Shown: one piece after another, positions 1 to 64,000 of the stretch
Position numbering within the stretch: position 1 is the stretch's first letter
Layout of the letters: the number at the start of each line of letters is the position of its first letter
DNA from: Opitutaceae bacterium
GTDB lineage: Bacteria > Verrucomicrobiota > Verrucomicrobiia > Opitutales > Opitutaceae
NCBI GenBank assembly: GCA_027482185.1
Contig: JAIXWF010000009.1
Coordinates: 1-64,000 of the forward strand
Length of the DNA: 64,000 nt
Direction: 5' to 3'
Program-made: the position numbers and the translations under genes
Notes under the pieces: generated by a model
Seen by the model: only the letters and a program-made list of their open reading frames with translations
Database searches by the model: none
Told to the model about the DNA's origin: nothing

Positions 1-202
1 GAGTGGCGCCGCCTGGAACGAGGAGAGCATCGGCTTTCCGGCATCATCGACCGATGAGACTTCCTGATAGCGGAATAGGGGCTTCGGCATCGGACATCTT
101 GGGAATTCGGGAATCCCGTACTTCCAAGATTGGCTCCTCGGCATTACCCCAAATAGGAAAAGGCGCTTCGCAACATGCGGTCATCTTTTTCCAATGCCCC
201 CA

Positions 203-301
203 GCCGAACAAGGCGCTAGAGCCAACGCCACCGTCTGTCACGAGCTGTGCTGACGCACAGCTCGCGCCAGCCGGCGTCGTGGCTCATCTTTGACGTTAGT
301 C
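203..301 (+). repeat. Integron attC-like site, copy 1
   Basis: An imperfect palindrome of about 99 bp. The left end carries GCCGAAC and the right end GTTAGTC, resembling the R'' (RYYYAAC) and R' (GTTRRRY) core boxes of attC sites. Inner arms AGAGCCA and TGGCTCA pair with each other, and the centre holds a strong hairpin, GAGCTGTG paired with CACAGCTC (242-260). A diverged second copy lies about 397 bp downstream. No integrase gene is visible, so this is a recognised architecture and not a proven recombination site. Confidence 0.5.
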
Positions 302-599
302 TTTCGATCCCTTCGGCGTGCGGTACTGCGGCAGTTGAGATGACATTCTTCCACGGCGATTCATCTCGAAAGTAGCTCGCACCGCGAATCGCCCAGAACC
401 AATTTACCTTCGCGATGACGAACGCCAAATCCCGTTTTACCAAGATGGAGCGGAAGTTGGTCCTTTCGGATTCCCGTTTTGGCAAGATTGGTTCCGCGGC
501 ATCGTTCCGGTTGGAGAGAACGCTTCGCGACAGGCGATCCCCTGGCAGCAATTTGAACGAAGGCATTCGTTCCCCCGAGGTCTTCGTTCCCTATTTTTC

Positions 600-698
600 G
601 ACTAACAAGGCGCCAGAGCCAACGTCACCGTCTGTCACGATCCGTGCTGACGCACGGCTCGCGCCAGCCGCTGCCGTGGCTCATCTTTGACCTGAGCC
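600..698 (+). repeat. Integron attC-like site, copy 2 (right core box degenerate)
   Basis: This copy matches the one at 203-301 over most of its length, including the AGAGCCA and TGGCTCA arms and the central hairpin around 639-660, where compensating changes keep the stem paired. The left box reads GACTAAC. The right box, expected as GTTRRRY after TTTGAC, reads CTGAGCC, so the GTT recombination triplet is lost. That suggests an inactive or terminal site. Confidence 0.45.
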
Positions 699-1022
699 AC
701 TTTTTTCAACTGGGTTCGCAAACACGTGGTCGTGTTTCAGTTCCATTCAATGCATCGTAGGGCAAAATTGAATGTTCAAGAACGTAATTGAACAAAACTG
801 TCATGCTATAGTCATGCAGTGCCCGACAAAAATTTGGGTGAGCGCATTAGTTCGGACTCGATCTGGTCCGTCCCTTGTCATCCGTAGCAAGGCCTTGATG
901 GGGCGCGGACAACCAAGGCCGTAGATCGGATCTGCCAGACGGCCAGCATCGCGCCACCTGCTGTTGCTGTACGGCGCGTATTGAGCCCATTCGATCGGTA
1001 TTTTGAGCGTCGGCGCTGCCGC

Positions 1023-1754
1023 TCAAATCAGCCCCGCGCTGCGGAAGCTGTAGTACCCGCGCCCAGTCGGATCCGCCGCCGGCCGTCCGATGATCACGTG
1101 GTCGACCAAGGCCACGTCGACCAGCCGGGACGCTTCCCGCAGCTGTTTGGTCGCCTGCACATCCGCCGAACTCGGCATCGGATCCCCGCTCGGATGATTG
1201 TGCACGCACACGATCGCCGTCGCCCCTTCCCGAATCGCCGTCCGGAACACCTCGCGCGGATGCGCCAAGGTCGCCGTCGCCGTACCGCTCGTGAGTTCCA
1301 CCCGCTTCAACAGCCGGTTCTTCCGGTTGAGACAGCACACCCAGAACTTCTCCACCTCCAACCCCATCGCAATCGGCCCGAAATGGTCCGCAATCGCTTC
1401 CACCGTTCCGAATAGCGGCTGCTCCACCACCGGCCGCATCATCCTCCGGGCGATCTCGGCCATCGCTGCCAATTGCAGCCCCTTCGAGCGTCCGATCCCC
1501 CGCAGCCTCCGGTAGTCGGCCGGCTGCCACGCCGCCAACCCCGCCATCGATCCCGCCGCCGCGAGCAATTGGCTCGCCGTGCCCACCGCTTCCACGGGCC
1601 GCATCGCCCCGCCCTGTAAAAGTACCGCCAGCAGCTCCGTGTCGCTCAAGGCATGTACCCCGAACGTTTCCAGCCGCGCTTGCGGCTGCTCTCCGCACGC
1701 CATCGTGCGCCCGCCCATTTCAAACCCGACATTTTCAAACCATACCTGATTCAT
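1023..1754 (-). CDS. radC: RadC-family JAB/MPN-domain protein
   Basis: A 243-residue protein of the RadC (JAB/MPN) family, historically called a DNA repair protein although its molecular role is unsettled. The N-terminal half (about 30-110) is the RadC helix-hairpin-helix-like region with the ALSDTELLAVLL signature. The C-terminal half is the JAMM metalloprotease-like domain with HNHPSGD at 185-191, and H185, H187, S195 and D198 fit the HxH-x7-SxxD zinc pattern. The length is typical. ATG at 1754 gives the full frame, and a Met 13 codons in (MGGRT) is an alternative start. RadC-like genes are often carried on mobile or accessory segments, which fits the attC-like repeats beyond its 3' end. 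Confidence 0.9.
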   Translation of the reverse strand: MNQVWFENVGFEMGGRTMACGEQPQARLETFGVHALSDTELLAVLLQGGAMRPVEAVGTASQLLAAAGSMAGLAAWQPADYRRLRGIGRSKGLQLAAMAEIARRMMRPVVEQPLFGTVEAIADHFGPIAMGLEVEKFWVCCLNRKNRLLKRVELTSGTATATLAHPREVFRTAIREGATAIVCVHNHPSGDPMPSSADVQATKQLREASRLVDVALVDHVIIGRPAADPTGRGYYSFRSAGLI

Positions 1755-2121
1755 GATGACAACCGCCCGCGGCTGCGTCCCGCCCGGAAACCGGATCCGG
1801 TTGTCGGTCGCATCGCGCGCGTTGTCCCGTGGCCGCAGGCCAGGTCACGCCGCCGGCCGCCGGGGCCCCCGCGCCCCGCCGGCCGGACGGCGCGCGCCAG
1901 CGAGGAAGGGCCCGCAGCAGCGGGCCCGACCTTGACGGCCTGCTACACTGGGAAACGCGCGCAGTGCAGAGTCTTCACGCCTGCATGGATGCTTCCATTG
2001 GCTGCAGGCCTGTGCCCAGAGCGTTGCTCCGTCCCCCGGAATCCGACGCCGTCGGCGGTCACCGCTTGGCTAGCGGAACTCGCCGCTTGAAATCCGATAT
2101 ACCGTCACGTAACGTTTTATT
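1755..2121. other. Intergenic region between radC and the nucleotidyltransferase pair
   Basis: This 367-bp, very GC-rich region lies between divergent genes. It holds a perfect 8-bp inverted repeat, GGGCCCGC-AGCA-GCGGGCCC, at 1908-1927. No T-run follows, so it is a hairpin of unknown role and not a good intrinsic terminator. I see no convincing gene. Confidence 0.35.
2087..2115 (+). promoter_or_regulatory. Candidate promoter for the nucleotidyltransferase pair
   Basis: TTGAAA (2087-2092) is separated by 17 bp from TAACGT (2110-2115) and sits directly upstream of the ATG at 2122. If it is a real sigma70 promoter, the transcript would be leaderless or nearly so. It lies in a locally AT-rich patch within GC-rich DNA. 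This is inferred from sequence only. Confidence 0.3.
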
Positions 2122-2673
2122 ATGCCGTATGAATCGCTCAGCCGAATCCGGATCACCCAGGCGCTGCGCCGGCTGGGCGAACTCGCGCACGCGCAAAAAG
2201 TCACCCTTGAGATTTCCCTCTACGGCGGGGCAGTGTTCACCTTGGTTTACGGATCGCGCGATGCCACCAAGGATGTCGATGCGGTGGTGCGCCCGAGCGA
2301 ACTGGCCGGAAAGCTCGGCCGCAAAGTAGCCGCCGAACTCGGCTTGCCCGAGGACTGGCTAAACGACGACGTGAAGCAATTCCTGGCCGACAAGGAGGCC
2401 AAACGCATCCTGCCCGAGGACGAATTCGGTCCCGGACTCCGTATCTCGGTGCCGACCGCCGCCTATCTTTTGGCGATGAAGCTGCGCGCCTGCCGCCCTC
2501 CCCTGCCCGGCTACGCCGGCGACTACGGCGATATCCGTTTTCTCGTCGGAAAGATGAGCCTCAAGTCCGTGGCGGAGGCCGAAAAGATCCACGACAAGTT
2601 CTTCCCGCACGACGAGCTTTCGGCCGCCGCCCGCGAGGTCGTCAAAAGCGCGTTGCCGTCGTCCGCCAAATGA
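2122..2673 (+). CDS. Nucleotidyltransferase-fold protein (DUF6036/AbiEii-like), candidate toxin
   Basis: This 183-residue protein looks like a small nucleotidyltransferase-fold protein. The segment YGGAVFTLVYGSRDATKDVD (residues about 34-53) carries the GG and the D-x-D spacing (KDVDAVV) of the AbiEii/DUF6036 type of minimal nucleotidyltransferase. The C-terminal half is helical, with AAYLLAMKLRA as in that family. It overlaps the next gene by 4 bp (ATGA), so the two are probably translationally coupled. Proteins of this type occur in two-gene modules that act as toxin-antitoxin or abortive-infection pairs. Here that role is inferred from fold and context. A housekeeping nucleotidyltransferase is less likely because of the small size and accessory setting. 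Confidence 0.6.
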   Translation: MPYESLSRIRITQALRRLGELAHAQKVTLEISLYGGAVFTLVYGSRDATKDVDAVVRPSELAGKLGRKVAAELGLPEDWLNDDVKQFLADKEAKRILPEDEFGPGLRISVPTAAYLLAMKLRACRPPLPGYAGDYGDIRFLVGKMSLKSVAEAEKIHDKFFPHDELSAAAREVVKSALPSSAK

Positions 2674-3209
2674 CCACCCGCCCGAAATCCCTCCGGGAAG
2701 TCGCCGCTCGCTCGGACTCGCTAGGCGAGTTCGGCCGGCACCTCCGCGACTGGCTCCACGAGTTGCGCCGGTTTTCATCGCGCGCGCAGGCCGCGGCGAC
2801 CATCGCCGCCGAACCGCCTTTCCTGATCGGGAAGTTCCCCGAAGGCCGCACCGCCGACGCTTGGCTCGGCGCCTATGCGGAACACCTCTCCCGCAAGCTT
2901 GGCCGCGCCGCTCCCGCATGGGCGTTTGCGCCCGGCCGCATCGCCCAGGACCCGACGTTCGATCAGGGCGCGGAGTCCACGAAGCTTCGGACGCTCGCCC
3001 TCCTGCATGCCCCTGCGGCCTTCAAACGGCGCAATCTTTTCACCCCGTCGGTCGATCTGCCGCTCCGCCTGCGGCCCGGCCGGCCCGCCAAGTCGCCGGA
3101 GGAGAAGCGAAAGACCAATGCCGAACGGCAGCGACGCTTCCGACTGGCCCGCCACAAGGAACTGGTGGCCTTGCGGAAATTGCAGCGAAAGCTCGCGCTG
3201 CGGAAATAG
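2670..3209 (+). CDS. Partner protein of the nucleotidyltransferase, candidate antitoxin
   Basis: A 179-residue basic protein whose ATG lies inside the stop codon of the upstream gene (ATGA overlap). Residues 1-30 (LREVAARSDSLGEFGRHLRDWLHEL) look helical. The middle ends in AAFKRRNLFTP, a motif I associate with partner proteins of DUF6036 nucleotidyltransferases. The C-terminal 45 residues are extremely rich in Arg and Lys (SPEEKRKTNAERQRRFRLARH) and could bind nucleic acid. I do not recognise a named family with certainty. Tight coupling and size suggest an antitoxin or an RNA/DNA-binding cofactor. Confidence 0.5.
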   Translation: MTTRPKSLREVAARSDSLGEFGRHLRDWLHELRRFSSRAQAAATIAAEPPFLIGKFPEGRTADAWLGAYAEHLSRKLGRAAPAWAFAPGRIAQDPTFDQGAESTKLRTLALLHAPAAFKRRNLFTPSVDLPLRLRPGRPAKSPEEKRKTNAERQRRFRLARHKELVALRKLQRKLALRK

Positions 3210-3232
3210 GCGCCTCCGCGCACTGCGCGGTT

Positions 3233-3943
3233 TTATGTACGGCAATGCCCACCACTTTCCTCATCGGAAGGCAGGCATGTTTCCGCATTCAAGCCGAGCT
3301 CGGCCAGCATTCTTGGCATGCAGTCAGGGCAGCAGCCATGACTGAGAAAAACGGAACTCCGCCTCAGTAGTTCGAGCGCCGACTCCCACTGCGCCTTGTC
3401 GCCCTTTACGCGTTTGCAATACATACACGTCGGCAGCACCTCGGCGGCTTTCTGCAAGAGCCAGTTGCTCTCCTTAAGTTCCGTCAGCGTTTGCTCGAGC
3501 GCCAACTTCGCCCGGACTAGCTCCTCGTTGGCCCGTACCTTCTCGAGGGTCTCGCGTTCCGCGGCGCGCTTGGCTTGCAGAACTTCCTCTTCCCAACGTC
3601 CGCGCCGTTCGATCCGCACGACCACCCAGTCGCTCGTCTGCTCGTTTGCCCGGCGAGTGGCATTCATCAGCACGGGCACATCATCCCCTTTGCCGCTCCG
3701 CAGGGTAAGATAGACCTCCTCCACCGCCCCACCCATCCGCAAGATCGGGAACAGACTGACTTGGTAATACGTGCGTGTCGCCAAACTCAGCAATTGATCC
3801 ACATGCGCAAACCGCACGTCGTCCCTCGCCACATCCAGCCATCGGCACAACGTCGTATTGATCTCCATCAACCGACCGTCGTCAGCCACGACAAGAAATC
3901 CGCACGGTGCGTGGTCCAACCTTGGGTCTAAGGTTACACTCAT
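3233..3943 (-). CDS. PAS-domain protein with coiled coil and C-terminal cysteine cluster
   Basis: This 236-residue protein has an N-terminal PAS fold (about 10-120, beginning around APCGFLVVADDGRLMEIN). A heptad-like coiled coil follows (about 125-180, rich in Glu, Ala, Lys and Leu), and then a cysteine cluster, CMYCKRVKGDKAQW...HGCCPDC (about 188-222), known as a tail in many PAS and response-regulator proteins. The start was placed at ATG 3943, because the hydrolase gene upstream ends only 7 bp before it; the frame stays open to 4024. It probably forms an operon with the RsbQ-like hydrolase. In Bacillus the partner RsbP has PAS plus a PP2C phosphatase domain. No phosphatase domain is present here, so the output of the pair is unclear. 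Confidence 0.75.
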   Translation of the reverse strand: MSVTLDPRLDHAPCGFLVVADDGRLMEINTTLCRWLDVARDDVRFAHVDQLLSLATRTYYQVSLFPILRMGGAVEEVYLTLRSGKGDDVPVLMNATRRANEQTSDWVVVRIERRGRWEEEVLQAKRAAERETLEKVRANEELVRAKLALEQTLTELKESNWLLQKAAEVLPTCMYCKRVKGDKAQWESALELLRRSSVFLSHGCCPDCMPRMLAELGLNAETCLPSDEESGGHCRT

Positions 3944-3950
3944 GTCCGCG

Positions 3951-4787
3951 TTATTCCGTCTCGCAGCCCACCCCGGCTGACCCAAGGTAGGCCTGAATCG
4001 CGCGAATTGTCTCCGGCGCATCACTCACATGCGGACAATGCCCGGACGCGCTCAATTGCCGAAAGGTGCTCCCCAATATTTGGCGGTGGACAAAACGCCC
4101 CACCGACTCGGGAGCCACGGAATCATTGGTGCACTGCAACACGAGGGCCGGCGTCCGCACTTTCGCCAAATCTTCCCGATTGTCGGAAAGAAACGTCACT
4201 CGCGCAAACTGCCGCGCGACGTCGGGCTTCATCGCGCAAAAACTCCGCTCCAATTCCGCGCCCAACTCCGGGCGGTCGGGATTCTTCATCACAATAGGCG
4301 CCAAAAAACCCGCCCAACCCAGCGGATTCTTGTCCATCAGGTCGAGCAGTCCTTCGATATCGATCAGGTTGAATCCGCCCAAGTAACCCGGAGGCTGGTT
4401 GATGTAGCACGGCGACGGACACACGAGTACCATCCGACTGAACAGCTCGGGCCGCCGCAGAGACGCCAACACCCCGACCACGCAGCTCACCGAATGCCCC
4501 ACATAGACCACGTCGCGCAGGCCGAGAGCGTCAATCACCTCGATCACATCGGACGCGTAGCCATCCAAGCTTCCGTAGCGAACAGGATCGTAGGCCGCGC
4601 CGTCCGATCGGCCCGCGCCCACATAGTCGAACAGCACGACGCGAAATTCCTTCTCGAAGGCCGGCGCCACAAACCGCCACATTCTCTGGTCGCACCCAAA
4701 GCCGTGCACGAAGACAAGTGCTCGCTCCCCGCGACCGGACACCGTGACGAAATTTCGCTTCAGGACGGAGGTTGGATCGAGAGGCAT
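3951..4787 (-). CDS. RsbQ-like alpha/beta hydrolase
   Basis: A cytoplasmic alpha/beta hydrolase closely resembling Bacillus RsbQ, which works with the PAS-containing phosphatase RsbP in energy-stress signalling. The frame begins at GTG 4820; the ATG 11 codons in (4787) is preferred because the protein then starts close to where RsbQ does. Counting from the GTG, the nucleophile elbow GHSVS puts Ser at residue 110, with Asp 233 (TNDSVAPE) and His 261 (GHCPH) completing the triad. The segments HGFGCDQRMW and PSPCYIN are typical of the family. The PAS gene follows after 7 bp. A strigolactone-receptor-like hydrolase would look similar, but the PAS neighbour favours an RsbQ role. Confidence 0.8.
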   Translation of the reverse strand: MPLDPTSVLKRNFVTVSGRGERALVFVHGFGCDQRMWRFVAPAFEKEFRVVLFDYVGAGRSDGAAYDPVRYGSLDGYASDVIEVIDALGLRDVVYVGHSVSCVVGVLASLRRPELFSRMVLVCPSPCYINQPPGYLGGFNLIDIEGLLDLMDKNPLGWAGFLAPIVMKNPDRPELGAELERSFCAMKPDVARQFARVTFLSDNREDLAKVRTPALVLQCTNDSVAPESVGRFVHRQILGSTFRQLSASGHCPHVSDAPETIRAIQAYLGSAGVGCETE

Positions 4788-5702
4788 ACGGGTTGGAGCG
4801 GAACGGCTCGGATTTTGCACCGAACTGGAATGTCCTAATCTGCCTAGGTTTCATCGGTCGCAACCCAAGACTGACGCGTGCGCGCAAAGGATATCGAGAT
4901 ACGCGCCAATCCATTGCGAGTCGGGCGAGATTCCAATGTCCCGAATCGACATCGGCCGCGGAAACTTAGAGCAGGATCTAGATCCGTTCAGGCCCGTTCT
5001 CGTGGGGTCACCGTATTGGCGATACTCCGAACCGATCCGCGCTGAACCCTGATCGCAGTTCAGGGCAAAACAATCAGTAAAACGGCCGCCAACGCACAGG
5101 GCGGGTGCCACCGTTTATCCCGACGCCGCCTATTTGGAGACCGCTCAGTTCCGGTCGGGCTCTGCGTCAAGATCCCGGAGCATGTCACGGGCTGCGGTAA
5201 GGTTGGCGATGGCGGCGGCGAGGGCGCGGCTGACTGAGCGTAGACATGGGTGGCGACCGCGAAGAGGACGCTGAGCCTGGCGCGAACGACAGGGCGAGAA
5301 AAGCTGGCATGATAAGAAATCATGGGGAGAAGAGCGAGGGGTGATGGCAGAACCGGGGGCGTTTTGAGGTCTTCTTGAAAAAATCGCTTTCGTCACGATG
5401 CAGATGAAATCAATCGGTTTCGCCGTTCCCATTTGAAGTGAATCCTCCCATGACGAGAGCTACGAGCTTCGTAGTTTGTCATCTTTTAGGTTAAATACGC
5501 GCGACCTTCGATAGCAGCCGCCCGGGCCTAAGCTCGCCCTCAACCGCCGCAAAGACGCCCGCAGGCCCAGCCTGACTAAACAATTATTGGCGAGACAGAG
5601 AGCCTCGGCCTCCGTCTACGAAGTCGTTGGCAACCAACGCAACCGACGGCTCGGCATTTTCTTCCCCCATCGAACCGTCAAACCAACCTGTTCGGAACTC
5701 TG
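4788..5702. other. Long intergenic region with a decayed small-gene copy
   Basis: About 900 bp between the RsbQ-like gene and the AraC gene. The only recognisable content is the small-gene fragment at 5145-5231. A weak inverted repeat (CCCTGA, 7 nt, TCAGGG) lies near 5047-5066. No intact gene is supported. Confidence 0.35.
5145..5231 (-). pseudogene. Decayed copy of the small gene at 51279-51464
   Basis: The last 28 codons (SRALAAAIANLTAARDMLRD and onward to the stop) match the C-terminus of the 61-residue protein encoded at 51279-51464, with only a few substitutions. Upstream of this block the two copies no longer align, and no start codon continues the homologous frame. It reads as a remnant of a duplicated small gene whose function I do not recognise. 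Confidence 0.5.
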
Positions 5703-6707
5703 CTATTCTCTGACGCGTCGCTGTTGGCCGCTACGGCCGTTGCGCAGCAGTTTGTGATACGCACTCGGAGGCACGCCCATCGCGTTCTTGAATGCACGAC
5801 TGAAGGCAAAAATGGAGACGAAGCCACATGCCTTGGCTACGCTGTCCACACTTCGACCGTCGTCTGCCACCAGCAGCGCTGCAGCGGCGGAGAGTCTGGA
5901 ATCCCTCATATACGCCCCTAAACTGGCTCCGAAGGCTTCGCGAAATACCGCGCGCAAATGGCTGATCGAGTATCCAGTGTGCTTCGAGAGTTTCGCTATC
6001 GTAAGGGGCTTGTTCAGATTCGAGCGCACATACGCATTGATGTCTTGGAGAAGCCTACCCCGAGGGTTGGTTGCAGCATCGTCCGCCCGCACTGCGCAAT
6101 CGGCTTCACGCGCGGAAAGCAACCGATGCAACAACTGCGAAACGCCGACGATGAGATCGAAATTTCGCTGCGCCCCCGGAGCCTGTTTGGCATAAGTCTG
6201 CATCAACAACCCGAGGAATTCGGCGCTCTCCGTCGTCACGACGCGGGGAGAGTTGCGCAATGTGGCAAGCGCCTGTGGCTGATTGAACTCGAACGTGATG
6301 AACAGCCAATTGATCTCCCCGCCTTTGATGTCGAGATAGTGGTGAAACTGGTGAGGGAAAAGCAGAATGGCTTGACCCGGGCAGAGTTGGTAGGCGTTTC
6401 CATCGATGTGGACGCGCCCGTCGCGCCGTAAAGGAACGATCAGTTTGAAGCGGTGATGGTAGTTGTGCGTAACGCCCCGCGGCTTAAGCATTTCTGCCGA
6501 CGTGCGTTTGAAAACAACGACGTTCTCAGCCATCAGGGCCTCACTGCTCCGCGCGCCGGAAAAATAATCGACCGGGTTCACTAAATCGCGAATCGCTTCG
6601 CCCACATGGCGGAGAGGTTCATCGGCCTCTGCCGTAGTCGTCTCCGGACGAGTGACCTTGGAATGCATTACATGCTGCCTATGCCACCTCAACCCCACTT
6701 TCGTCAA
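5703..6707 (-). CDS. AraC-family transcriptional regulator
   Basis: A 334-residue AraC-type regulator. The N-terminal region (about 75-165) is a cupin-like sensing domain. The C-terminal region (about 225-325) has the double helix-turn-helix, seen in LTIAKLSKHTGYSISHLRAVF and VDSVAKACGFVSIFAFSRAFK followed by GVPPSAYH. AraC proteins of this shape usually bind a sugar and activate neighbouring catabolic genes. The PIG-L and ROK genes lie just upstream on the same strand and are likely targets. ATG 6707 gives the longest frame, and the Met at codon 14 (MHSKVTRP) is a plausible shorter start. The ligand is unknown. Confidence 0.9.
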   Translation of the reverse strand: MTKVGLRWHRQHVMHSKVTRPETTTAEADEPLRHVGEAIRDLVNPVDYFSGARSSEALMAENVVVFKRTSAEMLKPRGVTHNYHHRFKLIVPLRRDGRVHIDGNAYQLCPGQAILLFPHQFHHYLDIKGGEINWLFITFEFNQPQALATLRNSPRVVTTESAEFLGLLMQTYAKQAPGAQRNFDLIVGVSQLLHRLLSAREADCAVRADDAATNPRGRLLQDINAYVRSNLNKPLTIAKLSKHTGYSISHLRAVFREAFGASLGAYMRDSRLSAAAALLVADDGRSVDSVAKACGFVSIFAFSRAFKNAMGVPPSAYHKLLRNGRSGQQRRVRE

Positions 6708-6753
6708 GAATGCCTTATTTTTACCACAAGCGCCGATCGCTTGTCGCGGCTGG

Positions 6754-7617
6754 CTAGCGAAAACCGAAACGGCCCAGGCGAGTTGTCACATCGGTTTTGA
6801 AACGATTTATCAGTGCGGAGGTGAATTCCACCACCGACAACGTAGGCTGGTCGATTAACGGAGTGAGATCTATCGCCCAGGTAATGCCCTCGAATTTGTC
6901 GGCGGCGTGGGCCGTGTGGTAGGTCGCATGCGCGAGCCGTCGTCCGGCGGTGGCGAGATCGTAGCGTTTTCCGCCCGCGATCTGGGAGTCGAATACGCCG
7001 ACCAACGCCCCGGCCAAATTGGGCCTGTCGCCCACATCCAAGGCCTGCTTGTCGTCATCGATCATCCAGTCGAGATCGCGCCACACCTCGCACCCGTAGA
7101 CCCGTCGCGGGCGCTGCGACAACGGCATGGCGCGGAGCGCTGCGAGGCAGTGGGCAAAGACGGCGATATGAGTCTCGTGCTTGTCGGCCGGTTGATGCAA
7201 ATAGACGATTTCAGCGTGCGCGAGAGCGAGTACCGTGCTGAGGTCGCCACCCACGTCGCGATTCGCCGGGTCTTTCACCGCGCGGCTCGGGTGTGCGAGT
7301 TGGATCTGGACGGAGTAATCGCCGACAAAGGCCGCCTTGCGCTGTTCGCTGCGCCGCACCGTCTGCATCTCCGAATCGGTGTAGTGGGCGTAAGGGCCCG
7401 TGCGCGAGCTGCCCGCGCCATCGGTCACCACGACGCCTGAAAACCATTTGTCGGAGCGCCCGTAGCACGCTGCAATGCCATGATAGGCCATGATCTCGAT
7501 GTCGTCCTGATGTGCGGCCAGGCACAAGTGGGTGGTGCGCGCGAGCGCCGCTTCCGGGGTAACCACATCGCTTCCGTGCGGGACGAAAACATCAGCTTCG
7601 GGACGAGAGAAGTTCAT
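6754..7617 (-). CDS. PIG-L family deacetylase
   Basis: A 287-residue zinc-dependent deacetylase of the PIG-L/LmbE superfamily, which removes N-acetyl groups from GlcNAc-type sugars. The metal site is visible as AHQDD at 35-39 (family consensus AHPDD) and a second cluster H147-E-T-H150. Pro is replaced by Gln in the first motif, which other family members tolerate. No signal peptide is evident, so it is probably cytoplasmic. Its first codons overlap the end of the ROK gene (7592-7617), implying co-transcription. With the ROK protein and the truncated nucleotidyltransferase it suggests an amino-sugar route. Confidence 0.85.
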   Translation of the reverse strand: MNFSRPEADVFVPHGSDVVTPEAALARTTHLCLAAHQDDIEIMAYHGIAACYGRSDKWFSGVVVTDGAGSSRTGPYAHYTDSEMQTVRRSEQRKAAFVGDYSVQIQLAHPSRAVKDPANRDVGGDLSTVLALAHAEIVYLHQPADKHETHIAVFAHCLAALRAMPLSQRPRRVYGCEVWRDLDWMIDDDKQALDVGDRPNLAGALVGVFDSQIAGGKRYDLATAGRRLAHATYHTAHAADKFEGITWAIDLTPLIDQPTLSVVEFTSALINRFKTDVTTRLGRFGFR

Positions 7618-9019
7618 GAGGAGAGTTTTGGCTCAGAGTCGGTAAGCTGGCGGCGGCGACGGCTTGGGCATGGCGAGAGCTGCCTGCACTTCCCGCGTGA
7701 ATGGTGATCTTGTCTGCCAACGAAGGAAACTCCGCGCGCAAAACTGCCGTGGCGTGCCGCGCGATGTATGCGCCCGCCTCGCCCGATGTGACGCCACCCA
7801 GCACCAAGACGTGTTCCATTTCGTAGAAACTGGCATAGTGCGCTACACCGTAGCCCAAGCAGACTCCAAGTGTTTCATAGATTGCGGAAGCCCGCCGATC
7901 ACCTGCCGATAGTGCCTCGTTCGAGGCGCGGACTTTGGCGGTTAACGGTGTGTCGTCCGGAAACACTAATCCTGCCCGATCCGCCCAGCGGGCAACAGCC
8001 TGCTGCGAGAAATACTGCACGCCACAGCCGCGGTCGCCCGACCACTCATCGCAGGGCGCAGCGGGTCGAAATTCGATGGGCGCGAAAGCCAACTCGTTCA
8101 TCCAGTGAGTCAGATTGCCACGCGCATTGACATAACCGACGGCCTGACTCGTCCCCATCGAAATCCCCAACACGGCACCCGCGCCCAGCGCTATCGATCC
8201 CGCCAGCGCAGTCACATCGCCATCGTTCGCAATTTCAAAGGGAATCCCGCCCCATTCACGTTTCAATGTGGAAAACATCCACCGCACGTCGCGTTCGAAC
8301 CGATCCGGCGCTACGCCGCGGAACAACGCAGACGCCCGCACTTCGTTGTTAACGAATACACCGGCCGAGCTTCCCCCTATCGCATCGACCCGCGGCAAAC
8401 TCGCCGCGGCGCGGGTCAAGGATTCACGCACCGCATTCAGATGATATTGCGGATCGGACTGGAAATAGGGCTCCCACGGGTGCTCCTCAGAAAAGACCAC
8501 CCGCCCATCAATCGTAGCCGCGACCTTTCGACTCGTGCCTCCCAAATCGAAGCCGATCCGGCATCCATCCATGTTTCTCCCCACCGGAAGCTGGGAGCCT
8601 TCCGATGAGACCAGCTCATCAAAACGGACTGCGCTGATGGAAAAGCGGTCGACGAAAATACGCTGGCCAATGAACTCCGCGTCGAATGCACGGGCGCCCC
8701 CAGGACTGTAGGCGTGGGCAAGAGCCGGAACGAGTTCGTCGGCTCCGGCGATAAGCACACGCCGCCCACCTTTCTGCCAAAGCAGAAATTTCAACAGCCG
8801 CTCCAAGTAAACTGCGTTGAGTCCCGCAGCGGGATGTCCCGGTGGAAGGATGCGGGTCTCAAAAAGCGACATGCCATGCGCGTCACCCACGAGGGCGACG
8901 GTAACGGCGCGTGCCCCGCGCTCGTAGTCGACGAGCCGGCGAAATCCCTCGCACCACAGCGCCGCTGGCTGGAAATCCGGCTCAAGCGGCGGCGTTAGTC
9001 TTGGGGGTCGTATCTGCAC
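7592..9019 (-). CDS. ROK-family sugar kinase-like protein with N-terminal extension
   Basis: A 475-residue protein. The C-terminal part (from about 150) is a ROK/ASKHA fold: the phosphate-1 motif GFDLGGTSRKVA is near 154-165, IANDGDVTALAG carries the candidate catalytic Asp, and LGISMGTS is the second phosphate loop. Its first 150 residues are not part of a standard ROK kinase (usually about 300 residues) and I do not recognise them. The usual ROK zinc site CxCG-GC is not clear, and only a CGV near DRGCG is present. It overlaps the PIG-L gene by 26 bp. It likely phosphorylates an amino sugar or a related hexose, but a regulatory role cannot be excluded. Confidence 0.75.
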   Translation of the reverse strand: MQIRPPRLTPPLEPDFQPAALWCEGFRRLVDYERGARAVTVALVGDAHGMSLFETRILPPGHPAAGLNAVYLERLLKFLLWQKGGRRVLIAGADELVPALAHAYSPGGARAFDAEFIGQRIFVDRFSISAVRFDELVSSEGSQLPVGRNMDGCRIGFDLGGTSRKVAATIDGRVVFSEEHPWEPYFQSDPQYHLNAVRESLTRAAASLPRVDAIGGSSAGVFVNNEVRASALFRGVAPDRFERDVRWMFSTLKREWGGIPFEIANDGDVTALAGSIALGAGAVLGISMGTSQAVGYVNARGNLTHWMNELAFAPIEFRPAAPCDEWSGDRGCGVQYFSQQAVARWADRAGLVFPDDTPLTAKVRASNEALSAGDRRASAIYETLGVCLGYGVAHYASFYEMEHVLVLGGVTSGEAGAYIARHATAVLRAEFPSLADKITIHAGSAGSSRHAQAVAAASLPTLSQNSPHELLSSRS

Positions 9020-9026
9020 GGCCCCC

Positions 9027-9338
9027 TCAGCGACGGTCAGCAGCCGCGGTTTCCGGCTTACAGAGCGTGGTTATAGTGCGCAATAGCACTATCCCGCTCA
9101 CGACCTCAGATTCGAACCGTCGGCCGACCTCCTCGCGGAATTCGCGCTCGAACTCGCGCCGAATGACAAAAACCAATTTCCCAAAACCTGCATCCAGTGC
9201 GTCGTAAACCGAATAATCCAACACCGTCTCACCCGAATGGCCGACCAGATCGATTTGCTTTAAGCCGCCGTAGCGGCTGCCCATGCCTGCAGCCAGAATG
9301 AGCAGAGCGGGGGCGAAGTTCGGGCGTCGGGACTTCAT
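9027..9338 (-). pseudogene. Truncated sugar-1-phosphate nucleotidyltransferase-like gene
   Basis: The N-terminus is a clear nucleotidyltransferase, ALLILAAGMGSRYGGLKQID, the glycine-rich NTP-binding loop, followed by GETVLDYSVYDAL. Homologues are about 300 residues long, but this frame stops after about 103 residues and the rest of the enzyme is not found before the ROK gene begins. The last 15 residues look unrelated. The start is ATG 9338; the frame is open to 9359. It is probably a deletion remnant beside the ROK and PIG-L genes. A functional short protein is unlikely, since most of the substrate pocket would be missing. Confidence 0.7.
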
Positions 9339-9462
9339 CGTGGCCCCGACAGGGATCAATCACGTCGTTTTGGTCAATCAATAACTCTATTTAACGATTC
9401 CGATTATTTTCCGTTTGGGCGAAACTGTGGTCATATGGCTCAAATCTGGGCAATACCCTCGC

Positions 9463-9495
9463 GGCGTCCGCAGACCGGGGCATGATCGCGATCCG
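9463..9495. repeat. 33-bp dispersed repeat, copy 1
   Basis: An exact 33-nt match to 54488-54520, in the same orientation. Both copies lie in gene-poor, decayed regions. This one is in the space between the truncated nucleotidyltransferase and the first TBDR. It could be a shared end of a lost mobile element. Confidence 0.6.
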
Positions 9496-9580
9496 TCGGA
9501 TCTGGGTAGCCATCACTCTTACGCTTCCGCGCCGACGCGTAGCTCCCATCGTTACGACCACGTCAAGCCGTAGCACAGAG

Positions 9581-9600
9581 GCACTCCGGCGGACGCTTAC
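9581..9600 (-). repeat. Possible IS66-type terminal sequence
   Basis: Read on the minus strand this 20-mer begins GTAAGCGTCCGCCGG, resembling the GTAAGCG ends of IS66-family elements. No second end and no transposase frame are found nearby, so this is at most a solo relic. Confidence 0.25.
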
Positions 9601-9635
9601 CATCAAAGCCACTAGCACGGGAGCTCATCTTACCT

Positions 9636-9665
9636 GTGGGGGAATCCACCTGCGACGGTGTCGAT
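9636..9665 (+). promoter_or_regulatory. ECF-type promoter element upstream of TBDR 1
   Basis: GTGGGGGA (9636-9643), 14 bp, GTGTCGAT (9658-9665). It points toward the TBDR whose start is about 100 bp downstream. One of nine matching bipartite elements in the polysaccharide locus. Confidence 0.55.
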
Positions 9666-9767
9666 GGCGACCCGCACTCCAACCCCGCATGCCTCGCCGA
9701 ATGGTCGGAGTCCCGAACCAGCCGGACGCGAAGCAGCGCCTATGGACGTGCCGAACATCAACGCACC

Positions 9768-12407
9768 GTGAACTACGAATCCACCCTGTTACGCACCACT
9801 ATCCGCGGTCTCGCTCTGAGCGGCTTGCTCGGCATCGCGTCCATTCGGGCGCAGACCGCGCCACTGCCTCGGTCCGGCCCACCCGAGGAGGCGCTTGTAC
9901 TCTCCACGTTTACGGTCTCCGACCGAAAAGACGTCGGCTACGAATCGATCCAGACGACGTCAGGCATGCGCACGGTGCAGGAACTTAAGAACGTGGCGAA
10001 TTCGATCTCGATCATGAATTCGCAACTCATGGAGGATCTTGCGGCGACGAATGTGGAGGAAATGTCGCGGTGGTTCGTCACCGGAGAGCAGAGCCCCGAT
10101 CCTGCGCAGCAAAACCAGTTGGTTTTTCGCGGTGTCCGCAACACCTTCGCCCTGCGCAACGGCTGGATCTGGTATTCGCCGATGGACGGCTATGCCACCG
10201 AACGCGTCGAAATTCTCCGCGGACCCAACGCATTTCTGTACGGCGAGGCGGACCTCGGCGGAGCAAACAACCAGATCACGAAACGCGGATTGTTCACGCG
10301 CAATCTGACGCGGACGAAGGTCATGCTGGGCAGCGACGATTTCCGCCGCGTCGAACTCGACCTGAACCGCCGGCTCGACGACCGGCTCGCAATCCGCATC
10401 GCTGCCGCCCAGAGCAACAACAACTCCTGGATCGACAATGTGCGGCGCGACTTCCGCGGTTTGTACGTCGCGGCGACCTACCGCCCTCTCCGGAACACGA
10501 CGCTGAGCGTGATGGCGGAACGAGCGAAGAGCACCGCCGTTATCGCCCAGGGTCTGTTCATCGAAAACTACACCTACGCCACTGCGACGGCGCTGACGAA
10601 TTCCGCCGGAGTCGTTTACCTGCCCGCGACCGGGTCCACGTACCGCGCCGCGGGCCAATTGCGGAGCAACGGCTCGGGCACGACCGCCGTGGACCGCACG
10701 ATTGCGTCCCCCTCGCTTCATCTGGCCGGCCCCACAGGTACATCGAAGAACTACTACGATTCCGTTACCCTCGAAGCCGAACAGCACGTCGGCGAATCCC
10801 TGCATTTGCTGCTCTCCGGCAATTTCTACCGCCAGCAAGTCGACAACTGGACGGCGGCGGCGTCGCGCAACATCTACCGCGATCTCTCGCCGCGTCTGCC
10901 CGACGGCGGACCCAATCCGAACTACAACCGGTTGTACTCGGAGTACTATCGGGCCCGCAATCTCAGCGGCAATACTGTCCGCGATATTCGCCTCTCCGCG
11001 GTTTACGACCTTCGCACCCCGTGGATGCTGCAACAACTCGCGGTGAACCTACAGCAGCATCAGGACAATCCGGGCCAGAAGCGGCCGAAGTACGGCGAGT
11101 ACGTCGATCCCGCCAATCCACTCTGGGTCGGTAGCATCAATCCCGCCCTCACGCAGGCCGCGTTCACCGCCAACCGGGCCGTCTTCGCCAACAATCGATT
11201 CATGCGCCGCTACTACTTCGACGGAACCGGAGCCGCCGGCGATACCTCCTCGCTCGGCCCCATCCCGGGCCTGTCCCAGTATTTCCCCGATCTTTCCAAC
11301 CTGGTGCCTGCGACCGGCAACATCTCGGAGCGCCGTTTCTACATTCCCTCCGTTGGGATCGGCGCCGCAGGCAGCTATTTCGACAAGCATCTGTTCACGC
11401 TCCTCGGCTACCGGCGCGACCATTTCAACATGAAGACCCGCGTCGGAGCTCCGCAACCGGTGCCCAATACATGGATCAATGCGGACATTCCGGGTGCCTT
11501 TTCCCCGAACCCCTCGTTTGCCAACTACAAAGTCGACGGATCCAACTACGGCTTGGTCTACCGGTACAACGACAGCCTGGCGGTTTCGTACAACCGGGCG
11601 CAGTCTTTCCGGATCTCAACGGGAGAGGGCTCGGACCTCTTCACCCGCGGGGCAAAGCAGGGAATTCCGACCGGCGAAGGCGAGGACATCTCGCTCCGCC
11701 TGACTCTCTTCGGGGGCCGCATGGAATTCAACTCGACGTGGTACAAAAACTATCAGCCGAACTCCCGATTCAATCCCGCACCGCCGATCGCGGTGCGCGA
11801 CGAGATCGGTGCCCTTTTCCCGGAAACCTTCAATTCGTCCGGCCAAGACTACCAGACCCTGACCACCAGCGGACTGGAGTTCGAGATTGTCGCGAATCTG
11901 ACCCGGCACTGGCGGCTCATGTTCAACGCTGCGACCAACGAGGTGGTGACCGAAAAGCGGGCGCCCTTGCTCCGCGGCTTCCAGGCCGAGGCCAAGGCGG
12001 CAAACCGAGCCACGCCCGAGCTCGATGCGTTCCTGCTCACGATCCCCGACGGAGTGCCGACCGCCGGGTACACCAAAACCCGGGCCAATCTCTTCACCCG
12101 CTACGAATTCAGCCGCGGGCCGTTGCGGGGAATTTACATCGGCGGCGGCGCCAATTGGAGGGAGCCTACGTTCCGCGGCAACGCGGTGCTGGTGCAGGGC
12201 GGCCCCGCGGTCGCGCTGTGGTCTCCGACCTACACGGTCGCAAGCCTGCTGGCGGGCTACCGGACCAAGGTCTTCGGCCGCACGACTGCATTCTCGGTCA
12301 ACGTAGATAACGTTTTCGACAAGGACTATTACCTGTCCGCCACAACGACCACCGGGTCGTGGGGTGCGCCCCGGTCTTTCAGACTGACGATCATAACCGA
12401 CTTCTGA
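9768..12407 (+). CDS. TonB-dependent outer-membrane receptor (TBDR 1)
   Basis: An outer-membrane active transporter of about 879 residues. After a signal peptide (LALSGLLGIASIRAQ) come a TonB-box/plug region with VQELKNVANSISIM, RGVRN and VEILRGPNAFLYGE (residues about 55-165), then a long beta-barrel ending in an aromatic residue (ITDF), as expected for barrel insertion. There is no N-terminal STN signalling domain, unlike TBDR 2. GTG 9768 was chosen because it places the signal peptide at the N-terminus; the frame is open to ATG 9636, which would add 44 unlikely residues and overlap the predicted promoter. A strong terminator follows. The substrate is probably an oligosaccharide, judging by the locus. 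Confidence 0.85.
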   Translation: MNYESTLLRTTIRGLALSGLLGIASIRAQTAPLPRSGPPEEALVLSTFTVSDRKDVGYESIQTTSGMRTVQELKNVANSISIMNSQLMEDLAATNVEEMSRWFVTGEQSPDPAQQNQLVFRGVRNTFALRNGWIWYSPMDGYATERVEILRGPNAFLYGEADLGGANNQITKRGLFTRNLTRTKVMLGSDDFRRVELDLNRRLDDRLAIRIAAAQSNNNSWIDNVRRDFRGLYVAATYRPLRNTTLSVMAERAKSTAVIAQGLFIENYTYATATALTNSAGVVYLPATGSTYRAAGQLRSNGSGTTAVDRTIASPSLHLAGPTGTSKNYYDSVTLEAEQHVGESLHLLLSGNFYRQQVDNWTAAASRNIYRDLSPRLPDGGPNPNYNRLYSEYYRARNLSGNTVRDIRLSAVYDLRTPWMLQQLAVNLQQHQDNPGQKRPKYGEYVDPANPLWVGSINPALTQAAFTANRAVFANNRFMRRYYFDGTGAAGDTSSLGPIPGLSQYFPDLSNLVPATGNISERRFYIPSVGIGAAGSYFDKHLFTLLGYRRDHFNMKTRVGAPQPVPNTWINADIPGAFSPNPSFANYKVDGSNYGLVYRYNDSLAVSYNRAQSFRISTGEGSDLFTRGAKQGIPTGEGEDISLRLTLFGGRMEFNSTWYKNYQPNSRFNPAPPIAVRDEIGALFPETFNSSGQDYQTLTTSGLEFEIVANLTRHWRLMFNAATNEVVTEKRAPLLRGFQAEAKAANRATPELDAFLLTIPDGVPTAGYTKTRANLFTRYEFSRGPLRGIYIGGGANWREPTFRGNAVLVQGGPAVALWSPTYTVASLLAGYRTKVFGRTTAFSVNVDNVFDKDYYLSATTTTGSWGAPRSFRLTIITDF

Positions 12408-12431
12408 TCCGGACCGCGCCGCGAGATTGTT

Positions 12432-12467
12432 CCCCGGGCGAAGCCTCGCTTCGCCCGGGGATTTTTC
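12432..12467 (+). terminator. Intrinsic terminator after TBDR 1
   Basis: A perfect 13-bp stem, CCCCGGGCGAAGC (12432-12444) and GCTTCGCCCGGGG (12448-12460), with a 3-nt loop and a trailing ATTTTTCT. It lies 25 bp past the TBDR stop and between convergent genes. Confidence 0.9.
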
Positions 12468-12496
12468 TCTTCGCGCACCAGCAATGCTGCGCGAGA

Positions 12497-13897
12497 TCAG
12501 GTCGCGGCTACGGCACCCAGGCCGGGGCCGGAAATTGAAGCGGTGCCAAGCACTCCGCCCAAGACGCGGAAAATCGCCGGATGCGCCCCTTCCCAGCCGA
12601 TGCTGGCGGCAGGACAATACTGGCGGGCATTCGCTTCCACCGCCGAGACGCCGGGAACGCGCGCCGCAAGGCCGACCGAATGCACCAGGGATGCACCGGG
12701 GCACGTAAGGTCCTGCACGCAGAGGAACATTCCGAGCCGCTGGGCCGCAACGGCCATCAGGAGAGATTGGGTCTGGCCCTTGCATGCTTTCAGCGCGACG
12801 CCGGTGTATCCGAGTTCACGCGCGAGCAGGAGCGATTCGAGATCCGTGAGGGACTCGTCGATTACCACGGGTTTCAGCTGCGCAGCCGCGTGCATGCGAT
12901 TCGCGGGCGCTCGGCGAAGGTCCCGGTCCGTCGGTTGCTCAACGTATTGGATTCGGGCGAACGCCTGCGGCGCACGCTCTCGCACGCAGGCCAAGAGCGC
13001 CACGAGGTAATCGGCGTCCGGACAACGTTCGTTGAAATCGAGCGAGTAGTGCCAGGTCCGGCGGGATAGAGAGGTGAGCACTTCGCTCGCAACGCGATCG
13101 ACGCTCAGAACGCGATCGAGATCCCAAACGGCATCATCGCCGTTGAGCTTGATCTTGAAGTTGAAGATCCCGTCCCGATGGATCCATTGCCGAAGAGTTT
13201 CTGGCCAGCCGTCCTGCACCGGCGTTGCCAAGTCGCCATCGTCAAGCGGGTCGAGCGCCCCGACCAAATGGTAGAGGGGCAGGAAGGCGCGGGGCCGCTG
13301 GCGTACAAAATCCCCCAGCGACAAGCCGGAGTAGTCCCGTCCCAGATAGACAGCGAGGTCGTGCCCGAACCACTCTCTGCCGTAGGCGTCGTAGCAGTTT
13401 ATGCCGTGGACCTTGCCGAACGCGTCGTGAATCGCCGCATCAAAAGCACTGCCAGTCACGAGGGTCGCAAGTTTGGGAATCGGTTCCTCGAGTCCGAGAT
13501 CGGCTGCCACCGCCCTCGCCTCCTCCAGAAAAAGCAATTCAAGGACCGAACCGAGTTCGACCGGATGCCCGAACTCGCCCAAGCGCTCCGTCACACGACG
13601 GCAACGTTCGGCAAGTTGGCGCATTGCGGCAAGGGTCGACGGCGGTCCGAGCCGGCGCGACGGGAAAGCCCACACGTTCCCGAGGGGCATTGAACCGAAC
13701 CCTTTGGCCCAACGGCCGCGTCGATCGAGAACGTCACATTCGACCTCGAGAACCGTGATCTCTGCCACCGTCTGGCCTCCAAACTTGATCGGCGTTCGGT
13801 ATTTGAAATCACGGTACGCCGTACGGACGGCAAAAACCCGAATATCCGTTGGCCGGGCCGAGCTCACGGATGGCCGACTTTGGGGAAAGGTCATCAC
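12497..13897 (-). CDS. Enolase-superfamily enzyme (mandelate racemase / muconate lactonizing type)
   Basis: A 466-residue enolase-superfamily protein. Active-site blocks appear in the expected order: FKIKLNG with a candidate base lysine, metal-ligand strands LDFNE, VEQPT and IDES, then ALKACKGQ in the C-terminal barrel. Enzymes of this kind dehydrate or epimerise sugar acids, a sensible step for uronic or aldonic acids released by polysaccharide lyases. The exact reaction cannot be read from the sequence. It is somewhat longer than the typical 380-420 residues. The start codon overlaps the stop of the upstream sulfatase by 4 bp, so the two are probably translationally coupled. Confidence 0.8.
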   Translation of the reverse strand: MMTFPQSRPSVSSARPTDIRVFAVRTAYRDFKYRTPIKFGGQTVAEITVLEVECDVLDRRGRWAKGFGSMPLGNVWAFPSRRLGPPSTLAAMRQLAERCRRVTERLGEFGHPVELGSVLELLFLEEARAVAADLGLEEPIPKLATLVTGSAFDAAIHDAFGKVHGINCYDAYGREWFGHDLAVYLGRDYSGLSLGDFVRQRPRAFLPLYHLVGALDPLDDGDLATPVQDGWPETLRQWIHRDGIFNFKIKLNGDDAVWDLDRVLSVDRVASEVLTSLSRRTWHYSLDFNERCPDADYLVALLACVRERAPQAFARIQYVEQPTDRDLRRAPANRMHAAAQLKPVVIDESLTDLESLLLARELGYTGVALKACKGQTQSLLMAVAAQRLGMFLCVQDLTCPGASLVHSVGLAARVPGVSAVEANARQYCPAASIGWEGAHPAIFRVLGGVLGTASISGPGLGAVAAT

Positions 13898-15498
13898 GGC
13901 GCGGAAGCGGCGATGGCGTCCTTCACGGATTTGCGGCCGAGGACTGGTACGTTTTTCGGAGCGTCGACGCCGTCGCGCGGGATCTCGCGCGCGAATTGGC
14001 CGGTATCGCCGAGTTCATTTTGCAAGCGGACGATCTCGGCCTTGAGCTCGGCGATTCTGCCGGCCTCAGCTGGGTCGTCGATCAGGTTGCGCTGTTCGGA
14101 CGGATCGCTCGCGAGATCGAACAGTTCCCAAGCGTCTTTCTTCCAATAATGGATGAGTTTGTGGGTGGCGGTGCGGACGCCATAGTGGGCTCGGGTGTTG
14201 TGGTGGCCGGGGTCGTGGTAGTAGCGGTAGTAGACGGAGGTACGCCAGTCGCTGGGCGGTTGGCCGCGGAGGATCGGCACGAGGGATCGGCCGTGCATCT
14301 CGGGCGGGACGGGGACACCGGCAAGGTCGAGAAACGTAGGGGCGAAGTCGGCGTTTATGGCAAAAAGATCCGTGACGGCGCCGCTCTTTATCCCGGGACC
14401 GCGGGCGATCAGAGGAATGCGGAGGCCCGGCTCATACATGAACCGCTTGTCAAACAAGCCGTGGTCGCCGAGAAACCAACCGTTGTCGGAGCTGTAGATT
14501 ACGACGGTGTTTTGGGCGAGACCGGTTCGGTCAAGGTAATCGAGCAGGTCGCCGACGCTGTCGTCGACACCCTGCACGCAGGCCAGATAGTCCTGCATAT
14601 AGCGCTGGTATTTCCAGCGGGTGAGTTCGGCACCGGTCAGCGTTCTGATGGATCCGTCAGTCGCCGTGATTTCGACCGAGGTAGGCTTTTGGTTGAGCCA
14701 TTGCTGGCGCTGGGGTCCCGCCGGGAGGTCGTCGGGAGGGGTCAGTTTGAGATCACGGCGGGTGAGGTCGCGGGCTATCGCCTGTTTGTTCTCTGGAAGG
14801 GCCGCGGGTCTGGTGGCGTAGTCGTCCCAAAGCGTAGCAGGCTCGGGAATCACCTTGTCTTTGAAGATGGCCTTGTTCTTGGCATCCGGCTCCCAGGCGC
14901 GATGCGGTGCCTTGTGATGCAGCATGAGAAAAAACGGCCGATCCTTGGGTCTCGTATCGAGAAACTCGAAACCAAGCTGGGTGGTGACGGGGGTTGTGTG
15001 GCCGGCGAGATTGAGACGGCCTCGAGCGGTGAGGAAATCCGGGTCTTCGTAGACGCCCTGACCAGGCAGGACGATCCAGCGGTCGAAGCCGGTAGGGTCG
15101 CTGCCCAGATGCCACTTGCCGATCATGCCGGTATGGTAGCCCGCCGCCTGCAACAGTTTGGCGACGTTGGGGCGGGACCCATCGAAGGCGTTGAAGACAG
15201 GTACCCCGTTGGCGTGGGAATATTGGCCCGTGAGGAGCGTGGCGCGACTCGGGGTGCAGATGGAATTGGTGACGAAGGCGTGGCTGAAGCGGACACCGGC
15301 GCCGGCGAGGCGGTCGAGGTTCGGCGTTCGGTTGACCCTGGAGCCATAGGCGCTGATCGCGTGCTGGGCGTGGTCGTCGGAAAAGATGAAAAGAATATTG
15401 GGTCGAACCGCGGGGACTGCGGACGAGTCCGGCGCGAGTCCAAGCGCTGCGGTCGCGATTGCGCAAAGCGCGAGGAAAGTCGGGAGTCGGAGGGACAT
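13894..15498 (-). CDS. S1-family sulfatase 1 (Cys type)
   Basis: An exported sulfatase of 534 residues. The N-terminus is a signal peptide (LPTFLALCAIATAALGLA), and mature sequence begins near PNILFIFSDDH, whose paired Asp residues bind calcium. The formylglycine motif is C81-T-P-S-R. Later blocks HKAPHRAWEP and YSSDNGWFLGDHG supply further metal and sulfate-binding residues. The length fits the S1 family. ATG 15498 was chosen because the signal peptide starts there; the frame is open to 15828. The enolase-superfamily gene follows with a 4-bp overlap. Activity requires formylglycine conversion by an enzyme not encoded in this window. Confidence 0.9.
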   Translation of the reverse strand: MSLRLPTFLALCAIATAALGLAPDSSAVPAVRPNILFIFSDDHAQHAISAYGSRVNRTPNLDRLAGAGVRFSHAFVTNSICTPSRATLLTGQYSHANGVPVFNAFDGSRPNVAKLLQAAGYHTGMIGKWHLGSDPTGFDRWIVLPGQGVYEDPDFLTARGRLNLAGHTTPVTTQLGFEFLDTRPKDRPFFLMLHHKAPHRAWEPDAKNKAIFKDKVIPEPATLWDDYATRPAALPENKQAIARDLTRRDLKLTPPDDLPAGPQRQQWLNQKPTSVEITATDGSIRTLTGAELTRWKYQRYMQDYLACVQGVDDSVGDLLDYLDRTGLAQNTVVIYSSDNGWFLGDHGLFDKRFMYEPGLRIPLIARGPGIKSGAVTDLFAINADFAPTFLDLAGVPVPPEMHGRSLVPILRGQPPSDWRTSVYYRYYHDPGHHNTRAHYGVRTATHKLIHYWKKDAWELFDLASDPSEQRNLIDDPAEAGRIAELKAEIVRLQNELGDTGQFAREIPRDGVDAPKNVPVLGRKSVKDAIAASAP

Positions 15499-15853
15499 GG
15501 GGGTCAAGAATGACTGAGGACTGCAAGTTGAACGGCAGGTATCACGGTTCGCCGCCGGTGCGGGCCGGCAATGGGCAGCGCCGAAATGCCGGTCAGCGAA
15601 CCAATCGACTGTGCATGTCTTTCGGATCGCAACTGCGCCGGGCTCGAGCGGCGCGGAAGAACACGGCTCGGCTGATTCGGTGCGGCAAAAACCAACCGCC
15701 CGCACGGACCGGGCGTGCGATGGGGTAGCTGCATTCGCCTTTGGAGCACGGATCGGAAACAAAGACACGGGGTTCTCCCCAAAAACAGAAGAGCTCTCCG
15801 GCGACCAAATTGAGGAAGAGGCAAACATGGTTTCTCCGGTCCGATGGATTGCG
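15499..15853. other. Intergenic region between MFS and sulfatase 1 genes
   Basis: 355 bp between two same-strand genes. No recognisable gene, terminator or copy of the (T/G)TGGGGGA element is seen. Confidence 0.4.
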
Positions 15854-17116
15854 TCACTCCGGCAAAGCCCGCCCCTTCGTTTCCGGGGCGAACCAAATGG
15901 CCGCCATGCCGGCGAAGTAGACGAGGACGATGGTCGCGCCGGCCCGGGCGTAGCTGTGGTCGAACCAAGCCATGATCGCCCCCATGTGCCAGGTGCCGAA
16001 TGCGGCGGCTAGGCGGCCGGAGTTGTAGGCGACCCCTTGTCCTGTGGCCCGCACCCGCGTCGGGAAGAGCTCCGGCAGGTACTGCGGCAACCAGCCGTAG
16101 AAGGCACCAGTCAGGCCGCCGACAACGAAGACCATCGCAAGAAACCGGGCGTCGAAAACTTCGAAACCGCGAAAGAACGCCGTGCACGCGCCCCATGCCG
16201 CCAGACAGAGGACGAAGTAAACGGGTCGGCGGCCAAAGCGACCGCCCGCAAGCGGCGCCAGCAAGCACGCGACAGTCGCTCCGGCACAGGATGCGACCTG
16301 AATGTAGGCCTTCACCTCCGGACGCTTGCCTCCGGTAAGCTGGTCCGCCCAGAGCGGAATCCACTGCACTATGCCCCAGGTAACCGTGAGGGCTACGGCC
16401 GAGAAGAGGATCGCGAGCAGGGTATTCCGGAGCAAGGCGCCCGAAAACACCGCCCGAAGCGGGTTCTCGGCCCGCGGCTCCCTCGCGGCGTTTCGCCACG
16501 ACTCGGACTCCGGGACGTAGCGCATGATAAAGAGCGCGAGCAATGCCGGCAGGGCTCCAACCAACATCACCCAGCGCCACGAATCGGTTGTGATGCGAAA
16601 GAAGATGCCGAGAACCCCGACCAGAACGTAGCCCACGTTGGCGGCCGCGCCGATCAGCCCAGCCATCAGCGGCCGCTTTTCCGCCGGCCAAGCCTCCATC
16701 ACCAAAGCGACACCAAGCGACCACTCCCCGCCCATTCCCAACGCGGCGACGAACCGAAAGAGTGCAAGGTGCCACGGCGCCTCGGCAAAATAGTTGAGGC
16801 CGGTGAAAAGCGAATAGGCCAGCACGCTGAGCACCATCGCACGCACGCGACCGATGCGGTCGCCGAGCCAACCAAACAGCAGGCCGCCGGCGGCAGCCCC
16901 GAGCAGGAAACTCGCGGTGATGCGCCCCATCCAAAGTTGGATGAAGGCCTCGTCGAGGCTGCCGGATATCTGCCCGAATTCCTGCAGGGCCGGTCTGGCA
17001 ACGAGCGGGAAGATGCCCATCTCAAGGCCGTCGAACATCCAGCCAAGGAAGGCCGCGACGAGCGTCATGGTCCTCGCCCTCCGGAGGGCTGATGAGGAGT
17101 CGGCGGATTGGTTCAT
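15854..17116 (-). CDS. Major facilitator superfamily transporter
   Basis: A 420-residue inner-membrane carrier with about twelve hydrophobic segments. The N-terminal stretch FLGWMFDGLEMGIFPLVARPAL is typical of the sugar-acid and organic-acid MFS branch. The loop between helices 2 and 3 carries the MFS signature as GWLGDRIGRVRA, and its mirror appears later as GGRFGRRP. It probably imports a monosaccharide, uronate or similar product of the neighbouring degradative enzymes. Transport mode and substrate are inferred from family and context only. It lies upstream of sulfatase 1 on the same strand, separated by 355 bp. Confidence 0.88.
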   Translation of the reverse strand: MNQSADSSSALRRARTMTLVAAFLGWMFDGLEMGIFPLVARPALQEFGQISGSLDEAFIQLWMGRITASFLLGAAAGGLLFGWLGDRIGRVRAMVLSVLAYSLFTGLNYFAEAPWHLALFRFVAALGMGGEWSLGVALVMEAWPAEKRPLMAGLIGAAANVGYVLVGVLGIFFRITTDSWRWVMLVGALPALLALFIMRYVPESESWRNAAREPRAENPLRAVFSGALLRNTLLAILFSAVALTVTWGIVQWIPLWADQLTGGKRPEVKAYIQVASCAGATVACLLAPLAGGRFGRRPVYFVLCLAAWGACTAFFRGFEVFDARFLAMVFVVGGLTGAFYGWLPQYLPELFPTRVRATGQGVAYNSGRLAAAFGTWHMGAIMAWFDHSYARAGATIVLVYFAGMAAIWFAPETKGRALPE

Positions 17117-17224
17117 ATAAAAGGATGGCTGAGGATGGACCCAGTTGGGGCGGGCACGGCGGAGCCGCTACACCCCTGGAAGTGGGGCGATACAGCTGCG
17201 GCAAGAACGGCTTCCCCGGTCGGG

Positions 17225-18841
17225 CTACCGTTTTCCGTTCGCCGGAGCGCGCGCTTTGCCCCCGGCGGGCGGTATCGCCGACGCGCGATACGCCTTCATC
17301 GGCGCCAACGTCTCGTCCAGACGCCGACGAAGGTCGGCGCGGACGGCTTGGAATGCAGGGTCCGCAGCCAGATTGCGCCATTCACGGGGATCCCGGACGA
17401 TGTCGTACAGTTCCTCGTCCCCGTTCGCATAGCGCAGATAGCGCCACGTTTTGGTGCTGAGGGCATGATTGCCGGGGTCGACCGTCGTCACAACCGCCCG
17501 GCCGGTGTCACGCTCGGGGCGCTGCAGCAGCGGCAAAAGGGACGCGGCTTGGAGTCCAGGGACCGGCGATGCACCGGCGACCTCCAACAGGGTAGGATAC
17601 AAGTCGACCAAGCTCACCGGCTCGTCACAGCGGGCGCCTCGGGTCGCGGATTCCCGTCGCGGCGGAACGACGATCAGCGGCGACCTCGTGGAGGCGCGCC
17701 AAGGCGTCCATTTGCCCCAGTGTTCCTTTTCGCCGAGATGCCAGCCATGATCGCTCCACAGGACGATCCAGGTATTGTCGGCATAGGGCGACGCATCGAG
17801 GCGCTCGATCAACCGACCGATTTGCCGGTCGACGAACCCGATGCAGGCCAAGTACGCGCGGACCGCTTGGCGCCATTGTCCATGTTTGATCACCGCACCG
17901 TGCGTCCCGCCCGTCAGAGCCTCCCGGGCCAACTGGCGCGCCACTTCGCCGACATCGCCCAGATCGTCCGGCTTGGTTTCCGGCAGCACAATTTCCGATT
18001 CCGGGGGCAACGCATCGAAGTCGCGCTGCGGCGCAAACAGCGGAATATGCGGTCGATAGTAACCCACGCCCAGGAAGAGCGGCCGGGGTCGCGGTGCGGC
18101 CAGCTGGGAAATCGCCCAATCCGTGACCCGAGTGTCGCCCATTTCACTGTCGTCCACCGCCACCGGGCCCCAATCAAACGATTCCCCGTACGGCCGGTCG
18201 AGATTGCGTTCGGCCGGCATGCCATTGAGCGGCAGAGTCCAGTCGCGGCCGCCCGGGCCCCCCTTCACGACATGCCGCGGCGTGGCGCTTCCCTTGCTCG
18301 GCAGTTCGTCAGGCAGATAGGAAGCGGACTCGAGCGTAAACGGGCTCCAGCGTTGCTCGGTCTCATACGCCGCGGAAAAATACGACGGCTCGAAACCGTG
18401 GTACAGTTTGCCGCCGGCCAATACATCGTAGCCCGCCGCCATCAACCGGACCGGCAGCTGCAGTTCGCGGGTCGGCGGGCGGCCGCTGGTCTTGGGCCAA
18501 TTGCTGTAGACGCCGGTTTCCTCGGGGAATCGCCCCGCAAAGATCGCGGTCCGCGAAGCGAGGCAAACCGGCGCCGCACAATGGGCATTGGCGAAAATCA
18601 CGCCGCGCCGCGCCAACGCATCGATGTTCGGTGTCCGGGCCTGCGGATGGCCGCCCAAGGCCCCGATCCAGTCGTTGAGGTCGTCGACCGCGATGAAGAG
18701 CACATTCGGGCGCCCCGGCGCCTGGGAGACGGAAGCGGGCGCCGCGACGGCAGCACTTGCGGCGGCGGCGGCCGCGGCTGCCAGCAAACGGAGACCTGAG
18801 GCCAAACCGGACCCGGCAGAATTGAGACGACGGAATTTCAT
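17225..18841 (-). CDS. S1-family sulfatase 2 (iduronate-2-sulfatase-like)
   Basis: A 538-residue exported sulfatase. An Ala-rich signal peptide (about 12-40) precedes PNVLFIAVDDLNDWIGALGG, an opening characteristic of iduronate-2-sulfatase-like S1 members. The maturation motif is C-L-A-S-R within APVCLASRTAIFAGR, so it is Cys type. DHGWHLGEKEHWGK near the middle provides the distal metal and substrate residues. ATG 18841 was chosen to expose the signal peptide; the frame is open to 19180. The gene is divergent from sulfatase 3, and the 144-bp gap between them carries one predicted ECF-type promoter for each direction. Confidence 0.9.
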   Translation of the reverse strand: MKFRRLNSAGSGLASGLRLLAAAAAAAASAAVAAPASVSQAPGRPNVLFIAVDDLNDWIGALGGHPQARTPNIDALARRGVIFANAHCAAPVCLASRTAIFAGRFPEETGVYSNWPKTSGRPPTRELQLPVRLMAAGYDVLAGGKLYHGFEPSYFSAAYETEQRWSPFTLESASYLPDELPSKGSATPRHVVKGGPGGRDWTLPLNGMPAERNLDRPYGESFDWGPVAVDDSEMGDTRVTDWAISQLAAPRPRPLFLGVGYYRPHIPLFAPQRDFDALPPESEIVLPETKPDDLGDVGEVARQLAREALTGGTHGAVIKHGQWRQAVRAYLACIGFVDRQIGRLIERLDASPYADNTWIVLWSDHGWHLGEKEHWGKWTPWRASTRSPLIVVPPRRESATRGARCDEPVSLVDLYPTLLEVAGASPVPGLQAASLLPLLQRPERDTGRAVVTTVDPGNHALSTKTWRYLRYANGDEELYDIVRDPREWRNLAADPAFQAVRADLRRRLDETLAPMKAYRASAIPPAGGKARAPANGKR

Positions 18842-18895
18842 CTTGGGTTGATTGCAGCGGACCCGCCCCGTGATCGGGAAGCCCGCAACTCCATT

Positions 18896-18925
18896 TCCGA
18901 CGCCGCGCGCGGACAATTCCCCCAA
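18896..18925 (-). promoter_or_regulatory. ECF-type promoter element upstream of sulfatase 2
   Basis: On the minus strand: TTGGGGGA (18925-18918), 14 bp, GCGTCGGA (18903-18896), about 55 bp before ATG 18841. It shares its layout with eight other elements in the locus. Confidence 0.55.
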
Positions 18926-18949
18926 AGCGAGTTTCGCGATCGGGTCAAG

Positions 18950-18981
18950 TTGGGGGATTTCGCGGTCGGACGTGTTTACGA
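18950..18981 (+). promoter_or_regulatory. ECF-type promoter element upstream of sulfatase 3
   Basis: TTGGGGGA at 18950-18957, then 16 bp and GTTTACGA (18974-18981); a 14-bp spacing would give GTGTTTAC. The predicted -10 abuts ATG 18986, so the message would be leaderless. This makes it one of the weaker members of the set. Confidence 0.4.
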
Positions 18982-18985
18982 TGAT

Positions 18986-20485
18986 ATGTCGCACGCCACG
19001 CGGAGAAATGACGGACCGGCCCTTGTCGCATCGATTCGACGATTCGTATGCCTGTTCGCGTTGCCGGCGGCAGTCGCGGCCGCCATGGCCCGTCCGCCCA
19101 ACATCGTGGTGATTCTTACCGACGACCAGGGTTTTGCCGATGCCGCGTGCTACGGCGCGAGCGACCTTGCGACTCCGCATTTGGATCGGCTAGCCGCCGA
19201 AGGCGTCCGTTTCACCAATTTCCACGTAGCCCACGCCGTCTGTTCGGCCTCACGGGCCGCCCTCCTCACCGGCTGCTACGCAAACCGTCTCGGAATCAAC
19301 GGAGCGCTTTTCCCTGACTCGAAGCACGGACTTGCCGGTGAGGAATCGACCTTGCCGGAGTTGCTTCGCGCGCAGGGCTACGCCACCGGCATGGCCGGCA
19401 AGTGGCATCTGGGACATTTGCCGCCGTTCCTGCCGGACCGACACGGTTTCGATGAATCCTGCGGAATACCGTATTCGAACGACATGTGGCCGCACCACCC
19501 GGAGGCCGCTCCGGGCACTTTTCCGCCGCTGCCGTATTTCGAAGACGGCCGGATTTCCGATCCGGAAATCGATCCGGAAGAAATGGCCGACCTGACCACC
19601 CGGTTCACCGAGCGCGCCGTTTCCTTCATCGAGCGAAACCGAAACCGGCCGTTCTTCTTCTATCTCGCCCACCCCATGCCCCATGTTCCGCTCGCGGTCA
19701 GCGGCAAGTTCAAGGGCCGCTCGAAGCGCGGCCTCTTCGGAGATGTCATCATGGAAATCGACTGGTCCGTCGGCGAAATCCTGCGCGCGCTTTCGCGCTG
19801 CGGCCTGGAGCGGGACACGTTGGTGATATTCACCAGCGACAACGGCCCTTGGCTCAGCTACGGCGACCATGCCGGCAGCGCCGGCAAATTCCGCGAAGGC
19901 AAGGGCACCTCATGGGAAGGCGGTACCAGAGTCCCATGTCTTATGCGTTGGCCCGGACACCTGCCGGCCGGCATGGTGAACGACCGATTTTTCGTTTCGA
20001 TCGACCTTCTTCCGTCCATCGTCGGCGTTGTCGGCGCCCTGCCGCCGGCACTGCCGATCGACGGCCGCGATGTCTGGCCGCTGCTTGCCGGCAGACCCGG
20101 CGCCGAAAATCCGCACGCCGGTTACGGATTTTGGTACGCCGAAAACGAATTGCAGGCGGTCGTGAGCGGCGATGGACGCTGGAAGCGGGTTTACCCGCAC
20201 CGGTACCGGACTCTGGCCGGAGAGCCGGGCGGTTCAGGCGGAAAGCCGGTCCCCTACCGCCACAGCGACGTCACGGCGGCGCAGCTGTACGATCTGAAAC
20301 ACGACCCCGGCGAGACCATGGATGTCGCCGGATCGAATCCGCAGATCGCGCGTGACTTGGATGAATTTGCTCGGGCTTGCCGGGCCGAACTCGGCGACGC
20401 CCTCACCGGCAGTCCCGGACGCGCGAATCGGCCCCCGGGGCGATTCGGCCGATCCTCTGCCGCCAACTCTTCCTCCGCACCATGA
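18986..20485 (+). CDS. S1-family sulfatase 3 (arylsulfatase A-like)
   Basis: A 499-residue exported sulfatase. A hydrophobic signal (FVCLFALPAAVAAAMA) is followed by PNIVVILTDDQGFADAACYG, typical of arylsulfatase A/GalNAc-sulfatase-like members. The maturation motif is C-S-A-S-R (AVCSASRAALLTG). GMAGKWHLGH and FTSDNGPW provide the substrate and metal residues. ATG 18986 sits directly after the predicted promoter and gives a complete signal peptide; the frame is open to 18848. Its stop overlaps the start of the heparinase-like gene (ATGA), so sulfate removal and lyase cleavage are probably coupled. The C-terminal 25 residues are low-complexity. Confidence 0.88.
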   Translation: MSHATRRNDGPALVASIRRFVCLFALPAAVAAAMARPPNIVVILTDDQGFADAACYGASDLATPHLDRLAAEGVRFTNFHVAHAVCSASRAALLTGCYANRLGINGALFPDSKHGLAGEESTLPELLRAQGYATGMAGKWHLGHLPPFLPDRHGFDESCGIPYSNDMWPHHPEAAPGTFPPLPYFEDGRISDPEIDPEEMADLTTRFTERAVSFIERNRNRPFFFYLAHPMPHVPLAVSGKFKGRSKRGLFGDVIMEIDWSVGEILRALSRCGLERDTLVIFTSDNGPWLSYGDHAGSAGKFREGKGTSWEGGTRVPCLMRWPGHLPAGMVNDRFFVSIDLLPSIVGVVGALPPALPIDGRDVWPLLAGRPGAENPHAGYGFWYAENELQAVVSGDGRWKRVYPHRYRTLAGEPGGSGGKPVPYRHSDVTAAQLYDLKHDPGETMDVAGSNPQIARDLDEFARACRAELGDALTGSPGRANRPPGRFGRSSAANSSSAP

Positions 20486-23232
20486 TCTCCCCCGCCCTGC
20501 TCCGCCGAGCCTGCCTTATCCCGATAGCCGCCGTCGCCACCCTCGGCGCGCAGGCCGATCCGTTGCCGGCTCTCGCCGGCCTAAGGCAGCAGACCGAGTC
20601 ATTCCTTGCCTCGCCCGGGGAAGCCCCGGGAACAGGCGTGCGGCTCCTTGCCGCCCGCACCCTGCGCAACGGTTCGAACCGGGAGTACGCGTATCCGGAC
20701 AACGGACACAGACTGGTCGCAAACCCGCCGGTCTTCACTTGGCCCATGAGCGACTATCGCTACCCCGAAACTTTTCCGGTGCGGCCGGAAGCGCGCGACC
20801 CGGGAAGCTTCCATCGCTACGGTTTCCAGCTCAGCCGTTCGCCGGATTTTCCCGCCGCGGAAACCCGCACCGTCGCCGGACTGCCCCTGCCGTTCTTCCA
20901 TCCGCACCGCCGCCTCGAACCGGGCCTCTGGTACTGGCGGCAACGCACCGAGGCGCCCGGCGAACCGCCCGGACCTTGGTCGCAATCGCATGTTGCGACA
21001 GTGACAACGGACCTCGCCCCAGTGGAGTCCCCCACCGCGGACGAAGCCTATCGCCGGCTTCCGGCCGCCTTCCCCCGCACCCTGGCCGCATACTCCGGCC
21101 TCAGCGAAACGGAATGGAATCGCGCTCAGTTGGCCGAGCTGCGCGAAACCGCCGCCCGCTCCCTGACGCGCGCCGTGCCGTCGTACGCGACCCGCGGCGA
21201 GCCCATTCCCGCCGGAGCTTCCGAGCAGGAGATCCGGCAGATCCGGAAGTTCCGCACCACCTACGAGACGGCGGCCCTGTGCGAGGCGGCGGATGCCCTC
21301 ATCAAGACCTACGCCCTCGACGGCCGCCGCGAATTCCTCGACCAAGCCCTGGTCCTCGCGCGCGAGCTGCTGGATCGAAAGCCGGCGCAGGTGTATGCGG
21401 AGGTCGATTTCGCCGGGGCGAAAATGATGTCTACCCTTGCGGCGGTCTACGATCTCCACGCCTGGAAGCTTCCGCCCGAAGAGCGTCGCCGCTACGAAAG
21501 CGCCATCGGCGAAACGGTCGCGCTCATTCTCGGGCAATATCTGGCCGAAAACATCGGGGCGGCCGACGGCATCCTCGCGGAACATTTCTTCCAGCATGTT
21601 TTTTTGGATACGTTCAAGGCGGTCATCGTCCTGCACGACCGCCTGCCCCGCGGCCGCGAATGGTTCGGCCTGCTGTACGACATCTGGCTGGCCCGAACCC
21701 CGGGAGGAGGATTTCTGGACGACGGAGCCTGGCCGAACGGCAACCAAGGCTACCTTCAGGTAAACCTGGAATCGATGGTGGAGAACTACCTGTTCTTCCG
21801 CGACTTCTTCGGCGTGGATCTCTTCGCCCACCCCTGGTACCGCCGCTGCGGTCTCGCGTTGGTGTACACGGTGCCGCCCGGCACTCCCGGGGACGGCTTC
21901 GGCGACGGTTCCGAAAGCACCGCACCGCCCGGCGGCCTGCGGGCCGACTTCGCGTACGTGCTCGGCCGCGAAACCGGCAACCCGTTCGCCGTCGCCTACG
22001 CGCGCACCGCGAAGCGCCTTGGTCCGGGCGAGCCGTACCGCTTCGAAAGCAAGTCGTTCCGCTCCTACCGCCTCAAACACGCCCCGGAGCCGATCGCTGA
22101 GCTGCCGTTGGCCCGGCTGCCGGCCGCGGCCGTCCTGCCCGAGACCGGAATCGTTTCGATGCACACGGCGCTGGCCGCACCGGCCGAGAACGTGTTTCTT
22201 TCATTCCGCAGCTCACCCTTCGGCGTCGGTTCCCACGGACACGCGGACCAAAACGCATTCAATCTCTTTGCCGGCGGCGAGGCCCTTTTCCATGCGACCG
22301 GCTACCGGGTTACCACCCAGGACCGGCACTACCTCGCGAACCAAAAACACAGCCGCGCAAAGAATACGCTCACGGTCGACGGCAAAACCCAGGCCTACGG
22401 CGACAACGGCTACGGTTGGATCGCGCGCTTTCTGCACGGGAACCGCATCACGTACGCGCTGGGCGACGCTTCGCGCGCCTACCAGCCGTTCCCCCGGGGC
22501 TCGATCAATTGGACAACCGTCTGCCGCAACGCCGGAATCTACACGGCCGACCAGGGATTCATCCTCGCCCCCGCCGACGATCCGCAGGTGCGGCTCTTCC
22601 GCCGGCACATCGCGCTGCTGCGTCCGAACCTAGCGGTCATCTATGACGAACTGGAAGCCGGCAAGCCCGTGACATGGGATTGGCATTTGAATTCCCGCGC
22701 CAACGCCCGCATGTCCGTCGCTTCGGACCGGGCGCAGATCACGGCGGATGGCGCCACGGCCGACGCCACCGCATTTCTCTATGCCTCCGCCGACATCGGG
22801 ACGGAGCTTCTCGCCGGCTACTACGTCGAGCCGAAAGACTGGCTGAATCCCCAGCGAGGCCGTCCCGCGCGGATCTTCGATCCGGTCCAGTACCACAGCA
22901 CCACGTCGAATCGCCGGAAAGCGACGGCTTGGCGCTATCTTGCGATCATCGAAATCGACCGGACCAACCAGCTTTCGTTTTCGCGCCCCGAGGCGGACGC
23001 AACGGGAGCACTCCGCATCGGCGACTACCGCATTGCGGCGGAACTCGACCCCGCGAAACCGGGCCGGCTCGAGATTCGGGACCTTGGTTCGGGTGCCCAT
23101 CTGCTCTACGGAGAAGGGCGCGAATCGTTCCCGGAGCGCGTGCATTCGCGCAGCACCGTGCTGCGCGAGCCTGCGGCGGGATTCCAGGAATCGGCCGACC
23201 GGTGGCCGTTGATGATTCCGCCTCAACCTTGA
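20482..23232 (+). CDS. Heparinase II/III-like polysaccharide lyase with N-terminal DUF4962
   Basis: A 916-residue exported protein. After a signal peptide (about 1-22) comes a beta-sandwich region of the DUF4962 type (about 40-170). An alpha/alpha-toroid segment follows (about 200-540). The C-terminal heparinase II/III domain contains SHGHADQNAFNLFAGGEAL and the block ending HSRAKNTLTVDGK, which hold the conserved His and Asn positions. Such lyases cut uronic-acid-containing chains (heparan, alginate or related) by beta-elimination. The exact PL family and substrate are not determined by sequence reading. ATG 20482 overlaps the sulfatase 3 stop, making an operon. Confidence 0.8.
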   Translation: MISPALLRRACLIPIAAVATLGAQADPLPALAGLRQQTESFLASPGEAPGTGVRLLAARTLRNGSNREYAYPDNGHRLVANPPVFTWPMSDYRYPETFPVRPEARDPGSFHRYGFQLSRSPDFPAAETRTVAGLPLPFFHPHRRLEPGLWYWRQRTEAPGEPPGPWSQSHVATVTTDLAPVESPTADEAYRRLPAAFPRTLAAYSGLSETEWNRAQLAELRETAARSLTRAVPSYATRGEPIPAGASEQEIRQIRKFRTTYETAALCEAADALIKTYALDGRREFLDQALVLARELLDRKPAQVYAEVDFAGAKMMSTLAAVYDLHAWKLPPEERRRYESAIGETVALILGQYLAENIGAADGILAEHFFQHVFLDTFKAVIVLHDRLPRGREWFGLLYDIWLARTPGGGFLDDGAWPNGNQGYLQVNLESMVENYLFFRDFFGVDLFAHPWYRRCGLALVYTVPPGTPGDGFGDGSESTAPPGGLRADFAYVLGRETGNPFAVAYARTAKRLGPGEPYRFESKSFRSYRLKHAPEPIAELPLARLPAAAVLPETGIVSMHTALAAPAENVFLSFRSSPFGVGSHGHADQNAFNLFAGGEALFHATGYRVTTQDRHYLANQKHSRAKNTLTVDGKTQAYGDNGYGWIARFLHGNRITYALGDASRAYQPFPRGSINWTTVCRNAGIYTADQGFILAPADDPQVRLFRRHIALLRPNLAVIYDELEAGKPVTWDWHLNSRANARMSVASDRAQITADGATADATAFLYASADIGTELLAGYYVEPKDWLNPQRGRPARIFDPVQYHSTTSNRRKATAWRYLAIIEIDRTNQLSFSRPEADATGALRIGDYRIAAELDPAKPGRLEIRDLGSGAHLLYGEGRESFPERVHSRSTVLREPAAGFQESADRWPLMIPPQP

Positions 23233-23276
23233 GGTGCCCTGAAAAACTCTCCGGCGCACGGGATTCGGCACAGGAA

Positions 23277-23600
23277 ATGGCGTCGGGCGGGATGTGCCAA
23301 CAGACGAGTTTCTTGGCGCCGGGGTGCATGACGAAGCTGACGGGGACGGATCACTTTCTGGAAGATATGAACCGGGTGGTGCCGTGGGCGGAGCTGGCGA
23401 AAGTGGTGGGCCGTACTGGGGGCGAGCGCAGACGGGGCGCAAGGCTACGGCGCTGATGCTGCTCCTGCGGCTGCACTGCCTGTAGCTGTAGCACAACCTG
23501 AGCGATCTCGCGTTGGCGGATGCCCCCCGCGATCAGCCTACTTTGACCTCGTTGTCCTCCCCGTCGCCCTCGGCGTGCCGCAAAAAAACGCGTCGCCACC
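23277..23600 (+). pseudogene. IS5-family transposase relic
   Basis: A frame from ATG 23277 reads QTSF...DMNRVVPWAELAKVV, the characteristic N-terminus of IS5-group transposases. It then shifts frame into TGRKATALMLLLRLHCL. After in-frame stops, a third segment near 23490-23525 reads HNLSDLALADA, matching the LQQWYGLSDxALEDALYD block. No catalytic DDE region and no terminal inverted repeats remain. An insertion between the lyase and the SSS transporter has largely been deleted. Confidence 0.7.
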
Positions 23601-23787
23601 ATCTCGGGAGTTCCAGCAGTTAGTTTTGCAGAGGCTTTCTGAGCGGAACAGCCCCAGAAGCGTGAAACGCAGAACAGCGAAAACGTAGCCTCTTTCCGGA
23701 AATGTTGCCGAGGTATGGGCTGATCCGCCGAGGTGTTTCCGTGTCCAAAGCGAAGCTGGGTTTGTCCGACTGACCGGCGCCTGCAGG

Positions 23788-25665
23788 TCAATCCGCGGCT
23801 GCCGGCACAACCCGCCAAAGCCGGCGGACCGTCATGACAAGCCCGGTTCCCGCGCCTGCGGCGACTGCGGCCAGCAACGCTGCCTCAGCCCAGCGCCCGT
23901 AGAGCATCAACCCCAGCGCAAACAAGGAACTCCAAATGAGGGCGACCCCGGCGAGCCAACCGACAAGCGCCAGACCGGGACGATCGCCGGTGGATCCGGC
24001 GCCGCGCGCCCCCGCCAGGCTGCGAACCGCGTTCCATCCCGGGCCGGATGGGCGGACGCGGAGGTAGAAGGAAACCAATCGGTCGGAGTCGGTCCGGGGC
24101 CCGAGCCAGGCAGCCGCGAGCCAAGCCACGGTGGTGATCGCGACGGACCAGAGGACGGCGTGGGCGAACGGCAACGGACTGCCCGCGGCTTTGAGCCCAA
24201 AGATCCCGACCGCCACGGCGAAGGAACTGACCATGGCGACGATTTCGCACCACGCATTGATCCGCCACCAGTACCAGCGAAGCAGATACAGCAGGCCTGT
24301 TCCCGCCCCGATCGAGATCAGCACCTCGAACGCATCCTGCGCCGATTCCAGCCGGGTGCTGAGGAGCGCGGCGGCGACATAGAGCCCGACCGTGCACACC
24401 CGCCCGGCCCGCACATAGTGCCGCTCCGGCGCCGTCCGTACCATGAAACGACGGTAGAAATCGTGGACCAGATAGGAGGCGCCCCAGTTGAGGTGCGTGA
24501 GTATCGTCGAAGAGTTTGCGGCGATCAGCCCGCCGACCATCAGACCGACAAATCCGGCCGGCAGGAATGTCAGCATCGCCGGGTAGGCGCTGTCATGGCC
24601 GATGAGCCCGGGATCGGCCCCCGGAAATGCGGCCCGGATGTCGCCCAGGTCGGGGAAGACGATCAGCGAACAGAGCGCCGTGACGATCCACGGCCACGGC
24701 CTCAGCACATAGTGCGCGACATTGAAGAAAAGTGCGCCACCAAGGGCATCCTTCTCCGTCCGCGATGCCAGCATGCGCTGCGCGATATAGCTGCCGCCCC
24801 CGGGTTCCGCGCCGGGATACCAGTTGGCCCACCAACCGATCGCGAGCGGAACCACAAAAACCATCAGGGCGAGATCGCCGGCCGCGAAGTTGGGCAGCAG
24901 ATCAAGGATCGGCTGTCCGGTTCCGTCGGCCACTCCGTAAACCGGCTCGGCCCCGGGGCGAAAACTCACCTGTTGCGGCCCCAGCCGGACGACCAGCTCC
25001 CGGAGTCCATCCAGTGCGCCCTCGCCGGCACCGGTGCGGCGCGCAACCTCAACCAGGCTGAAGTACGCGGCGGCAAACACCGCTGTCATCTTGACGAAGA
25101 ACTGGACCATATCGATCACGAGCACGCCCCACAGACCCGAGTGCGCGGCAAACGCCACGTTCAGCACGCCGCTGATCAGAATGGTCAGCCACGGAGGAAG
25201 ACCAAAGAGGAGGTTGGCGATCTTGCAGCCGGCGAGGAGAACCATCCCCATGATGAAACAGTTGAAAAAGAGTCCGAGGTAGAGCGCGCGAAAGCCGCGG
25301 ACAAGGGACGCAGCCCGGCCCGAATAGCGCAGCTCGTAGAATTCGAGATCCGTCAGCACACCGGAGCGGCGCCATAGTCCGGCGAAGAAGAAGACCGTGG
25401 CGACGCCGGTAAGCGCAAAGGCCCACCACTGCCAATTGCCCGCGACGCCGTATTGCCGGACCTGCTGCGTAACCCAGTTCGGGGTATCGCTGGAAAACGT
25501 GGTGGCGACCATCGAAAGCCCGGCGAGCCACCAAGGCACCGCTCGGCCGGAGGCAAAAAACTCGGCCGTTCCTCCGCCGGCTCGCCGGCCGAAGAACAGC
25601 GCGGGCAAGAAGCAGACCGCCAGCGAAAGCGCGATGATTGCCCAGTCGATCGGTAGAAGTTGCAT
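23788..25665 (-). CDS. Sodium:solute symporter (SSS family)
   Basis: A 625-residue inner-membrane symporter with 13 or more hydrophobic segments. Family features include the opening DWAIIALSLAVCFLPALFFGRRA, the substrate/sodium segment LAGLSMVATTFSSDTPNWV in helices 1-2, and GLMVGGLIAANSSTILTHLNWGASYLVHDFYRRF, the helix 8-9 hallmark. This subgroup is common in Verrucomicrobia and Planctomycetes beside sugar-catabolic genes. It likely imports a monosaccharide or sugar acid with sodium. ATG 25665 was chosen just before the first membrane helix. It is the last gene of the minus-strand run that starts at 30271. Confidence 0.9.
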   Translation of the reverse strand: MQLLPIDWAIIALSLAVCFLPALFFGRRAGGGTAEFFASGRAVPWWLAGLSMVATTFSSDTPNWVTQQVRQYGVAGNWQWWAFALTGVATVFFFAGLWRRSGVLTDLEFYELRYSGRAASLVRGFRALYLGLFFNCFIMGMVLLAGCKIANLLFGLPPWLTILISGVLNVAFAAHSGLWGVLVIDMVQFFVKMTAVFAAAYFSLVEVARRTGAGEGALDGLRELVVRLGPQQVSFRPGAEPVYGVADGTGQPILDLLPNFAAGDLALMVFVVPLAIGWWANWYPGAEPGGGSYIAQRMLASRTEKDALGGALFFNVAHYVLRPWPWIVTALCSLIVFPDLGDIRAAFPGADPGLIGHDSAYPAMLTFLPAGFVGLMVGGLIAANSSTILTHLNWGASYLVHDFYRRFMVRTAPERHYVRAGRVCTVGLYVAAALLSTRLESAQDAFEVLISIGAGTGLLYLLRWYWWRINAWCEIVAMVSSFAVAVGIFGLKAAGSPLPFAHAVLWSVAITTVAWLAAAWLGPRTDSDRLVSFYLRVRPSGPGWNAVRSLAGARGAGSTGDRPGLALVGWLAGVALIWSSLFALGLMLYGRWAEAALLAAVAAGAGTGLVMTVRRLWRVVPAAAD

Positions 25666-25706
25666 GCTAGAAGTTCGGCGGTTCGCGCGGCCCGCGGGCC
25701 GCCGGC

Positions 25707-27011
25707 TCACTCGCGACGCAGCAGAATGTCGCGAAACTCAACCGCATCCCGGTGCCCGGCCAACGCGAGAAATCCACGCGAGCGCAGCCGGCCCGGATGC
25801 CGTTTGCCATCCATGGCTCCGGCCTCGTCCACCTTGGCGAGATCCGTCTCGAGGATGACATGGCCGTTGAGCTCCACGCGCAGCGCCGAGCCCTTCACCG
25901 TTATCTCCTGGAAATTCCATTCCCCCGCCGGGAACTGGTAACCTCGCCGTGCCGCGACAAGACCGTAGGCCGAGCCGTGCGCCTGCCGCGGATCGATCGG
26001 TCCGCGGTTCGCCTCATAGTTCTCGTCGAGCACCTGCAGCTCGCACATTCCGTCGTAAGCACCGTTGCCCCTGCCGGGATAGCGGATCGCGATTCCGTTG
26101 TTGCCGCCGGGCGGAAGCCGGAAGCGGAAACGCACACGAAAATCGCCGAGTTCCTCGTTCCAATAGAGATGGCCGCCGTTGCCGGCCTGCCATGCAAGGT
26201 TTCCGTCGATCACGGCCGCCGCGTTGGTCGCACCGGCCCAGCCCGCGAGATCGGTCCCGTTGAAGATGCGCTCCATGCCCTCGCCGGACTCCGCTTGCAG
26301 CCGCCGGATCGTTTCGTCCGCCGGGATTTCGCGCACCCAGAGATTCCGCCACGCGACGCCCCCGCCCTGGCCCTCCAGCTGAAGCGGACCCGTGCGCGGC
26401 AGCGGCGCCAGCTCCCCGGCCAGCTCGCGCCCCAGTCGGCGGTGCCGAGCCAGCGGCACTCCATCGTGTTCGAACGCAAGCCGGCTGCCGGTCAGAACGA
26501 CCCGGAACGAATGCCAGACGCCGTCGGCTCCGGCGGCAACCACGCGCCCGCTGGGCGCCGCCGGCTCAAGGCGGACGAATTCGATCTGCGGGTCCCCGCG
26601 CAGGTGCAAAACCGCTCGCGCCCCGGGTTCGCGCCGATACTCGCCAATGAGTTCGAAATCCCCGTACTCCCGCGTCGTCGCCAGGCAGGCTCCGGCGCCG
26701 TCGTGGTGCAGTTCGCCTTGGCGGCGGGTCCAATGGGAAACGACGGTCTTGCCGGTTTTGGTCTGCAATCCCCGGGACCACTGCTGGAGCCGGGCCACGC
26801 GCGCCGCGGTCGTCTCCTCGCGGAACATTGCCGGATCGTAGGCTCCGCCGCCGCGCCAGCCGCCGAGTCCAACCTCCCGGATCAGCGGCGCAAATCCGGC
26901 GGGACCTTCGCCGGCCCTGATCCACGGCACCGTGCAGGCGCAAAACAGCAGGGCCGCCCGGAGGCAGGCGTGGGCAAACGAAGGAAGACTACGGGAGCGT
27001 GATGTCGGCAT
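25707..27011 (-). CDS. Exported DUF1080 protein with two concanavalin-like domains
   Basis: A 434-residue exported protein with two successive DUF1080 (3-keto-disaccharide hydrolase) beta-sandwich units. The first covers about 75-255 (HWTRRQGELHHDG, YGDFELIGEYR). The second covers about 275-430 (IFNGTDLAGWAG, GDFRVRFRFRLPPGGNNGIAIRYPG, CELQVLDENYE). The second keeps the canonical motif order and the first is more diverged, so only one may be catalytic. A signal peptide (about 10-33) precedes them. Known relatives hydrolyse 3-keto-glucosides, which pairs well with the Gfo/Idh oxidoreductases just upstream, since those can make 3-keto sugars. It lies 5 bp from the upstream oxidoreductase. Confidence 0.85.
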   Translation of the reverse strand: MPTSRSRSLPSFAHACLRAALLFCACTVPWIRAGEGPAGFAPLIREVGLGGWRGGGAYDPAMFREETTAARVARLQQWSRGLQTKTGKTVVSHWTRRQGELHHDGAGACLATTREYGDFELIGEYRREPGARAVLHLRGDPQIEFVRLEPAAPSGRVVAAGADGVWHSFRVVLTGSRLAFEHDGVPLARHRRLGRELAGELAPLPRTGPLQLEGQGGGVAWRNLWVREIPADETIRRLQAESGEGMERIFNGTDLAGWAGATNAAAVIDGNLAWQAGNGGHLYWNEELGDFRVRFRFRLPPGGNNGIAIRYPGRGNGAYDGMCELQVLDENYEANRGPIDPRQAHGSAYGLVAARRGYQFPAGEWNFQEITVKGSALRVELNGHVILETDLAKVDEAGAMDGKRHPGRLRSRGFLALAGHRDAVEFRDILLRRE

Positions 27012-27016
27012 GAGAA

Positions 27017-28054
27017 TCAGGCGATCTCCTCGATCCGGACTTCGCGGCCGAGGGCCGCGGAACGATCCGCCGCCAAGACGAGGCGATGGGAGCGCAGGGC
27101 TTCCTCGAGGCCGGTGTGCGGCATCGTCTCTCCCCGCCGCAGGGCCGCAAAGAAGGCTTCGAACTGCGTGCGATAGGGATGATCCGCGACGTCGCCGGAA
27201 TCGACCGGCCGGAACGACAGCTGGCTCCACGCGTGACGATCCAGCCCGGCGAGTCGCGCCGAGTGAAACCGGTTGTCGAGGAGCGATCCCTCGCTGCCGA
27301 CGAGATGGGTATGGAAATAGTACGGCTGGAGGCAGTCGATGACCGAAGCGACCTTGCCCACACGGCCATCCCGAAAACGAACGAGAGTCACCGATGTGGT
27401 CGGGTACTCGTAAGCCGCAAACTCGGGCCGGGCCGAGGCGGTGGAGAAGGACGTGACCGCGGCAACTTCTCCGCCCATGCAATGCAAAAGCGCATCCGCG
27501 GCGTGGCATCCGGCGGACAATAGGCTGCTGCCGCCGTTGGCCCGCGAAGTGTTCCAGCGGTACTGCCCGTACCACGGACCGATGCCGTGGAAGTAATCGA
27601 CCTCGCCGTAGTGCACCGAGCCGAGCAATCCGGCATCGAGAAGGGCCCGCGTCGCCCGCATTTGGGCGGAGAAACGGACCTCGAAACAAACGCAGGTCCC
27701 GATCCCCGCGACTCGGGCGGCGTCGGACATCGCCTTCGCATCTTCCCAATTCAGGCTGACCGGCTTCTCGACGATCACGTGCTTGCCGGCCTTGGCGGCA
27801 GCCAGGAAATCGGCCGCATGCCGGCTCGGATAGCTGCAGATCGAGACGACATCGAGTTCCCGCCGCCGCAGCATCGCCGCGAGATCGGAGTACACCTCGA
27901 TCTCGCCGCCATGCCGGACGCAGAGCTCGCGCGCCGCGAGCGGCCGCGAAGAGCAAACGGCGACGACCTCGGCGTCCGCGGTGGCGTTGATCGCGGCGAT
28001 GTGCGCGGTGCTGACCCAGCCGTAACCGACAATTCCGACTTTGTATTTTGCCAT
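27017..28054 (-). CDS. Gfo/Idh/MocA-family oxidoreductase (cytoplasmic)
   Basis: A 345-residue NAD(P)-dependent oxidoreductase. The Rossmann fold starts at YKVGIVGYGWVSTAHIAAI with a G-x-G-x-x-(S/T) dinucleotide loop, and VEKPVSLN carries the conserved EKP lysine near residue 95. The second half (about 125-325) is the Gfo/Idh C-terminal sheet domain, with SAGCHAADALLHCMGG supplying the candidate catalytic His. No signal peptide is seen, so it is cytoplasmic, in contrast to the Tat-exported homologue two genes upstream. It sits between nagB and the DUF1080 gene with gaps below 20 bp and probably oxidises or reduces a sugar from the pathway. Confidence 0.88.
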   Translation of the reverse strand: MAKYKVGIVGYGWVSTAHIAAINATADAEVVAVCSSRPLAARELCVRHGGEIEVYSDLAAMLRRRELDVVSICSYPSRHAADFLAAAKAGKHVIVEKPVSLNWEDAKAMSDAARVAGIGTCVCFEVRFSAQMRATRALLDAGLLGSVHYGEVDYFHGIGPWYGQYRWNTSRANGGSSLLSAGCHAADALLHCMGGEVAAVTSFSTASARPEFAAYEYPTTSVTLVRFRDGRVGKVASVIDCLQPYYFHTHLVGSEGSLLDNRFHSARLAGLDRHAWSQLSFRPVDSGDVADHPYRTQFEAFFAALRRGETMPHTGLEEALRSHRLVLAADRSAALGREVRIEEIA

Positions 28055-28070
28055 GGGAATGTCGAACCGT

Positions 28071-28856
28071 TCAGTCGCTCCGCTGCCAGTCGAGTTTGTG
28101 GGCGTCGACCCACCGGTAGTGGTCGGTGTGGTGCAGTCCGGCGGCGGAGTTTTCGTCCAGCACGACCGTGGTCCGGGGGTGCAGCTGCAGCGCGGAACCG
28201 GGACACAAAGCGGAAACGGCGCCCTCCACCATGAGCTCGACCGCGCGCACCTTGGCCGGCCCGAAGGCAAGGAGCAGACAGCGCCGCGCGTCGAGAATCG
28301 TTCCCACCCCCATGGTGATCGCGTGACGGGGAACCTCTTCCGCGACGCCGAAAAGCGCTCCATTGTCCCGCCGGGTCTGTTCGGAGAGGATCTTGATCCA
28401 GGTGCGCGAGGACAGCGATCCGGTGGGTTCGTTGAATCCGATGTGCCCATTGCGGCCCAGCCCGAGGAGCTGCAGGTCGATGCCTCCGGCGGCGGCGATG
28501 CGCCGCTCGTAGAGCCTGCACTCGGCCTGCAAGTCGGCCGCAACTCCGTTGGGGACAAAGGTCCGAGCGGGATCGAAACCGGCCGGGCCGAAAAGCGATT
28601 CGTCCATGAAGCGCCGGTACGATTGGGGATGGTCTGGCGCCAACCCGACGTATTCGTCCAGATTGAAGGTCGTGACGCGGCTGAAGTCCAAGCCTTCCTC
28701 CCGATGCAAACGGACCAGCTCTCCGTAGAGGCGCAGGGGCGTTCGGCCCGTCGCCAGACCAAGCACCGCATCGGGTTTCCGTCGCACCAGTCCGGCGATG
28801 ATGCGGGCGCCGAGCAGGCAGCCGGCTTCGGGCGACTCTCGGATGAGAATTTCCAT
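28071..28856 (-). CDS. nagB: Glucosamine-6-phosphate deaminase
   Basis: A 261-residue enzyme converting glucosamine-6-phosphate to fructose-6-phosphate and ammonia in the cytoplasm. The family is unmistakable: LGLATGRTPLRLY binds phosphate, FNLDEYVGLAPDHPQSY holds the catalytic Asp, and LLGLGRNGHIGFNEP carries the catalytic His loop. Length and architecture match bacterial NagB. It is the strongest evidence that the locus handles an amino-sugar polymer. No nagA or GlcNAc kinase lies beside it. The ROK and PIG-L genes at 6.7-9.0 kb could supply phosphorylation and deacetylation, but that link is inferred. Confidence 0.93.
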   Translation of the reverse strand: MEILIRESPEAGCLLGARIIAGLVRRKPDAVLGLATGRTPLRLYGELVRLHREEGLDFSRVTTFNLDEYVGLAPDHPQSYRRFMDESLFGPAGFDPARTFVPNGVAADLQAECRLYERRIAAAGGIDLQLLGLGRNGHIGFNEPTGSLSSRTWIKILSEQTRRDNGALFGVAEEVPRHAITMGVGTILDARRCLLLAFGPAKVRAVELMVEGAVSALCPGSALQLHPRTTVVLDENSAAGLHHTDHYRWVDAHKLDWQRSD

Positions 28857-28885
28857 GGCAGAGCTGGACGGGCGGCGGCGATACC

Positions 28886-30271
28886 TTACACCACGGGCAA
28901 TTCCCAGCCGGCCCGGTAGGTTCGGCGGACGAACGCATCGGCCGCCGGCTCGTTTTCAAAGCGGAGGGCGGCGGAATTCCAGCGCAAGGTCTTCTGGGGA
29001 AAACGGACCGCCACACTGCCCAGCAGCACGGCTTCCGTGAGCGGGCCCGAATAGTCGAACGGCGCCAGCGGTTTGGCCGTTCCTCCGGTACAGGCTTCGG
29101 CCCAGTCAGACCAATGGTGCGATCCGGCCGCATCGGGCAGTTTCCAATCCGCGAATTTTTCGCGCGGGAAGAGGCGCGGGACGGAGGGATGCGGCACGTG
29201 GAGTACGCCCGCGGTGCCGACGATGATCGAGCCCTCGCCCATCAGCTGTCGCGCCGCCTTGCGGCGCGCTTCGGCGGCCGCGCCGGACCCGGCGGCGGCC
29301 TCCGCGGCCGGATCCGGCGCGACGAGGTCGAGAATTTCGCGGGGCTTGGGAGCCGCGCCGTCGTACCAGGTCACCGGCACGGTCGGCCCCTCGGTATAGG
29401 CGGTGCCCGGAAACACGTAGCGGATGACGGCGTCGGTCGACCAGTTCCACGCATCCGGGGCCGGACCCTCCGACCGCACGGAGACGGGGGCGGTGAGAGC
29501 AAGGGCCTCGAATACGGGATCGAAGATATGGCAACCCATGTCGCCGAATGTTCCGGTGCCGAAATCGAGTCGGCGTCGCCAGTGCCGCGGATGGTAGTGA
29601 TCCGCAACAAACGGACGTTCCGCCCCGCCGCCGAGCCACAGGTCCCAATTGAAGTCACGCGGCAACGGATCGCGCCGGTCGGGCGGCGCGCCGACAGCGC
29701 CCCATTTCTTGCTGCTCCACGCGTGCACCTCGCGAACTTTTCCGATCGCGCCGCTGCGCACGATCGCGACCGCCTGGCGGTAACCCTTCTGGGAATGGAT
29801 CTGGATTCCCATCTGCGTCACCAGCCGGCGCTCGGCGGCGACCCGCGCCATGACCCGTGTCTCGTGGATAGAATGGGCCAGCGGCTTCTGGCAGTAGACG
29901 TGTTTGCCCAGTTGCATCGCCGCCAGCGAAATCGGCGCATGCATGTGGTCGGGCGTGGCGACATTCACCGAATCGAGGGCGTTGCCTTCCACTTCCAACA
30001 TCCGGCGCCAATCCTGATACACGCGCGCCTCCGGATACGCTTCCTTGGCCTGGCGGATGCGGGCAAGATCGACATCCGCAATCGCGACCAGCTTCACGAA
30101 CGGGTTGCTCATGATTGCCTGAAGGTCGTTCCAGCCCATTCCTCCGGCCCCGACCGCGGCATGGCGCAAAACGCGGCTCGGCGCGGCGGCTTGGAGAGAG
30201 CGGGCGAAAAACGGCGCCGCGAGTGCGGCCGACCCGGAGGCAAGAAATTGGCGGCGGGATAGCAGGGACAT
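28886..30271 (-). CDS. Tat-exported Gfo/Idh/MocA oxidoreductase
   Basis: A 461-residue periplasmic oxidoreductase. The N-terminus carries a twin-arginine signal (LSRRQFLASGSAALAAPFF). The Rossmann domain starts at HAAVGAGGMGWNDLQAI, and CQKPLAHS is the EKP-equivalent motif, with Gln in place of Glu. The C-terminal domain contains FGDMGCHIFDPVF. This exported subtype is abundant in Verrucomicrobia and Planctomycetes and carries its cofactor across the membrane folded. It heads a run of five minus-strand genes (with nagB, a second Gfo/Idh, DUF1080 and SSS), preceded by a predicted ECF-type promoter. The substrate is unknown. Confidence 0.9.
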   Translation of the reverse strand: MSLLSRRQFLASGSAALAAPFFARSLQAAAPSRVLRHAAVGAGGMGWNDLQAIMSNPFVKLVAIADVDLARIRQAKEAYPEARVYQDWRRMLEVEGNALDSVNVATPDHMHAPISLAAMQLGKHVYCQKPLAHSIHETRVMARVAAERRLVTQMGIQIHSQKGYRQAVAIVRSGAIGKVREVHAWSSKKWGAVGAPPDRRDPLPRDFNWDLWLGGGAERPFVADHYHPRHWRRRLDFGTGTFGDMGCHIFDPVFEALALTAPVSVRSEGPAPDAWNWSTDAVIRYVFPGTAYTEGPTVPVTWYDGAAPKPREILDLVAPDPAAEAAAGSGAAAEARRKAARQLMGEGSIIVGTAGVLHVPHPSVPRLFPREKFADWKLPDAAGSHHWSDWAEACTGGTAKPLAPFDYSGPLTEAVLLGSVAVRFPQKTLRWNSAALRFENEPAADAFVRRTYRAGWELPVV

Positions 30272-30316
30272 GATTGCGGGGGCAAGTCAGCGTCCAAGGG
30301 GACGCATTGGTTGCGG

Positions 30317-30346
30317 TAGGAAACCGGCGGCCGCGAATTCCCCCAA
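30317..30346 (-). promoter_or_regulatory. ECF-type promoter element for the Gfo/Idh-nagB-SSS operon
   Basis: On the minus strand: TTGGGGGA (30346-30339), 14 bp, GTTTCCTA (30324-30317), about 45 bp before ATG 30271. The -10-like half diverges from the better members. Confidence 0.45.
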
Positions 30347-30381
30347 GACCCGGGGCGAAAATCCGCAATCGGCGCCCCGCG

Positions 30382-31857
30382 TCACTTCGAAGGCAAAGGC
30401 CCGAGGCTTTCCTGCTTGGCCCGCAGCAGCGCGCGCATGCGCTCGAGCACGGCGCCGGCCGCGGGCTGGCCCGCAAGATTCGTGAACTGCCGCGGATCGG
30501 CCTCAAGGTCGTAAAGCTCCTCGCCGGCCGCGCCCCAGCGGTTGTAGCGCCAGCGAGCATCCCGGATCGAACGGCCGCTGTTGCCCGTTACCGAATAAGC
30601 GTGGTCGCGGAAGGCGGCCGCGGGATTTTCAAGCAGCGGCTTCAAGCTGCGCCCCATGACCTTTGCCGGCACGGGCGTCCGCACTCCTGCCAGATCGGCG
30701 ATCGTCGGATAGAGATCGACGAGCTCGACGAGGGCGTCGCACGACCGGCCGGCCGAGGCCCGAAAGCCGGGCGCCGAAACCAGCAGCGGCACGCGCAGGC
30801 TTTCCTCGAACAGGGTCGTCTTCTGCCAAAGCCCATGCTCACCGAGATGGAACCCGTGGTCGGACGTGAAGATCACGGCGGTCCGATCGCGGATACCGAG
30901 CCGATCCAACTCCGCGAGAAGCCGGCCCACCTGTTCGTCCATGAACTCGACGGTGGCATAGTAGGCAGCAATCGCCTCGCGCTGCTGCGCTTCGCTCATG
31001 CCGTAGCGCAGTTCGTTGCGCATCGCGGCGGCGGGTTCCGGCACATCGTCGAGATCTCCCGGAGGCACTTCGGGCAGCGCGATTGCTTCCGCCGGATAGC
31101 GATCGAACAGCCGGCGCGGCGCGACCGACGGCACGTGGGGACGCACGAAGCCCACTGCCAGAAAAAACGGATCCTCGGTTCGAAGACGCCGCCGCTCATC
31201 CCCTCCCCTGACGCGCGTGCGCGACTGCATGATCGCGATCGCCTGGGTTGCCGACATCACGTCGGCCTGCGTGCCCTCCTCCCCGTCGGGCACGACGATG
31301 CGCGAAAACGACGTGCCGAAATCGCTGCGTTTGGGCGAGAGCAGAGTGAATTCGCCGGCGCTCGCGCTTTCCGGCGCGAACACATTGTACGTCCGGTCCC
31401 AGGAATCGGTATCGTCGCCGGCGGGGTCGCCCGACTCGATGCTGAACGGAACTCCCATGTGGAAGATTTTGGATACGCGGAGCGACACCATGCCCTGCCG
31501 GCGCAGGAAGCCGCCGACGGAAGGATGGTCGGCGAGTTCAGGATTCGAGGCCCGGAAGCTGCCGGGCGCATAGCTGTTGCCCATCATGCCGAGCTGCTCC
31601 GGGTAGAGCCCGCTCATGAAGGACGCCCGCGAAGGTCCGCAGACGGGAAACTGGCAATAGGCGCGCGTAAAGCGGACACCTTCGGCGGCAAGCCGATCAA
31701 GATTCGGCGTCCGCACGACGCGATTCCCGTAGCTGCCAAGGCAGGCCGCGAGGTCGTCGCTGACAATCAGCAGAACGTTCTGCTTCTCCGCCGCCGGGGC
31801 GAAGACCGCGGAACCGCAGAACAGAACCAGCCAGCCGATTCGGCGGAAAGAGGTCAT
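30382..31857 (-). CDS. S1-family sulfatase 4 (iduronate-2-sulfatase-like)
   Basis: A 491-residue exported sulfatase. The signal peptide (FRRIGWLVLFCGSAVFAPAA) precedes QNVLLIVSDDLAACLGSYGN with the metal-binding Asp pair. The maturation motif is C-G-P-S-R in FPVCGPSRASFMSG. FTSDHGFHLGEHGLWQK supplies distal metal and sulfate residues. ATG 31857 was selected because the signal peptide begins there; the frame is open to 32181. It lies 29 bp downstream of TBDR 2 on the same strand, so it is probably in that operon under the same predicted promoter. As with the other three sulfatases, formylglycine maturation must come from elsewhere. Confidence 0.9.
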   Translation of the reverse strand: MTSFRRIGWLVLFCGSAVFAPAAEKQNVLLIVSDDLAACLGSYGNRVVRTPNLDRLAAEGVRFTRAYCQFPVCGPSRASFMSGLYPEQLGMMGNSYAPGSFRASNPELADHPSVGGFLRRQGMVSLRVSKIFHMGVPFSIESGDPAGDDTDSWDRTYNVFAPESASAGEFTLLSPKRSDFGTSFSRIVVPDGEEGTQADVMSATQAIAIMQSRTRVRGGDERRRLRTEDPFFLAVGFVRPHVPSVAPRRLFDRYPAEAIALPEVPPGDLDDVPEPAAAMRNELRYGMSEAQQREAIAAYYATVEFMDEQVGRLLAELDRLGIRDRTAVIFTSDHGFHLGEHGLWQKTTLFEESLRVPLLVSAPGFRASAGRSCDALVELVDLYPTIADLAGVRTPVPAKVMGRSLKPLLENPAAAFRDHAYSVTGNSGRSIRDARWRYNRWGAAGEELYDLEADPRQFTNLAGQPAAGAVLERMRALLRAKQESLGPLPSK

Positions 31858-31886
31858 GGGGAAATCGGATCGAGCGGATGGCAGGA

Positions 31887-34800
31887 TCAAAAACCGATCG
31901 ATGCCGACCAAGAGTACAGCCGGGGCTCGGCGTTGAAGGTGGCACCGATACCGGTGCCGCGGGCACCGCCGTAGCCGGTCGTCACGCTCGGAAGCAGGAC
32001 GACGTCGTAGCGGTTGAAGAGATTGGCAATGTTGAGCTGGGTTGAAAACGAGTAGCGGCCGAATTTGCGTTCGTAACCGAGAATCGCGTCGAAGCGCACC
32101 GGGCGCGGCATGTAAAACGTATAGCGGGGCTTGCCGGCCGCCACCCCGCCTTCGTAGTAGCGGTACGACGTCACGGTCCATGACTTCGACAGCGTCCCTC
32201 CGAGCTTTACGCCCCGGATCCGTCCGGAGCTGAACGTATAGATGCCCGTGAGGTTCGCGCTGTACCGGGGATTGCCGGCAGCGAGATCCCCGGCCTTTGA
32301 AACCACCACATTGCCGATCGGCGGAGAATCCGCGAGGGGGGCGATCTGCAGGGCCGAAATCGGCAGGCCGGTGGCGCCGGTAAGAACCGGACCGTGCAAG
32401 GGGTCGACGGTCCGCAGCACGGTGGCGGCCGCAGAAGTCGGATTGATGCGCGCCGTTTCGGGCGCGGGGTTGGCATAGTAGCGGTTTCCCGGCGTGTTCA
32501 GCATCGCCAAGGTCAAAGGAACGGCCCCCGGGGAGCCGGCGCTCAGGACCGCCGTAGAAGTCGAGCTCACGTAGAGCGGCGTGCCGTCCCGATAGGTCAC
32601 CTGCCCCGCCGCATTGGCGTGGAATTGGTCATTGTACAGCTGCCCGTAGCTTTTGTCCGTGCCGACGACACTGTCGAAGTGCGACGCGGACAGACGGATC
32701 CGCCAATTGCTGCGCAACAGTGCCGTCGCCGCGACCTGTACGCCGCGGGATTTGCGGGCGACGGTGATGGCGCTTCCCGGGTTGAGATGCTCCCCGTTCA
32801 GGCCGTCCGGGTTGATGATGCCCGTGAGAGCTCCGACGATGCCCATCGGCTCGCGGGGCGAACGCGCCGAGAATACCGAAACCGAGCCGGAAACTGCTTG
32901 GTCGGGATGGGCGAATTTGACGCCGACTTCCGCCCCCGTGCCGCGCGAATTGCCTTGGGCTTCGCCGTAGGGATCGGTTTGCACGGAGGCCGGCGGTGAC
33001 AGCGAATCCGAATAACTGACGTACGGGCGGAACCAGTCGCGCACCTCGAAGTTGGCGCCGATATTGAAACTCACCGCGCGGCTGTCGGCGATGTTGCGCA
33101 CGCTCGGGGGCCCGCCGGTGTTGAAATCGTCCCGGACCGCCCGCACCCCGCCCATGCGGAGGCCCGCGAGCGTGGTCACCTTGCCGTCGAGCCAAGTCAC
33201 AAAATTCGCGGCGTAAACCCCTTTGATGCGGGTATCGTTGTTGTTCCGGGGATTGGCACCGCGCCCCGTCAAACCGAGCGGATTCTCGGCCGACACCAGT
33301 CCCGGGACGGGTTCGTTGGTACCGACTTCCACATAACGCACCCCATCGACCGTGATCAGCCTTGCCCCCGGTTCGAACGGATTCACATCGCGGATCGGTC
33401 CGTCGGGCAGTGCGGTGTAGGTGCGCGCCAGCAGAGTGAAGCCGTTGTTCGGCGCAGCGGCGCCGGAACTGACCAGCGGGGTGCCGTCGGCGGCGGCCCG
33501 GGCATACCCGCGCGACACGCGGTTGAGGGTGCTCCCGCTGTAGTCGGCGCCGAATGCGGTCTGGCTCTGGGCGCGGCCGCCGAAGAGCGAGTTCGTCAGG
33601 ACCCCGGAAATTCGGAACGCGTGCACCCGGGTGTGGTTGACGAGATTCACTGCATTCGGCGCGACCGCCCAGGTGCCGGTCGGATTGGCCGCGACATTCG
33701 GGGCGACAAACTGGGCGAGACCGTTGGAGTAACGAGACGCCTTGTTGTGGGCATAGCCGGCCGCGATCTGGGTGGAGAAATTCCGGCTCCAGACGGAGTC
33801 GACAGTCAGGCCGTGGGAATGGGCCCGTGTGTAATCGGAGAGCGCCCGCCCGGCGGTGGAGTCGACGTTGTCCCACGTCAGTTTGCCGTTGCCGATCACC
33901 CCCGCACCGCTCGGCCCCCCGTTGGCGGCGGCCTCGATTTGGTTCGTCGCGAGCAGATAGCGCAGGCTAAGTCCGTTGCGGGCGTCGTTCGCGTTGCTCA
34001 GCGCAGTCAGCGTCGTGAGATTCTGATACAGCCGCAGGTAGTTGGTGTATCCCTCGCTGAAGCGCACCGTCGTGTTGGCGAGCGGGCGCCACGCGACCTG
34101 CGCATAGAGACCGTCGAGGTCGCCGTCGATGAACACCCGGCGGTTGCCGAGTTGCTGGCGGGTGGCCGCAATCCGCCACGCCCACGCACCGCGGGAAGCG
34201 GAGAGATCGAGCGCGCCCTGCTTGTAGCCGTGCTGGTTGACCTGGAAGCGGAAGGAACCGTGCAGCGCGCGGCCGAATCGCGCCTGCTTCGGCACGAGGT
34301 TGACGGCTCCGCCGGCGCCGGAAAACCCGTAAAGCAGCGATTGCGGGCCGTTGATGACCTCGACGCGCTCGATGTCGAAATTGCTCGTGAAACCCATGCT
34401 GGTGGCCGAGCCCTTGGCGGGCATGAACGCGTCGCGCTGCACGGTGGGCGCACCCATTCCCCGCAGCGACATGGTCGTATCGAATCGGTCCAGCGGGTTG
34501 TTCACGCCGGTAGAGGCACCGGCCCCGTCGAAGGTGCCCGCACCGGCGGAATACTCGCGCAGCAGATTCTCGACATCCCACGCCCCGACATCGTTCATGA
34601 AGGCCTCGTTCAGGACGTCGGCGGAAACCGGCATCTTGGCGAGCTCCACCTTGAACCGGGTGATCGAATTGGAATTCAGGGCGCCGTAGCTGCGATCCGC
34701 TTCCTCCGTGACTTCGAAGGGACTCAGCACCAGCGCGGCGGCGTCAGCGGTGGGAGCGGGTGCCGGAGCGACGGCCTCCCCCGGGCGCGTCGTCCGCAGT

Positions 34801-35138
34801 TCGTTTGGGAGGGGGGCCCTCCGGATCGCGAAGGCGCCGCTGGACGGATCGGCGGTCGCCGAAAGCACGGTGCCGGCCAGCATCCGCTCGATCGCCTCGT
34901 GCGGCGTCATCTCGCCCCGCACCGCGTTCGTTTTCACGCCCTCCACCGAATTCACGACGAACACGATCTCGCGTTTGGCTTGGACCGCGAACATCCGCAA
35001 TGCCGGCCGCGCTTCGCCGGCTGGCAGATCGAACGCGATACGCCGGACTTCGGCGGCATTCAGCGCCGCGCCCGCAAGAGCAAGGATCAACAACCAGCGC
35101 CGCATGGGCACGAGGAAACGGGGCAGGAATGGCGTCAT
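31887..35138 (-). CDS. TonB-dependent receptor with N-terminal STN signalling domain (TBDR 2)
   Basis: A 1083-residue outer-membrane receptor. After a signal peptide (WLLILALAGAALNAAE) comes an STN domain (about 30-110, IAFDLPAGEARPALRMFAVQ...GEMTPHEAIERMLAGT), the module that contacts FecR-type anti-sigma factors in surface signalling. The plug (about 140-260) contains TMSLRGMGAP and VEVINGPQSLLYGFSGAGG, and the barrel ends in WSASIGF. The start is ATG 35138; ATG 35105 would also keep the signal. It lies immediately downstream of the sigma/FecR pair and shares much of its barrel with TBDR 3. It likely senses as well as imports the polysaccharide fragment. Confidence 0.9.
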   Translation of the reverse strand: MTPFLPRFLVPMRRWLLILALAGAALNAAEVRRIAFDLPAGEARPALRMFAVQAKREIVFVVNSVEGVKTNAVRGEMTPHEAIERMLAGTVLSATADPSSGAFAIRRAPLPNELRTTRPGEAVAPAPAPTADAAALVLSPFEVTEEADRSYGALNSNSITRFKVELAKMPVSADVLNEAFMNDVGAWDVENLLREYSAGAGTFDGAGASTGVNNPLDRFDTTMSLRGMGAPTVQRDAFMPAKGSATSMGFTSNFDIERVEVINGPQSLLYGFSGAGGAVNLVPKQARFGRALHGSFRFQVNQHGYKQGALDLSASRGAWAWRIAATRQQLGNRRVFIDGDLDGLYAQVAWRPLANTTVRFSEGYTNYLRLYQNLTTLTALSNANDARNGLSLRYLLATNQIEAAANGGPSGAGVIGNGKLTWDNVDSTAGRALSDYTRAHSHGLTVDSVWSRNFSTQIAAGYAHNKASRYSNGLAQFVAPNVAANPTGTWAVAPNAVNLVNHTRVHAFRISGVLTNSLFGGRAQSQTAFGADYSGSTLNRVSRGYARAAADGTPLVSSGAAAPNNGFTLLARTYTALPDGPIRDVNPFEPGARLITVDGVRYVEVGTNEPVPGLVSAENPLGLTGRGANPRNNNDTRIKGVYAANFVTWLDGKVTTLAGLRMGGVRAVRDDFNTGGPPSVRNIADSRAVSFNIGANFEVRDWFRPYVSYSDSLSPPASVQTDPYGEAQGNSRGTGAEVGVKFAHPDQAVSGSVSVFSARSPREPMGIVGALTGIINPDGLNGEHLNPGSAITVARKSRGVQVAATALLRSNWRIRLSASHFDSVVGTDKSYGQLYNDQFHANAAGQVTYRDGTPLYVSSTSTAVLSAGSPGAVPLTLAMLNTPGNRYYANPAPETARINPTSAAATVLRTVDPLHGPVLTGATGLPISALQIAPLADSPPIGNVVVSKAGDLAAGNPRYSANLTGIYTFSSGRIRGVKLGGTLSKSWTVTSYRYYEGGVAAGKPRYTFYMPRPVRFDAILGYERKFGRYSFSTQLNIANLFNRYDVVLLPSVTTGYGGARGTGIGATFNAEPRLYSWSASIGF

Positions 35139-35157
35139 TTTTGGGTGGGGATGCCGA

Positions 35158-35188
35158 CTCGACACCCAAGGCCGGGCCGATCCCCCAG
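35158..35188 (-). promoter_or_regulatory. ECF-type promoter element upstream of TBDR 2
   Basis: On the minus strand: CTGGGGGA (35188-35181), 15 bp, GTGTCGAG (35165-35158), 19 nt before ATG 35138. The -10 half matches that of TBDR 1 in seven of eight positions. Confidence 0.5.
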
Positions 35189-35208
35189 AAGAAAATCGCG
35201 TCGGTCGG

Positions 35209-36222
35209 TCACCGACCGAGCCGGATGGTACCATTCGGCACAGCGAGCGCCCGAATGCCGTAGTTGCCGTGCAGCACTCGGACAAAGCCCTCGACGTTGT
35301 CGGATCGGAACGTGACCGTCATTCGCTGCGTCGCGAGTTCGGGATCCGGAACTTCGAGCTGGACGGGGTTGTGGCGGTTGAAGGCCGCGACGATTTCCGC
35401 GAGCGGTGCGTCGTCGAACTCGAGCAGCCGGCTCTGCCAGGCCAAGAGCTGGTCAACCTCGGATTCGGAAAGCTTCGATACGGCGACATCGGCCAGACGC
35501 GAGGAAGGCGGTACCACGATCCGTTGCCGCGCCGTGAGGGTTACCGCCGCCGCATTTGTATCGGCCGGATCCTTGGGCCGCTGCACGCGGACCACGCCTT
35601 CCGTGACCAGCACGGCGGCGGCCGCGGCCTCGGACCGGACCTGGAACGACGTGCCCACGGCCCACGCCTCAAGTTCGCCCGTCGAAACGACAAACGGGCG
35701 CGCCGCGTCTTTCGTCACGGCGAAAACCGCTTCGCCCCGGAGGAGACGCACCCGGCGCTCGGCACCGGTGAATTCGACCCGAACCTCGGCACCACGGTTG
35801 AGCTCGATGACCGACTGGTCGGGGAGTACGAGCCGTTCGCATGGCTGGGGCAAACCGACGGCCAAAGCACGGACTTCCGTCGGTGCCCCGCCCCTGTCGA
35901 CAACTCCTCCGGAACGCCAGAAAGCGAAGGCCACGCACGCAGCTGCCGCGAGTCCGAACCAAACCGGAAGCCGTTTTCTCCGCTCCCGGACCGGGAGATC
36001 GGCCGGCAACTCTGCCAACACCGGAGCGTCGGCCAACGGCTCGAATCGCTGCCACGTACGCCGATATTCGTCGAGCAGGCCGGCCCGCGCGGGGTTTCCC
36101 GCCAGCCACGCCTGCAGCTCGCGTTTTTCGTCCGGACAAAGTCCCTCGGCTTCGCGCAGGGCCCACCGGGCCGCCTCGGATTCCCCGGACGGATCGCCGG
36201 GGGATTTGGTATCCTGATTCAA
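35209..36222 (-). CDS. FecR-family anti-sigma factor
   Basis: A 337-residue inner-membrane regulator. Residues 15-60 are the DUF4880-like sigma-binding region. One membrane helix (about 86-102, WFGLAAAACVAFAFW) divides cytoplasmic from periplasmic parts. The FecR domain follows (about 115-215, LPDQSVIELNRGAEVRVEF, AVGTSFQV). The C-terminus (about 262-337, FDDAPLAEIVAAFNRHNPV...FVRVLHGNYGI) is an STN-like module. The start is taken as TTG 36222, overlapping the sigma stop by 4 bp, because an open frame further upstream runs inside the sigma gene. It is expected to hold the sigma factor inactive until TBDR 2 binds substrate. Confidence 0.9.
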   Translation of the reverse strand: MNQDTKSPGDPSGESEAARWALREAEGLCPDEKRELQAWLAGNPARAGLLDEYRRTWQRFEPLADAPVLAELPADLPVRERRKRLPVWFGLAAAACVAFAFWRSGGVVDRGGAPTEVRALAVGLPQPCERLVLPDQSVIELNRGAEVRVEFTGAERRVRLLRGEAVFAVTKDAARPFVVSTGELEAWAVGTSFQVRSEAAAAAVLVTEGVVRVQRPKDPADTNAAAVTLTARQRIVVPPSSRLADVAVSKLSESEVDQLLAWQSRLLEFDDAPLAEIVAAFNRHNPVQLEVPDPELATQRMTVTFRSDNVEGFVRVLHGNYGIRALAVPNGTIRLGR

Positions 36223-36923
36223 GCAGCACCCCCTTTCCGCACCGGCAGGCTGCCGCTCTGCCCGGTGGCCTGACGTTTGCGGAAGAACTCCGTGCAGCGC
36301 TGCAAGGCCAGCAGACTGTGGTTTTCCACCGTCTTTTCCGCGATGCCCAGACGGGCCGCGATGTCCTTTTGCGACAGCCCGCGCAGGCGCCGAAGGACAA
36401 ACACTTCGCGGCACCGTTCTGGCAGCTCCGCCAGCGCCTCGCGCAACAACTCTATTTCCTGGCGCCGGGCGACCGCCTCAGGGGTATCCGCCCGCTCGTC
36501 CGGCAGCACCACCGCATCGATTTCCGGCACGCCGGCGGGATGGGTACGGCGCCGACTCCGGATATGATTGAGCGCCACGTTGCGCGCGATGGTGAAAAGG
36601 AACGCGCGCACATTGCCGATCGGGCCGGTGCTGCGCGCGTTCAACAGACGGAGGAAACTCTCCTGCACGAGATCGTCATGGTCGGCGACCGAAGGGAACC
36701 GGGATTCAAGCCAACGCCGCAAGTGGGCCTCGTGCGGCTGAACCTCGGTGGCAAACCACCGGGCTTGGTCGGAACTGGGGGATTCCACGCGCGGAGGCTT
36801 TGGCCGCTCGGCCGGCGGGTTCAAGCCGGAATCGCGGGCGGAACGCGGCGCCGCATCGTCGGCCGGCGCAGGGGAATCGCCGGATAGCATGGGAAAAGTC
36901 CCGGACATCTGGAATTCGATCAT
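36219..36923 (-). CDS. ECF sigma factor (FecI-like)
   Basis: A 234-residue sigma factor of the extracytoplasmic function group. Region 2 (about 60-127) contains HDDLVQESFLRLL and VRAFLFTIARNVALNHIRS. Region 4 (about 157-213) contains LPERCREVFVLRRLRGLSQKDIAARLGIAEKTVENH, the helix-turn-helix that reads -35 elements. The first 50 residues are a Pro-rich extension not usual for the group, and a later Met could be the true start. The gene is coupled to FecR by a 4-bp overlap. The window contains nine oriented bipartite elements that look like its promoters. It has no obvious element of its own, so autoregulation may occur by read-through from TBDR 3. Confidence 0.92.
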   Translation of the reverse strand: MIEFQMSGTFPMLSGDSPAPADDAAPRSARDSGLNPPAERPKPPRVESPSSDQARWFATEVQPHEAHLRRWLESRFPSVADHDDLVQESFLRLLNARSTGPIGNVRAFLFTIARNVALNHIRSRRRTHPAGVPEIDAVVLPDERADTPEAVARRQEIELLREALAELPERCREVFVLRRLRGLSQKDIAARLGIAEKTVENHSLLALQRCTEFFRKRQATGQSGSLPVRKGGAA

Positions 36924-36956
36924 GGCGGCAAGATTTGGGTCCCGGCCGGATCCGGT

Positions 36957-39900
36957 TCAGAATTTCACCGTCGTCGACCACACGTACAGGCGCGGCTGCG
37001 CGTCGAACGTCGCGTTGTTCGGACCGGACCAGCCGTTCAGATAGTTCGGCAGCGCCACGACCCGGTAGTGATTCAGCAGATTGCTCACGTTGACCTGGGT
37101 CGTGATCGGAAACCGGCCCAGTTTGAATTCATAGGCCGCGATGCCCGTTACGGTGACGAGATCCGGGAAAGAGAAGAGATCCCGATGGTTTGGCTGCGCG
37201 ATTGTTTTCGGGTAATAATAGTAGGAGCTGTTGCCCCATTTTGCGACCGCGGTGCCGCCCAGCCGCAGGCCCTTCAGGACACCGCGCGGAAAAGTGTACA
37301 TCGCGGTCAGATTCGCGCTGTAGCGGGCAAACCCGACACCCTTTTCGCCCGCGTTCATGACCGTGATGGTGCCGGGCGGCGGGGCCTGCGGATCCGGCGC
37401 AACCTGCATGGCCGAGATCGGCAAGCCCACCGCCCCGGTCAGGATGGGTCCGCGGACGGGATCGACCGTGCGCAGAATCGTCGCCAGCGCGGAATTGGGG
37501 TTGATCGCGCCGGCTACCGGCACCGGGTTCGCGAAGTAGCGATTGGCCGGATCGTTCATCATATCCAGCGTGAGCGGCACCGCCCCGGGAGTACCCGCGT
37601 CGGCCACCCGGGTCGCGGTGGTAAGCACGTGAACCGGAGTGCCATCGCGGTAGGTCGCCTGCCGCTGCGCATTCGCGTAGAACTGATCGTTGTAGAGCTG
37701 CGCGAAGCTCTTGCCGGTGGTCAGCGTGGCATCGATCGCCGCGGCCGAGAAACGGAGTCGCCACGCTCGGCTGGGCGCCGCCGTGAGCAGCAGCTGCACG
37801 CCGCGCGAGATGCGGTCGGCATTCACACTGTTGTTGGGCACCCCTACCCGTCCGTTCAACCCGGGGTAGTTGATGTCGCTGGTCACCGCGGTGGGATTGC
37901 CGATCACCTCGTTCTTGGCCCGGGTGCGGAAGACTCCGATGGAACCGGATACGGCGCCTCCGGCGGAACCGAACTTGAGACCGGCTTCCTCGCCGATGCC
38001 GCTCGAGATCTTGACGAAGTTCCCGTAAGGATCGGTGCCGGAATTGCTGGGCGGAACGTAGTTGCTCGAGGTCTGAAGGTAGGCGTTCAACCAAGGCCGC
38101 ACGGCATAGCTGAGGCCGGCGTTGAAGCCGGTGTATTTGACCACCACTTCGTCCCGATTGCTCGGCGTCGCGGTCGCGTTGACCTTGCGGCCCAGATAGG
38201 CGCGGCCCACCCGCACGCCGCCCAAGGTGCTGAGACGGCCGTCGAACCAGTCGGTGAAATTGGCGAAATAGGTGCCGCCCTGCAGATCGGCGGTTTCGGA
38301 TGTGCCGCCGGCCCCGGTGCCGGTGAGGCCAAGGGGATTGCCGGGGCCGATCCGCGAAGGATCCGACGCGTTGGTATCCTGCCGGACATAGTTGACGCCG
38401 TTGTAGGTAACCCGGTCGTCGTACCGGTTCCACAAAGGCGTTTGCACCGGACCGTCGGCAACCGGCCAAAAGACGGTTGGAATCAGCGTGTAGCCGTTGT
38501 TGGCGGCCAAGCCCGTCTTCACGGGATTGAAGTTCCCGTCGGCGAGCACGAAGTTCAGTGTGTGGCTGGAGTTGTCGGTGCGGGTGAAGTCGACCCCGGC
38601 GATAGTGCGGCTGCGGGCGCGTCCGCCGAAAAACGCATTCGTCGCGAGGACGGAGAAGCGGCCGACCTTCTGCCGGACGGGCCGGGAAATCGCGGACGTA
38701 AGGCCGTTCGCCCCGCTGACGGCCCAAGTGCCCAACGGATTGGCGCCGGCGTTGGGCGCATAGAACGTGATGCCGGCGTTGCCGACCTTGCGCACGTCTT
38801 CCGTGCGGTAACCGGCGCTGGCCTGGGAAGACAGCCACGAGTTCCAGCGGCTCTCGACCGTGAGTGTATGCAGTGTGTGACGCTGGAATTCGCCGTACAT
38901 GCCTCCGGCGAGAGCATCGACGTTGTCCCAATCCAGTTTGCCCCCGAGAATGGGGCCCGCGCCGCTGGCGCCGGCGGCGGCCGTCACTTGGTTCGTCGCC
39001 AACAGCCACTTCAGGTTCTGGCGGTTCCGCACGTCGTTCGCCGAACTGAGCGCGGTGAGGGTCGTCGCGTTGCTGATGGGATTGATCCGGTCGAATACGG
39101 TCTTGTCGAGTGAGTACCGAATCACGGTGCCGGGCAAGGGCTTGAACGCCACCTGCAGGTAACCGCCGTGGAGCGGGCCGCCGATCATCACCCGACGCCC
39201 GCCGAGCGACTGGTTGAGGAGCGCGAGACGGACGGCGAAGCGCCGAGTTCCGGCGCCGTAGTCAAGCAGCCCCATCTTGTTGCCGTGCTGGTCGACCTGA
39301 TACTTGAATGATCCATTGGCGGCCCGGTCGAAATTCGCCTGCTTCAGAATCGTGTTCACCACGCCGCCGCTGCCGCTGACGCCGTAGAGCAGCGACTGGG
39401 GGCCGCTGACGACCTCGACCCGCTCGGTATTGTGGAGGCTGGTGATTCCGGTGGCGTTTGCACCGCCGCCGCCCATCGGAAAGAAGCCGTTGACCTGCAG
39501 GGAAGGCGCCGAAAGACCGCGGATCGAAAGCGTCCCGGCGTTGCGGTCGAGATACTGGTTGTTGCCGGCGTAGCTGTCGGCGCTCCCGGCCGCAAAACCG
39601 GCACCCGCCGAGAAATTCTGCACCACTTCCTCCATGGTATTCAGTCCGGCGTCGGCGAGGAATGTCTCGCCGAAGACGTCCGCGGTGATCGGCAACTTCT
39701 GGAGCTCCGCGCTGAAGGCCGTGACCGAATTCGAGGTCGCGGCTCCGTAGCTTTTGTCGCTGCCGGTGGTGACCTCGAAGGGATTCAACAGAAGGGGATC
39801 GGCGGAACGGGTGGCCGGGGCCGGAGTCTGGCCGGATAGAACGGCATGGAACGACAGGAACGCGGCGAGGGCCGAACCGGCGCGGGTCCGGACCGGCACG

Positions 39901-39959
39901 CGTCCGGAAACACCGCCGCCCAAAGTACGCCCGGATGTGGGGTGAATGCAGGGGAACAT
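36957..39959 (-). CDS. TonB-dependent receptor without STN domain (TBDR 3)
   Basis: An outer-membrane receptor of up to 1000 residues. The plug contains TLSIRGLSAPSLQVNGFFP and VEVVSGPQSLLYGVSGSGG, and the C-terminal barrel ends WSTTVKF. It is a paralogue of TBDR 2: long barrel stretches such as NSALATILRTVDPVRGPILT align closely. It lacks the STN domain, so it probably transports without signalling. ATG 39959 is the frame start. However, the predicted promoter -10 ends only 5 bp upstream of it, and GTG 39899 places a clean signal peptide (RAGSALAAFLSFHAVLSG) at the N-terminus, so the shorter start deserves preference. The ECF sigma gene follows 33 bp downstream. Confidence 0.87.
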   Translation of the reverse strand: MFPCIHPTSGRTLGGGVSGRVPVRTRAGSALAAFLSFHAVLSGQTPAPATRSADPLLLNPFEVTTGSDKSYGAATSNSVTAFSAELQKLPITADVFGETFLADAGLNTMEEVVQNFSAGAGFAAGSADSYAGNNQYLDRNAGTLSIRGLSAPSLQVNGFFPMGGGGANATGITSLHNTERVEVVSGPQSLLYGVSGSGGVVNTILKQANFDRAANGSFKYQVDQHGNKMGLLDYGAGTRRFAVRLALLNQSLGGRRVMIGGPLHGGYLQVAFKPLPGTVIRYSLDKTVFDRINPISNATTLTALSSANDVRNRQNLKWLLATNQVTAAAGASGAGPILGGKLDWDNVDALAGGMYGEFQRHTLHTLTVESRWNSWLSSQASAGYRTEDVRKVGNAGITFYAPNAGANPLGTWAVSGANGLTSAISRPVRQKVGRFSVLATNAFFGGRARSRTIAGVDFTRTDNSSHTLNFVLADGNFNPVKTGLAANNGYTLIPTVFWPVADGPVQTPLWNRYDDRVTYNGVNYVRQDTNASDPSRIGPGNPLGLTGTGAGGTSETADLQGGTYFANFTDWFDGRLSTLGGVRVGRAYLGRKVNATATPSNRDEVVVKYTGFNAGLSYAVRPWLNAYLQTSSNYVPPSNSGTDPYGNFVKISSGIGEEAGLKFGSAGGAVSGSIGVFRTRAKNEVIGNPTAVTSDINYPGLNGRVGVPNNSVNADRISRGVQLLLTAAPSRAWRLRFSAAAIDATLTTGKSFAQLYNDQFYANAQRQATYRDGTPVHVLTTATRVADAGTPGAVPLTLDMMNDPANRYFANPVPVAGAINPNSALATILRTVDPVRGPILTGAVGLPISAMQVAPDPQAPPPGTITVMNAGEKGVGFARYSANLTAMYTFPRGVLKGLRLGGTAVAKWGNSSYYYYPKTIAQPNHRDLFSFPDLVTVTGIAAYEFKLGRFPITTQVNVSNLLNHYRVVALPNYLNGWSGPNNATFDAQPRLYVWSTTVKF

Positions 39960-39964
39960 GACCT

Positions 39965-39994
39965 ACCGAAACCGCATCCCCGAAAATCCCCCAA
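39965..39994 (-). promoter_or_regulatory. ECF-type promoter element upstream of TBDR 3
   Basis: On the minus strand: TTGGGGGA (39994-39987), 14 bp, GTTTCGGT (39972-39965). It ends 5 bp before ATG 39959, which favours a downstream start at GTG 39899 or a leaderless message. Confidence 0.5.
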
Positions 39995-40029
39995 ACTCCC
40001 CGCCGTCGGGGATCACATTTCGTCGCGCC

Positions 40030-42633
40030 TCAAATCCGGCGCAACGAGAACTCGAGGCTGCGCGCATCCGCGCAAGGCACCCGGATACGCGTCCGACCGC
40101 CGTCGAGTTCTGCCACGACGCCGGCGGCGGCGTCACCCACGGCCCAGCGGCCCATGACGGTCAGCGTTACGGGAGTCGGCACCGCCTCCATCGGCGGCAC
40201 GTCGGAGCCATGCCCGCGACCGCGATACTGGCGCCCCTGCTCCCAGCGGAGATCCGGGTGGCATACGCTGACCTTGAGCTCGTCGGCGCCGATAGAACGC
40301 GCCATCACGAGACACGGCGCACTGGCCCGGTCGAGAAAGTCGCCGCCGAGAGATACTTCGGGCTGCGCGACCGCCCAGCCCGTGATTCCAAGCCGACGAT
40401 GGGTGACGATGTGGGCAACATCGTCGCGGCGCTCCACCGTATACTCTTGCGCCGCCCGGGCGGCAAAATCCGCCAGCTTCTTTTCTCCGGAGCCGACCAA
40501 AATGACATATTCCGCGCCGGATCCGTCCGGTTCGTTGCCGTGATCGATCCACGCCGAAGCGAAGGCACCCTTCGTTTCCTTCAGTCCGGAGCGGTCGCGC
40601 GAGTGCTGCTCGCGCCGCGTCACGACCACCCGTTGGCCGGGAGGCACAAAGTAGCCGTTGCCCGCAGGGTCGACGAGTCGTGCGGCCGAATCGTTGAATA
40701 CCGTGGGCTGCTCGTTCAGGCCGGTCAGCTGCCGCCCCTGGGCAAATGTCGGTTCATCGGCGTCGCGCAGCGCGGTCTGGAACAGCGTGGTCGTCACGGT
40801 GTGTTTTCCGTCGCCATCGCGAATTCCGGAAGCAAGCACCACGATCTGGTCGTCGAAGAAGAACGCCGTTTTGAGGGCGCGCAGCGGCCGCTCCCGCCGG
40901 TCGGGCGCGGCTTCCCGGTAGTCCAAGGCGAACAATCCATGGTTTCCTTCAAGTGCCACGCCGCCGACAAAGGTCGCGTCGCTGAATGGACGGTTGAACC
41001 CGCTGCCGCCCGTATCCATGGCCAGCAGTTCCGCGGCGGGAATGTACCGGGTCGTCGTCCCGGGGATGCGGCTCCAGTCCCAACCGTCGCGCGCGTAGCC
41101 GCTGTCGTGGGCGTTCACCCACGGCACGCCTCGATTGTGGATGTAGAGACTCCCCGAACCATCATGGAAACCGAAGACATTCTCCCGGTTGGGATCCAGC
41201 CGAGCATCCGACAATTGGCGTTCAAACGCCCACCAGTAGCGACTGTAACCCTTGATCGAGACCATCCAGTTGTCCCGCCGGTGCACGGCCAGCGGACCGT
41301 AGTTGAAAGCCCAGTGCCCCTGCGGGTCGGCTTCCGCCCCGACTTGGCGGGCTGCCGCGAGCACGCGGAGAAATTCCGCCACTGCGCCGGGACCGGGCGG
41401 CACTTCGTTGCGATGCCCGGCGAACGGCCGGAGGGCGAGCGGGCTCGCCAGAAACGCCTCGTCCGCCAATCGGGCCAGCATTCCCTGGAATTCCCGCTGC
41501 CGCGGATGCGGCAGGTCCGCGAGACAGGCGAAGCCCAGCATCACGTCGGGAATGACCGCGATCGACTGCAACCTCCCGGACAGGGCCCGGTGCATGTCGT
41601 ACTTGTGCGCCACCACCCGCAAGGTCGCCAAACCCTTGGCCACCGCCGCGACCGTCACCGGCGCGGACGCAAAGCGTGTTCCCCGCCAAAGCCACGCGGC
41701 GAACGCGGCCTCCGCCATCGTGTACGACGCGTATCCGCCGAGATACACCGCATTGTGATGGTGGCCGAGTCCGTCGGGCTTGATCGTATCATAGGTGTTC
41801 GACTCGGGCAGCATGGAGCGGTCGATCTGCGCGGAGAGCCGCTGCAGCCGGGCGGCGTCGCCGGCGGCGAGCGCCGCAGGCAGCGTCAGATTCAGCACGA
41901 CGCGGACCGCATCGGCCTGCAGAAACGGCGCGCGCAGGTCGCCCGTTTTCTCGCCGTGTCCCTCGATCTCCCAGCAGGTCGCCAGCGCCCGGTCGAATTG
42001 CCCGGCCGCGCGGAGTTCCTCGCGCATCAGGAGGGTGGCGAGGGCATATCCCGACATCCGGAGATTGAAGTCCACGATCAGCGCCTGATCCGCCGCAGGG
42101 TTGGGTACTTGCGCCGGCTTCCACGGGAGCTGCATCGGCGCCCTGAATCCGCGGCGGTGGAGCCGCTCGAAAACGGAGAGCACGGTCTCACGCAGAGCCG
42201 GGTCCCGGTAATAGGGGTTGGGTTCGGCGTGAGATCCGGGCAGGTGGTACGCGATGCTCAACGAAGGCAGCGCATCCGTAATGAGCATCCGGAGCTCGGC
42301 GTCGTCGGGACCGCGCCGCAGGGTGTTGTAAAGCCGCGGGTTTTCCTCGCGAAAGGGAACGTTCGCGATGCGCTGCAGCGCCCGGCGCGCATCGGTGACG
42401 ACCTGACGGGCCCGCGCGGAAACCAGCGGCGCGGGAGACGGGCCCGCATCGCCCGCGAGCACCCATCCGAGATAACGCGCCCTGACGACGTCCAGATCGT
42501 CGTCGGGAGCCGCCGGGCGCGCAACGTACGGCACCGCGAACAGGATCACGGCCAAGGCCCTGACGACAGGGCTCGAACGGGAAACGAGCCACCCGGAGGC
42601 GGCGGAGAACAACCGAAAGATCGAATGGGACAT
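40030..42633 (-). CDS. PL8-like polysaccharide lyase (chondroitinase/hyaluronate lyase superfamily)
   Basis: An 867-residue exported lyase. The signal region (ALAVILFAVPYVARPA) precedes an alpha/alpha-toroid (about 45-400) and a beta-sandwich half. The catalytic signature of PL8 enzymes, a His followed by a Tyr seven to nine residues later, is visible as HHHNAVYLGGYASYTM (H291-H293, Y301). KGYSRYWWAFER and FHDGSGSLYIHNRG further match chondroitin lyases. The expected reaction is beta-elimination of uronate-containing glycosaminoglycan-like chains. ATG 42633 was chosen because the predicted promoter -10 covers 42658-42665, overlapping the longer start at 42663. It is probably periplasmic or surface-attached. 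The exact substrate is unproven. Confidence 0.85.
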   Translation of the reverse strand: MSHSIFRLFSAASGWLVSRSSPVVRALAVILFAVPYVARPAAPDDDLDVVRARYLGWVLAGDAGPSPAPLVSARARQVVTDARRALQRIANVPFREENPRLYNTLRRGPDDAELRMLITDALPSLSIAYHLPGSHAEPNPYYRDPALRETVLSVFERLHRRGFRAPMQLPWKPAQVPNPAADQALIVDFNLRMSGYALATLLMREELRAAGQFDRALATCWEIEGHGEKTGDLRAPFLQADAVRVVLNLTLPAALAAGDAARLQRLSAQIDRSMLPESNTYDTIKPDGLGHHHNAVYLGGYASYTMAEAAFAAWLWRGTRFASAPVTVAAVAKGLATLRVVAHKYDMHRALSGRLQSIAVIPDVMLGFACLADLPHPRQREFQGMLARLADEAFLASPLALRPFAGHRNEVPPGPGAVAEFLRVLAAARQVGAEADPQGHWAFNYGPLAVHRRDNWMVSIKGYSRYWWAFERQLSDARLDPNRENVFGFHDGSGSLYIHNRGVPWVNAHDSGYARDGWDWSRIPGTTTRYIPAAELLAMDTGGSGFNRPFSDATFVGGVALEGNHGLFALDYREAAPDRRERPLRALKTAFFFDDQIVVLASGIRDGDGKHTVTTTLFQTALRDADEPTFAQGRQLTGLNEQPTVFNDSAARLVDPAGNGYFVPPGQRVVVTRREQHSRDRSGLKETKGAFASAWIDHGNEPDGSGAEYVILVGSGEKKLADFAARAAQEYTVERRDDVAHIVTHRRLGITGWAVAQPEVSLGGDFLDRASAPCLVMARSIGADELKVSVCHPDLRWEQGRQYRGRGHGSDVPPMEAVPTPVTLTVMGRWAVGDAAAGVVAELDGGRTRIRVPCADARSLEFSLRRI

Positions 42634-42657
42634 TGTGAAACGAAGGGGCATCCGCCC

Positions 42658-42688
42658 TATCAAACCCGCGGCGGCTTGTTTCCCCCAA
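42658..42688 (-). promoter_or_regulatory. ECF-type promoter element upstream of the PL8 lyase
   Basis: On the minus strand: TTGGGGGA (42688-42681), 15 bp, GTTTGATA (42665-42658), 24 nt before ATG 42633. Its sequence resembles the element at 45498-45528 beyond the two core boxes. Confidence 0.55.
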
Positions 42689-42720
42689 CCGCAATCGTAC
42701 CGCGACAGGATCGTGCGCGT

Positions 42721-45369
42721 TCAGCGCAGCGACCTGAGGTACATGACCAAAGACTCCACTTGCGTTTCGGTAACGGCACCGGCGTAGCTGGGCATCGCAT
42801 ACTCGCCGCGCTCGAAACCCGCGACCTTTTTTGCGGTGGGATCGAGAATCGATTCCCTGAGGTAGGTTTCGTCCGCGATCACGACGCCGGTCTGCCGGTC
42901 CGCTCCCACATAGCTGCGTTCCGATCCGTACAGTCCCCTCCACTTCGGGCCGATCCGGGTCTGGTCCTGATCCTGCAACGAGTGGCAAGCCACGCACCCA
43001 AGCACCTGGGCGAGCCGCCGGCCCTCGTCCGCCGATGCGGCAGGCTCGGTCCGGGCCACCGCCGTCCGCGGGGCAAGCGACACCTGCATCGGCGCGAATC
43101 CCTCGCGCTCAGGGTCAAACGCGACCAGCGCGTGCGGCGTGGTGTACGCGTTGCCGTCCAGCGGTGCGCCCGTCTCGCTGCGGATCGACCAACCGATCCG
43201 CAATTGCATCACCGGCCCAAGGCCCCTCGCCCCCACAAAGACCTTCCGTCGGTCCCGTGACACGTAGGCACTGGTCGTCTGCAGCCAGTCGACGCCGGTC
43301 GTGCCATCCGCGCGGTATTGGGCCGAACCATAGGCCGGGGTGCGGCGGTAGCTCCAGGAGGCGAGCGAGAAGTTGGCTGGATCCGTGCCGGACCGAACAT
43401 CGACCGGCACATCGAAGGCCAAGAGGACACCTTCGGTCATCGGCACAACTTCCCGTGGCGCCACCACCGGTCTGCCCGTGTACCGGACCCGCCCCAGCCC
43501 GGCGAGGGTATCGAGAACATTTCCCCAGCCGAGCACCTGGAAGCCGGCCACGTAAAGCTGCCCGTCCGCAGGATTCACGGCGCCGCGGAGCGGCGTGAAA
43601 TCGAGGTCCGTCGTCAAACTGGTCACCGCGGCCTGGAGGCGGCCCGCGCGTTCGTTCAACAGGACCCGGAGCAATTCGGGGCGATTGAAGCAGATCTGCA
43701 CCATTTCGCCGTCAATCGGGCCGAGCCGCGAATCCAGCAGCCACACCTGCGATACCGCCGACGCGTTGACGGCGTGCGGCATCCACGTCAACGGCTCCGC
43801 GATCGGCGCCGGGTATTGGCCGCGGGGCCGCTTCTCGCTGAGGTAACCGTAAAACTGGCCGTCGCTGACAACATGGAGCGGCGTACTCGGCACATAGTGC
43901 CCTTCCTGGTCGCTCGCGGTAACGAGCCCGGTGCGGGGATTCACGCCCAGGTTGGGCTGCCGAAATCCGTAACCGAGGATCGACGCGCTCCGGCCGTCGG
44001 GCGCCACTCGCAGCACCGAGCCATTGTGTTTGCCCAAGGTCGTGGCCTCTTGGCCGCCCTTTGCGATATAGAATTCCCCCTCCGGACCGCAGCGAAGCGT
44101 ACTCGCGAATTCGCGATTGTCCGCCGTTTGCGCAAAGGCGTTGGCGAAGAGCTCATGCACCTCGGCCTCTCCGTTGCGATCGGCATCGAGCAGACGCCAG
44201 ATGCCGTTGCGATCGAAGACAAAGATTTCGTCGTTTCTCAGTGCGACAGACATCGGTTCATGGAGCCCGGAGGCGAATCTGCGCCAGTGGACCGGACCGC
44301 GGTCGCGGTGCAGACCGCTCGCCAGCCAGACATCGCCGTCCACCGTGACGCCCACTCCAGTCCCATCGCCGCGAAACTGGATATCGCTCAACCGCACCGC
44401 CCGGCGCCACGGATTTTCATCCGGTAGCCCGATGCGATCGACCACGTAGGCGCCATCGGCACGCGATGGTACCGCGAGGGTTTCAACCGTCTGCGGCCAG
44501 CGTGCCATCGGCTCCGGCACGGACGCGGGCTCCATCGGCACCACCGGCGGTACAGCCGATTCCCCGAGGGCGAGCACCACGGTAACCGCCCGAGACCTCG
44601 CCGGAATCCGTACCCACCAGACACCGTCGGCAAGGAGCAGCGTAGCCGGATCGCCGCCCGGGCCGGTGCCGATGGCGATTCCTGCCTTTCGTCCTGCCGC
44701 ATCCGGGACACCGGGCGCCCCGGCGACCAACCAAAGGTCCCCGCTGGCCGGCCCGATCTCGAGCCGCCGCAGGAAAACGGGCGCACCCGCGGTAGAACTT
44801 CCGGTCCAGGACTCGCATACCTCGGTGCCGGCGACCCGATAGACGAGGCGCACACCGCGACCATCGATTCGCAACGCCTCGAACCGCCCTGCGTCCGGAT
44901 TGATCGGTCCGCGCCCCACTTCCTCGGCACTCGGTGCCGGCTCGCGCGGATCGACCAGAGGGCCGCGGTGGTCCGCGTGCCAGCCGGGATAGATCCCGTT
45001 CACCCACCATACCCGCCCAACAGGCTGGGGCGCTGGAAACTGACCGGCGGGCGTTTTGCGCGCCGGATCGTGATAGGATCCGTAGGCCAGCGATCGATCG
45101 GTTACCCCGGCCCCGCGCCAAACGGCCGCGACTCGCAGCAGGTCGGGATCGAAACAGACGAAGCCGTCGTCCGGAAGTTTGAGAACAATTCCCCGCGGCG
45201 TGAGATTGGCCGCTGCAATTCCGGGCAAACGGGCATCAAGAACCGAAGAGAAGAAGGGAAAATCAGGCTCCAACCAAGCCCCCCAGCGCGCAGGCTGAGT
45301 TGCCCCCGCAGCAGCGTGGGCGCCACCAAGTGCGGCGAGGATACAAGCGCGGAACAGTAGTCGTATCAT
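42721..45369 (-). CDS. Exported DUF6797/PVC-type dehydrogenase with C-terminal cytochrome c domain
   Basis: An 882-residue exported protein. A signal peptide (LFRACILAALGGAHAAAGA) precedes a DUF6797-like N-terminal region (about 25-290). A beta-propeller resembling glucose/sorbosone dehydrogenases follows (about 320-690, with DRNGIWRLLDADRNGEAEVHEL). A class I cytochrome c domain lies at the C-terminus, where C-V-A-C-H binds haem and EYAMPSYAG supplies the distal Met. The pattern fits a periplasmic sugar-oxidising dehydrogenase passing electrons to its own haem. ATG 45369 exposes the signal peptide; the frame is open to 45531. It is divergent from the GH43-like gene, with back-to-back predicted promoters between them. 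Confidence 0.85.
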   Translation of the reverse strand: MIRLLFRACILAALGGAHAAAGATQPARWGAWLEPDFPFFSSVLDARLPGIAAANLTPRGIVLKLPDDGFVCFDPDLLRVAAVWRGAGVTDRSLAYGSYHDPARKTPAGQFPAPQPVGRVWWVNGIYPGWHADHRGPLVDPREPAPSAEEVGRGPINPDAGRFEALRIDGRGVRLVYRVAGTEVCESWTGSSTAGAPVFLRRLEIGPASGDLWLVAGAPGVPDAAGRKAGIAIGTGPGGDPATLLLADGVWWVRIPARSRAVTVVLALGESAVPPVVPMEPASVPEPMARWPQTVETLAVPSRADGAYVVDRIGLPDENPWRRAVRLSDIQFRGDGTGVGVTVDGDVWLASGLHRDRGPVHWRRFASGLHEPMSVALRNDEIFVFDRNGIWRLLDADRNGEAEVHELFANAFAQTADNREFASTLRCGPEGEFYIAKGGQEATTLGKHNGSVLRVAPDGRSASILGYGFRQPNLGVNPRTGLVTASDQEGHYVPSTPLHVVSDGQFYGYLSEKRPRGQYPAPIAEPLTWMPHAVNASAVSQVWLLDSRLGPIDGEMVQICFNRPELLRVLLNERAGRLQAAVTSLTTDLDFTPLRGAVNPADGQLYVAGFQVLGWGNVLDTLAGLGRVRYTGRPVVAPREVVPMTEGVLLAFDVPVDVRSGTDPANFSLASWSYRRTPAYGSAQYRADGTTGVDWLQTTSAYVSRDRRKVFVGARGLGPVMQLRIGWSIRSETGAPLDGNAYTTPHALVAFDPEREGFAPMQVSLAPRTAVARTEPAASADEGRRLAQVLGCVACHSLQDQDQTRIGPKWRGLYGSERSYVGADRQTGVVIADETYLRESILDPTAKKVAGFERGEYAMPSYAGAVTETQVESLVMYLRSLR

Positions 45370-45443
45370 TGGATGTTTCCGGTCGGGCGGAACCGCGCAC
45401 AAACCCGAAAACAAGAAGAGCAACGGCCCGCCGCCCGGCTGAA

Positions 45444-45473
45444 ATCGACGCGCAGGCCGGCCGCATCCCCCAC
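45444..45473 (-). promoter_or_regulatory. ECF-type promoter element upstream of the DUF6797 gene
   Basis: On the minus strand: GTGGGGGA (45473-45466), 14 bp, GCGTCGAT (45451-45444), about 75 nt before ATG 45369. The -10 half matches TBDR 1 in seven of eight positions. Confidence 0.55.
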
Positions 45474-45497
45474 GCAAATCCGACATTCCAATCTGAA

Positions 45498-45528
45498 TTG
45501 GGGGAACAGCCCGCGCCGGGGTTCGAAT
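45498..45528 (+). promoter_or_regulatory. ECF-type promoter element upstream of the GH43-like gene
   Basis: TTGGGGGA (45498-45505), 15 bp, GTTCGAAT (45521-45528), 20 nt before ATG 45549. It stands back to back with the element at 45444-45473. Confidence 0.55.
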
Positions 45529-45548
45529 CAAGCTGGCGCCAAACCAAG

Positions 45549-46694
45549 ATGACAGTCCCCTACCCCCGATTCCGCTTCGCTTGGGCTTTGATTTGCCTGC
45601 TCGTGTGGTTTGGCGCGCGCCCGGCGCTTCGCGCGGCCGATTTTCCGCGCCTCCTGCCCGTGCCTCGCGACGGCGGCTTCCGGATGGAAGGCTATTGGTG
45701 CTGGGACCCCACGGTCATTCACGGCGCGGACGGCAAGTACCATCTGTTCGCCTCCCGGTGGCCCAAGTCGGTTTCATTTCATCCGGGATGGATGACCGAC
45801 TCCGAAGTCGTACATGCGGTCGCGGACCATCCGGCCGGACCGTACACCTTCAAATCGGTGGTACTGCCCCGCCGCGGCGCGGAATACTGGGACGGCCTTT
45901 CGACGTTCAATCCCACGATCCGCAAATGCGGCGACAGCTACCTGCTCTTCTATGTCGGCACAACCAACCCGATCGGCGCGGGACCACGGGGACGAAAATT
46001 CGAACTGGATGATCCCCGCTGCTTGGTGGCACGCGCCAACAAGCGGGTGGGACTCGCCATCGCCAAGTCTCTGGACGGGCCATGGGAACGCTTCGATCGT
46101 CCGATTCTCGATACCAAACCGGGCACCTTCTACAGTTTTCTGACCTCGAACCCTGCCCCGGTCGTCGCTCCGGACGGATCCGTGGTGCTGGTCTTCAAGG
46201 CGCGCGGGTACGCACCTACGAGCGAAGGCCGACACGACAGTGCCATCGGATCCTACGGCCGTATGGTACTTGGAGCAGCCAAGGCGGCGCATTTCCGCGG
46301 GCCCTACGAGGTAGTGGGAGACCGTCCGCTGTTCGGCCCCGACCACATCGGCGAAGTCGAAGACCCATTCATGTGGCGGACGCCCGACGGGGCTTACGAA
46401 CTCATCGCCAAAGACATGACCGGCAAAATCGTCGGGGAGCGTCACGCCGGGATCCACGCCCGGTCGCAGGACGCCCTATCGTGGACGCTGGCGGCGCAGC
46501 CCAAGGCATGGACGCGGAACATCGTCTGGGACGATGGGCAGCCGGAGACACTGACAAAACTGGAACGCCCGTTCGTCTATTTCGAAGCCGGCCAAGCGCG
46601 CTACCTTTTCGGCGCCGTCGGCCGGGGCGGAACGGGCCACGAAGGGATGACGGAGGCAATCATCATCGCGATTCCGCTAATCCATGCGCCCTGA
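45549..46694 (+). CDS. Exported GH43/GH32-like five-bladed propeller hydrolase
   Basis: A 381-residue exported protein. After a signal peptide (FAWALICLLVWFGARPALRAA), the sequence has the spaced blocks of five-bladed beta-propeller glycosidases: WDPTVIHGADGKYHLFAS with an early Asp, FNPTIRKCGDSYLLFYVGTTNP in the second blade, SNPAPVVAPDGSVVLVFKA, and VEDPFMWRTPDGAYELIAKD with the downstream acidic residue. These positions fit the Asp/Asp/Glu arrangement of clans GH-F and GH-J, but I cannot assign a family or substrate. It may be co-transcribed with the large fusion gene that starts 120 bp downstream. ATG 45549 matches the signal peptide and the predicted promoter. Confidence 0.7.
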   Translation: MTVPYPRFRFAWALICLLVWFGARPALRAADFPRLLPVPRDGGFRMEGYWCWDPTVIHGADGKYHLFASRWPKSVSFHPGWMTDSEVVHAVADHPAGPYTFKSVVLPRRGAEYWDGLSTFNPTIRKCGDSYLLFYVGTTNPIGAGPRGRKFELDDPRCLVARANKRVGLAIAKSLDGPWERFDRPILDTKPGTFYSFLTSNPAPVVAPDGSVVLVFKARGYAPTSEGRHDSAIGSYGRMVLGAAKAAHFRGPYEVVGDRPLFGPDHIGEVEDPFMWRTPDGAYELIAKDMTGKIVGERHAGIHARSQDALSWTLAAQPKAWTRNIVWDDGQPETLTKLERPFVYFEAGQARYLFGAVGRGGTGHEGMTEAIIIAIPLIHAP

Positions 46695-46813
46695 GCCGTG
46701 GGTGCGAAACAGGTGCCGGAAAGTCCTCCGGCCGTGGAGCCCGAACCCCCGATCCGACCCGTTCACGATGGACTTTATCTCATCTGCAGCGCGTTGACCC
46801 CGCTTTCTTCCGA

Positions 46814-49800
46814 ATGAAAATCCGATTCCCGTTCCTCTTGCTGTTCTTGCCGGCACTGACCTTTGCCGCGGATCCCGGTTCTCTCGTCTACGAAGGGACC
46901 GCGGGGCCGGGCAAGGGCGTCCATATCGTCTTCCTTTCCGGCGATCACGAGTATCGCTCGGAGGAAACGCTGCCCGCACTGGCCCGCGTGCTGGCAAAAC
47001 ACCACGGCTTCAAATGCACCGTGCTTTTCAATGTCGACGCGCAATCCGGCGCCATCGTCCCGGGCAATTCCAACTCTCCCGGACTGGAGGCACTCGCGAC
47101 CGCCGATCTCGCCGTATTCTTCCTGCGTTTTCAGAATCTGCCGAGTGAGCAGATGAAGCACATCGCGGCGTATCTCGACCGGGGCGGTCCGGTCGTCGGA
47201 CTCCGCACCGCGACCCATGCGTTCAAACTTCCCGCGACGGACGCTTTTGCCCGATACAGTTGGGACTACAAACGCGAGGACTACGTCGGTGGATTCGGCC
47301 ATCAGGTGCTTGGGCAATCGTGGGTCGGCCACTACGGCAAGAACCACACCCAGAGCACCCGCATCGACATCGTTCCCGCGGCCGCGGGTCACCCCATTTT
47401 GCGCGGTGTGAACGGCGTTTGGGCCCGCGAAGGCGCCTACGTCGGCAAACCGACGGACGGTGATATCCTGACGATGGCGCAACCGCTGGACGGCATGACG
47501 CCCGACTCGCCTGCGGATCCAGCCAAGCCGCCGATGCCCTCCGAGTGGACACGAAGCTACCGTAGCAACTCGGGGAAAATCGGCCGCGTCTTTACTTCGC
47601 TCTACGGCGCCTCGGAGGATCTACTCAACGAAGGTTACCGGCGCATGCTGGTAAACGCGACCTTCTGGGCGCTGGGTATGGAAACGGCGATCCGGCCCGA
47701 TCTCAACGTGGCGCTCGTCGGAGCCTACAAGCCGAGCACCTTCGGCAACCACCGCTACATCGCGTCGATCAAACCGTCGGCCTATGCGGACTTCGAGAGT
47801 CCCATCCCGGCGCCGGGCTCGCCTCCCCCGGTTCCGGCCAAGGCGCCCGCCAAAGAGAAGCGTTCGCAGGCTACCAACGCCGAGGCCGCCACCGGCGCGG
47901 CGGCCTCGTCCACTCCCGTTCCCGCCGTCCAGCATGCAACCGCAGTCGTGCCCGAGAGCGTCGGCAAGCCCGCGGCGAAGAAAAAGAAAGAGCCACCCAA
48001 GAAAGTCGACGCCCCCCATGCCTTGAAGTCCGAGCCAGCTCCGGCGACCGCGCAGCGGCCGCAAGCCGTCGCTCCGCCGGCCAAGGGCGAACGCATCGTG
48101 CTCGTCGGAAACGGTCTCGCCGAGCGCGATGTCTATTATAGCCGAATCGAAACCGAACTCGCCCTGCGCTACCCCGGATACGCTTTGCACTTCCGCAACA
48201 TGGGCCATGTCGGCGACACCCCTGGTTTCCGCCCGCATCCGTCCCGTGCTTCGCAGTGGGCGTTCCCCGGAGCCGAGCAGTTCAATCCCGGCCTGAGCGT
48301 GCACAAAGGCCAAGGATTTTACCCCACGCCGGACCAGTGGCTCACGCACCTCAAGGCCGACACCATTGTCGCGTTCTTCGGCTACAACGAATCGTTCGGA
48401 GGCCCGGCCAAGGTTGCGGACTTCGAAGCCGAGTTGGATGCATGGGTCCGGCACACCTTGGGCAAAGCGTACAACGGCCAAGCTGCGCCGCGTGTTGTGC
48501 TCGTCTCGCCCATTGCATACGAGAACCAGTCTGCCCGGCGAGATCTGCCCGACGGCGTGAAGGAAAATGCGAACCTGGCGCTTTACACCGAGGCCATCGC
48601 CTCGGTTGCCGGAAAAAACGGCCTCACCTTCGTCGATCTGTTCAAACCGACGCTGGCGCTTTATCGGCTGGCGCGCGAGCCGCTCACTACCGGCGGTTTC
48701 ATTCCCAACGACGAAGGCTACAAGCACGTCGCCCGCCTCGTCGCGACCGGAATTTACGGCGAGCAGGCCCGGGAATCCCGGGCCGATCCGAAGCTCGTGC
48801 ACCAAGCCGTCAGGCAAAAGGACTATTTCTGGAACGCCGACTACAACATCGTGAACGGCGTGCACGCGTACGGTCGGCGCTACGCTCCCTACGGCCCGCA
48901 AAATTATCCCGACGAGATCAAAAAAATCCGCGAGATGACCGCACTGCGCGACGCCGTGATCGCCGAGGTCGCCAGCGCCCGGAAAACGGATCTCTCCGTC
49001 GACGACAGCGGGACGCACGCGCTGCCGCCGGTTCCGACGAACTACGCGCCCAGCAGGAAAAACGGCAGTACGGAAATTCTTCCCGCCGACGACAGCCTTG
49101 CCGCGCTGACCGTCCCGGAGGGCTACAAGGTCGAGCTCTTCGCGAGCGAGAAGACGTTTCCGAATCTCGCGAATCCGATGCAGCTCTCGTTCGACAACCG
49201 CGGGCGGCTGTGGGTTGCGGTCATGCCCGCCTATCCCGCCTATCGTCCCGGCGACCGGCTGCCCGACGACAAGATTCTCATCTACGAGGACACCGACGGC
49301 GACGGCAAGGCGGACAAGGAGACCGTCTTCGCGGACAACCTACACCTGCCCATTGGTTTCGAGTTCGCACCCGAGGGAGTGTATGTTTCGCAGGCGCCGA
49401 ATCTGGTCCTCCTGAGCGACACCGACGGCGACGACAAAGCCGACCGCTACGAGATCATTCTCGGCGGCTTCGATTCCCACGACACACACCATGCCATCAG
49501 CGCCTTCACCGCCGACCCCAGCGGCGCAATCGTGATGTGCGAGGGCGTCTTTCTCCATTCCAACGTGGAGACGCCCTACGGTCCGGTGCGCTGCGTCGAC
49601 GGCGGTTTTTTCCGCTACAGCCCGCAACGAGGAATGCTGGAGCGAACGATCCAGATGAGCATTCCCAATCCATGGGGCTATGCCTTCGACCGATGGGGCC
49701 AAGATTTCTTCCTCTTCACGTCCGGCACCGCCATGAACTGGTCCTTGCCCGTGCAGGTGAAGCCGACCTTCGGCAGCAAGACGCCCGCAACGGTCGACCT

Positions 49801-51130
49801 CATTCCCGCCGGCGAGAAGGTTCGGCCTACCTCGGGGCTCGAGATCGTTTCTTCGCGCCACTTCCCGGACGAAGTCCAAGGCGACATCATTCTCGCCAAC
49901 ACCATCGGCTTCCTCGGCATCAAGCAGCATCAGATCGAGGACGAAGGTACCGGCTGGAAGACCACCTTCCGTCAGAATCTGCTCACCAGCACGGACCTCA
50001 ATTTCCGTCCCGTCGACCTCGAGTTCGCTCCGGATGGATCGCTCTATGTGATCGACTGGCACAACATCCTCATCGGGCACATGCAGCACAACGCCCGCGA
50101 TCCGATGCGCGACCACAACCACGGCCGCATCTATCGCATCACCTATCCAAGCCGACCGCTCGTGAAACCGGCGCACGTCGGGGGCGCGCCCCTCTCGACC
50201 CTGCTTGAGAATCTGAAGGAGCCGGAGATCCGCACCCGCTTTCGTACCCGGCGCGAAATCCGCAGCCATCCGGCGGCGGAGGTTTTGCCCGCGGTGAAAA
50301 ATTGGGCCGCCGCGCAAACAGCACCCGAAGCAAAGCTCGAGGCGCTTTGGATCACTTGGGGAATGAACTCCGTCGACGAGGCTCTGCTGCGCGAGTTGCT
50401 CGCCGCGTCGGATTTCCATGTCCGCGCCGCCGCGGTCCGTGTGCTGCGCTACAATATGCACCGCATCGCCGACAGCGCCGCGCTGCTGCAAAAGGCTGCC
50501 GACGACGAGCACGGCCGGGTGCGACTCGAAGCCGTTGTCGCCGCGTCTTGGTTGCCGGATGCTCCGGCCGCCGGCAAGATCGTGGCCATGGCCTCGAGCC
50601 GGCCGCTCGACCGATGGAGCAAGGCGGTTGTGAAGACAGCGGCCGATCGCATAGGCGGCGTCGCCGAAGCAGAAAATCCCGAGTTTCCCCAGCTCCCGGC
50701 ACCCGCCTACCTGGACTCATCGGGCCGGGATCAATTCCGCGCCGGCCAGCAAATCTACCAGCGCGAAGGCCACTGCATCACCTGCCACCAGGCGAACGGC
50801 CAGGGTCTCGACCCGGCGTTTCCGTCGATCGCGAATAGTCCCTGGGTCAATGGCGACACCGAGCGACTGATAAAACTCACGCTTTACGGGCTGATGGGGC
50901 CGCTGGAGATCAACGGCAAGAAGTACGACGGACAAGTGCCGATGACCCCCTTTGGCGGCATGCTGGACGACGAAGAAGTCGCCGCCGTGCTCACTTATGT
51001 GCGCAACAGCTTCGGCAACCGGTCTGCTCCGATTTCGGCGGCCGAGGTCCAAAGCGTCCGGGCCAAAAGCCCCGGTCGCACGATGCTCTTCAGCACCGAG
51101 GAACTGCTGAAAGAGCATCCTCTGAAGTGA
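46814..51130 (+). CDS. Giant ThuA - SGNH - PVC dehydrogenase - HEAT - cytochrome c fusion
   Basis: A 1438-residue exported protein joining five modules. The signal peptide (FPFLLLFLPALTFA) is followed by a ThuA-like domain (about 35-300; HIVFLSGDHEYRSEE). A Pro/Ala/Lys linker (about 335-420) leads to an SGNH/GDSL-type hydrolase (about 425-650; VLVGNGLAERD, FFGYNESFGG). A PVC-type membrane-bound-dehydrogenase propeller comes next (about 760-1110; VPEGYKVELFAS, YEDTDGDGKADK), then HEAT-like repeats (about 1140-1280) and a cytochrome c domain with C-I-T-C-H near 1319-1323. Homologous modules often occur as separate proteins. The combination suggests a periplasmic oxidase that also removes ester groups. 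The start ATG 46814 directly precedes the signal peptide. Confidence 0.85.
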   Translation: MKIRFPFLLLFLPALTFAADPGSLVYEGTAGPGKGVHIVFLSGDHEYRSEETLPALARVLAKHHGFKCTVLFNVDAQSGAIVPGNSNSPGLEALATADLAVFFLRFQNLPSEQMKHIAAYLDRGGPVVGLRTATHAFKLPATDAFARYSWDYKREDYVGGFGHQVLGQSWVGHYGKNHTQSTRIDIVPAAAGHPILRGVNGVWAREGAYVGKPTDGDILTMAQPLDGMTPDSPADPAKPPMPSEWTRSYRSNSGKIGRVFTSLYGASEDLLNEGYRRMLVNATFWALGMETAIRPDLNVALVGAYKPSTFGNHRYIASIKPSAYADFESPIPAPGSPPPVPAKAPAKEKRSQATNAEAATGAAASSTPVPAVQHATAVVPESVGKPAAKKKKEPPKKVDAPHALKSEPAPATAQRPQAVAPPAKGERIVLVGNGLAERDVYYSRIETELALRYPGYALHFRNMGHVGDTPGFRPHPSRASQWAFPGAEQFNPGLSVHKGQGFYPTPDQWLTHLKADTIVAFFGYNESFGGPAKVADFEAELDAWVRHTLGKAYNGQAAPRVVLVSPIAYENQSARRDLPDGVKENANLALYTEAIASVAGKNGLTFVDLFKPTLALYRLAREPLTTGGFIPNDEGYKHVARLVATGIYGEQARESRADPKLVHQAVRQKDYFWNADYNIVNGVHAYGRRYAPYGPQNYPDEIKKIREMTALRDAVIAEVASARKTDLSVDDSGTHALPPVPTNYAPSRKNGSTEILPADDSLAALTVPEGYKVELFASEKTFPNLANPMQLSFDNRGRLWVAVMPAYPAYRPGDRLPDDKILIYEDTDGDGKADKETVFADNLHLPIGFEFAPEGVYVSQAPNLVLLSDTDGDDKADRYEIILGGFDSHDTHHAISAFTADPSGAIVMCEGVFLHSNVETPYGPVRCVDGGFFRYSPQRGMLERTIQMSIPNPWGYAFDRWGQDFFLFTSGTAMNWSLPVQVKPTFGSKTPATVDLIPAGEKVRPTSGLEIVSSRHFPDEVQGDIILANTIGFLGIKQHQIEDEGTGWKTTFRQNLLTSTDLNFRPVDLEFAPDGSLYVIDWHNILIGHMQHNARDPMRDHNHGRIYRITYPSRPLVKPAHVGGAPLSTLLENLKEPEIRTRFRTRREIRSHPAAEVLPAVKNWAAAQTAPEAKLEALWITWGMNSVDEALLRELLAASDFHVRAAAVRVLRYNMHRIADSAALLQKAADDEHGRVRLEAVVAASWLPDAPAAGKIVAMASSRPLDRWSKAVVKTAADRIGGVAEAENPEFPQLPAPAYLDSSGRDQFRAGQQIYQREGHCITCHQANGQGLDPAFPSIANSPWVNGDTERLIKLTLYGLMGPLEINGKKYDGQVPMTPFGGMLDDEEVAAVLTYVRNSFGNRSAPISAAEVQSVRAKSPGRTMLFSTEELLKEHPLK

Positions 51131-51712
51131 ACGGCGCAGGGATACCACCCAAGGGGACTGGTCCGGATGTTGTCCTCGTCGAGGCCTACGACGCCGAGGG
51201 CGGAAGCAATCCGCGGTTGGTGGAGGAAGGCGCTGAACGTCTCGGCCAATCTTTCGCAACGCCACGCACCATAAGTGTTCAGTTTTGGTCGGGTTGGTCT
51301 GCCAGATCTCGGAGCATGTCTCGGGCTGTGGTGAGGTCGGCGATGGCGGCGGCGAGCGCCCGACCGTCGATTTCAGGCTGAGCGCCCTTGGCTACGTCGT
51401 TCAGGATCAAGTGGGCGCCAGCGAGGTAGGAATCGATTTTAAGGAGGCGTTGCGCGAGGAGCATGGGAGAAAAATTAACCGACCAAGAACTGCAGTTATC
51501 GATGAGAAGTCGCGGACGAGCCGAAATCGTGGATGGGCGAATGACGCTCGAACAAGCCACGAGGTTGTTCGGTTCATGCGATCTGGTGAAATCCGTAAAA
51601 CCGGGACACCACCTGCACCACCGGCTCATCGCATCTACGCCATCGTCCAACGCAACCTCAGGGCATTCGTCGCAATTTCTGCGGCCGGCGCCGTCGGTGG
51701 CGCTTAGTGTCC
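51131..51712. other. Intergenic region downstream of the fusion gene
   Basis: About 580 bp. It contains the small minus-strand gene at 51279-51464 and otherwise no recognisable feature. No terminator with a T-run is visible behind the fusion gene. Confidence 0.35.
51279..51464 (-). CDS. Small protein of unknown function (61 residues)
   Basis: A predicted 61-residue, mostly helical protein (MLLAQRLLKIDSYLAGAHLI at its start, TARDMLRDLADQPDQN at its end). I do not recognise a family. Support for it being real is the conserved C-terminus shared with the decayed copy at 5145-5231, in which nearly all differences preserve the amino-acid character. No clear ribosome-binding site precedes ATG 51464; the frame is open to 51650, but the upstream part does not match the second copy. 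Confidence 0.45.
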   Translation of the reverse strand: MLLAQRLLKIDSYLAGAHLILNDVAKGAQPEIDGRALAAAIADLTTARDMLRDLADQPDQN

Positions 51713-53428
51713 ATGCCCCGCTCTTCCGTATACATATTGCGCCGCTGCCTGCCGCTCGCTTTCGCGTTGTTGCTGACTTCGGCGCATGCTGAATTCAATC
51801 CGCCTCCCGAGGCCGTTGCCCTAACCGACCCACGGATGGAGCAGTGGTCGGAGGCAGTCCGTCCGCCCGTGCGCATCACGGGACGTATCGTCAACCTATC
51901 GGCAGACAACCCAGCGAAGCCGGCGATTTCCGGTTCCCTTGTGCTGGCCGGTCCGCAAAGCCAGTTGGCGAAAACCGCCGTCGTGGCCGACGACGGCACA
52001 TTCCAACTGGAACTGCCCGCGGCGTACCCGATTCAGCAGATTTGGTTCCGGGTCGGCCGGCTGTTCTATGCCGGATTGCTGGTCAGCCGCGGTCTGCATG
52101 TGGAAATCGACGCCGCAAACCTCAGTGCAAAACTGACCGGGCCCGACGGCTTGCTCAACGAAGAGGTGCGTCGATTCCAATTCCAGTTTCGGAAGGAACG
52201 GCAGAATGAAATCGAACGCCTGATGCGGGAAATCTCCCTGCAGCGGGACGCAGGCGACCTCGGTACCACTTTGGGAAAACTGGAAGACCTTCACCGGGAA
52301 TCGCGCGCTTTGCTCGACGAATTTGCCCCGCGGTTCGGCGGGTTCATTTTGGCCAGCGATCTCGACGCCCAGTTCTATTCGGCGGCCATTCGGGCGTCGC
52401 GCGGTCGCGAGCGTGAGTTGGTCGATTCTCCACTGTGGCCGCGCGTGGCACGGCACGCGACCTGGGCGATCACCAACGAGCAGACCGCATTCTTCCGTGG
52501 GCTGCAGGGTTTTCTCCGCGGCCTGCGTTTTGGCAGCCGGGTGCCCGCCTCCGAGATACTCGCCGCCCTCTCATCGGCGATATCGCTTGCTCCTCCGGCA
52601 GTCCGTGAAAACCACGCTGCTGCCCTCGCGTTGTGCACCCCCAACTCAGCCACCGCTCCCGATTCGGCGGAGTTCAAGGCCGCGCTACAGCGCCTTTCCG
52701 AAGCCGGGTGGCTGAGCGCCGCGCCTGCCGTCATCCGCGGAATACAGTCCAGCGCGCCAGCAGCGCTGCCGACCGCCACCCTCGAGTTTGCACTGATTTT
52801 CGCCATTCCCGCAGATGCCGCCGAAGCCGTACTCGCCTACTCCACCCTCGAAGAGACTATCACGAAACCGTGGATCCGGGCGCTGTTACGTGATCAAACG
52901 CGTGAAGCAAAGCTACGACTTGCGACGGCGAACGCAGCTCTGGGGGCGCGTTCGGAGACGGTCACTGCAACACCGCTCGGCGAACCCATCAAACGCCTTC
53001 CCGCCGGCGCGCAACCGTACCGCTGGCCCGATCTCACTGGCCGCGCGATATTGGATCAAATCCGCGCTGCCTTTCCCGGCCGTGCCCTGCTCCTCGATTT
53101 CTGGGGACCATGGTGCCACCCCTGCCTTGAGGATCTGCCTCACAGCCGCGCGATGCACGCAGCGTTGAAAGATCGCCCGATCGAATTCGTCTACTTTGCC
53201 TGCCGCACCGATCCCGGCGCCTGGCAACGAAGCGTCGCCGACCTGCGACTCGCCGGCACCCATGTGTTCCTAGAGCCCGCCCAGACGGCAGAGCTGATGA
53301 GTCTCTTTGGTCTAGGTGGCTTCCCCGGTTACGCCTTCCTTGATCGGGACGGCAAGTATCACCCCGGATTGATCACACGCTTCGCCAATACCAAAGCGTC
53401 GGCGATCGACGCGTTACTCAAACCTTGA
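51713..53428 (+). CDS. Exported thioredoxin-like (TlpA/AhpC-fold) protein
   Basis: A 571-residue exported protein. The signal peptide (RRCLPLAFALLLTSAHA) is followed by a long, mostly helical region (about 60-420) I do not recognise. The C-terminal thioredoxin fold (about 435-571) contains LLLDFWGPWCHPCLEDLP with the redox-active C-x-x-C, and a cis-Pro region near GLGGFPGYAFLD. The architecture resembles the TlpA-like proteins of Bacteroidetes and Verrucomicrobia, in which an N-terminal DUF4369-like domain precedes thioredoxin. ATG 51713 is preferred; GTG 51707 is two codons upstream. It might maintain cysteines or haem-binding motifs of the exported cytochromes, which is inference from context. 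Confidence 0.75.
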   Translation: MPRSSVYILRRCLPLAFALLLTSAHAEFNPPPEAVALTDPRMEQWSEAVRPPVRITGRIVNLSADNPAKPAISGSLVLAGPQSQLAKTAVVADDGTFQLELPAAYPIQQIWFRVGRLFYAGLLVSRGLHVEIDAANLSAKLTGPDGLLNEEVRRFQFQFRKERQNEIERLMREISLQRDAGDLGTTLGKLEDLHRESRALLDEFAPRFGGFILASDLDAQFYSAAIRASRGRERELVDSPLWPRVARHATWAITNEQTAFFRGLQGFLRGLRFGSRVPASEILAALSSAISLAPPAVRENHAAALALCTPNSATAPDSAEFKAALQRLSEAGWLSAAPAVIRGIQSSAPAALPTATLEFALIFAIPADAAEAVLAYSTLEETITKPWIRALLRDQTREAKLRLATANAALGARSETVTATPLGEPIKRLPAGAQPYRWPDLTGRAILDQIRAAFPGRALLLDFWGPWCHPCLEDLPHSRAMHAALKDRPIEFVYFACRTDPGAWQRSVADLRLAGTHVFLEPAQTAELMSLFGLGGFPGYAFLDRDGKYHPGLITRFANTKASAIDALLKP

Positions 53429-53482
53429 GGTTCGCGCCTGATCCTGATCCGACACGTGGGCGGCGGTCGCAATGAACCGGTG

Positions 53483-54127
53483 TTAGTCGACGCCGCAGAG
53501 GAACGCGGTCCCAAATATACCCGGCCGGTCGTCTTCGTACGTAAGCAGCGGGAACATGTAACTGTTGGCCCAGTGCGGCTTATTCTGCACGGTGGCGAAA
53601 AACTGCTGCGACGCTTCGGCGCGGGGATCGTAATCGATGCTGGTCGCGTAGATTTCGAGGACGTTGCGCCAGAACTCCTTTTCCGACGACCGGATGTCGC
53701 GGATGCGTTCGAGGAGGAGATCGAAATAGTTGCCGGATTTGCCCTGCTTGAACTTTTCGTCGTTGAGGACGTACCCCTTGACGAGGTAGTCGCGGAGTTG
53801 CTGGGTGGCCCAGACTCGGAACTGAACGCCGTGGTGGGATTTTACGCGGTAGCCGACGGAGATGATGACATCGAGGGAGTAGTGCTCGACTTGGTAGGTT
53901 TTGCCGTCGGCGGCAGTGGTTGCAAAAAGTGCAACAACTGGCTCGGGTTTCAGTTCTCCTTCTTCGAAAACGTTTTGGATGTGGCGCGAGATGGTGGATT
54001 TGTCTCGCTGGAAGAGGTCCGCGATTTGCCCGGCGGAGAGCCAGACGGACTCGCCGACCAAGCGGACGTCGATCCGGGTCTGTCCGTCCTCGGTCTGGAA
54101 GAGGATGATTTCGCCGGGGTCTCTCAT
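53483..54127 (-). pseudogene. rhuM: RhuM-family protein, C-terminally truncated
   Basis: The first 190 residues are a clear RhuM-family protein: VRLVGESVWLSAGQIADLFQ, a helix-turn-helix-like DKSTISRHIQNVFEEGEL, then DVIISVGYRVKSHHGVQFR and WATQQLRDYLVKGY. Full-length members have about 330-340 residues, whereas this frame has 214, and the last 20 residues (after FATVQNK) are unrelated to the family. It has probably lost its C-terminal half by deletion. Its ATG overlaps the stop of the HsdM remnant (ATGA), the normal arrangement in type I restriction islands that carry rhuM. Its function in those islands is not established. Confidence 0.75.
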
Positions 54128-54330
54128 AGGCCGAGTCCCTTCAAGGATCCGTCTATCTTTTGGCGGACAACGGCGAGTTCGCCTTCGAGTTGGGCGATCT
54201 CCTTTTCACGGCGCCGAGGTCAATTGCGGCTTCTTCTTCGAACCTGTTGATGTAGCGCGGAATGTTCAGGTTGTAGTCGTTGTCGGCGATCTCCTGAGCG
54301 GTGGCGCGGTAGTCGTATTCTTCGATGGCG
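54124..54330 (-). pseudogene. hsdM: C-terminal remnant of type I methyltransferase HsdM, frameshifted
   Basis: Reading the minus strand from about 54330, one frame gives EEYDYRATAQEIADNDYNLN and then IPRYINRFEEEAAIDLG, the conserved C-terminal block of HsdM (DNDYNLNIPRY). A frame change near 54207-54212 is needed to continue into EKEIAQLEGELAVVRQKIDG and LKGLGL, which ends at 54124, overlapping the rhuM start. Nothing of the upstream catalytic region (NPPF motif) remains. It is too short for the automated frame lists but unambiguous by eye. Confidence 0.75.
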
Positions 54331-54364
54331 CAACAGTCGGGAAAAGGAACGGAGGGCAGGAAAT

Positions 54365-54472
54365 GAAAAAGCTGGCAGGCACCCGCAGGACGACCGCGCC
54401 TTCTTCAAGCTGCTCGATCACGTCGTCCCGGCATGGCGGTCGATCAAGGCCCGGCTGGAGCAACTGCATTGA
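54365..54472 (+). pseudogene. C-terminal fragment of YgjP-like M48 metallopeptidase
   Basis: A 35-codon open stretch reads HPQDDRAFFKLLDHVVPAWR followed by SIKARLEQLH and a stop. This matches the C-terminus of YgjP/DUF45 metallopeptidases (pattern FxxLxxxxPDWRxxKxxLE), whose genes frequently accompany type I restriction operons. The HExxH catalytic part is absent. Its strand is opposite to the HsdM and RhuM remnants, implying rearrangement. Confidence 0.5.
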
Positions 54473-54487
54473 CCGGCAATCCTGCCT

Positions 54488-54520
54488 GGCGTCCGCAGAC
54501 CGGGGCATGATCGCGATCCG
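54488..54520. repeat. 33-bp dispersed repeat, copy 2
   Basis: An exact 33-nt match to 9463-9495 in the same orientation, located directly after the YgjP-like fragment and next to the collapsed restriction island. Confidence 0.6.
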
Positions 54521-54708
54521 GCCGATCCGGCCGGAAGCAAAAGACTGCAGACAATCCCGGGGTACCGTCTGCGTCACCTCGACCGGGGCGCACTCACAGA
54601 CGTAGGACCCTGCGAGCAGAATGCTGCTGACCCCGGATTGGAATTCCCGCCGGGGATTGGAGATCACGAGGGATCGACTGCCGCGGCCACGGTTTCTTTG
54701 CTCACCCC

Positions 54709-54882
54709 GTGCTCCAAATCCTATACGTCATGATGCTGGTCGGCTGGCTCGCATTTCTGGGCTTTGTTTACTGGCTCTTCACCAGCACCGCGCATGTGAT
54801 TGCGATGGCCACCCTGATGACGGTTTCGGCGGCGGTTCTTTGGGTGAAGGATCGAAGGAAATCCACAATTCGGCATTCCTAA
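54709..54882 (+). CDS. Small two-helix membrane protein A
   Basis: A 57-residue hydrophobic protein, GTG start at 54709, stop at 54880-54882. Two predicted membrane helices: LYVMMLVGWLAFLGFVYWLF and VIAMATLMTVSAAVLWV, with a short polar turn (TSTAH) and a basic tail KDRRKS. It aligns with the protein at 55272-55451, sharing a YWL motif at the end of helix 1 and W-(V/I)-KDR-x-K after helix 2. Paralogy at a distance of 560 bp argues that both are real genes. The family and function are not recognised. The GTG start is uncertain because no strong ribosome-binding site is seen. Confidence 0.5.
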   Translation: MLQILYVMMLVGWLAFLGFVYWLFTSTAHVIAMATLMTVSAAVLWVKDRRKSTIRHS

Positions 54883-55271
54883 GCGCCGATTTGTTGCCGG
54901 TTAGATCCGGCAGACTCTTTCGTGCTGGCACTCATGACGCGGCAGGTGCGGTCGGAACGAGATCGTCGTCGCCGGCCGAATTTTTCCGAGAAGACGCCTC
55001 TCTCTTGCCCAATTGAACGCCGGCCTGCGGAATACCTTGCTCGGGGAAACCTTCACTGCGCTCCATGCACCTACTAGCAGCTGGAAGCAACACGTAGCTA
55101 GCGAGTCGAAACGCAGGACCTCAGAGCACGCTTTGCACGTCGACCAGAGCATTGATCGCCGAATCGAATATTTTTCGACTGCAGAGGAAGCCTTTCCGTG
55201 GAAAGGGAGGCTGGAATCGTAGTACGCCGGTGTTGGACCCAGCTGAAGGGATCTGTCCTACTCAGGAAGTG
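54883..55271. other. Intergenic region between the two small membrane-protein genes
   Basis: 389 bp with no recognisable gene, hairpin terminator or repeat. Confidence 0.35.
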
Positions 55272-55451
55272 GTGCAGTTCTTCCAATTCATATACATGCT
55301 CTGTCTGGCCGGGTGCATTGCGGTGCTGGTCTTCTTTTACTGGCTCAAAAGCGAAACCCCGAGTTTTTTGGCGCAGTGCGGATTGATGGCGGTCTTGGCT
55401 GTGCTTTACTGGATCAAGGACCGACAGAAAGCGCGACCGCCGCAGCCGTAA
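55272..55451 (+). CDS. Small two-helix membrane protein B
   Basis: A 59-residue paralogue of the protein at 54709-54882. Helices: FFQFIYMLCLAGCIAVLVFF and FLAQCGLMAVLAVLYWI, followed by KDRQKARPPQP. Start at GTG 55272 or the GTG immediately before it (55269); the frame is open to 55152, but the upstream residues do not align with the paralogue. No known family is recognised. The basic tail after helix 2 predicts both ends in the cytoplasm. Confidence 0.55.
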   Translation: MQFFQFIYMLCLAGCIAVLVFFYWLKSETPSFLAQCGLMAVLAVLYWIKDRQKARPPQP

Positions 55452-55614
55452 GCGCCACGTTACGGCCAGTTCTCCGGAGGAGTCGCGCCCGTTCGCATGG
55501 GGCGACGAAATTTGAAAGATGCGGCGCGCGGTAGCCGTTCTCTAGGGAATTCCGCGCCTTCGAACCATCCGGCAGGAGACGCGCTCACCAACTCCCCAAC
55601 GGAAAGGACCAATC

Positions 55615-56004
55615 ATGTCTGTCAGCATCGTCGTGAATCAGAACTCGCCCATTGTCGTGCCCTGGCAGTCCGGGATGAACGCCCAAGCGGCACTCGAAGC
55701 CGCCTACAACCAGATCCAAAACCACCGGCAATTCTGCTTCGCCCTCGACTACTACGGAGCATTCGGTGCGGGTGGCGAAAGCCCCCTCGGGTATCTCGTG
55801 ATCATGATCAATGGTATCATGGACCTTCCGAACGACGGGACCTACTGGGCATTTCTGGTGAACGGCTCGTATGCCGCGGCGGGGATCGACTACACGGTTC
55901 TCAATGATGGCGACGTGGTCTCGTTTCAGCTGGAAAGCTATTCGGCCGGCCTGCATCGCGGATCCACGGTCGCCGCCAAAGCCAAACGGTTTCAGGGCTC
56001 GTGA
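55615..56004 (+). CDS. DUF4430-like (transcobalamin C-terminal-like) small protein
   Basis: A 129-residue protein. The C-terminal half shows the DUF4430 pattern: GTYWAFLVNGSYAAAGIDY followed by VLNDGDVVSFQLESY, as in the small beta-grasp domain found in transcobalamin and in cell-surface cobalamin- or ligand-binding proteins. No signal peptide or lipobox is visible at ATG 55615, which is preceded by a plausible ribosome-binding site (AAAGGA). A cytoplasmic single-domain version is unusual, so either export is non-classical or the domain has another role. Neighbouring genes give no functional hint. Confidence 0.6.
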   Translation: MSVSIVVNQNSPIVVPWQSGMNAQAALEAAYNQIQNHRQFCFALDYYGAFGAGGESPLGYLVIMINGIMDLPNDGTYWAFLVNGSYAAAGIDYTVLNDGDVVSFQLESYSAGLHRGSTVAAKAKRFQGS

Positions 56005-56102
56005 CCGCTTAGGTGCAGAGCAACGTGCCGATTCCGCGCCAAAATCGACATCCAGCCGATCACTTCCCGCGATTTTCAGCGGTCGCTCCCGGAGTCACGA
56101 AA

Positions 56103-57059
56103 TCACGAACCGTGCAACAGGCGCTTCAACCAGCGAACGCGATTGGGCAGCTGTTTCATTCGCTCGAGGATGTATTCGTAACGGCGCGGCCCGCGAAGAC
56201 GCAGCCGTTTCGCTTCGCGATCCAGCGCCTGCGCGAGCTTCCGATCCTCCCGCTGCTGTTGTCGGATCAGGAAAAGCTTGCCGCCCTGCCGGCTGGCCCC
56301 GTGCGCCTTGTGGACTTCAGCAATCGCCTTCCAGACAAACGTGCCGTTGGCCGCCAAGCTCATCCCGCGGGGAACAAAGATCATGGTTCCATGCGGAGTC
56401 GGATTTGCGGTCAGCTTCAGCGCCAACGGATTCTCGTTCTCGAATCCATAGAGGCACCACCGGTGGCAAAGAGCGTCGAACGTGATCTGGAATCGATCCG
56501 CTTTCCGGCTCCAATTGAAGCCGTGGCGGCAGTCGAATCCGCGTTCCCGCGCCAGCGTCCTACGCATCACGCCTTTGGAGTTCGGCCGGAACTGCCGGGC
56601 GTAGCGGCTCTTGATCCGATTCCAGAAGCGCTTCAGCAGCGGATCGGCTTCCAGGGCAAGTTCGAGTTCCCGGTATCGCAGCGGCTCCCGCGAGAATCGG
56701 TCGTAACGCCCTTCGGCGACCGCCGCTTCGTGCGCCTTCATGGCCGCGATTTTGTCCGAGGACGGCGATTCCTCGATCAAGCCAAGGAGCAGAATAATGT
56801 CGGCGTCCAGTTCACCGTCCGCCCGCAAGGTATCGACCAAGTGACGGGCCAATCCGCAATAGTCGACAGCCTGCAGCGTGAGCGGAGAAATGAGCCAGTC
56901 GTGTACCCGCCAAAGCTCCGAGCTCAGCGGATGGGCGTCGATTCGGTCCTTCAACGCGAACCACGACCTCACCACGTCGGAACAAACCTCGTAGCGGTTG
57001 AAGCTCAACTCGCGCAAGCTGCGCAGCGACCGGCGCAATGTTCTGGTGGCGGTAGGCAT
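56103..57059 (-). CDS. Unknown 318-residue protein divergent from the CRISPR-Cas operon
   Basis: A 318-residue basic protein without signal peptide or membrane helix. I do not recognise a family. Visible features are an N-terminal helical half (about 10-120), a central DCRHGFNWSRKADRF and RWCLYGFEN, then FVPRGMSLAANGTFVWKAI and a very basic helical tail (about 255-318, rich in Arg, Lys and Gln). The basic tail suggests nucleic-acid binding. The start is ATG 57059; the frame is open upstream, but that segment lies across the promoter of the divergent small gene. Its position head-to-head with the gene preceding cas3 may be coincidence. Confidence 0.55.
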   Translation of the reverse strand: MPTATRTLRRSLRSLRELSFNRYEVCSDVVRSWFALKDRIDAHPLSSELWRVHDWLISPLTLQAVDYCGLARHLVDTLRADGELDADIILLLGLIEESPSSDKIAAMKAHEAAVAEGRYDRFSREPLRYRELELALEADPLLKRFWNRIKSRYARQFRPNSKGVMRRTLARERGFDCRHGFNWSRKADRFQITFDALCHRWCLYGFENENPLALKLTANPTPHGTMIFVPRGMSLAANGTFVWKAIAEVHKAHGASRQGGKLFLIRQQQREDRKLAQALDREAKRLRLRGPRRYEYILERMKQLPNRVRWLKRLLHGS

Positions 57060-57133
57060 AGTGAATTCGCGTTGGCGGAACCGGCCCGATCTTTGTGCAC
57101 GATCATTGGGCCGACTCGCTGCTCTTTCCATGA

Positions 57134-57139
57134 TACTAT
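57134..57139 (+). promoter_or_regulatory. Candidate extended -10 for the small gene before cas3
   Basis: TACTAT preceded by TGA (TGATACTAT), 38 bp before ATG 57177. No convincing -35 at standard spacing, so the call rests on the extended -10 only. If used, it excludes ATG 57138 and 57141 as starts. Confidence 0.3.
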
Positions 57140-57176
57140 GATGGGACAAAGCGCATTCCAGCCACACCCTCCTCTT

Positions 57177-57383
57177 ATGACGAACTACATCCGCAATGCA
57201 GGAAAGACCTGGACGGGAAACGAGATCCAAAACCTCGGAAAGCTCGCCTCCGGCAATACTCCCACCCGTGTCATCGGTTTCAAGCTCGGCCGGCCGGTCG
57301 CCGGCGTCTACGCCAAAGCCTCCGAGCTCGGCATTTCGCTGAAGCCGGTCAATCGCAGCCCGCGCAACAACTCCCGCGGCTGA
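57177..57383 (+). CDS. Small putative DNA-binding protein upstream of cas3
   Basis: A 68-residue basic protein. The middle, WTGNEIQNLGKLASGNTPTR followed by VIGFKLGRPVAGVYAKASELGISL, has the helix-turn-helix/SANT-like pattern of small bacterial proteins that open with (K/T)W-(T/S)xx(E/D) and end with VxxKAxExGIxL, as in GcrA-like and Myb-like DNA-binding domains. ATG 57177 fits the predicted -10; ATG 57138 and 57141 are in frame upstream. The gene ends 119 bp before cas3 in the same direction. It could be a stand-alone regulator, but a role in CRISPR control is only a positional suggestion. Confidence 0.55.
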   Translation: MTNYIRNAGKTWTGNEIQNLGKLASGNTPTRVIGFKLGRPVAGVYAKASELGISLKPVNRSPRNNSRG

Positions 57384-57502
57384 ACCAAACGGAAAACGAG
57401 CAGCGATCAGCCGGCAGGCGGAGCGTGGATATGACCGGACAACGGCCGAACCCTTGAGATCCAGGCACCGATTCCATCGCTGAACCAAGCTGCAGAAAAT
57501 CT

Positions 57503-60181
57503 GTGAGCGCACCCTCCGAATGCGGTCCCGTTCGGCACCCGGCCGAAACCGTCCCCTGGGCGAAGACGGTCGTCAGGGATGGGAGGATCGTGCCCGGCAT
57601 CGGAGTCTTGGATCACTGTACCAACGTCGGGTGCGTAGCGGAGGCGCTGCTAAAAGCCGCACCGCAGACGCTACGGGCCTTGTTTCCGCCCGGCGCCGCC
57701 ACGCTTGCGGCGCTCCACGACATCGGAAAAATCACCCTGGGCTTCCAAGCCAAGTGTCCGGCTTGGTTGGAGCAGAGGACGTTCGACGATCGGACGCGCC
57801 GGCAGATCGCGCTGGCGGGCGCACCAGGGCAACCGACCGCCGACCACGCCTACGTGAGTCAGCTCTTTGTCCAGGAGCTTCTTCGTCCTTTCCGGTCCCA
57901 CAAGTGGGCGATCGCGGTCGGATCGCACCACGGTCGTCCGAAGGGCGACTTGGGCGCTAACCGGAGTCTTTCGTTTCGCGACGCCGAACCTCGCGCCCAG
58001 GAGATGCAGGCTTGGCGCGAAGCGGTCGCGTTGCGTTTGGTCCAAATCTTCGGCCCCCTGCCCGACCGAGGTCCGGTTGAGCGCGACGGCCGGATCGATC
58101 CCTCTCTCTGGCTCGTCGCCGGCCTCATCACCGTTGCCGATTGGATCGGTTCCAACGAAGCCTTCTTTTCTCCCGCGGCCGATCAACCGCACGGCGCAGC
58201 AGGCCAAGCCGCCGCAGCGGCCTTGGCCCAGATCGGTTGGCCCGGTGCCCCCCTACGGGACTCCCCATTCGGCACCACCTTCGAATTCCCGCCCAACGCC
58301 GTTCAAGAGGCGGTTCTCGCCGCGGCAAACGGTCCAGCGCTGATCATCGTCGAAGCCCCGATGGGGTGCGGCAAAACCGAAGCCGCTCTAGGCGCGGCGC
58401 AGCAGCTGGTGGCGGCCGGTCATCACCACGGATTCTACTTTGCCCTGCCGACGCAGGTCACAAGCGACCGCATCCACCACCGAGTGGCCAAGTTCCTCCG
58501 CGCCGCCTTGGCCGATCCCGCGCATCTTCGCCTCGTCCATGGCAACTCATGGCTCAACGACGATAGCGATCTGCGTCTTCGACCCGCTTATCCCGAAGGC
58601 CCGTCGGAAGACCCGGACAATCCGGTTGCGGCCGTCGCCGATGCCCGCTCCTGGTTTGCTTCATCCAAGCATGCCCTGCTGGCACCGTACGGGGTCGGCA
58701 CCATCGATCAGGCATTGCAGGGAATGGTGGCCGTGAAACATTTTTTTGTCCGGCGGTTCGCGCTGGCGGGCAAAGTTGTGATTCTCGACGAAGTCCATTC
58801 GTACGACGTCTACACCGGTTCTCTCGTGACCGCTCTGGTCAGGGAACTGCTGCAGCTCGGCTGCACCGTTCTCGTACTCAGCGCCACGCTTACCGGAGCA
58901 CGTCGGCGCGAACTGCTCGCGGCGGCCGGAAGCTCGGAGACGGGTGCGCCGGATGCCTATCCGTTGATCACGGCGGCAAACCGCGGCGCGACCGCGACCC
59001 AAAGCACGCCGGAGTTTACCGGCAAGAAATCCGTCTCCCTTCGCGTCGCAACGGTTCCGGAAGACCGCACCGTCGCCGAACTCATCGCTCGCGCCGAGTC
59101 AGGCCAGCACGTGCTCTGGATTCGCAATACTGTCGTCGAGGCCCAGGACGCCCTCCGACTCATCCGGGGCGAAACGCCCGTTGCCGCCTTGCCTGCGGAG
59201 CAGATCAAAGTCGGCCTGCTCCACAGCCGCTTTCCGCAACAGCGACGGGCCGAACTCGAATCGGACTGGCTCGGGCACCTCGGACGAAATCGCCCCGAGG
59301 CCGGCCCGGGGAGCATTCTGGTCGCCACGCAAGTGGTCGAGCAGAGCGTCGACATCGATCTCGACTTCATCGTCTCCGACCTCGCTCCGACCGACATGCT
59401 TTTCCAGCGGATGGGTCGGCTTTGGCGGCACGCGCGGCCCCGGCGCGCGGCAGCGCAACCCGAGTTTTGGGTACGTCTTCCCGATATTCCGGCCGCGGAC
59501 GCCCGCACGCTCGCGCGGGCGCTCGGCCGCTCCGCCAAAGTCTACGCGCCTTGGGTTCTGCTCCGCTCCGCAAAGGTGTTTTCGAATCGGAACGCTCTCG
59601 TCCTGCCGGACGCCATCCGCCCCCTGCTCGAAGCCACCTACGCGGCGCCGAGCGACGAAGAACCGGCGGCTTGGGGCGAACTCCACACCGCCCTGGAAGA
59701 CGAAAAGCGCCTGCTGGCGCAGAATGCGGACGCGGTGATGATGGTACTCGGCCGACCTGCCGTGGACGATGATTCACCCGCGGCGCTCACCCGCCGCGCC
59801 GGTCCCCCGAGCATCGGAGTTCTTCTCCTCCTCGCCGCCGAGCCACTCCCCGGTCATCTGGCCCGCCTCACCACCCTCGACGGAACCGTGTTCACGGTTT
59901 CGGACTACGAATGGTCCATCGGGACGGCGCGCGCCCTTCACCCTTGGATCGTGCGCGTCCCGCGCTGGTGCGTACCGGCCTCCGCGCCGAAACCCCGCTG
60001 GCTCGGCCTTCATGTCCAGAACAACGCCGTGGTCGCCACCGTACGCGAAGATGGACGGCTACTTTGGGACGGCGAACCCGCCGCTGCCACCTATCACCGG
60101 GATTTCGGCGTCCGCATCGAGAAACGCCCAACCTCCCGCCCCCATTTTCAATCCGACGACAACGATGAATTTGACTACTGA
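57503..60181 (+). CDS. cas3: CRISPR-associated nuclease-helicase Cas3 (type I-E)
   Basis: An 892-residue Cas3. The N-terminal HD nuclease (about 30-240) shows LDHC near 36-39, LHDIGK at 71-76 and VGSHHGRPKGD near 142-152. The superfamily 2 helicase follows: EAPMGCGKTEAALG (Walker A, about 284-297), ILDEVHSYD (DEVH box, about 427-435), LSATLTGARR (motif III), and QSVDIDLDF to LFQRMGRLWRH (motifs V-VI). All catalytic motifs look intact. The initiation codon is GTG 57503. Its 3' end overlaps cse1 by 17 bp. It is recruited by Cascade to unwind and degrade target DNA. Confidence 0.95.
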   Translation: MSAPSECGPVRHPAETVPWAKTVVRDGRIVPGIGVLDHCTNVGCVAEALLKAAPQTLRALFPPGAATLAALHDIGKITLGFQAKCPAWLEQRTFDDRTRRQIALAGAPGQPTADHAYVSQLFVQELLRPFRSHKWAIAVGSHHGRPKGDLGANRSLSFRDAEPRAQEMQAWREAVALRLVQIFGPLPDRGPVERDGRIDPSLWLVAGLITVADWIGSNEAFFSPAADQPHGAAGQAAAAALAQIGWPGAPLRDSPFGTTFEFPPNAVQEAVLAAANGPALIIVEAPMGCGKTEAALGAAQQLVAAGHHHGFYFALPTQVTSDRIHHRVAKFLRAALADPAHLRLVHGNSWLNDDSDLRLRPAYPEGPSEDPDNPVAAVADARSWFASSKHALLAPYGVGTIDQALQGMVAVKHFFVRRFALAGKVVILDEVHSYDVYTGSLVTALVRELLQLGCTVLVLSATLTGARRRELLAAAGSSETGAPDAYPLITAANRGATATQSTPEFTGKKSVSLRVATVPEDRTVAELIARAESGQHVLWIRNTVVEAQDALRLIRGETPVAALPAEQIKVGLLHSRFPQQRRAELESDWLGHLGRNRPEAGPGSILVATQVVEQSVDIDLDFIVSDLAPTDMLFQRMGRLWRHARPRRAAAQPEFWVRLPDIPAADARTLARALGRSAKVYAPWVLLRSAKVFSNRNALVLPDAIRPLLEATYAAPSDEEPAAWGELHTALEDEKRLLAQNADAVMMVLGRPAVDDDSPAALTRRAGPPSIGVLLLLAAEPLPGHLARLTTLDGTVFTVSDYEWSIGTARALHPWIVRVPRWCVPASAPKPRWLGLHVQNNAVVATVREDGRLLWDGEPAAATYHRDFGVRIEKRPTSRPHFQSDDNDEFDY

Positions 60182-61658
60182 CGCTTGGATTCCAGCCCTG
60201 CGGACCGACGGCACCCGCGACCTGTTCAGCCTGCAAAGACTGTTCGCCGAAGCGCACTCGATTCGGGATCTCGCGGTCAAACCCCACGAGAGAATCGCCC
60301 TGATGCGGCTGTTGATCTGCATCACCCAAGCCGCGCTCGATGGGCCCGCCGACGAAACCGCCTGGCAGGACTGCCGCCCGGAGATTCAACCCCGCGTCCG
60401 CGCATACCTGGAAAAATGGCGGGCATCCTTCGAGTTGCTCGGCGACGGACCGCGATTTCTCCAGCTGCCGAATCTTCAGCCCGGCAAGGAGTCCGACGAC
60501 GGCAACGCCGCAACCAAGCTCGATCTCGCTCTCGCCACCGGCAACAATCCGACGCTGTTCGACAACGCCGCCGGCGAAGGAAGGACTGTGGCCGCCGCGC
60601 GCGCCGCACTGAACCTACTTTCGTTTCAATGTTTTGCTCCGTCAGGAAGAATCGGAGTGGCGAAGTGGAACGGAAAAGACACGCCGGGCAAAGGGTCGAG
60701 CAACCATGCTCCCTGCACTCCATCGAGCATGCTGCACACATTTGTGCTGGGTTCGAACCTGCTGGAGTCCGTTGCGTGCAATCTCCTCACCAAGGAATTG
60801 GTTTCCACAAACGTGGTGAAACAATGGGGTCGGCCCTGCTGGGAGTTTCCGGTTGCGGCCGCGGGCGACTCGGCCGCCGTGGAGAACGCCACGCTTACCT
60901 ACCTCGGTCGGCTGGTGCCGTACAGTCGCGCCATCCGGCTCGGGGCCTCGGGCGAGAGTATCGTTCTCGGCAACGGTTTGGACTATCCGATCTACCCGGT
61001 CTTCCGGGAGGCGAGCGCCACCGTGGTCATCCGCAAGCAGGAACCGGCGCTCCTTCCCGCTTCGACCGGGCGCGGGATCTGGCGGCAACTCCATGCCATC
61101 ACCGTGAAGCGAAAATCGGATGCGGAACCCAACTCCGGGCCACTTGCCCTTGTGCTGAACAGTTTCCGTCGGGATTGCACCCTCTGGATCGGAGCACTGG
61201 TCACCGATCAGGCGAAGATTAAGGATCTGGTGGAGGCGACGTATTCGGTGCCGCCGGCGCTCTTCGATGCCTCGGGCCGCGCGGCGTATGAGGCGGGAGT
61301 CAAACATGCCGAAGCCAACGAGAGCGCCCTGATGAAATCCGTCGGGGCTTACGCCGCCGCACTCAAAGTCGACACGCCGCCGTACGACCGAGCCCGCCAG
61401 CAGTTCTGGACTCGCGTCGAACAAGGGCTCGGCGACCTCTTCGCGGCGGCCCGCGAACTTACGCCGCCCGACCAAATCGGGGGCGCGCCATGGGGCCGTA
61501 CCGTGAAGGCAAGCGCCCGCGAAGCGTACGAGCGCACCTGCCCGCGCCGTACGCCGCGTCAGATCCAGGCGTATGCCCAAGGGCTTCGCCACCTTCTCGC
61601 CCCCGCTACCTCCGCCAGCCCCGCCAAAAAATCCAAAGCCAAGTCCATCGCAGCATGA
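60165..61658 (+). CDS. cse1: Cascade large subunit Cse1/Cas8e (CasA)
   Basis: A 497-residue Cas8e, the large Cascade subunit that recognises the PAM and recruits Cas3. The N-terminus MNLTTDAWIPALRTDGTRDL is the family hallmark (usually NLLxxPWIPVxxxDG). Later blocks GPRFLQLPNL and NHAPCTPSSMLHTFVLGSNL lie where the PAM-sensing loop region is expected, and the C-terminal four-helix region spans about 360-490. ATG 60165 is inside the end of cas3. The last codon overlaps the cse2 start (ATGA). The length is typical. Confidence 0.93.
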   Translation: MNLTTDAWIPALRTDGTRDLFSLQRLFAEAHSIRDLAVKPHERIALMRLLICITQAALDGPADETAWQDCRPEIQPRVRAYLEKWRASFELLGDGPRFLQLPNLQPGKESDDGNAATKLDLALATGNNPTLFDNAAGEGRTVAAARAALNLLSFQCFAPSGRIGVAKWNGKDTPGKGSSNHAPCTPSSMLHTFVLGSNLLESVACNLLTKELVSTNVVKQWGRPCWEFPVAAAGDSAAVENATLTYLGRLVPYSRAIRLGASGESIVLGNGLDYPIYPVFREASATVVIRKQEPALLPASTGRGIWRQLHAITVKRKSDAEPNSGPLALVLNSFRRDCTLWIGALVTDQAKIKDLVEATYSVPPALFDASGRAAYEAGVKHAEANESALMKSVGAYAAALKVDTPPYDRARQQFWTRVEQGLGDLFAAARELTPPDQIGGAPWGRTVKASAREAYERTCPRRTPRQIQAYAQGLRHLLAPATSASPAKKSKAKSIAA

Positions 61659-62203
61659 GCCACCTCTCGCCCCGGGATCGCGCCGCCCGTTTCGTCGGCG
61701 CACTTCGTCCTCTCGCCGCCCGGCAAGACCGCGGTGCCCTGTCTGCGCTCCGCCGCGGCCTGAGCCCCGCCACCGTCATGGATGCCTGGCCGGTCGTTGC
61801 CCGCTTGGGCGGCGAAATCGGCCAACCCGGCGAATCCGTCTTCGTCGATATAGCCGCGCTGTTCGCCACGCACCCGGCCGAGGCTGCGGTCCGCAACTTC
61901 GGCGATACCTGCCGGGCCATCGCCCGCGAAGGCAATTCCGACAAGCTGATCGAAAGCCACGAGCGGCGCTTCCGCCGTTTGCTCGCATCCGACACTCCCG
62001 CCGACCTGAGCGGCCAGCTCCGCACCTGGATCCGCCTGGCCGCAGGCGAAGGCGCGGGCGTGAACTACGAAACCCTGTTTGCCGATCTCTGGAACTGGCC
62101 CCGGTACGCCGACGATATCCGCGTGCAATGGGCCCGCTCTTTCTGGCGGACCGGCGAAGATCCCGCCGCCGAAGGCGCAACCTCCTCCCCGGTCGAAGCA
62201 TGA
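61655..62203 (+). CDS. cse2: Cascade small subunit Cse2/Cas11e (CasB)
   Basis: A 182-residue helical protein matching Cse2: ALRPLAARQDRGALSALRRG near the N-terminus and ESHERRFRRLLASD in the middle, with basic residues that contact the DNA strands. Two copies sit in the belly of Cascade. ATG 61655 overlaps the cse1 stop, and its own stop overlaps the next ATG at 62200, so translation is coupled through the operon. Confidence 0.9.
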   Translation: MSHLSPRDRAARFVGALRPLAARQDRGALSALRRGLSPATVMDAWPVVARLGGEIGQPGESVFVDIAALFATHPAEAAVRNFGDTCRAIAREGNSDKLIESHERRFRRLLASDTPADLSGQLRTWIRLAAGEGAGVNYETLFADLWNWPRYADDIRVQWARSFWRTGEDPAAEGATSSPVEA

Positions 62204-62880
62204 AAACCTCCGCCCTGCCCGTCGCTCCGGACCGCGCGCTCGCCGCCGTTCCGCTGCATCTTACCCAAATCCACGTCGCCTACGATCAGGCCGTGCGGTT
62301 GCTCCGCATCCGCGACAGCTACGACTGGCATCAGCACCTGTGGGAGGCCTTCCCCGGACGCGACGGTGCGGCCCGTGACTTCCTCGTGCGCATCGACGAA
62401 AAGGAAGAAACGTATCGCGTCCTCATTCTCTCGCGTACGCCGGCGAGCCGGCCGGCGTGGTGCCCGAGTGGCAATTTCGCCACCAAACCGGTACCCGACG
62501 CATTCTTTGGCCATCGCGACTATACGTTCAGCCTGCTGGCCAATCCCACGAAAAAGGTCCGCTCGAACTCCGCCGGTGAACGAAGCAAGAACGGACGGCG
62601 GGTCCCGCTGACTTCCCGCGGTGATCTCCTGGCGTGGCTCGAACGCAAGGCCGCCGCCTCGGGCTTCGCGATCGACACCGAGCAGACGCAAACCGTGCCG
62701 CGCGGGCGGGAATACTTCCACAAAGACCGCCCCCGCACCCAGGGTCTGCATGCCGCGGTGGAATTTCGCGGCCGCCTGACGGTCATCGATCCTACCGCCT
62801 TCCGCGCCGCAGCGACGGCCGGAATCGGCTCAGCCAAAGCCTTCGGCTTCGGCCTCCTCGTCCTTGCCCCACTCGCCTGA
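62200..62880 (+). CDS. cas6e: crRNA-processing endonuclease Cas6e
   Basis: A 226-residue Cas6e (Cse3/CasE). Family features: the N-terminal strand PLHLTQIHV, the helix with RDSYDWHQHLWEAFPG containing two candidate catalytic His (residues 44 and 46), and the C-terminal glycine-rich loop GIGSAKAFGFGLLVLAPL that grips the crRNA hairpin. In the well-known Escherichia coli operon the gene lies after cas5; here it sits between cse2 and cas7. ATG 62200 overlaps the cse2 stop. It should cleave the repeat hairpins of an array that lies outside this window. Confidence 0.92.
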   Translation: MKTSALPVAPDRALAAVPLHLTQIHVAYDQAVRLLRIRDSYDWHQHLWEAFPGRDGAARDFLVRIDEKEETYRVLILSRTPASRPAWCPSGNFATKPVPDAFFGHRDYTFSLLANPTKKVRSNSAGERSKNGRRVPLTSRGDLLAWLERKAAASGFAIDTEQTQTVPRGREYFHKDRPRTQGLHAAVEFRGRLTVIDPTAFRAAATAGIGSAKAFGFGLLVLAPLA

Positions 62881-62921
62881 GCATTAGCCCCTTCCGAATC
62901 CTCCGAACTTTTCAATCCAAC

Positions 62922-63992
62922 ATGAACCTCATCGAACTCCACATCCTCCAGTCCTTCCCCGTTTCCTGCCTCAACCGCGACGACGTCGGCGCGCCCAAAA
63001 CCGCCGTGTTTGGCGGTGTCAATCGCGCCCGGCTCTCCAGCCAGTCGCTCAAGCGCGCGATCCGCGAATTCTCCGCCGACCTGCTGCCGGCCCGCTTCCA
63101 AGGGGAGCGCACCAAGCTTATCGTCGAGCCTTTGGCCACCGCCCTGCAGAAACACGGCGTCGCCGACGCAGCGGTCGCCCGCGAGCACGCGAAAAACATC
63201 GCCGACAAACTGGCCAAACTCGACGCCAAAGCCGCCGAGGACGACGCCAAGGTCGGCACGCTTACCTTCCTTGCTCCGTCCGAAATCGACGCCATCGCCG
63301 CCGATGTCGCCGCCCTGGTGGCGACCAATCCCAAGACCAAGGACTACGAGAAGAGTCTCGACAAGTCCTGCAAGAAAGCCGGCCTGCTCGACGGCGCCGA
63401 TATCGCGCTCTTCGGCCGCATGGTCGCGAGTCTGCCCTCCCTCACGCTCGAAGGCGCCGCGATGTTCGGCCACGCGCTTTCGACCCACCGCGCGGACAAC
63501 GACCTCGACTTCTATTCCGCCGTCGACGACCGAAAGCCGAAAGACGACGACGCCGGCGCGGGCATGATCGGTACCCTCGAATTCTCCTCGGCCGTCTACT
63601 ATCGCTACACCGCCCTCAACCTCGACCTGCTAGCCGACGCCGCCCACCTCGGAAAGCTTTCGCCCGACGAACGGCGCGCCGTGGTCGATGCATTTATCCG
63701 CGCCACGCTCCAGGCGGTGCCGGGAGCGCGCAAGAATTCGATGAACGCCCATACGTTGCCCGGTTTCGTGCTCGGAACCTACAAAGCCGCGGGCCAGCCG
63801 GTGCAACTGGTGAATGCGTTCGAGGCGCCGGTGCGGGCCAAAGCGGGTCTTCTGGCTGAATCGATCGACGCGCTGAAGTCGCACCACGAGGCGCTCAAGA
63901 AGACCTGGGACATCAAATGCGACACCGAAGTCGCCCTGCCCGACGTCACGTTGGCCGAGTTTGTCGCCGCGCTTACCCGCCATGTCCGCTGA
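62922..63992 (+). CDS. cas7: Cascade backbone subunit Cas7e (CasC)
   Basis: A 356-residue Cas7e. The opening MNLIELHILQSFPVSCLNRD and GAPKTAVFGGVNRARLSSQS followed by LKRAIRE are the diagnostic features of this RAMP subunit, six copies of which coat the crRNA spacer. A later block, RKNSMNAHTLPGFVLG, is also family-typical. The charged insertion around residues 100-160 resembles the variable thumb/helical domain. It begins 41 bp after cas6e. Its stop overlaps the apparent next gene (ATG 63982). Confidence 0.94.
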   Translation: MNLIELHILQSFPVSCLNRDDVGAPKTAVFGGVNRARLSSQSLKRAIREFSADLLPARFQGERTKLIVEPLATALQKHGVADAAVAREHAKNIADKLAKLDAKAAEDDAKVGTLTFLAPSEIDAIAADVAALVATNPKTKDYEKSLDKSCKKAGLLDGADIALFGRMVASLPSLTLEGAAMFGHALSTHRADNDLDFYSAVDDRKPKDDDAGAGMIGTLEFSSAVYYRYTALNLDLLADAAHLGKLSPDERRAVVDAFIRATLQAVPGARKNSMNAHTLPGFVLGTYKAAGQPVQLVNAFEAPVRAKAGLLAESIDALKSHHEALKKTWDIKCDTEVALPDVTLAEFVAALTRHVR

Positions 63993-64000
63993 CGCCCGAC
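63982..64000 (+). CDS. cas5: Probable start of cas5e (partial, runs off the window)
   Basis: ATG 63982 lies inside the cas7 stop region in a different frame and reads MSADAR before the window ends. Gene order, the overlapping-start style of the operon and the absence of a cas5e elsewhere make this the likely cas5e start. Six codons cannot prove it. Confidence 0.4.

Follow-up and report, generated by a model that had tools for sequence, protein, structure and literature searches.

A probable bipartite ECF-type promoter element in nine copies and a predicted FecI/FecR-type regulon in a glycan-degradation locus of an Opitutaceae bacterium

In the ferric citrate system of Escherichia coli, FecI/FecR/FecA, an ECF sigma factor, an anti-sigma factor with a FecR domain and a TonB receptor bearing an STN domain are encoded in a row, with an ECF-type promoter before the receptor gene, and FecI is known for very few promoters. 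The FecI-like groups ECF05-10 have been described as not autoregulating, and because six FecI-like ECF subgroups were, on that ground, omitted from a main promoter-mapping study, the FecI-like promoter code is less well mapped (PMC3817407). In Bacteroides thetaiotaomicron, nearly half of the 50 ECF sigma factors lie in polysaccharide utilization loci, and SigW-1, a distant member, controls a sulfatase-bearing part of a locus (PMC12596196). Freshwater Verrucomicrobia have TonB-dependent carbohydrate loci, in the description of which the words sigma and FecR are absent from the main text (PMC5615132). Judged by titles and the beginnings of abstracts, no paper on FecI-like promoters of Verrucomicrobiota was found in the open-access collection searched.

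The window analyzed here, a stretch of 64,000 nucleotides of contig JAIXWF010000009.1, resembles FecI/FecR/FecA in its row of sigma factor, FecR-domain protein and STN-bearing receptor and in the ECF-type element before the receptor gene. Unlike that system, the neighbouring genes encode sulfatases and lyases instead of iron uptake, and the sigma factor has nine predicted promoters; unlike in ECF05-10, the predicted regulon takes in the sigma gene itself. An ECF sigma factor in a glycan locus is shared with the ECF-sigma/anti-sigma pairs of Bacteroides, from whose loci this one differs in phylum, in having no SusD family member among its 21 called genes (Pfam scan) and in a sigma factor scoring under the cut-off of the Bacteroides expansion family TIGR02985 (89.1 vs. 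126.4 bits). The boxes of the window, TTGGGGGA and GN(G/T)TCG, also contrast with the TGTT-type -10 of Bacteroides (PMC12596196). As in the loci of freshwater Verrucomicrobia, TonB receptors stand beside glycan-degrading enzymes (PMC5615132). Systems of this kind are known; what is unusual here is that the -35 box is private and that the regulon is so broad.

Judged from their sequence, the nine elements are very probably -35/-10 promoters served by the ECF sigma factor of gene 36219-36923, and would together form a single FecI/FecR-type regulon, the sigma operon among its members. Four observations support ECF promoters read by the local sigma factor: near-confinement of the box pair to the window, its recurrence together with the same helix at the fecR/receptor junction of one related locus (L030), the different boxes of other helix classes, and ECF-like spacing. 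The motif, its placement, its near-confinement and its recurrence are shown here; that the genes form a single regulon transcribed by this sigma factor, as the sequence-only reading proposed, is what we infer.

The locus and its nine elements

The locus is one for degrading a sulfated sugar polymer. Its signalling genes and its two lyases are the following.

36219..36923, minus strand: ECF sigma factor with regions 2 and 4; -35-reading helix EKTVENHSLLALQRC
35209..36222, minus strand: FecR-type anti-sigma factor/signal relay (FecR 5.2e-18, FecR_C 6.1e-6, above cut-off)
31887..35138, minus strand: TonB-dependent receptor with an STN signalling domain at residues about 26-107
40030..42633, minus strand: polysaccharide lyase family 8; nearest solved relative a chondroitinase (2q1f, 2.8e-50)
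20482..23232, plus strand: heparinase II/III-like lyase; nearest solved relative 6lja (4.4e-81)

An ECF sigma factor with FecR had been read from the sequence at 35.2-36.9 kb, and both domain families were found above cut-off, with Sigma70_r2 at 6e-14 and Sigma70_r4_2 at 5.7e-16 for the sigma factor (Pfam), whose gene fecR overlaps by 4 nt. The sigma factor belongs to the NCBIfam ECF superfamily TIGR02937 (91.2 bits, cut-off 42.9) and falls below the E. coli FecI equivalog NF041727 (67.4 bits, cut-off 260) and the Rhodopirellula/Verrucomicrobium family TIGR02989 (68.3 bits, cut-off 124.55). The STN domain of the receptor reaches 18.7 bits, under the Pfam cut-off of 28.4, and is assigned because it is 70.7% identical over 82 residues to that of the L030 receptor, which passes at 34.0 bits. 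The ECF-type promoter at this receptor gene is, as sequence, copy 5 (35188-35158) of the element. An AraC-type regulator (5703-6707) and a ROK regulator (7592-9019) adjoin the locus.

The element has the consensus NTGGGGGA-N14/15-GN(G/T)T and is 30-31 bp long. All nine oriented bipartite copies of the sequence-only reading, which gave minus-strand elements by their low ends, are present where it had placed them. The copies, one weak candidate and the genes that follow are listed below.

9636..9665, plus strand: copy 1, GTGGGGGA-N14-GTGTCGAT; heads TonB-dependent receptor 9768-12407
18896..18925, minus strand: copy 2, TTGGGGGA-N14-GCGTCGGA; heads sulfatase 17225-18841, MFS 15854-17068, sulfatase 13894-15498 and enolase-like 12497-13690
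18950..18979, plus strand: copy 3, TTGGGGGA-N14-GTGTTTAC, weak -10; heads sulfatase 18986-20485 and the heparinase II/III-like lyase
30317..30346, minus strand: copy 4, TTGGGGGA-N14-GTTTCCTA; heads a five-gene row of Gfo/Idh/MocA 28886-30271, 6-phosphogluconolactonase/glucosamine isomerase-like 28071, Gfo/Idh/MocA 27017, 3-keto-disaccharide hydrolase 25707 and symporter 23788
35158..35188, minus strand: copy 5, CTGGGGGA-N15-GTGTCGAG, between fecR and the STN-type receptor; heads that receptor and sulfatase 30382-31857
39965..39994, minus strand: copy 6, TTGGGGGA-N14-GTTTCGGT; heads receptor 36957-39959 (or 39899), the sigma gene and fecR
42658..42688, minus strand: copy 7, TTGGGGGA-N15-GTTTGATA, weak -10; heads the polysaccharide lyase 8 gene 40030-42633 (or 42651)
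45444..45473, minus strand: copy 8, GTGGGGGA-N14-GCGTCGAT; heads DUF6797/DUF7133/cytochrome c protein 42721-45369
45498..45527, plus strand: copy 9, TTGGGGGA-N14-GGTTCGAA; heads GH43-like 45549-46694 and ThuA/GDSL/DUF7133/cytochrome c 46814-51130
15753..15783, minus strand: weak tenth candidate, not established, TTTGGGGA-N15-GTTTCCGA; 284 nt upstream of sulfatase start 15498

Seven of the nine copies have a spacer of 14 nt, and copies 5 and 7 have one of 15 nt (14-16 nt had been proposed); the spacer of copy 7 can also be read as N14, shifted by one base. The second box contains (G/T)TC in all copies except 3 (GTGTTTAC) and 7 (GTTTGATA), and in the seven that have it, the distance from GGGGGA to (G/T)TC is 16-17 nt. 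For sigma-H of Mycobacterium tuberculosis, a -35 of GGAACA and a -10 of GTT have been reported, with 17 bp as the optimum (PMC6411747).

Between 9.7 and 51.1 kb the copies head all five same-strand gene runs and stand in addition at four places within the long minus run; with revised starts, 21 of 21 called genes lie downstream of a copy on their own strand. The gene caller had placed three copies inside over-long genes, with starts at 9636 and at 19180, the latter covering copies 2 and 3. These two starts and the ORF-list start 35285 were replaced by eye by starts before signal peptides or the STN domain, and 45369, 45549 and 18986 were used in place of the gene caller's 44508, 45603 and 19085. 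Once starts are revised, no copy lies in a called gene, in keeping with the intergenic position proposed for all nine, and the end of the -10 box is 5-102 nt from a usable start codon (5-105 bp had been proposed). Of the gene classes named for the regulon, "dehydrogenases" fits the Gfo/Idh/MocA oxidoreductases alone; two other copies head cytochrome-c/DUF7133-type and GH43-like proteins. The enolase-like and GH43-like assignments are both below the Pfam cut-off. A Pfam scan of ORF 27775-29133, which overlaps called genes in another frame, returned nothing. A scan for sigma-70-type promoters over 35-45.7 kb, where five of the nine copies lie, gave one site against 1.3 expected, at none of their starts. 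In six sources, no Rfam family reached gathering score.

Distribution in the window and in the genome

Chance, combined with selective reading of G-rich intergenic DNA, would be compatible with the first box taken alone, which is not clearly enriched: TGGGGGA occurs 13 times in the window against about 14 estimated from base composition, and TTGGGGGA six times against 2.14 expected, a number reached in 2 of 100 shuffles. The paired pattern TGGGGGAN{14,15}GNKT, by comparison, gives 11 rows against 0.52 +/- 0.70 expected, with a maximum of 3 in 100 shuffles. These rows are ten distinct places, the nine copies and one at 36776 (plus strand) inside the sigma gene and on its opposite strand. The enrichment is one of paired boxes, not of the heptamer alone. 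De novo discovery of dyads and 7-mers in the window, a weak method, brought out no dyad; TGGGGGA tied with CGATCCG as top 7-mer, in 7 of 25 upstream regions.

The window is 1% of the genome. In the whole 6.4-Mb genome, TTGGGGGAN{14,15}GNKTC has four places, all in the window (reversed-pattern control 2); TGGGGGAN{14,15}GNKTCG has six of seven in the window (control 3) and TTGGGGGAN{14,15}GNKT six of eight distinct places, from nine rows (control 2). The wider-spaced TGGGGGAN{14,18}GTCGA has three of seven (control 1), and its four outside places have spacers of 14, 15, 15 and 18, not 16-17. Motif frequency elsewhere in the genome was a check that the sequence-only reading had itself named, and by these counts the box pair is nearly confined to the window. 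With a matrix built from the nine copies and, as background, 700,015 bases from elsewhere in the same genome, all nine score at least 18.1, as does a single background place (18.4). Leave-one-out scores range from 13.2 to 20.6, six of nine being at least 17; the three lowest (13.2, 14.2 and 14.9) overlap the background, which has 30 places scoring at least 13 in 700 kb, or 2.7 per 64 kb. The paired-pattern counts and the near-confinement contradict chance, as does the recurrence in L030, and we consider this explanation most improbable.

The element and the -35-reading helix in other FecR systems

The L030 sigma factor, 66% identical, is the only other one found with the helix EKTVENHSL(L/I)ALQRC. 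Directly after its fecR, 53 nt upstream of the STN receptor gene, stands TTGGGGGA-N14-GGTTCC; this is the recurrence at a related locus that had been named as a second check, and L030 is the only independent relative found with the same helix and box. In its 10.3-Mb genome both matches to the strict pattern lie on one 6.2-kb contig (control 4), one of them inside the sigma gene. The two receptors are 70.7% identical in STN and 27.5% in the rest, with 58.7% for the next best STN among 38 loci compared. FecR is not outstanding, with 47.6% identity to L030 and 44.9% to the paralogue L152. The neighbours on the L030 contig are a rhamnosidase C-terminus, the sigma gene, fecR, the receptor gene and one unassigned ORF.

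These data bear on the reading of the element as a conventional regulator site, with for example an AraC-type or ROK protein as activator at all nine starts. Genes of both kinds flank the locus, and a fixed upstream element before every unit fits an activator too. Against this stand the form of the element, two boxes 14-15 nt apart, the first G-rich and the second GTC-like, adjoining the start; the same box at the L030 junction with no regulator among the neighbours on its 6.2-kb contig; and the other boxes that accompany other sigma helix classes at that junction. A regulator site is improbable.

The helix-box pairing was followed at fecR/receptor junctions in two sets. The first had 97 junctions, 90 after removal of duplicates, of which 65, those whose spacer was 45 nt or longer, were counted; the second started from 60 ECF places of relatives and, once 6 duplicates and 5 places lacking a usable fecR were removed, came to 49, 45 of them with such a spacer. 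TGGGGGA was found at both junctions with this helix and at 0 of 63 with other helix classes in the first set, and at 0 of 45 in the second, which has no member with this helix (ENHS) and none with a TVEKQ helix. TVENH alone is not predictive of the box (0 of 4 Chitinophaga systems). In the second set TTAGTG accompanied two of three members of class D, defined there slightly more widely as TVSAQL, against 0 of 42 others, and (A/G)CGGAAA two of six members of class C against 4 of 39 others, a weak difference; three of the four class C misses are stretches cut without a receptor start. Given the rest of the protein, helix identity and spacer similarity have a small partial correlation of 0.12 (51 systems, 1232 pairs), matched by 1 of 2000 permutations in a rank test. 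These results support the view that other helix classes have other -35-like boxes at the junction, more weakly in the second set; the link is correlational, and the helix classes were defined after the data were seen.

The elements could also be ECF promoters read by another ECF sigma factor of the same genome, which has 18 FecR matches and at least 14 sigma matches at E <= 1e-30 (all 14 candidates scored), and some cross-talk among ECF sigma factors is known (PMC3817407). Near-confinement of the box to this locus and its recurrence with the same helix in L030 speak against it, as do several paralogue junctions that, by eye, carry other boxes: ACGGAAA (L148, L152), TTACGGC (L149) and GCGGAAA (L150). 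We regard this alternative as very improbable. The L150 box recurs once more, before L150's own sigma gene. When dyads and 7-mers were sought de novo in the genome's other FecR loci, by the same weak method, the results did not separate from shuffles. For seeds taken by eye from nine other junctions, further copies within 12-54 kb were not clearly in excess, in a weak test with loose matching that gave 16 hits against 8.05 expected for the window while missing two of its nine copies, and in which five of nine seeds (L142, L145, L146, L149 and L153) missed their own junction. High-scoring matches at L057 and L065 were rejected as the same promoter; they belong to a conserved leader that precedes ECF genes whose helix is a different one.

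It is conceivable, though we would lean slightly against it, that FecI-like sigma factors form a large family in Opitutaceae, in which every member has a promoter "colour" of its own, readable at the fecR-receptor junction and predictable from the -35-reading helix. The wiring cassette of STN domain, sigma helix and promoter would stay constant as the receptor barrel and the enzyme cargo change from one glycan to another, and the cassette promoter could spread over a whole 41-kb locus. The pairs would be ENHS with TTGGGGGA, STVEKQ with TTACGG, TVSAQLTIG with TTAGTG, TVEAQG with (A/G)CGGAAA and perhaps TVQVQ with TAACAGATT. Nine predicted promoters, together with the box-helix pairs of relatives at a fixed junction, make the -35 code of the group directly testable.

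Predicted regulation of the locus

Under control by the local sigma factor, the sigma factor would read the boxes, the STN domain and FecR would relay the signal, a glycan would be that signal and the gene rows would be operons. A glycan fragment would bind the STN-type receptor (31887-35138), whose periplasmic STN domain would signal to FecR (35209-36222), and FecR would free or activate the ECF sigma factor. RNA polymerase with this sigma factor would then start at the nine promoters, and copy 6, the predicted feedback promoter before the receptor-sigma-fecR row, would give positive feedback. The output would be receptors, lyases (PL8 and heparinase II/III-like), four sulfatases, and transport and sugar-processing genes. 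If true, a single surface receptor could turn on the entire gene set, and sequence alone would predict the genes that respond jointly in a verrucomicrobial glycan locus. At copies 3, 6 and 7 the first ATG stands only 5-6 nt past the -10 box, so that either the real start would lie further down or the message would be leaderless.

Gene content and promoter-like sites of the glycan locus

The contig is 72 kb long, with the window as its first 64,000 bases, and belongs to a genome of 6.43 Mb. In total, 21 genes were called over 9.7-51.1 kb. Pfam searches identified three TonB receptors, four sulfatases, a PL8 lyase and a heparinase II/III-like lyase, as well as two Gfo/Idh/MocA oxidoreductases, a 3-keto-disaccharide hydrolase and a weakly GH43-like protein. 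In addition, a symporter, an MFS transporter, two cytochrome-c/DUF7133 proteins and, as regulators, one ECF sigma and one FecR were identified. The closest solved structure is that of a chondroitinase for the PL8 lyase and that of a heparinase II/III-like enzyme for the other lyase, which makes a glycosaminoglycan-like sulfated polysaccharide the probable substrate. An AraC-type regulator, a PIG-L deacetylase and a weakly ROK-like protein (5703-9019, minus strand) adjoin the locus, have no motif in front of them and may serve an amino-sugar step.

The sequence-only reading claimed nine bipartite elements, and all nine are real in the window sequence. When these were aligned with the site of L030, a comparison ECF/FecR locus (one row offset owing to a 15-nt spacer), all of TGGGGGA was invariant, as was the G that opens the second box, and a T three bases after this G was found in at least 90% of the ten sites, with little conservation beyond. 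A site heads all five same-strand gene runs:

9768-12407, plus strand, gene run headed by a site
12497-18841, minus strand, gene run headed by a site
18986-23232, plus strand, gene run headed by a site
23788-45369, minus strand, run of 12 genes headed by a site, with four further starts inside
45549-51130, plus strand, gene run headed by a site

The sites inside the 12-gene run are located at 30346, 35188, 39994 and 42688, and every called gene (21/21, with some gene starts chosen by us instead of the gene caller) therefore has a site upstream on its own strand; transcription is assumed to read through within runs.

The two divergent pairs (18918-18957 and 45466-45505) share an identical geometry, with TGGGGGA boxes back to back and 26 nt apart, and dissimilar sequence between the boxes; this may reflect chance or a helical-phase requirement. 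A weak tenth candidate, TTTGGGGA-N15-GTTTCCGA (15753-15783, minus strand), sits in the gap of ~356 nt following the MFS gene, 284 nt upstream of the sulfatase at 13894-15498.

Frequency of the motif

The TGGGGGA heptamer by itself showed no enrichment in the window; the box pair gave 11 rows at 10 distinct places, compared with 0.52 expected from shuffling. Genome-wide, 4/4, 6/7 and 6/8 matches to three exact forms of the pattern fell inside the window, which is 1% of the genome, while the reversed-pattern controls gave 2, 3 and 2 matches. A form with wider spacing had three of its seven matches in the window (control 1). At a matrix score of at least 18, nine places were found in the window versus one in 700 kb of the rest of the genome, and three sites score at background level once each is excluded from the matrix. 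Equal frequency of the motif elsewhere in the genome, the first outcome that the sequence-only reading named as refuting it, is thus not what was found; the pair is enriched and its matches are nearly confined to the window.

Sigma helix and putative promoter box in related systems

A scan of species genomes gave 262 with a sigma relative, and the best 80 of the 262 were mostly Opitutaceae/Opitutae MAGs, which places the window's genome in or near Opitutaceae (Verrucomicrobiota). The top sigma outside the own genome was that of L030 (Opitutae MAG RH-23may17-1042, 66% identical), where the gene order is rhamnosidase C-terminus, sigma, fecR and STN receptor, and where TTGGGGGA-N14-GGTTCC lies between fecR and receptor, 53 nt ahead of the receptor ATG. 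Alignment of region 4 showed that both sigmas carry EKTVENHSL(L/I)ALQRC, which by its position we take to be the -35-reading helix, a role known from structures of other ECF sigmas. Among 160 ECF entries in the comparison, some of them duplicates, ENHS was otherwise seen only in L110, which is a second entry for the sigma gene of the window. When 372 genomes of the order were searched with a 59-residue region-4 query, at most 17 candidates being scored per genome, at least four other matches emerged (E <= 1e-17, 60-66% identity over the query).

In the 10.3-Mb genome of L030, the strict pattern had two matches, both on the 6.2-kb contig of L030 (control 4). One of these, a strong copy at 1010-1039 (plus strand), is located inside the sigma gene ~250 nt before fecR, and is either an internal promoter or chance. 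A looser pattern matched six further places, at control level (8 matches versus 8). Between the STN receptors of the window and L030, identity is 71% over the signalling domain and 27% over the remainder, the next-best STN match among 38 loci being 59%; the FecR proteins are 48% identical, barely above the next best (45%), and the visible neighbour genes differ. Judged from these comparisons, the best-kept parts are thus the STN domain, the sigma helix and the predicted promoter, and not the cargo.

Among 65 distinct systems with a fecR-receptor spacer of at least 45 nt, sorted into helix classes defined only after the data had been inspected, TGGGGGA was present at the junction in 2/2 with the ENHS helix versus 0/63 others. 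TTACGG was found in all nine members of the TVEKQ/A class, and TTACGG(C/G/T) in eight of them versus 0/56 others; TTAGTG in 4/4 of the TVSAQLTIG class versus 1/61; and (A/G)CGGAAA in 5/7 of the TVEAQG class versus 2/58. In a second set, which holds no ENHS member, TGGGGGA occurred in 0/45, TTAGTG in 2/3 of its class versus 0/42 others, and (A/G)CGGAAA in 2/6 versus 4/39. In a permutation test, helix similarity went with spacer similarity to a small but non-random degree, over and above how closely the proteins are related as a whole. By eye only, the second set also showed repeated pairing of TVQVQ with a TAACAGATT-like box and of TVEVQVANG with TAATGGAAA, and pairing of TVEVQVARG with GTAAGGGATTT, present in the comparison locus L153 too.

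At L150 on contig C17, which encodes the closest sigma paralogue in the own genome (55%), a box particular to that system, TTAGCGGAAT/TTAGCGGAAA, stands ahead of both the sigma gene and the receptor gene (886-915 and 2568-2597), which suggests autoregulation there too.

Putative control of the locus and adjacent elements

Control of TonB receptors by ECF/FecR pairs is well established. The simplest account takes the nine sites as promoters of an ECF sigma governed by FecI/FecR-type surface signalling, in which the sigma-fecR pair would belong to its own regulon. The sequence and placement of the sites, their near-confinement to the locus and their recurrence with the helix are observed; recognition by this sigma, the signal path, its ligand and behaviour as one regulon are what we infer. 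The upstream receptor gene ends 33 nt before the sigma start, and a terminator scan listed none in this gap. ECF sigmas have already been described in Bacteroides glycan loci (PMC12596196). The window differs from known ECF/FecR and Bacteroides systems in its private GGGGGA -35 box and in a predicted promoter spread over nine starts. It also differs, as a FecI/FecR-type system with predicted autoregulation, from the classic FecI-like subgroups, which one promoter-mapping study left out as non-autoregulating (PMC3817407). Among the open-access papers listed by literature searches, judged by title and abstract start, none described such a system.

A conserved element of ~80 nt, roughly GACGCA..GTTTCGGGTTATC..AAATAGTTTCC..GCCGAAAATGC.CTCGAC, precedes FecI-like ECF genes of Opitutaceae at L031, L034, L040, L042, L043, L046, L052, L054, L059, L060 and L079. 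Its strict pattern occurs in 12 of 110 ECF entries, the twelfth being a shortened form at L146 of the own genome; Rfam gave no match for L042 and L046. Beyond the glycan locus, the window encodes a RhuM-family protein (53483-54127, minus strand), followed by the CRISPR type I-E-like genes Cas3, Cse1, Cse2 and CT1975 (57503-63992, plus strand).
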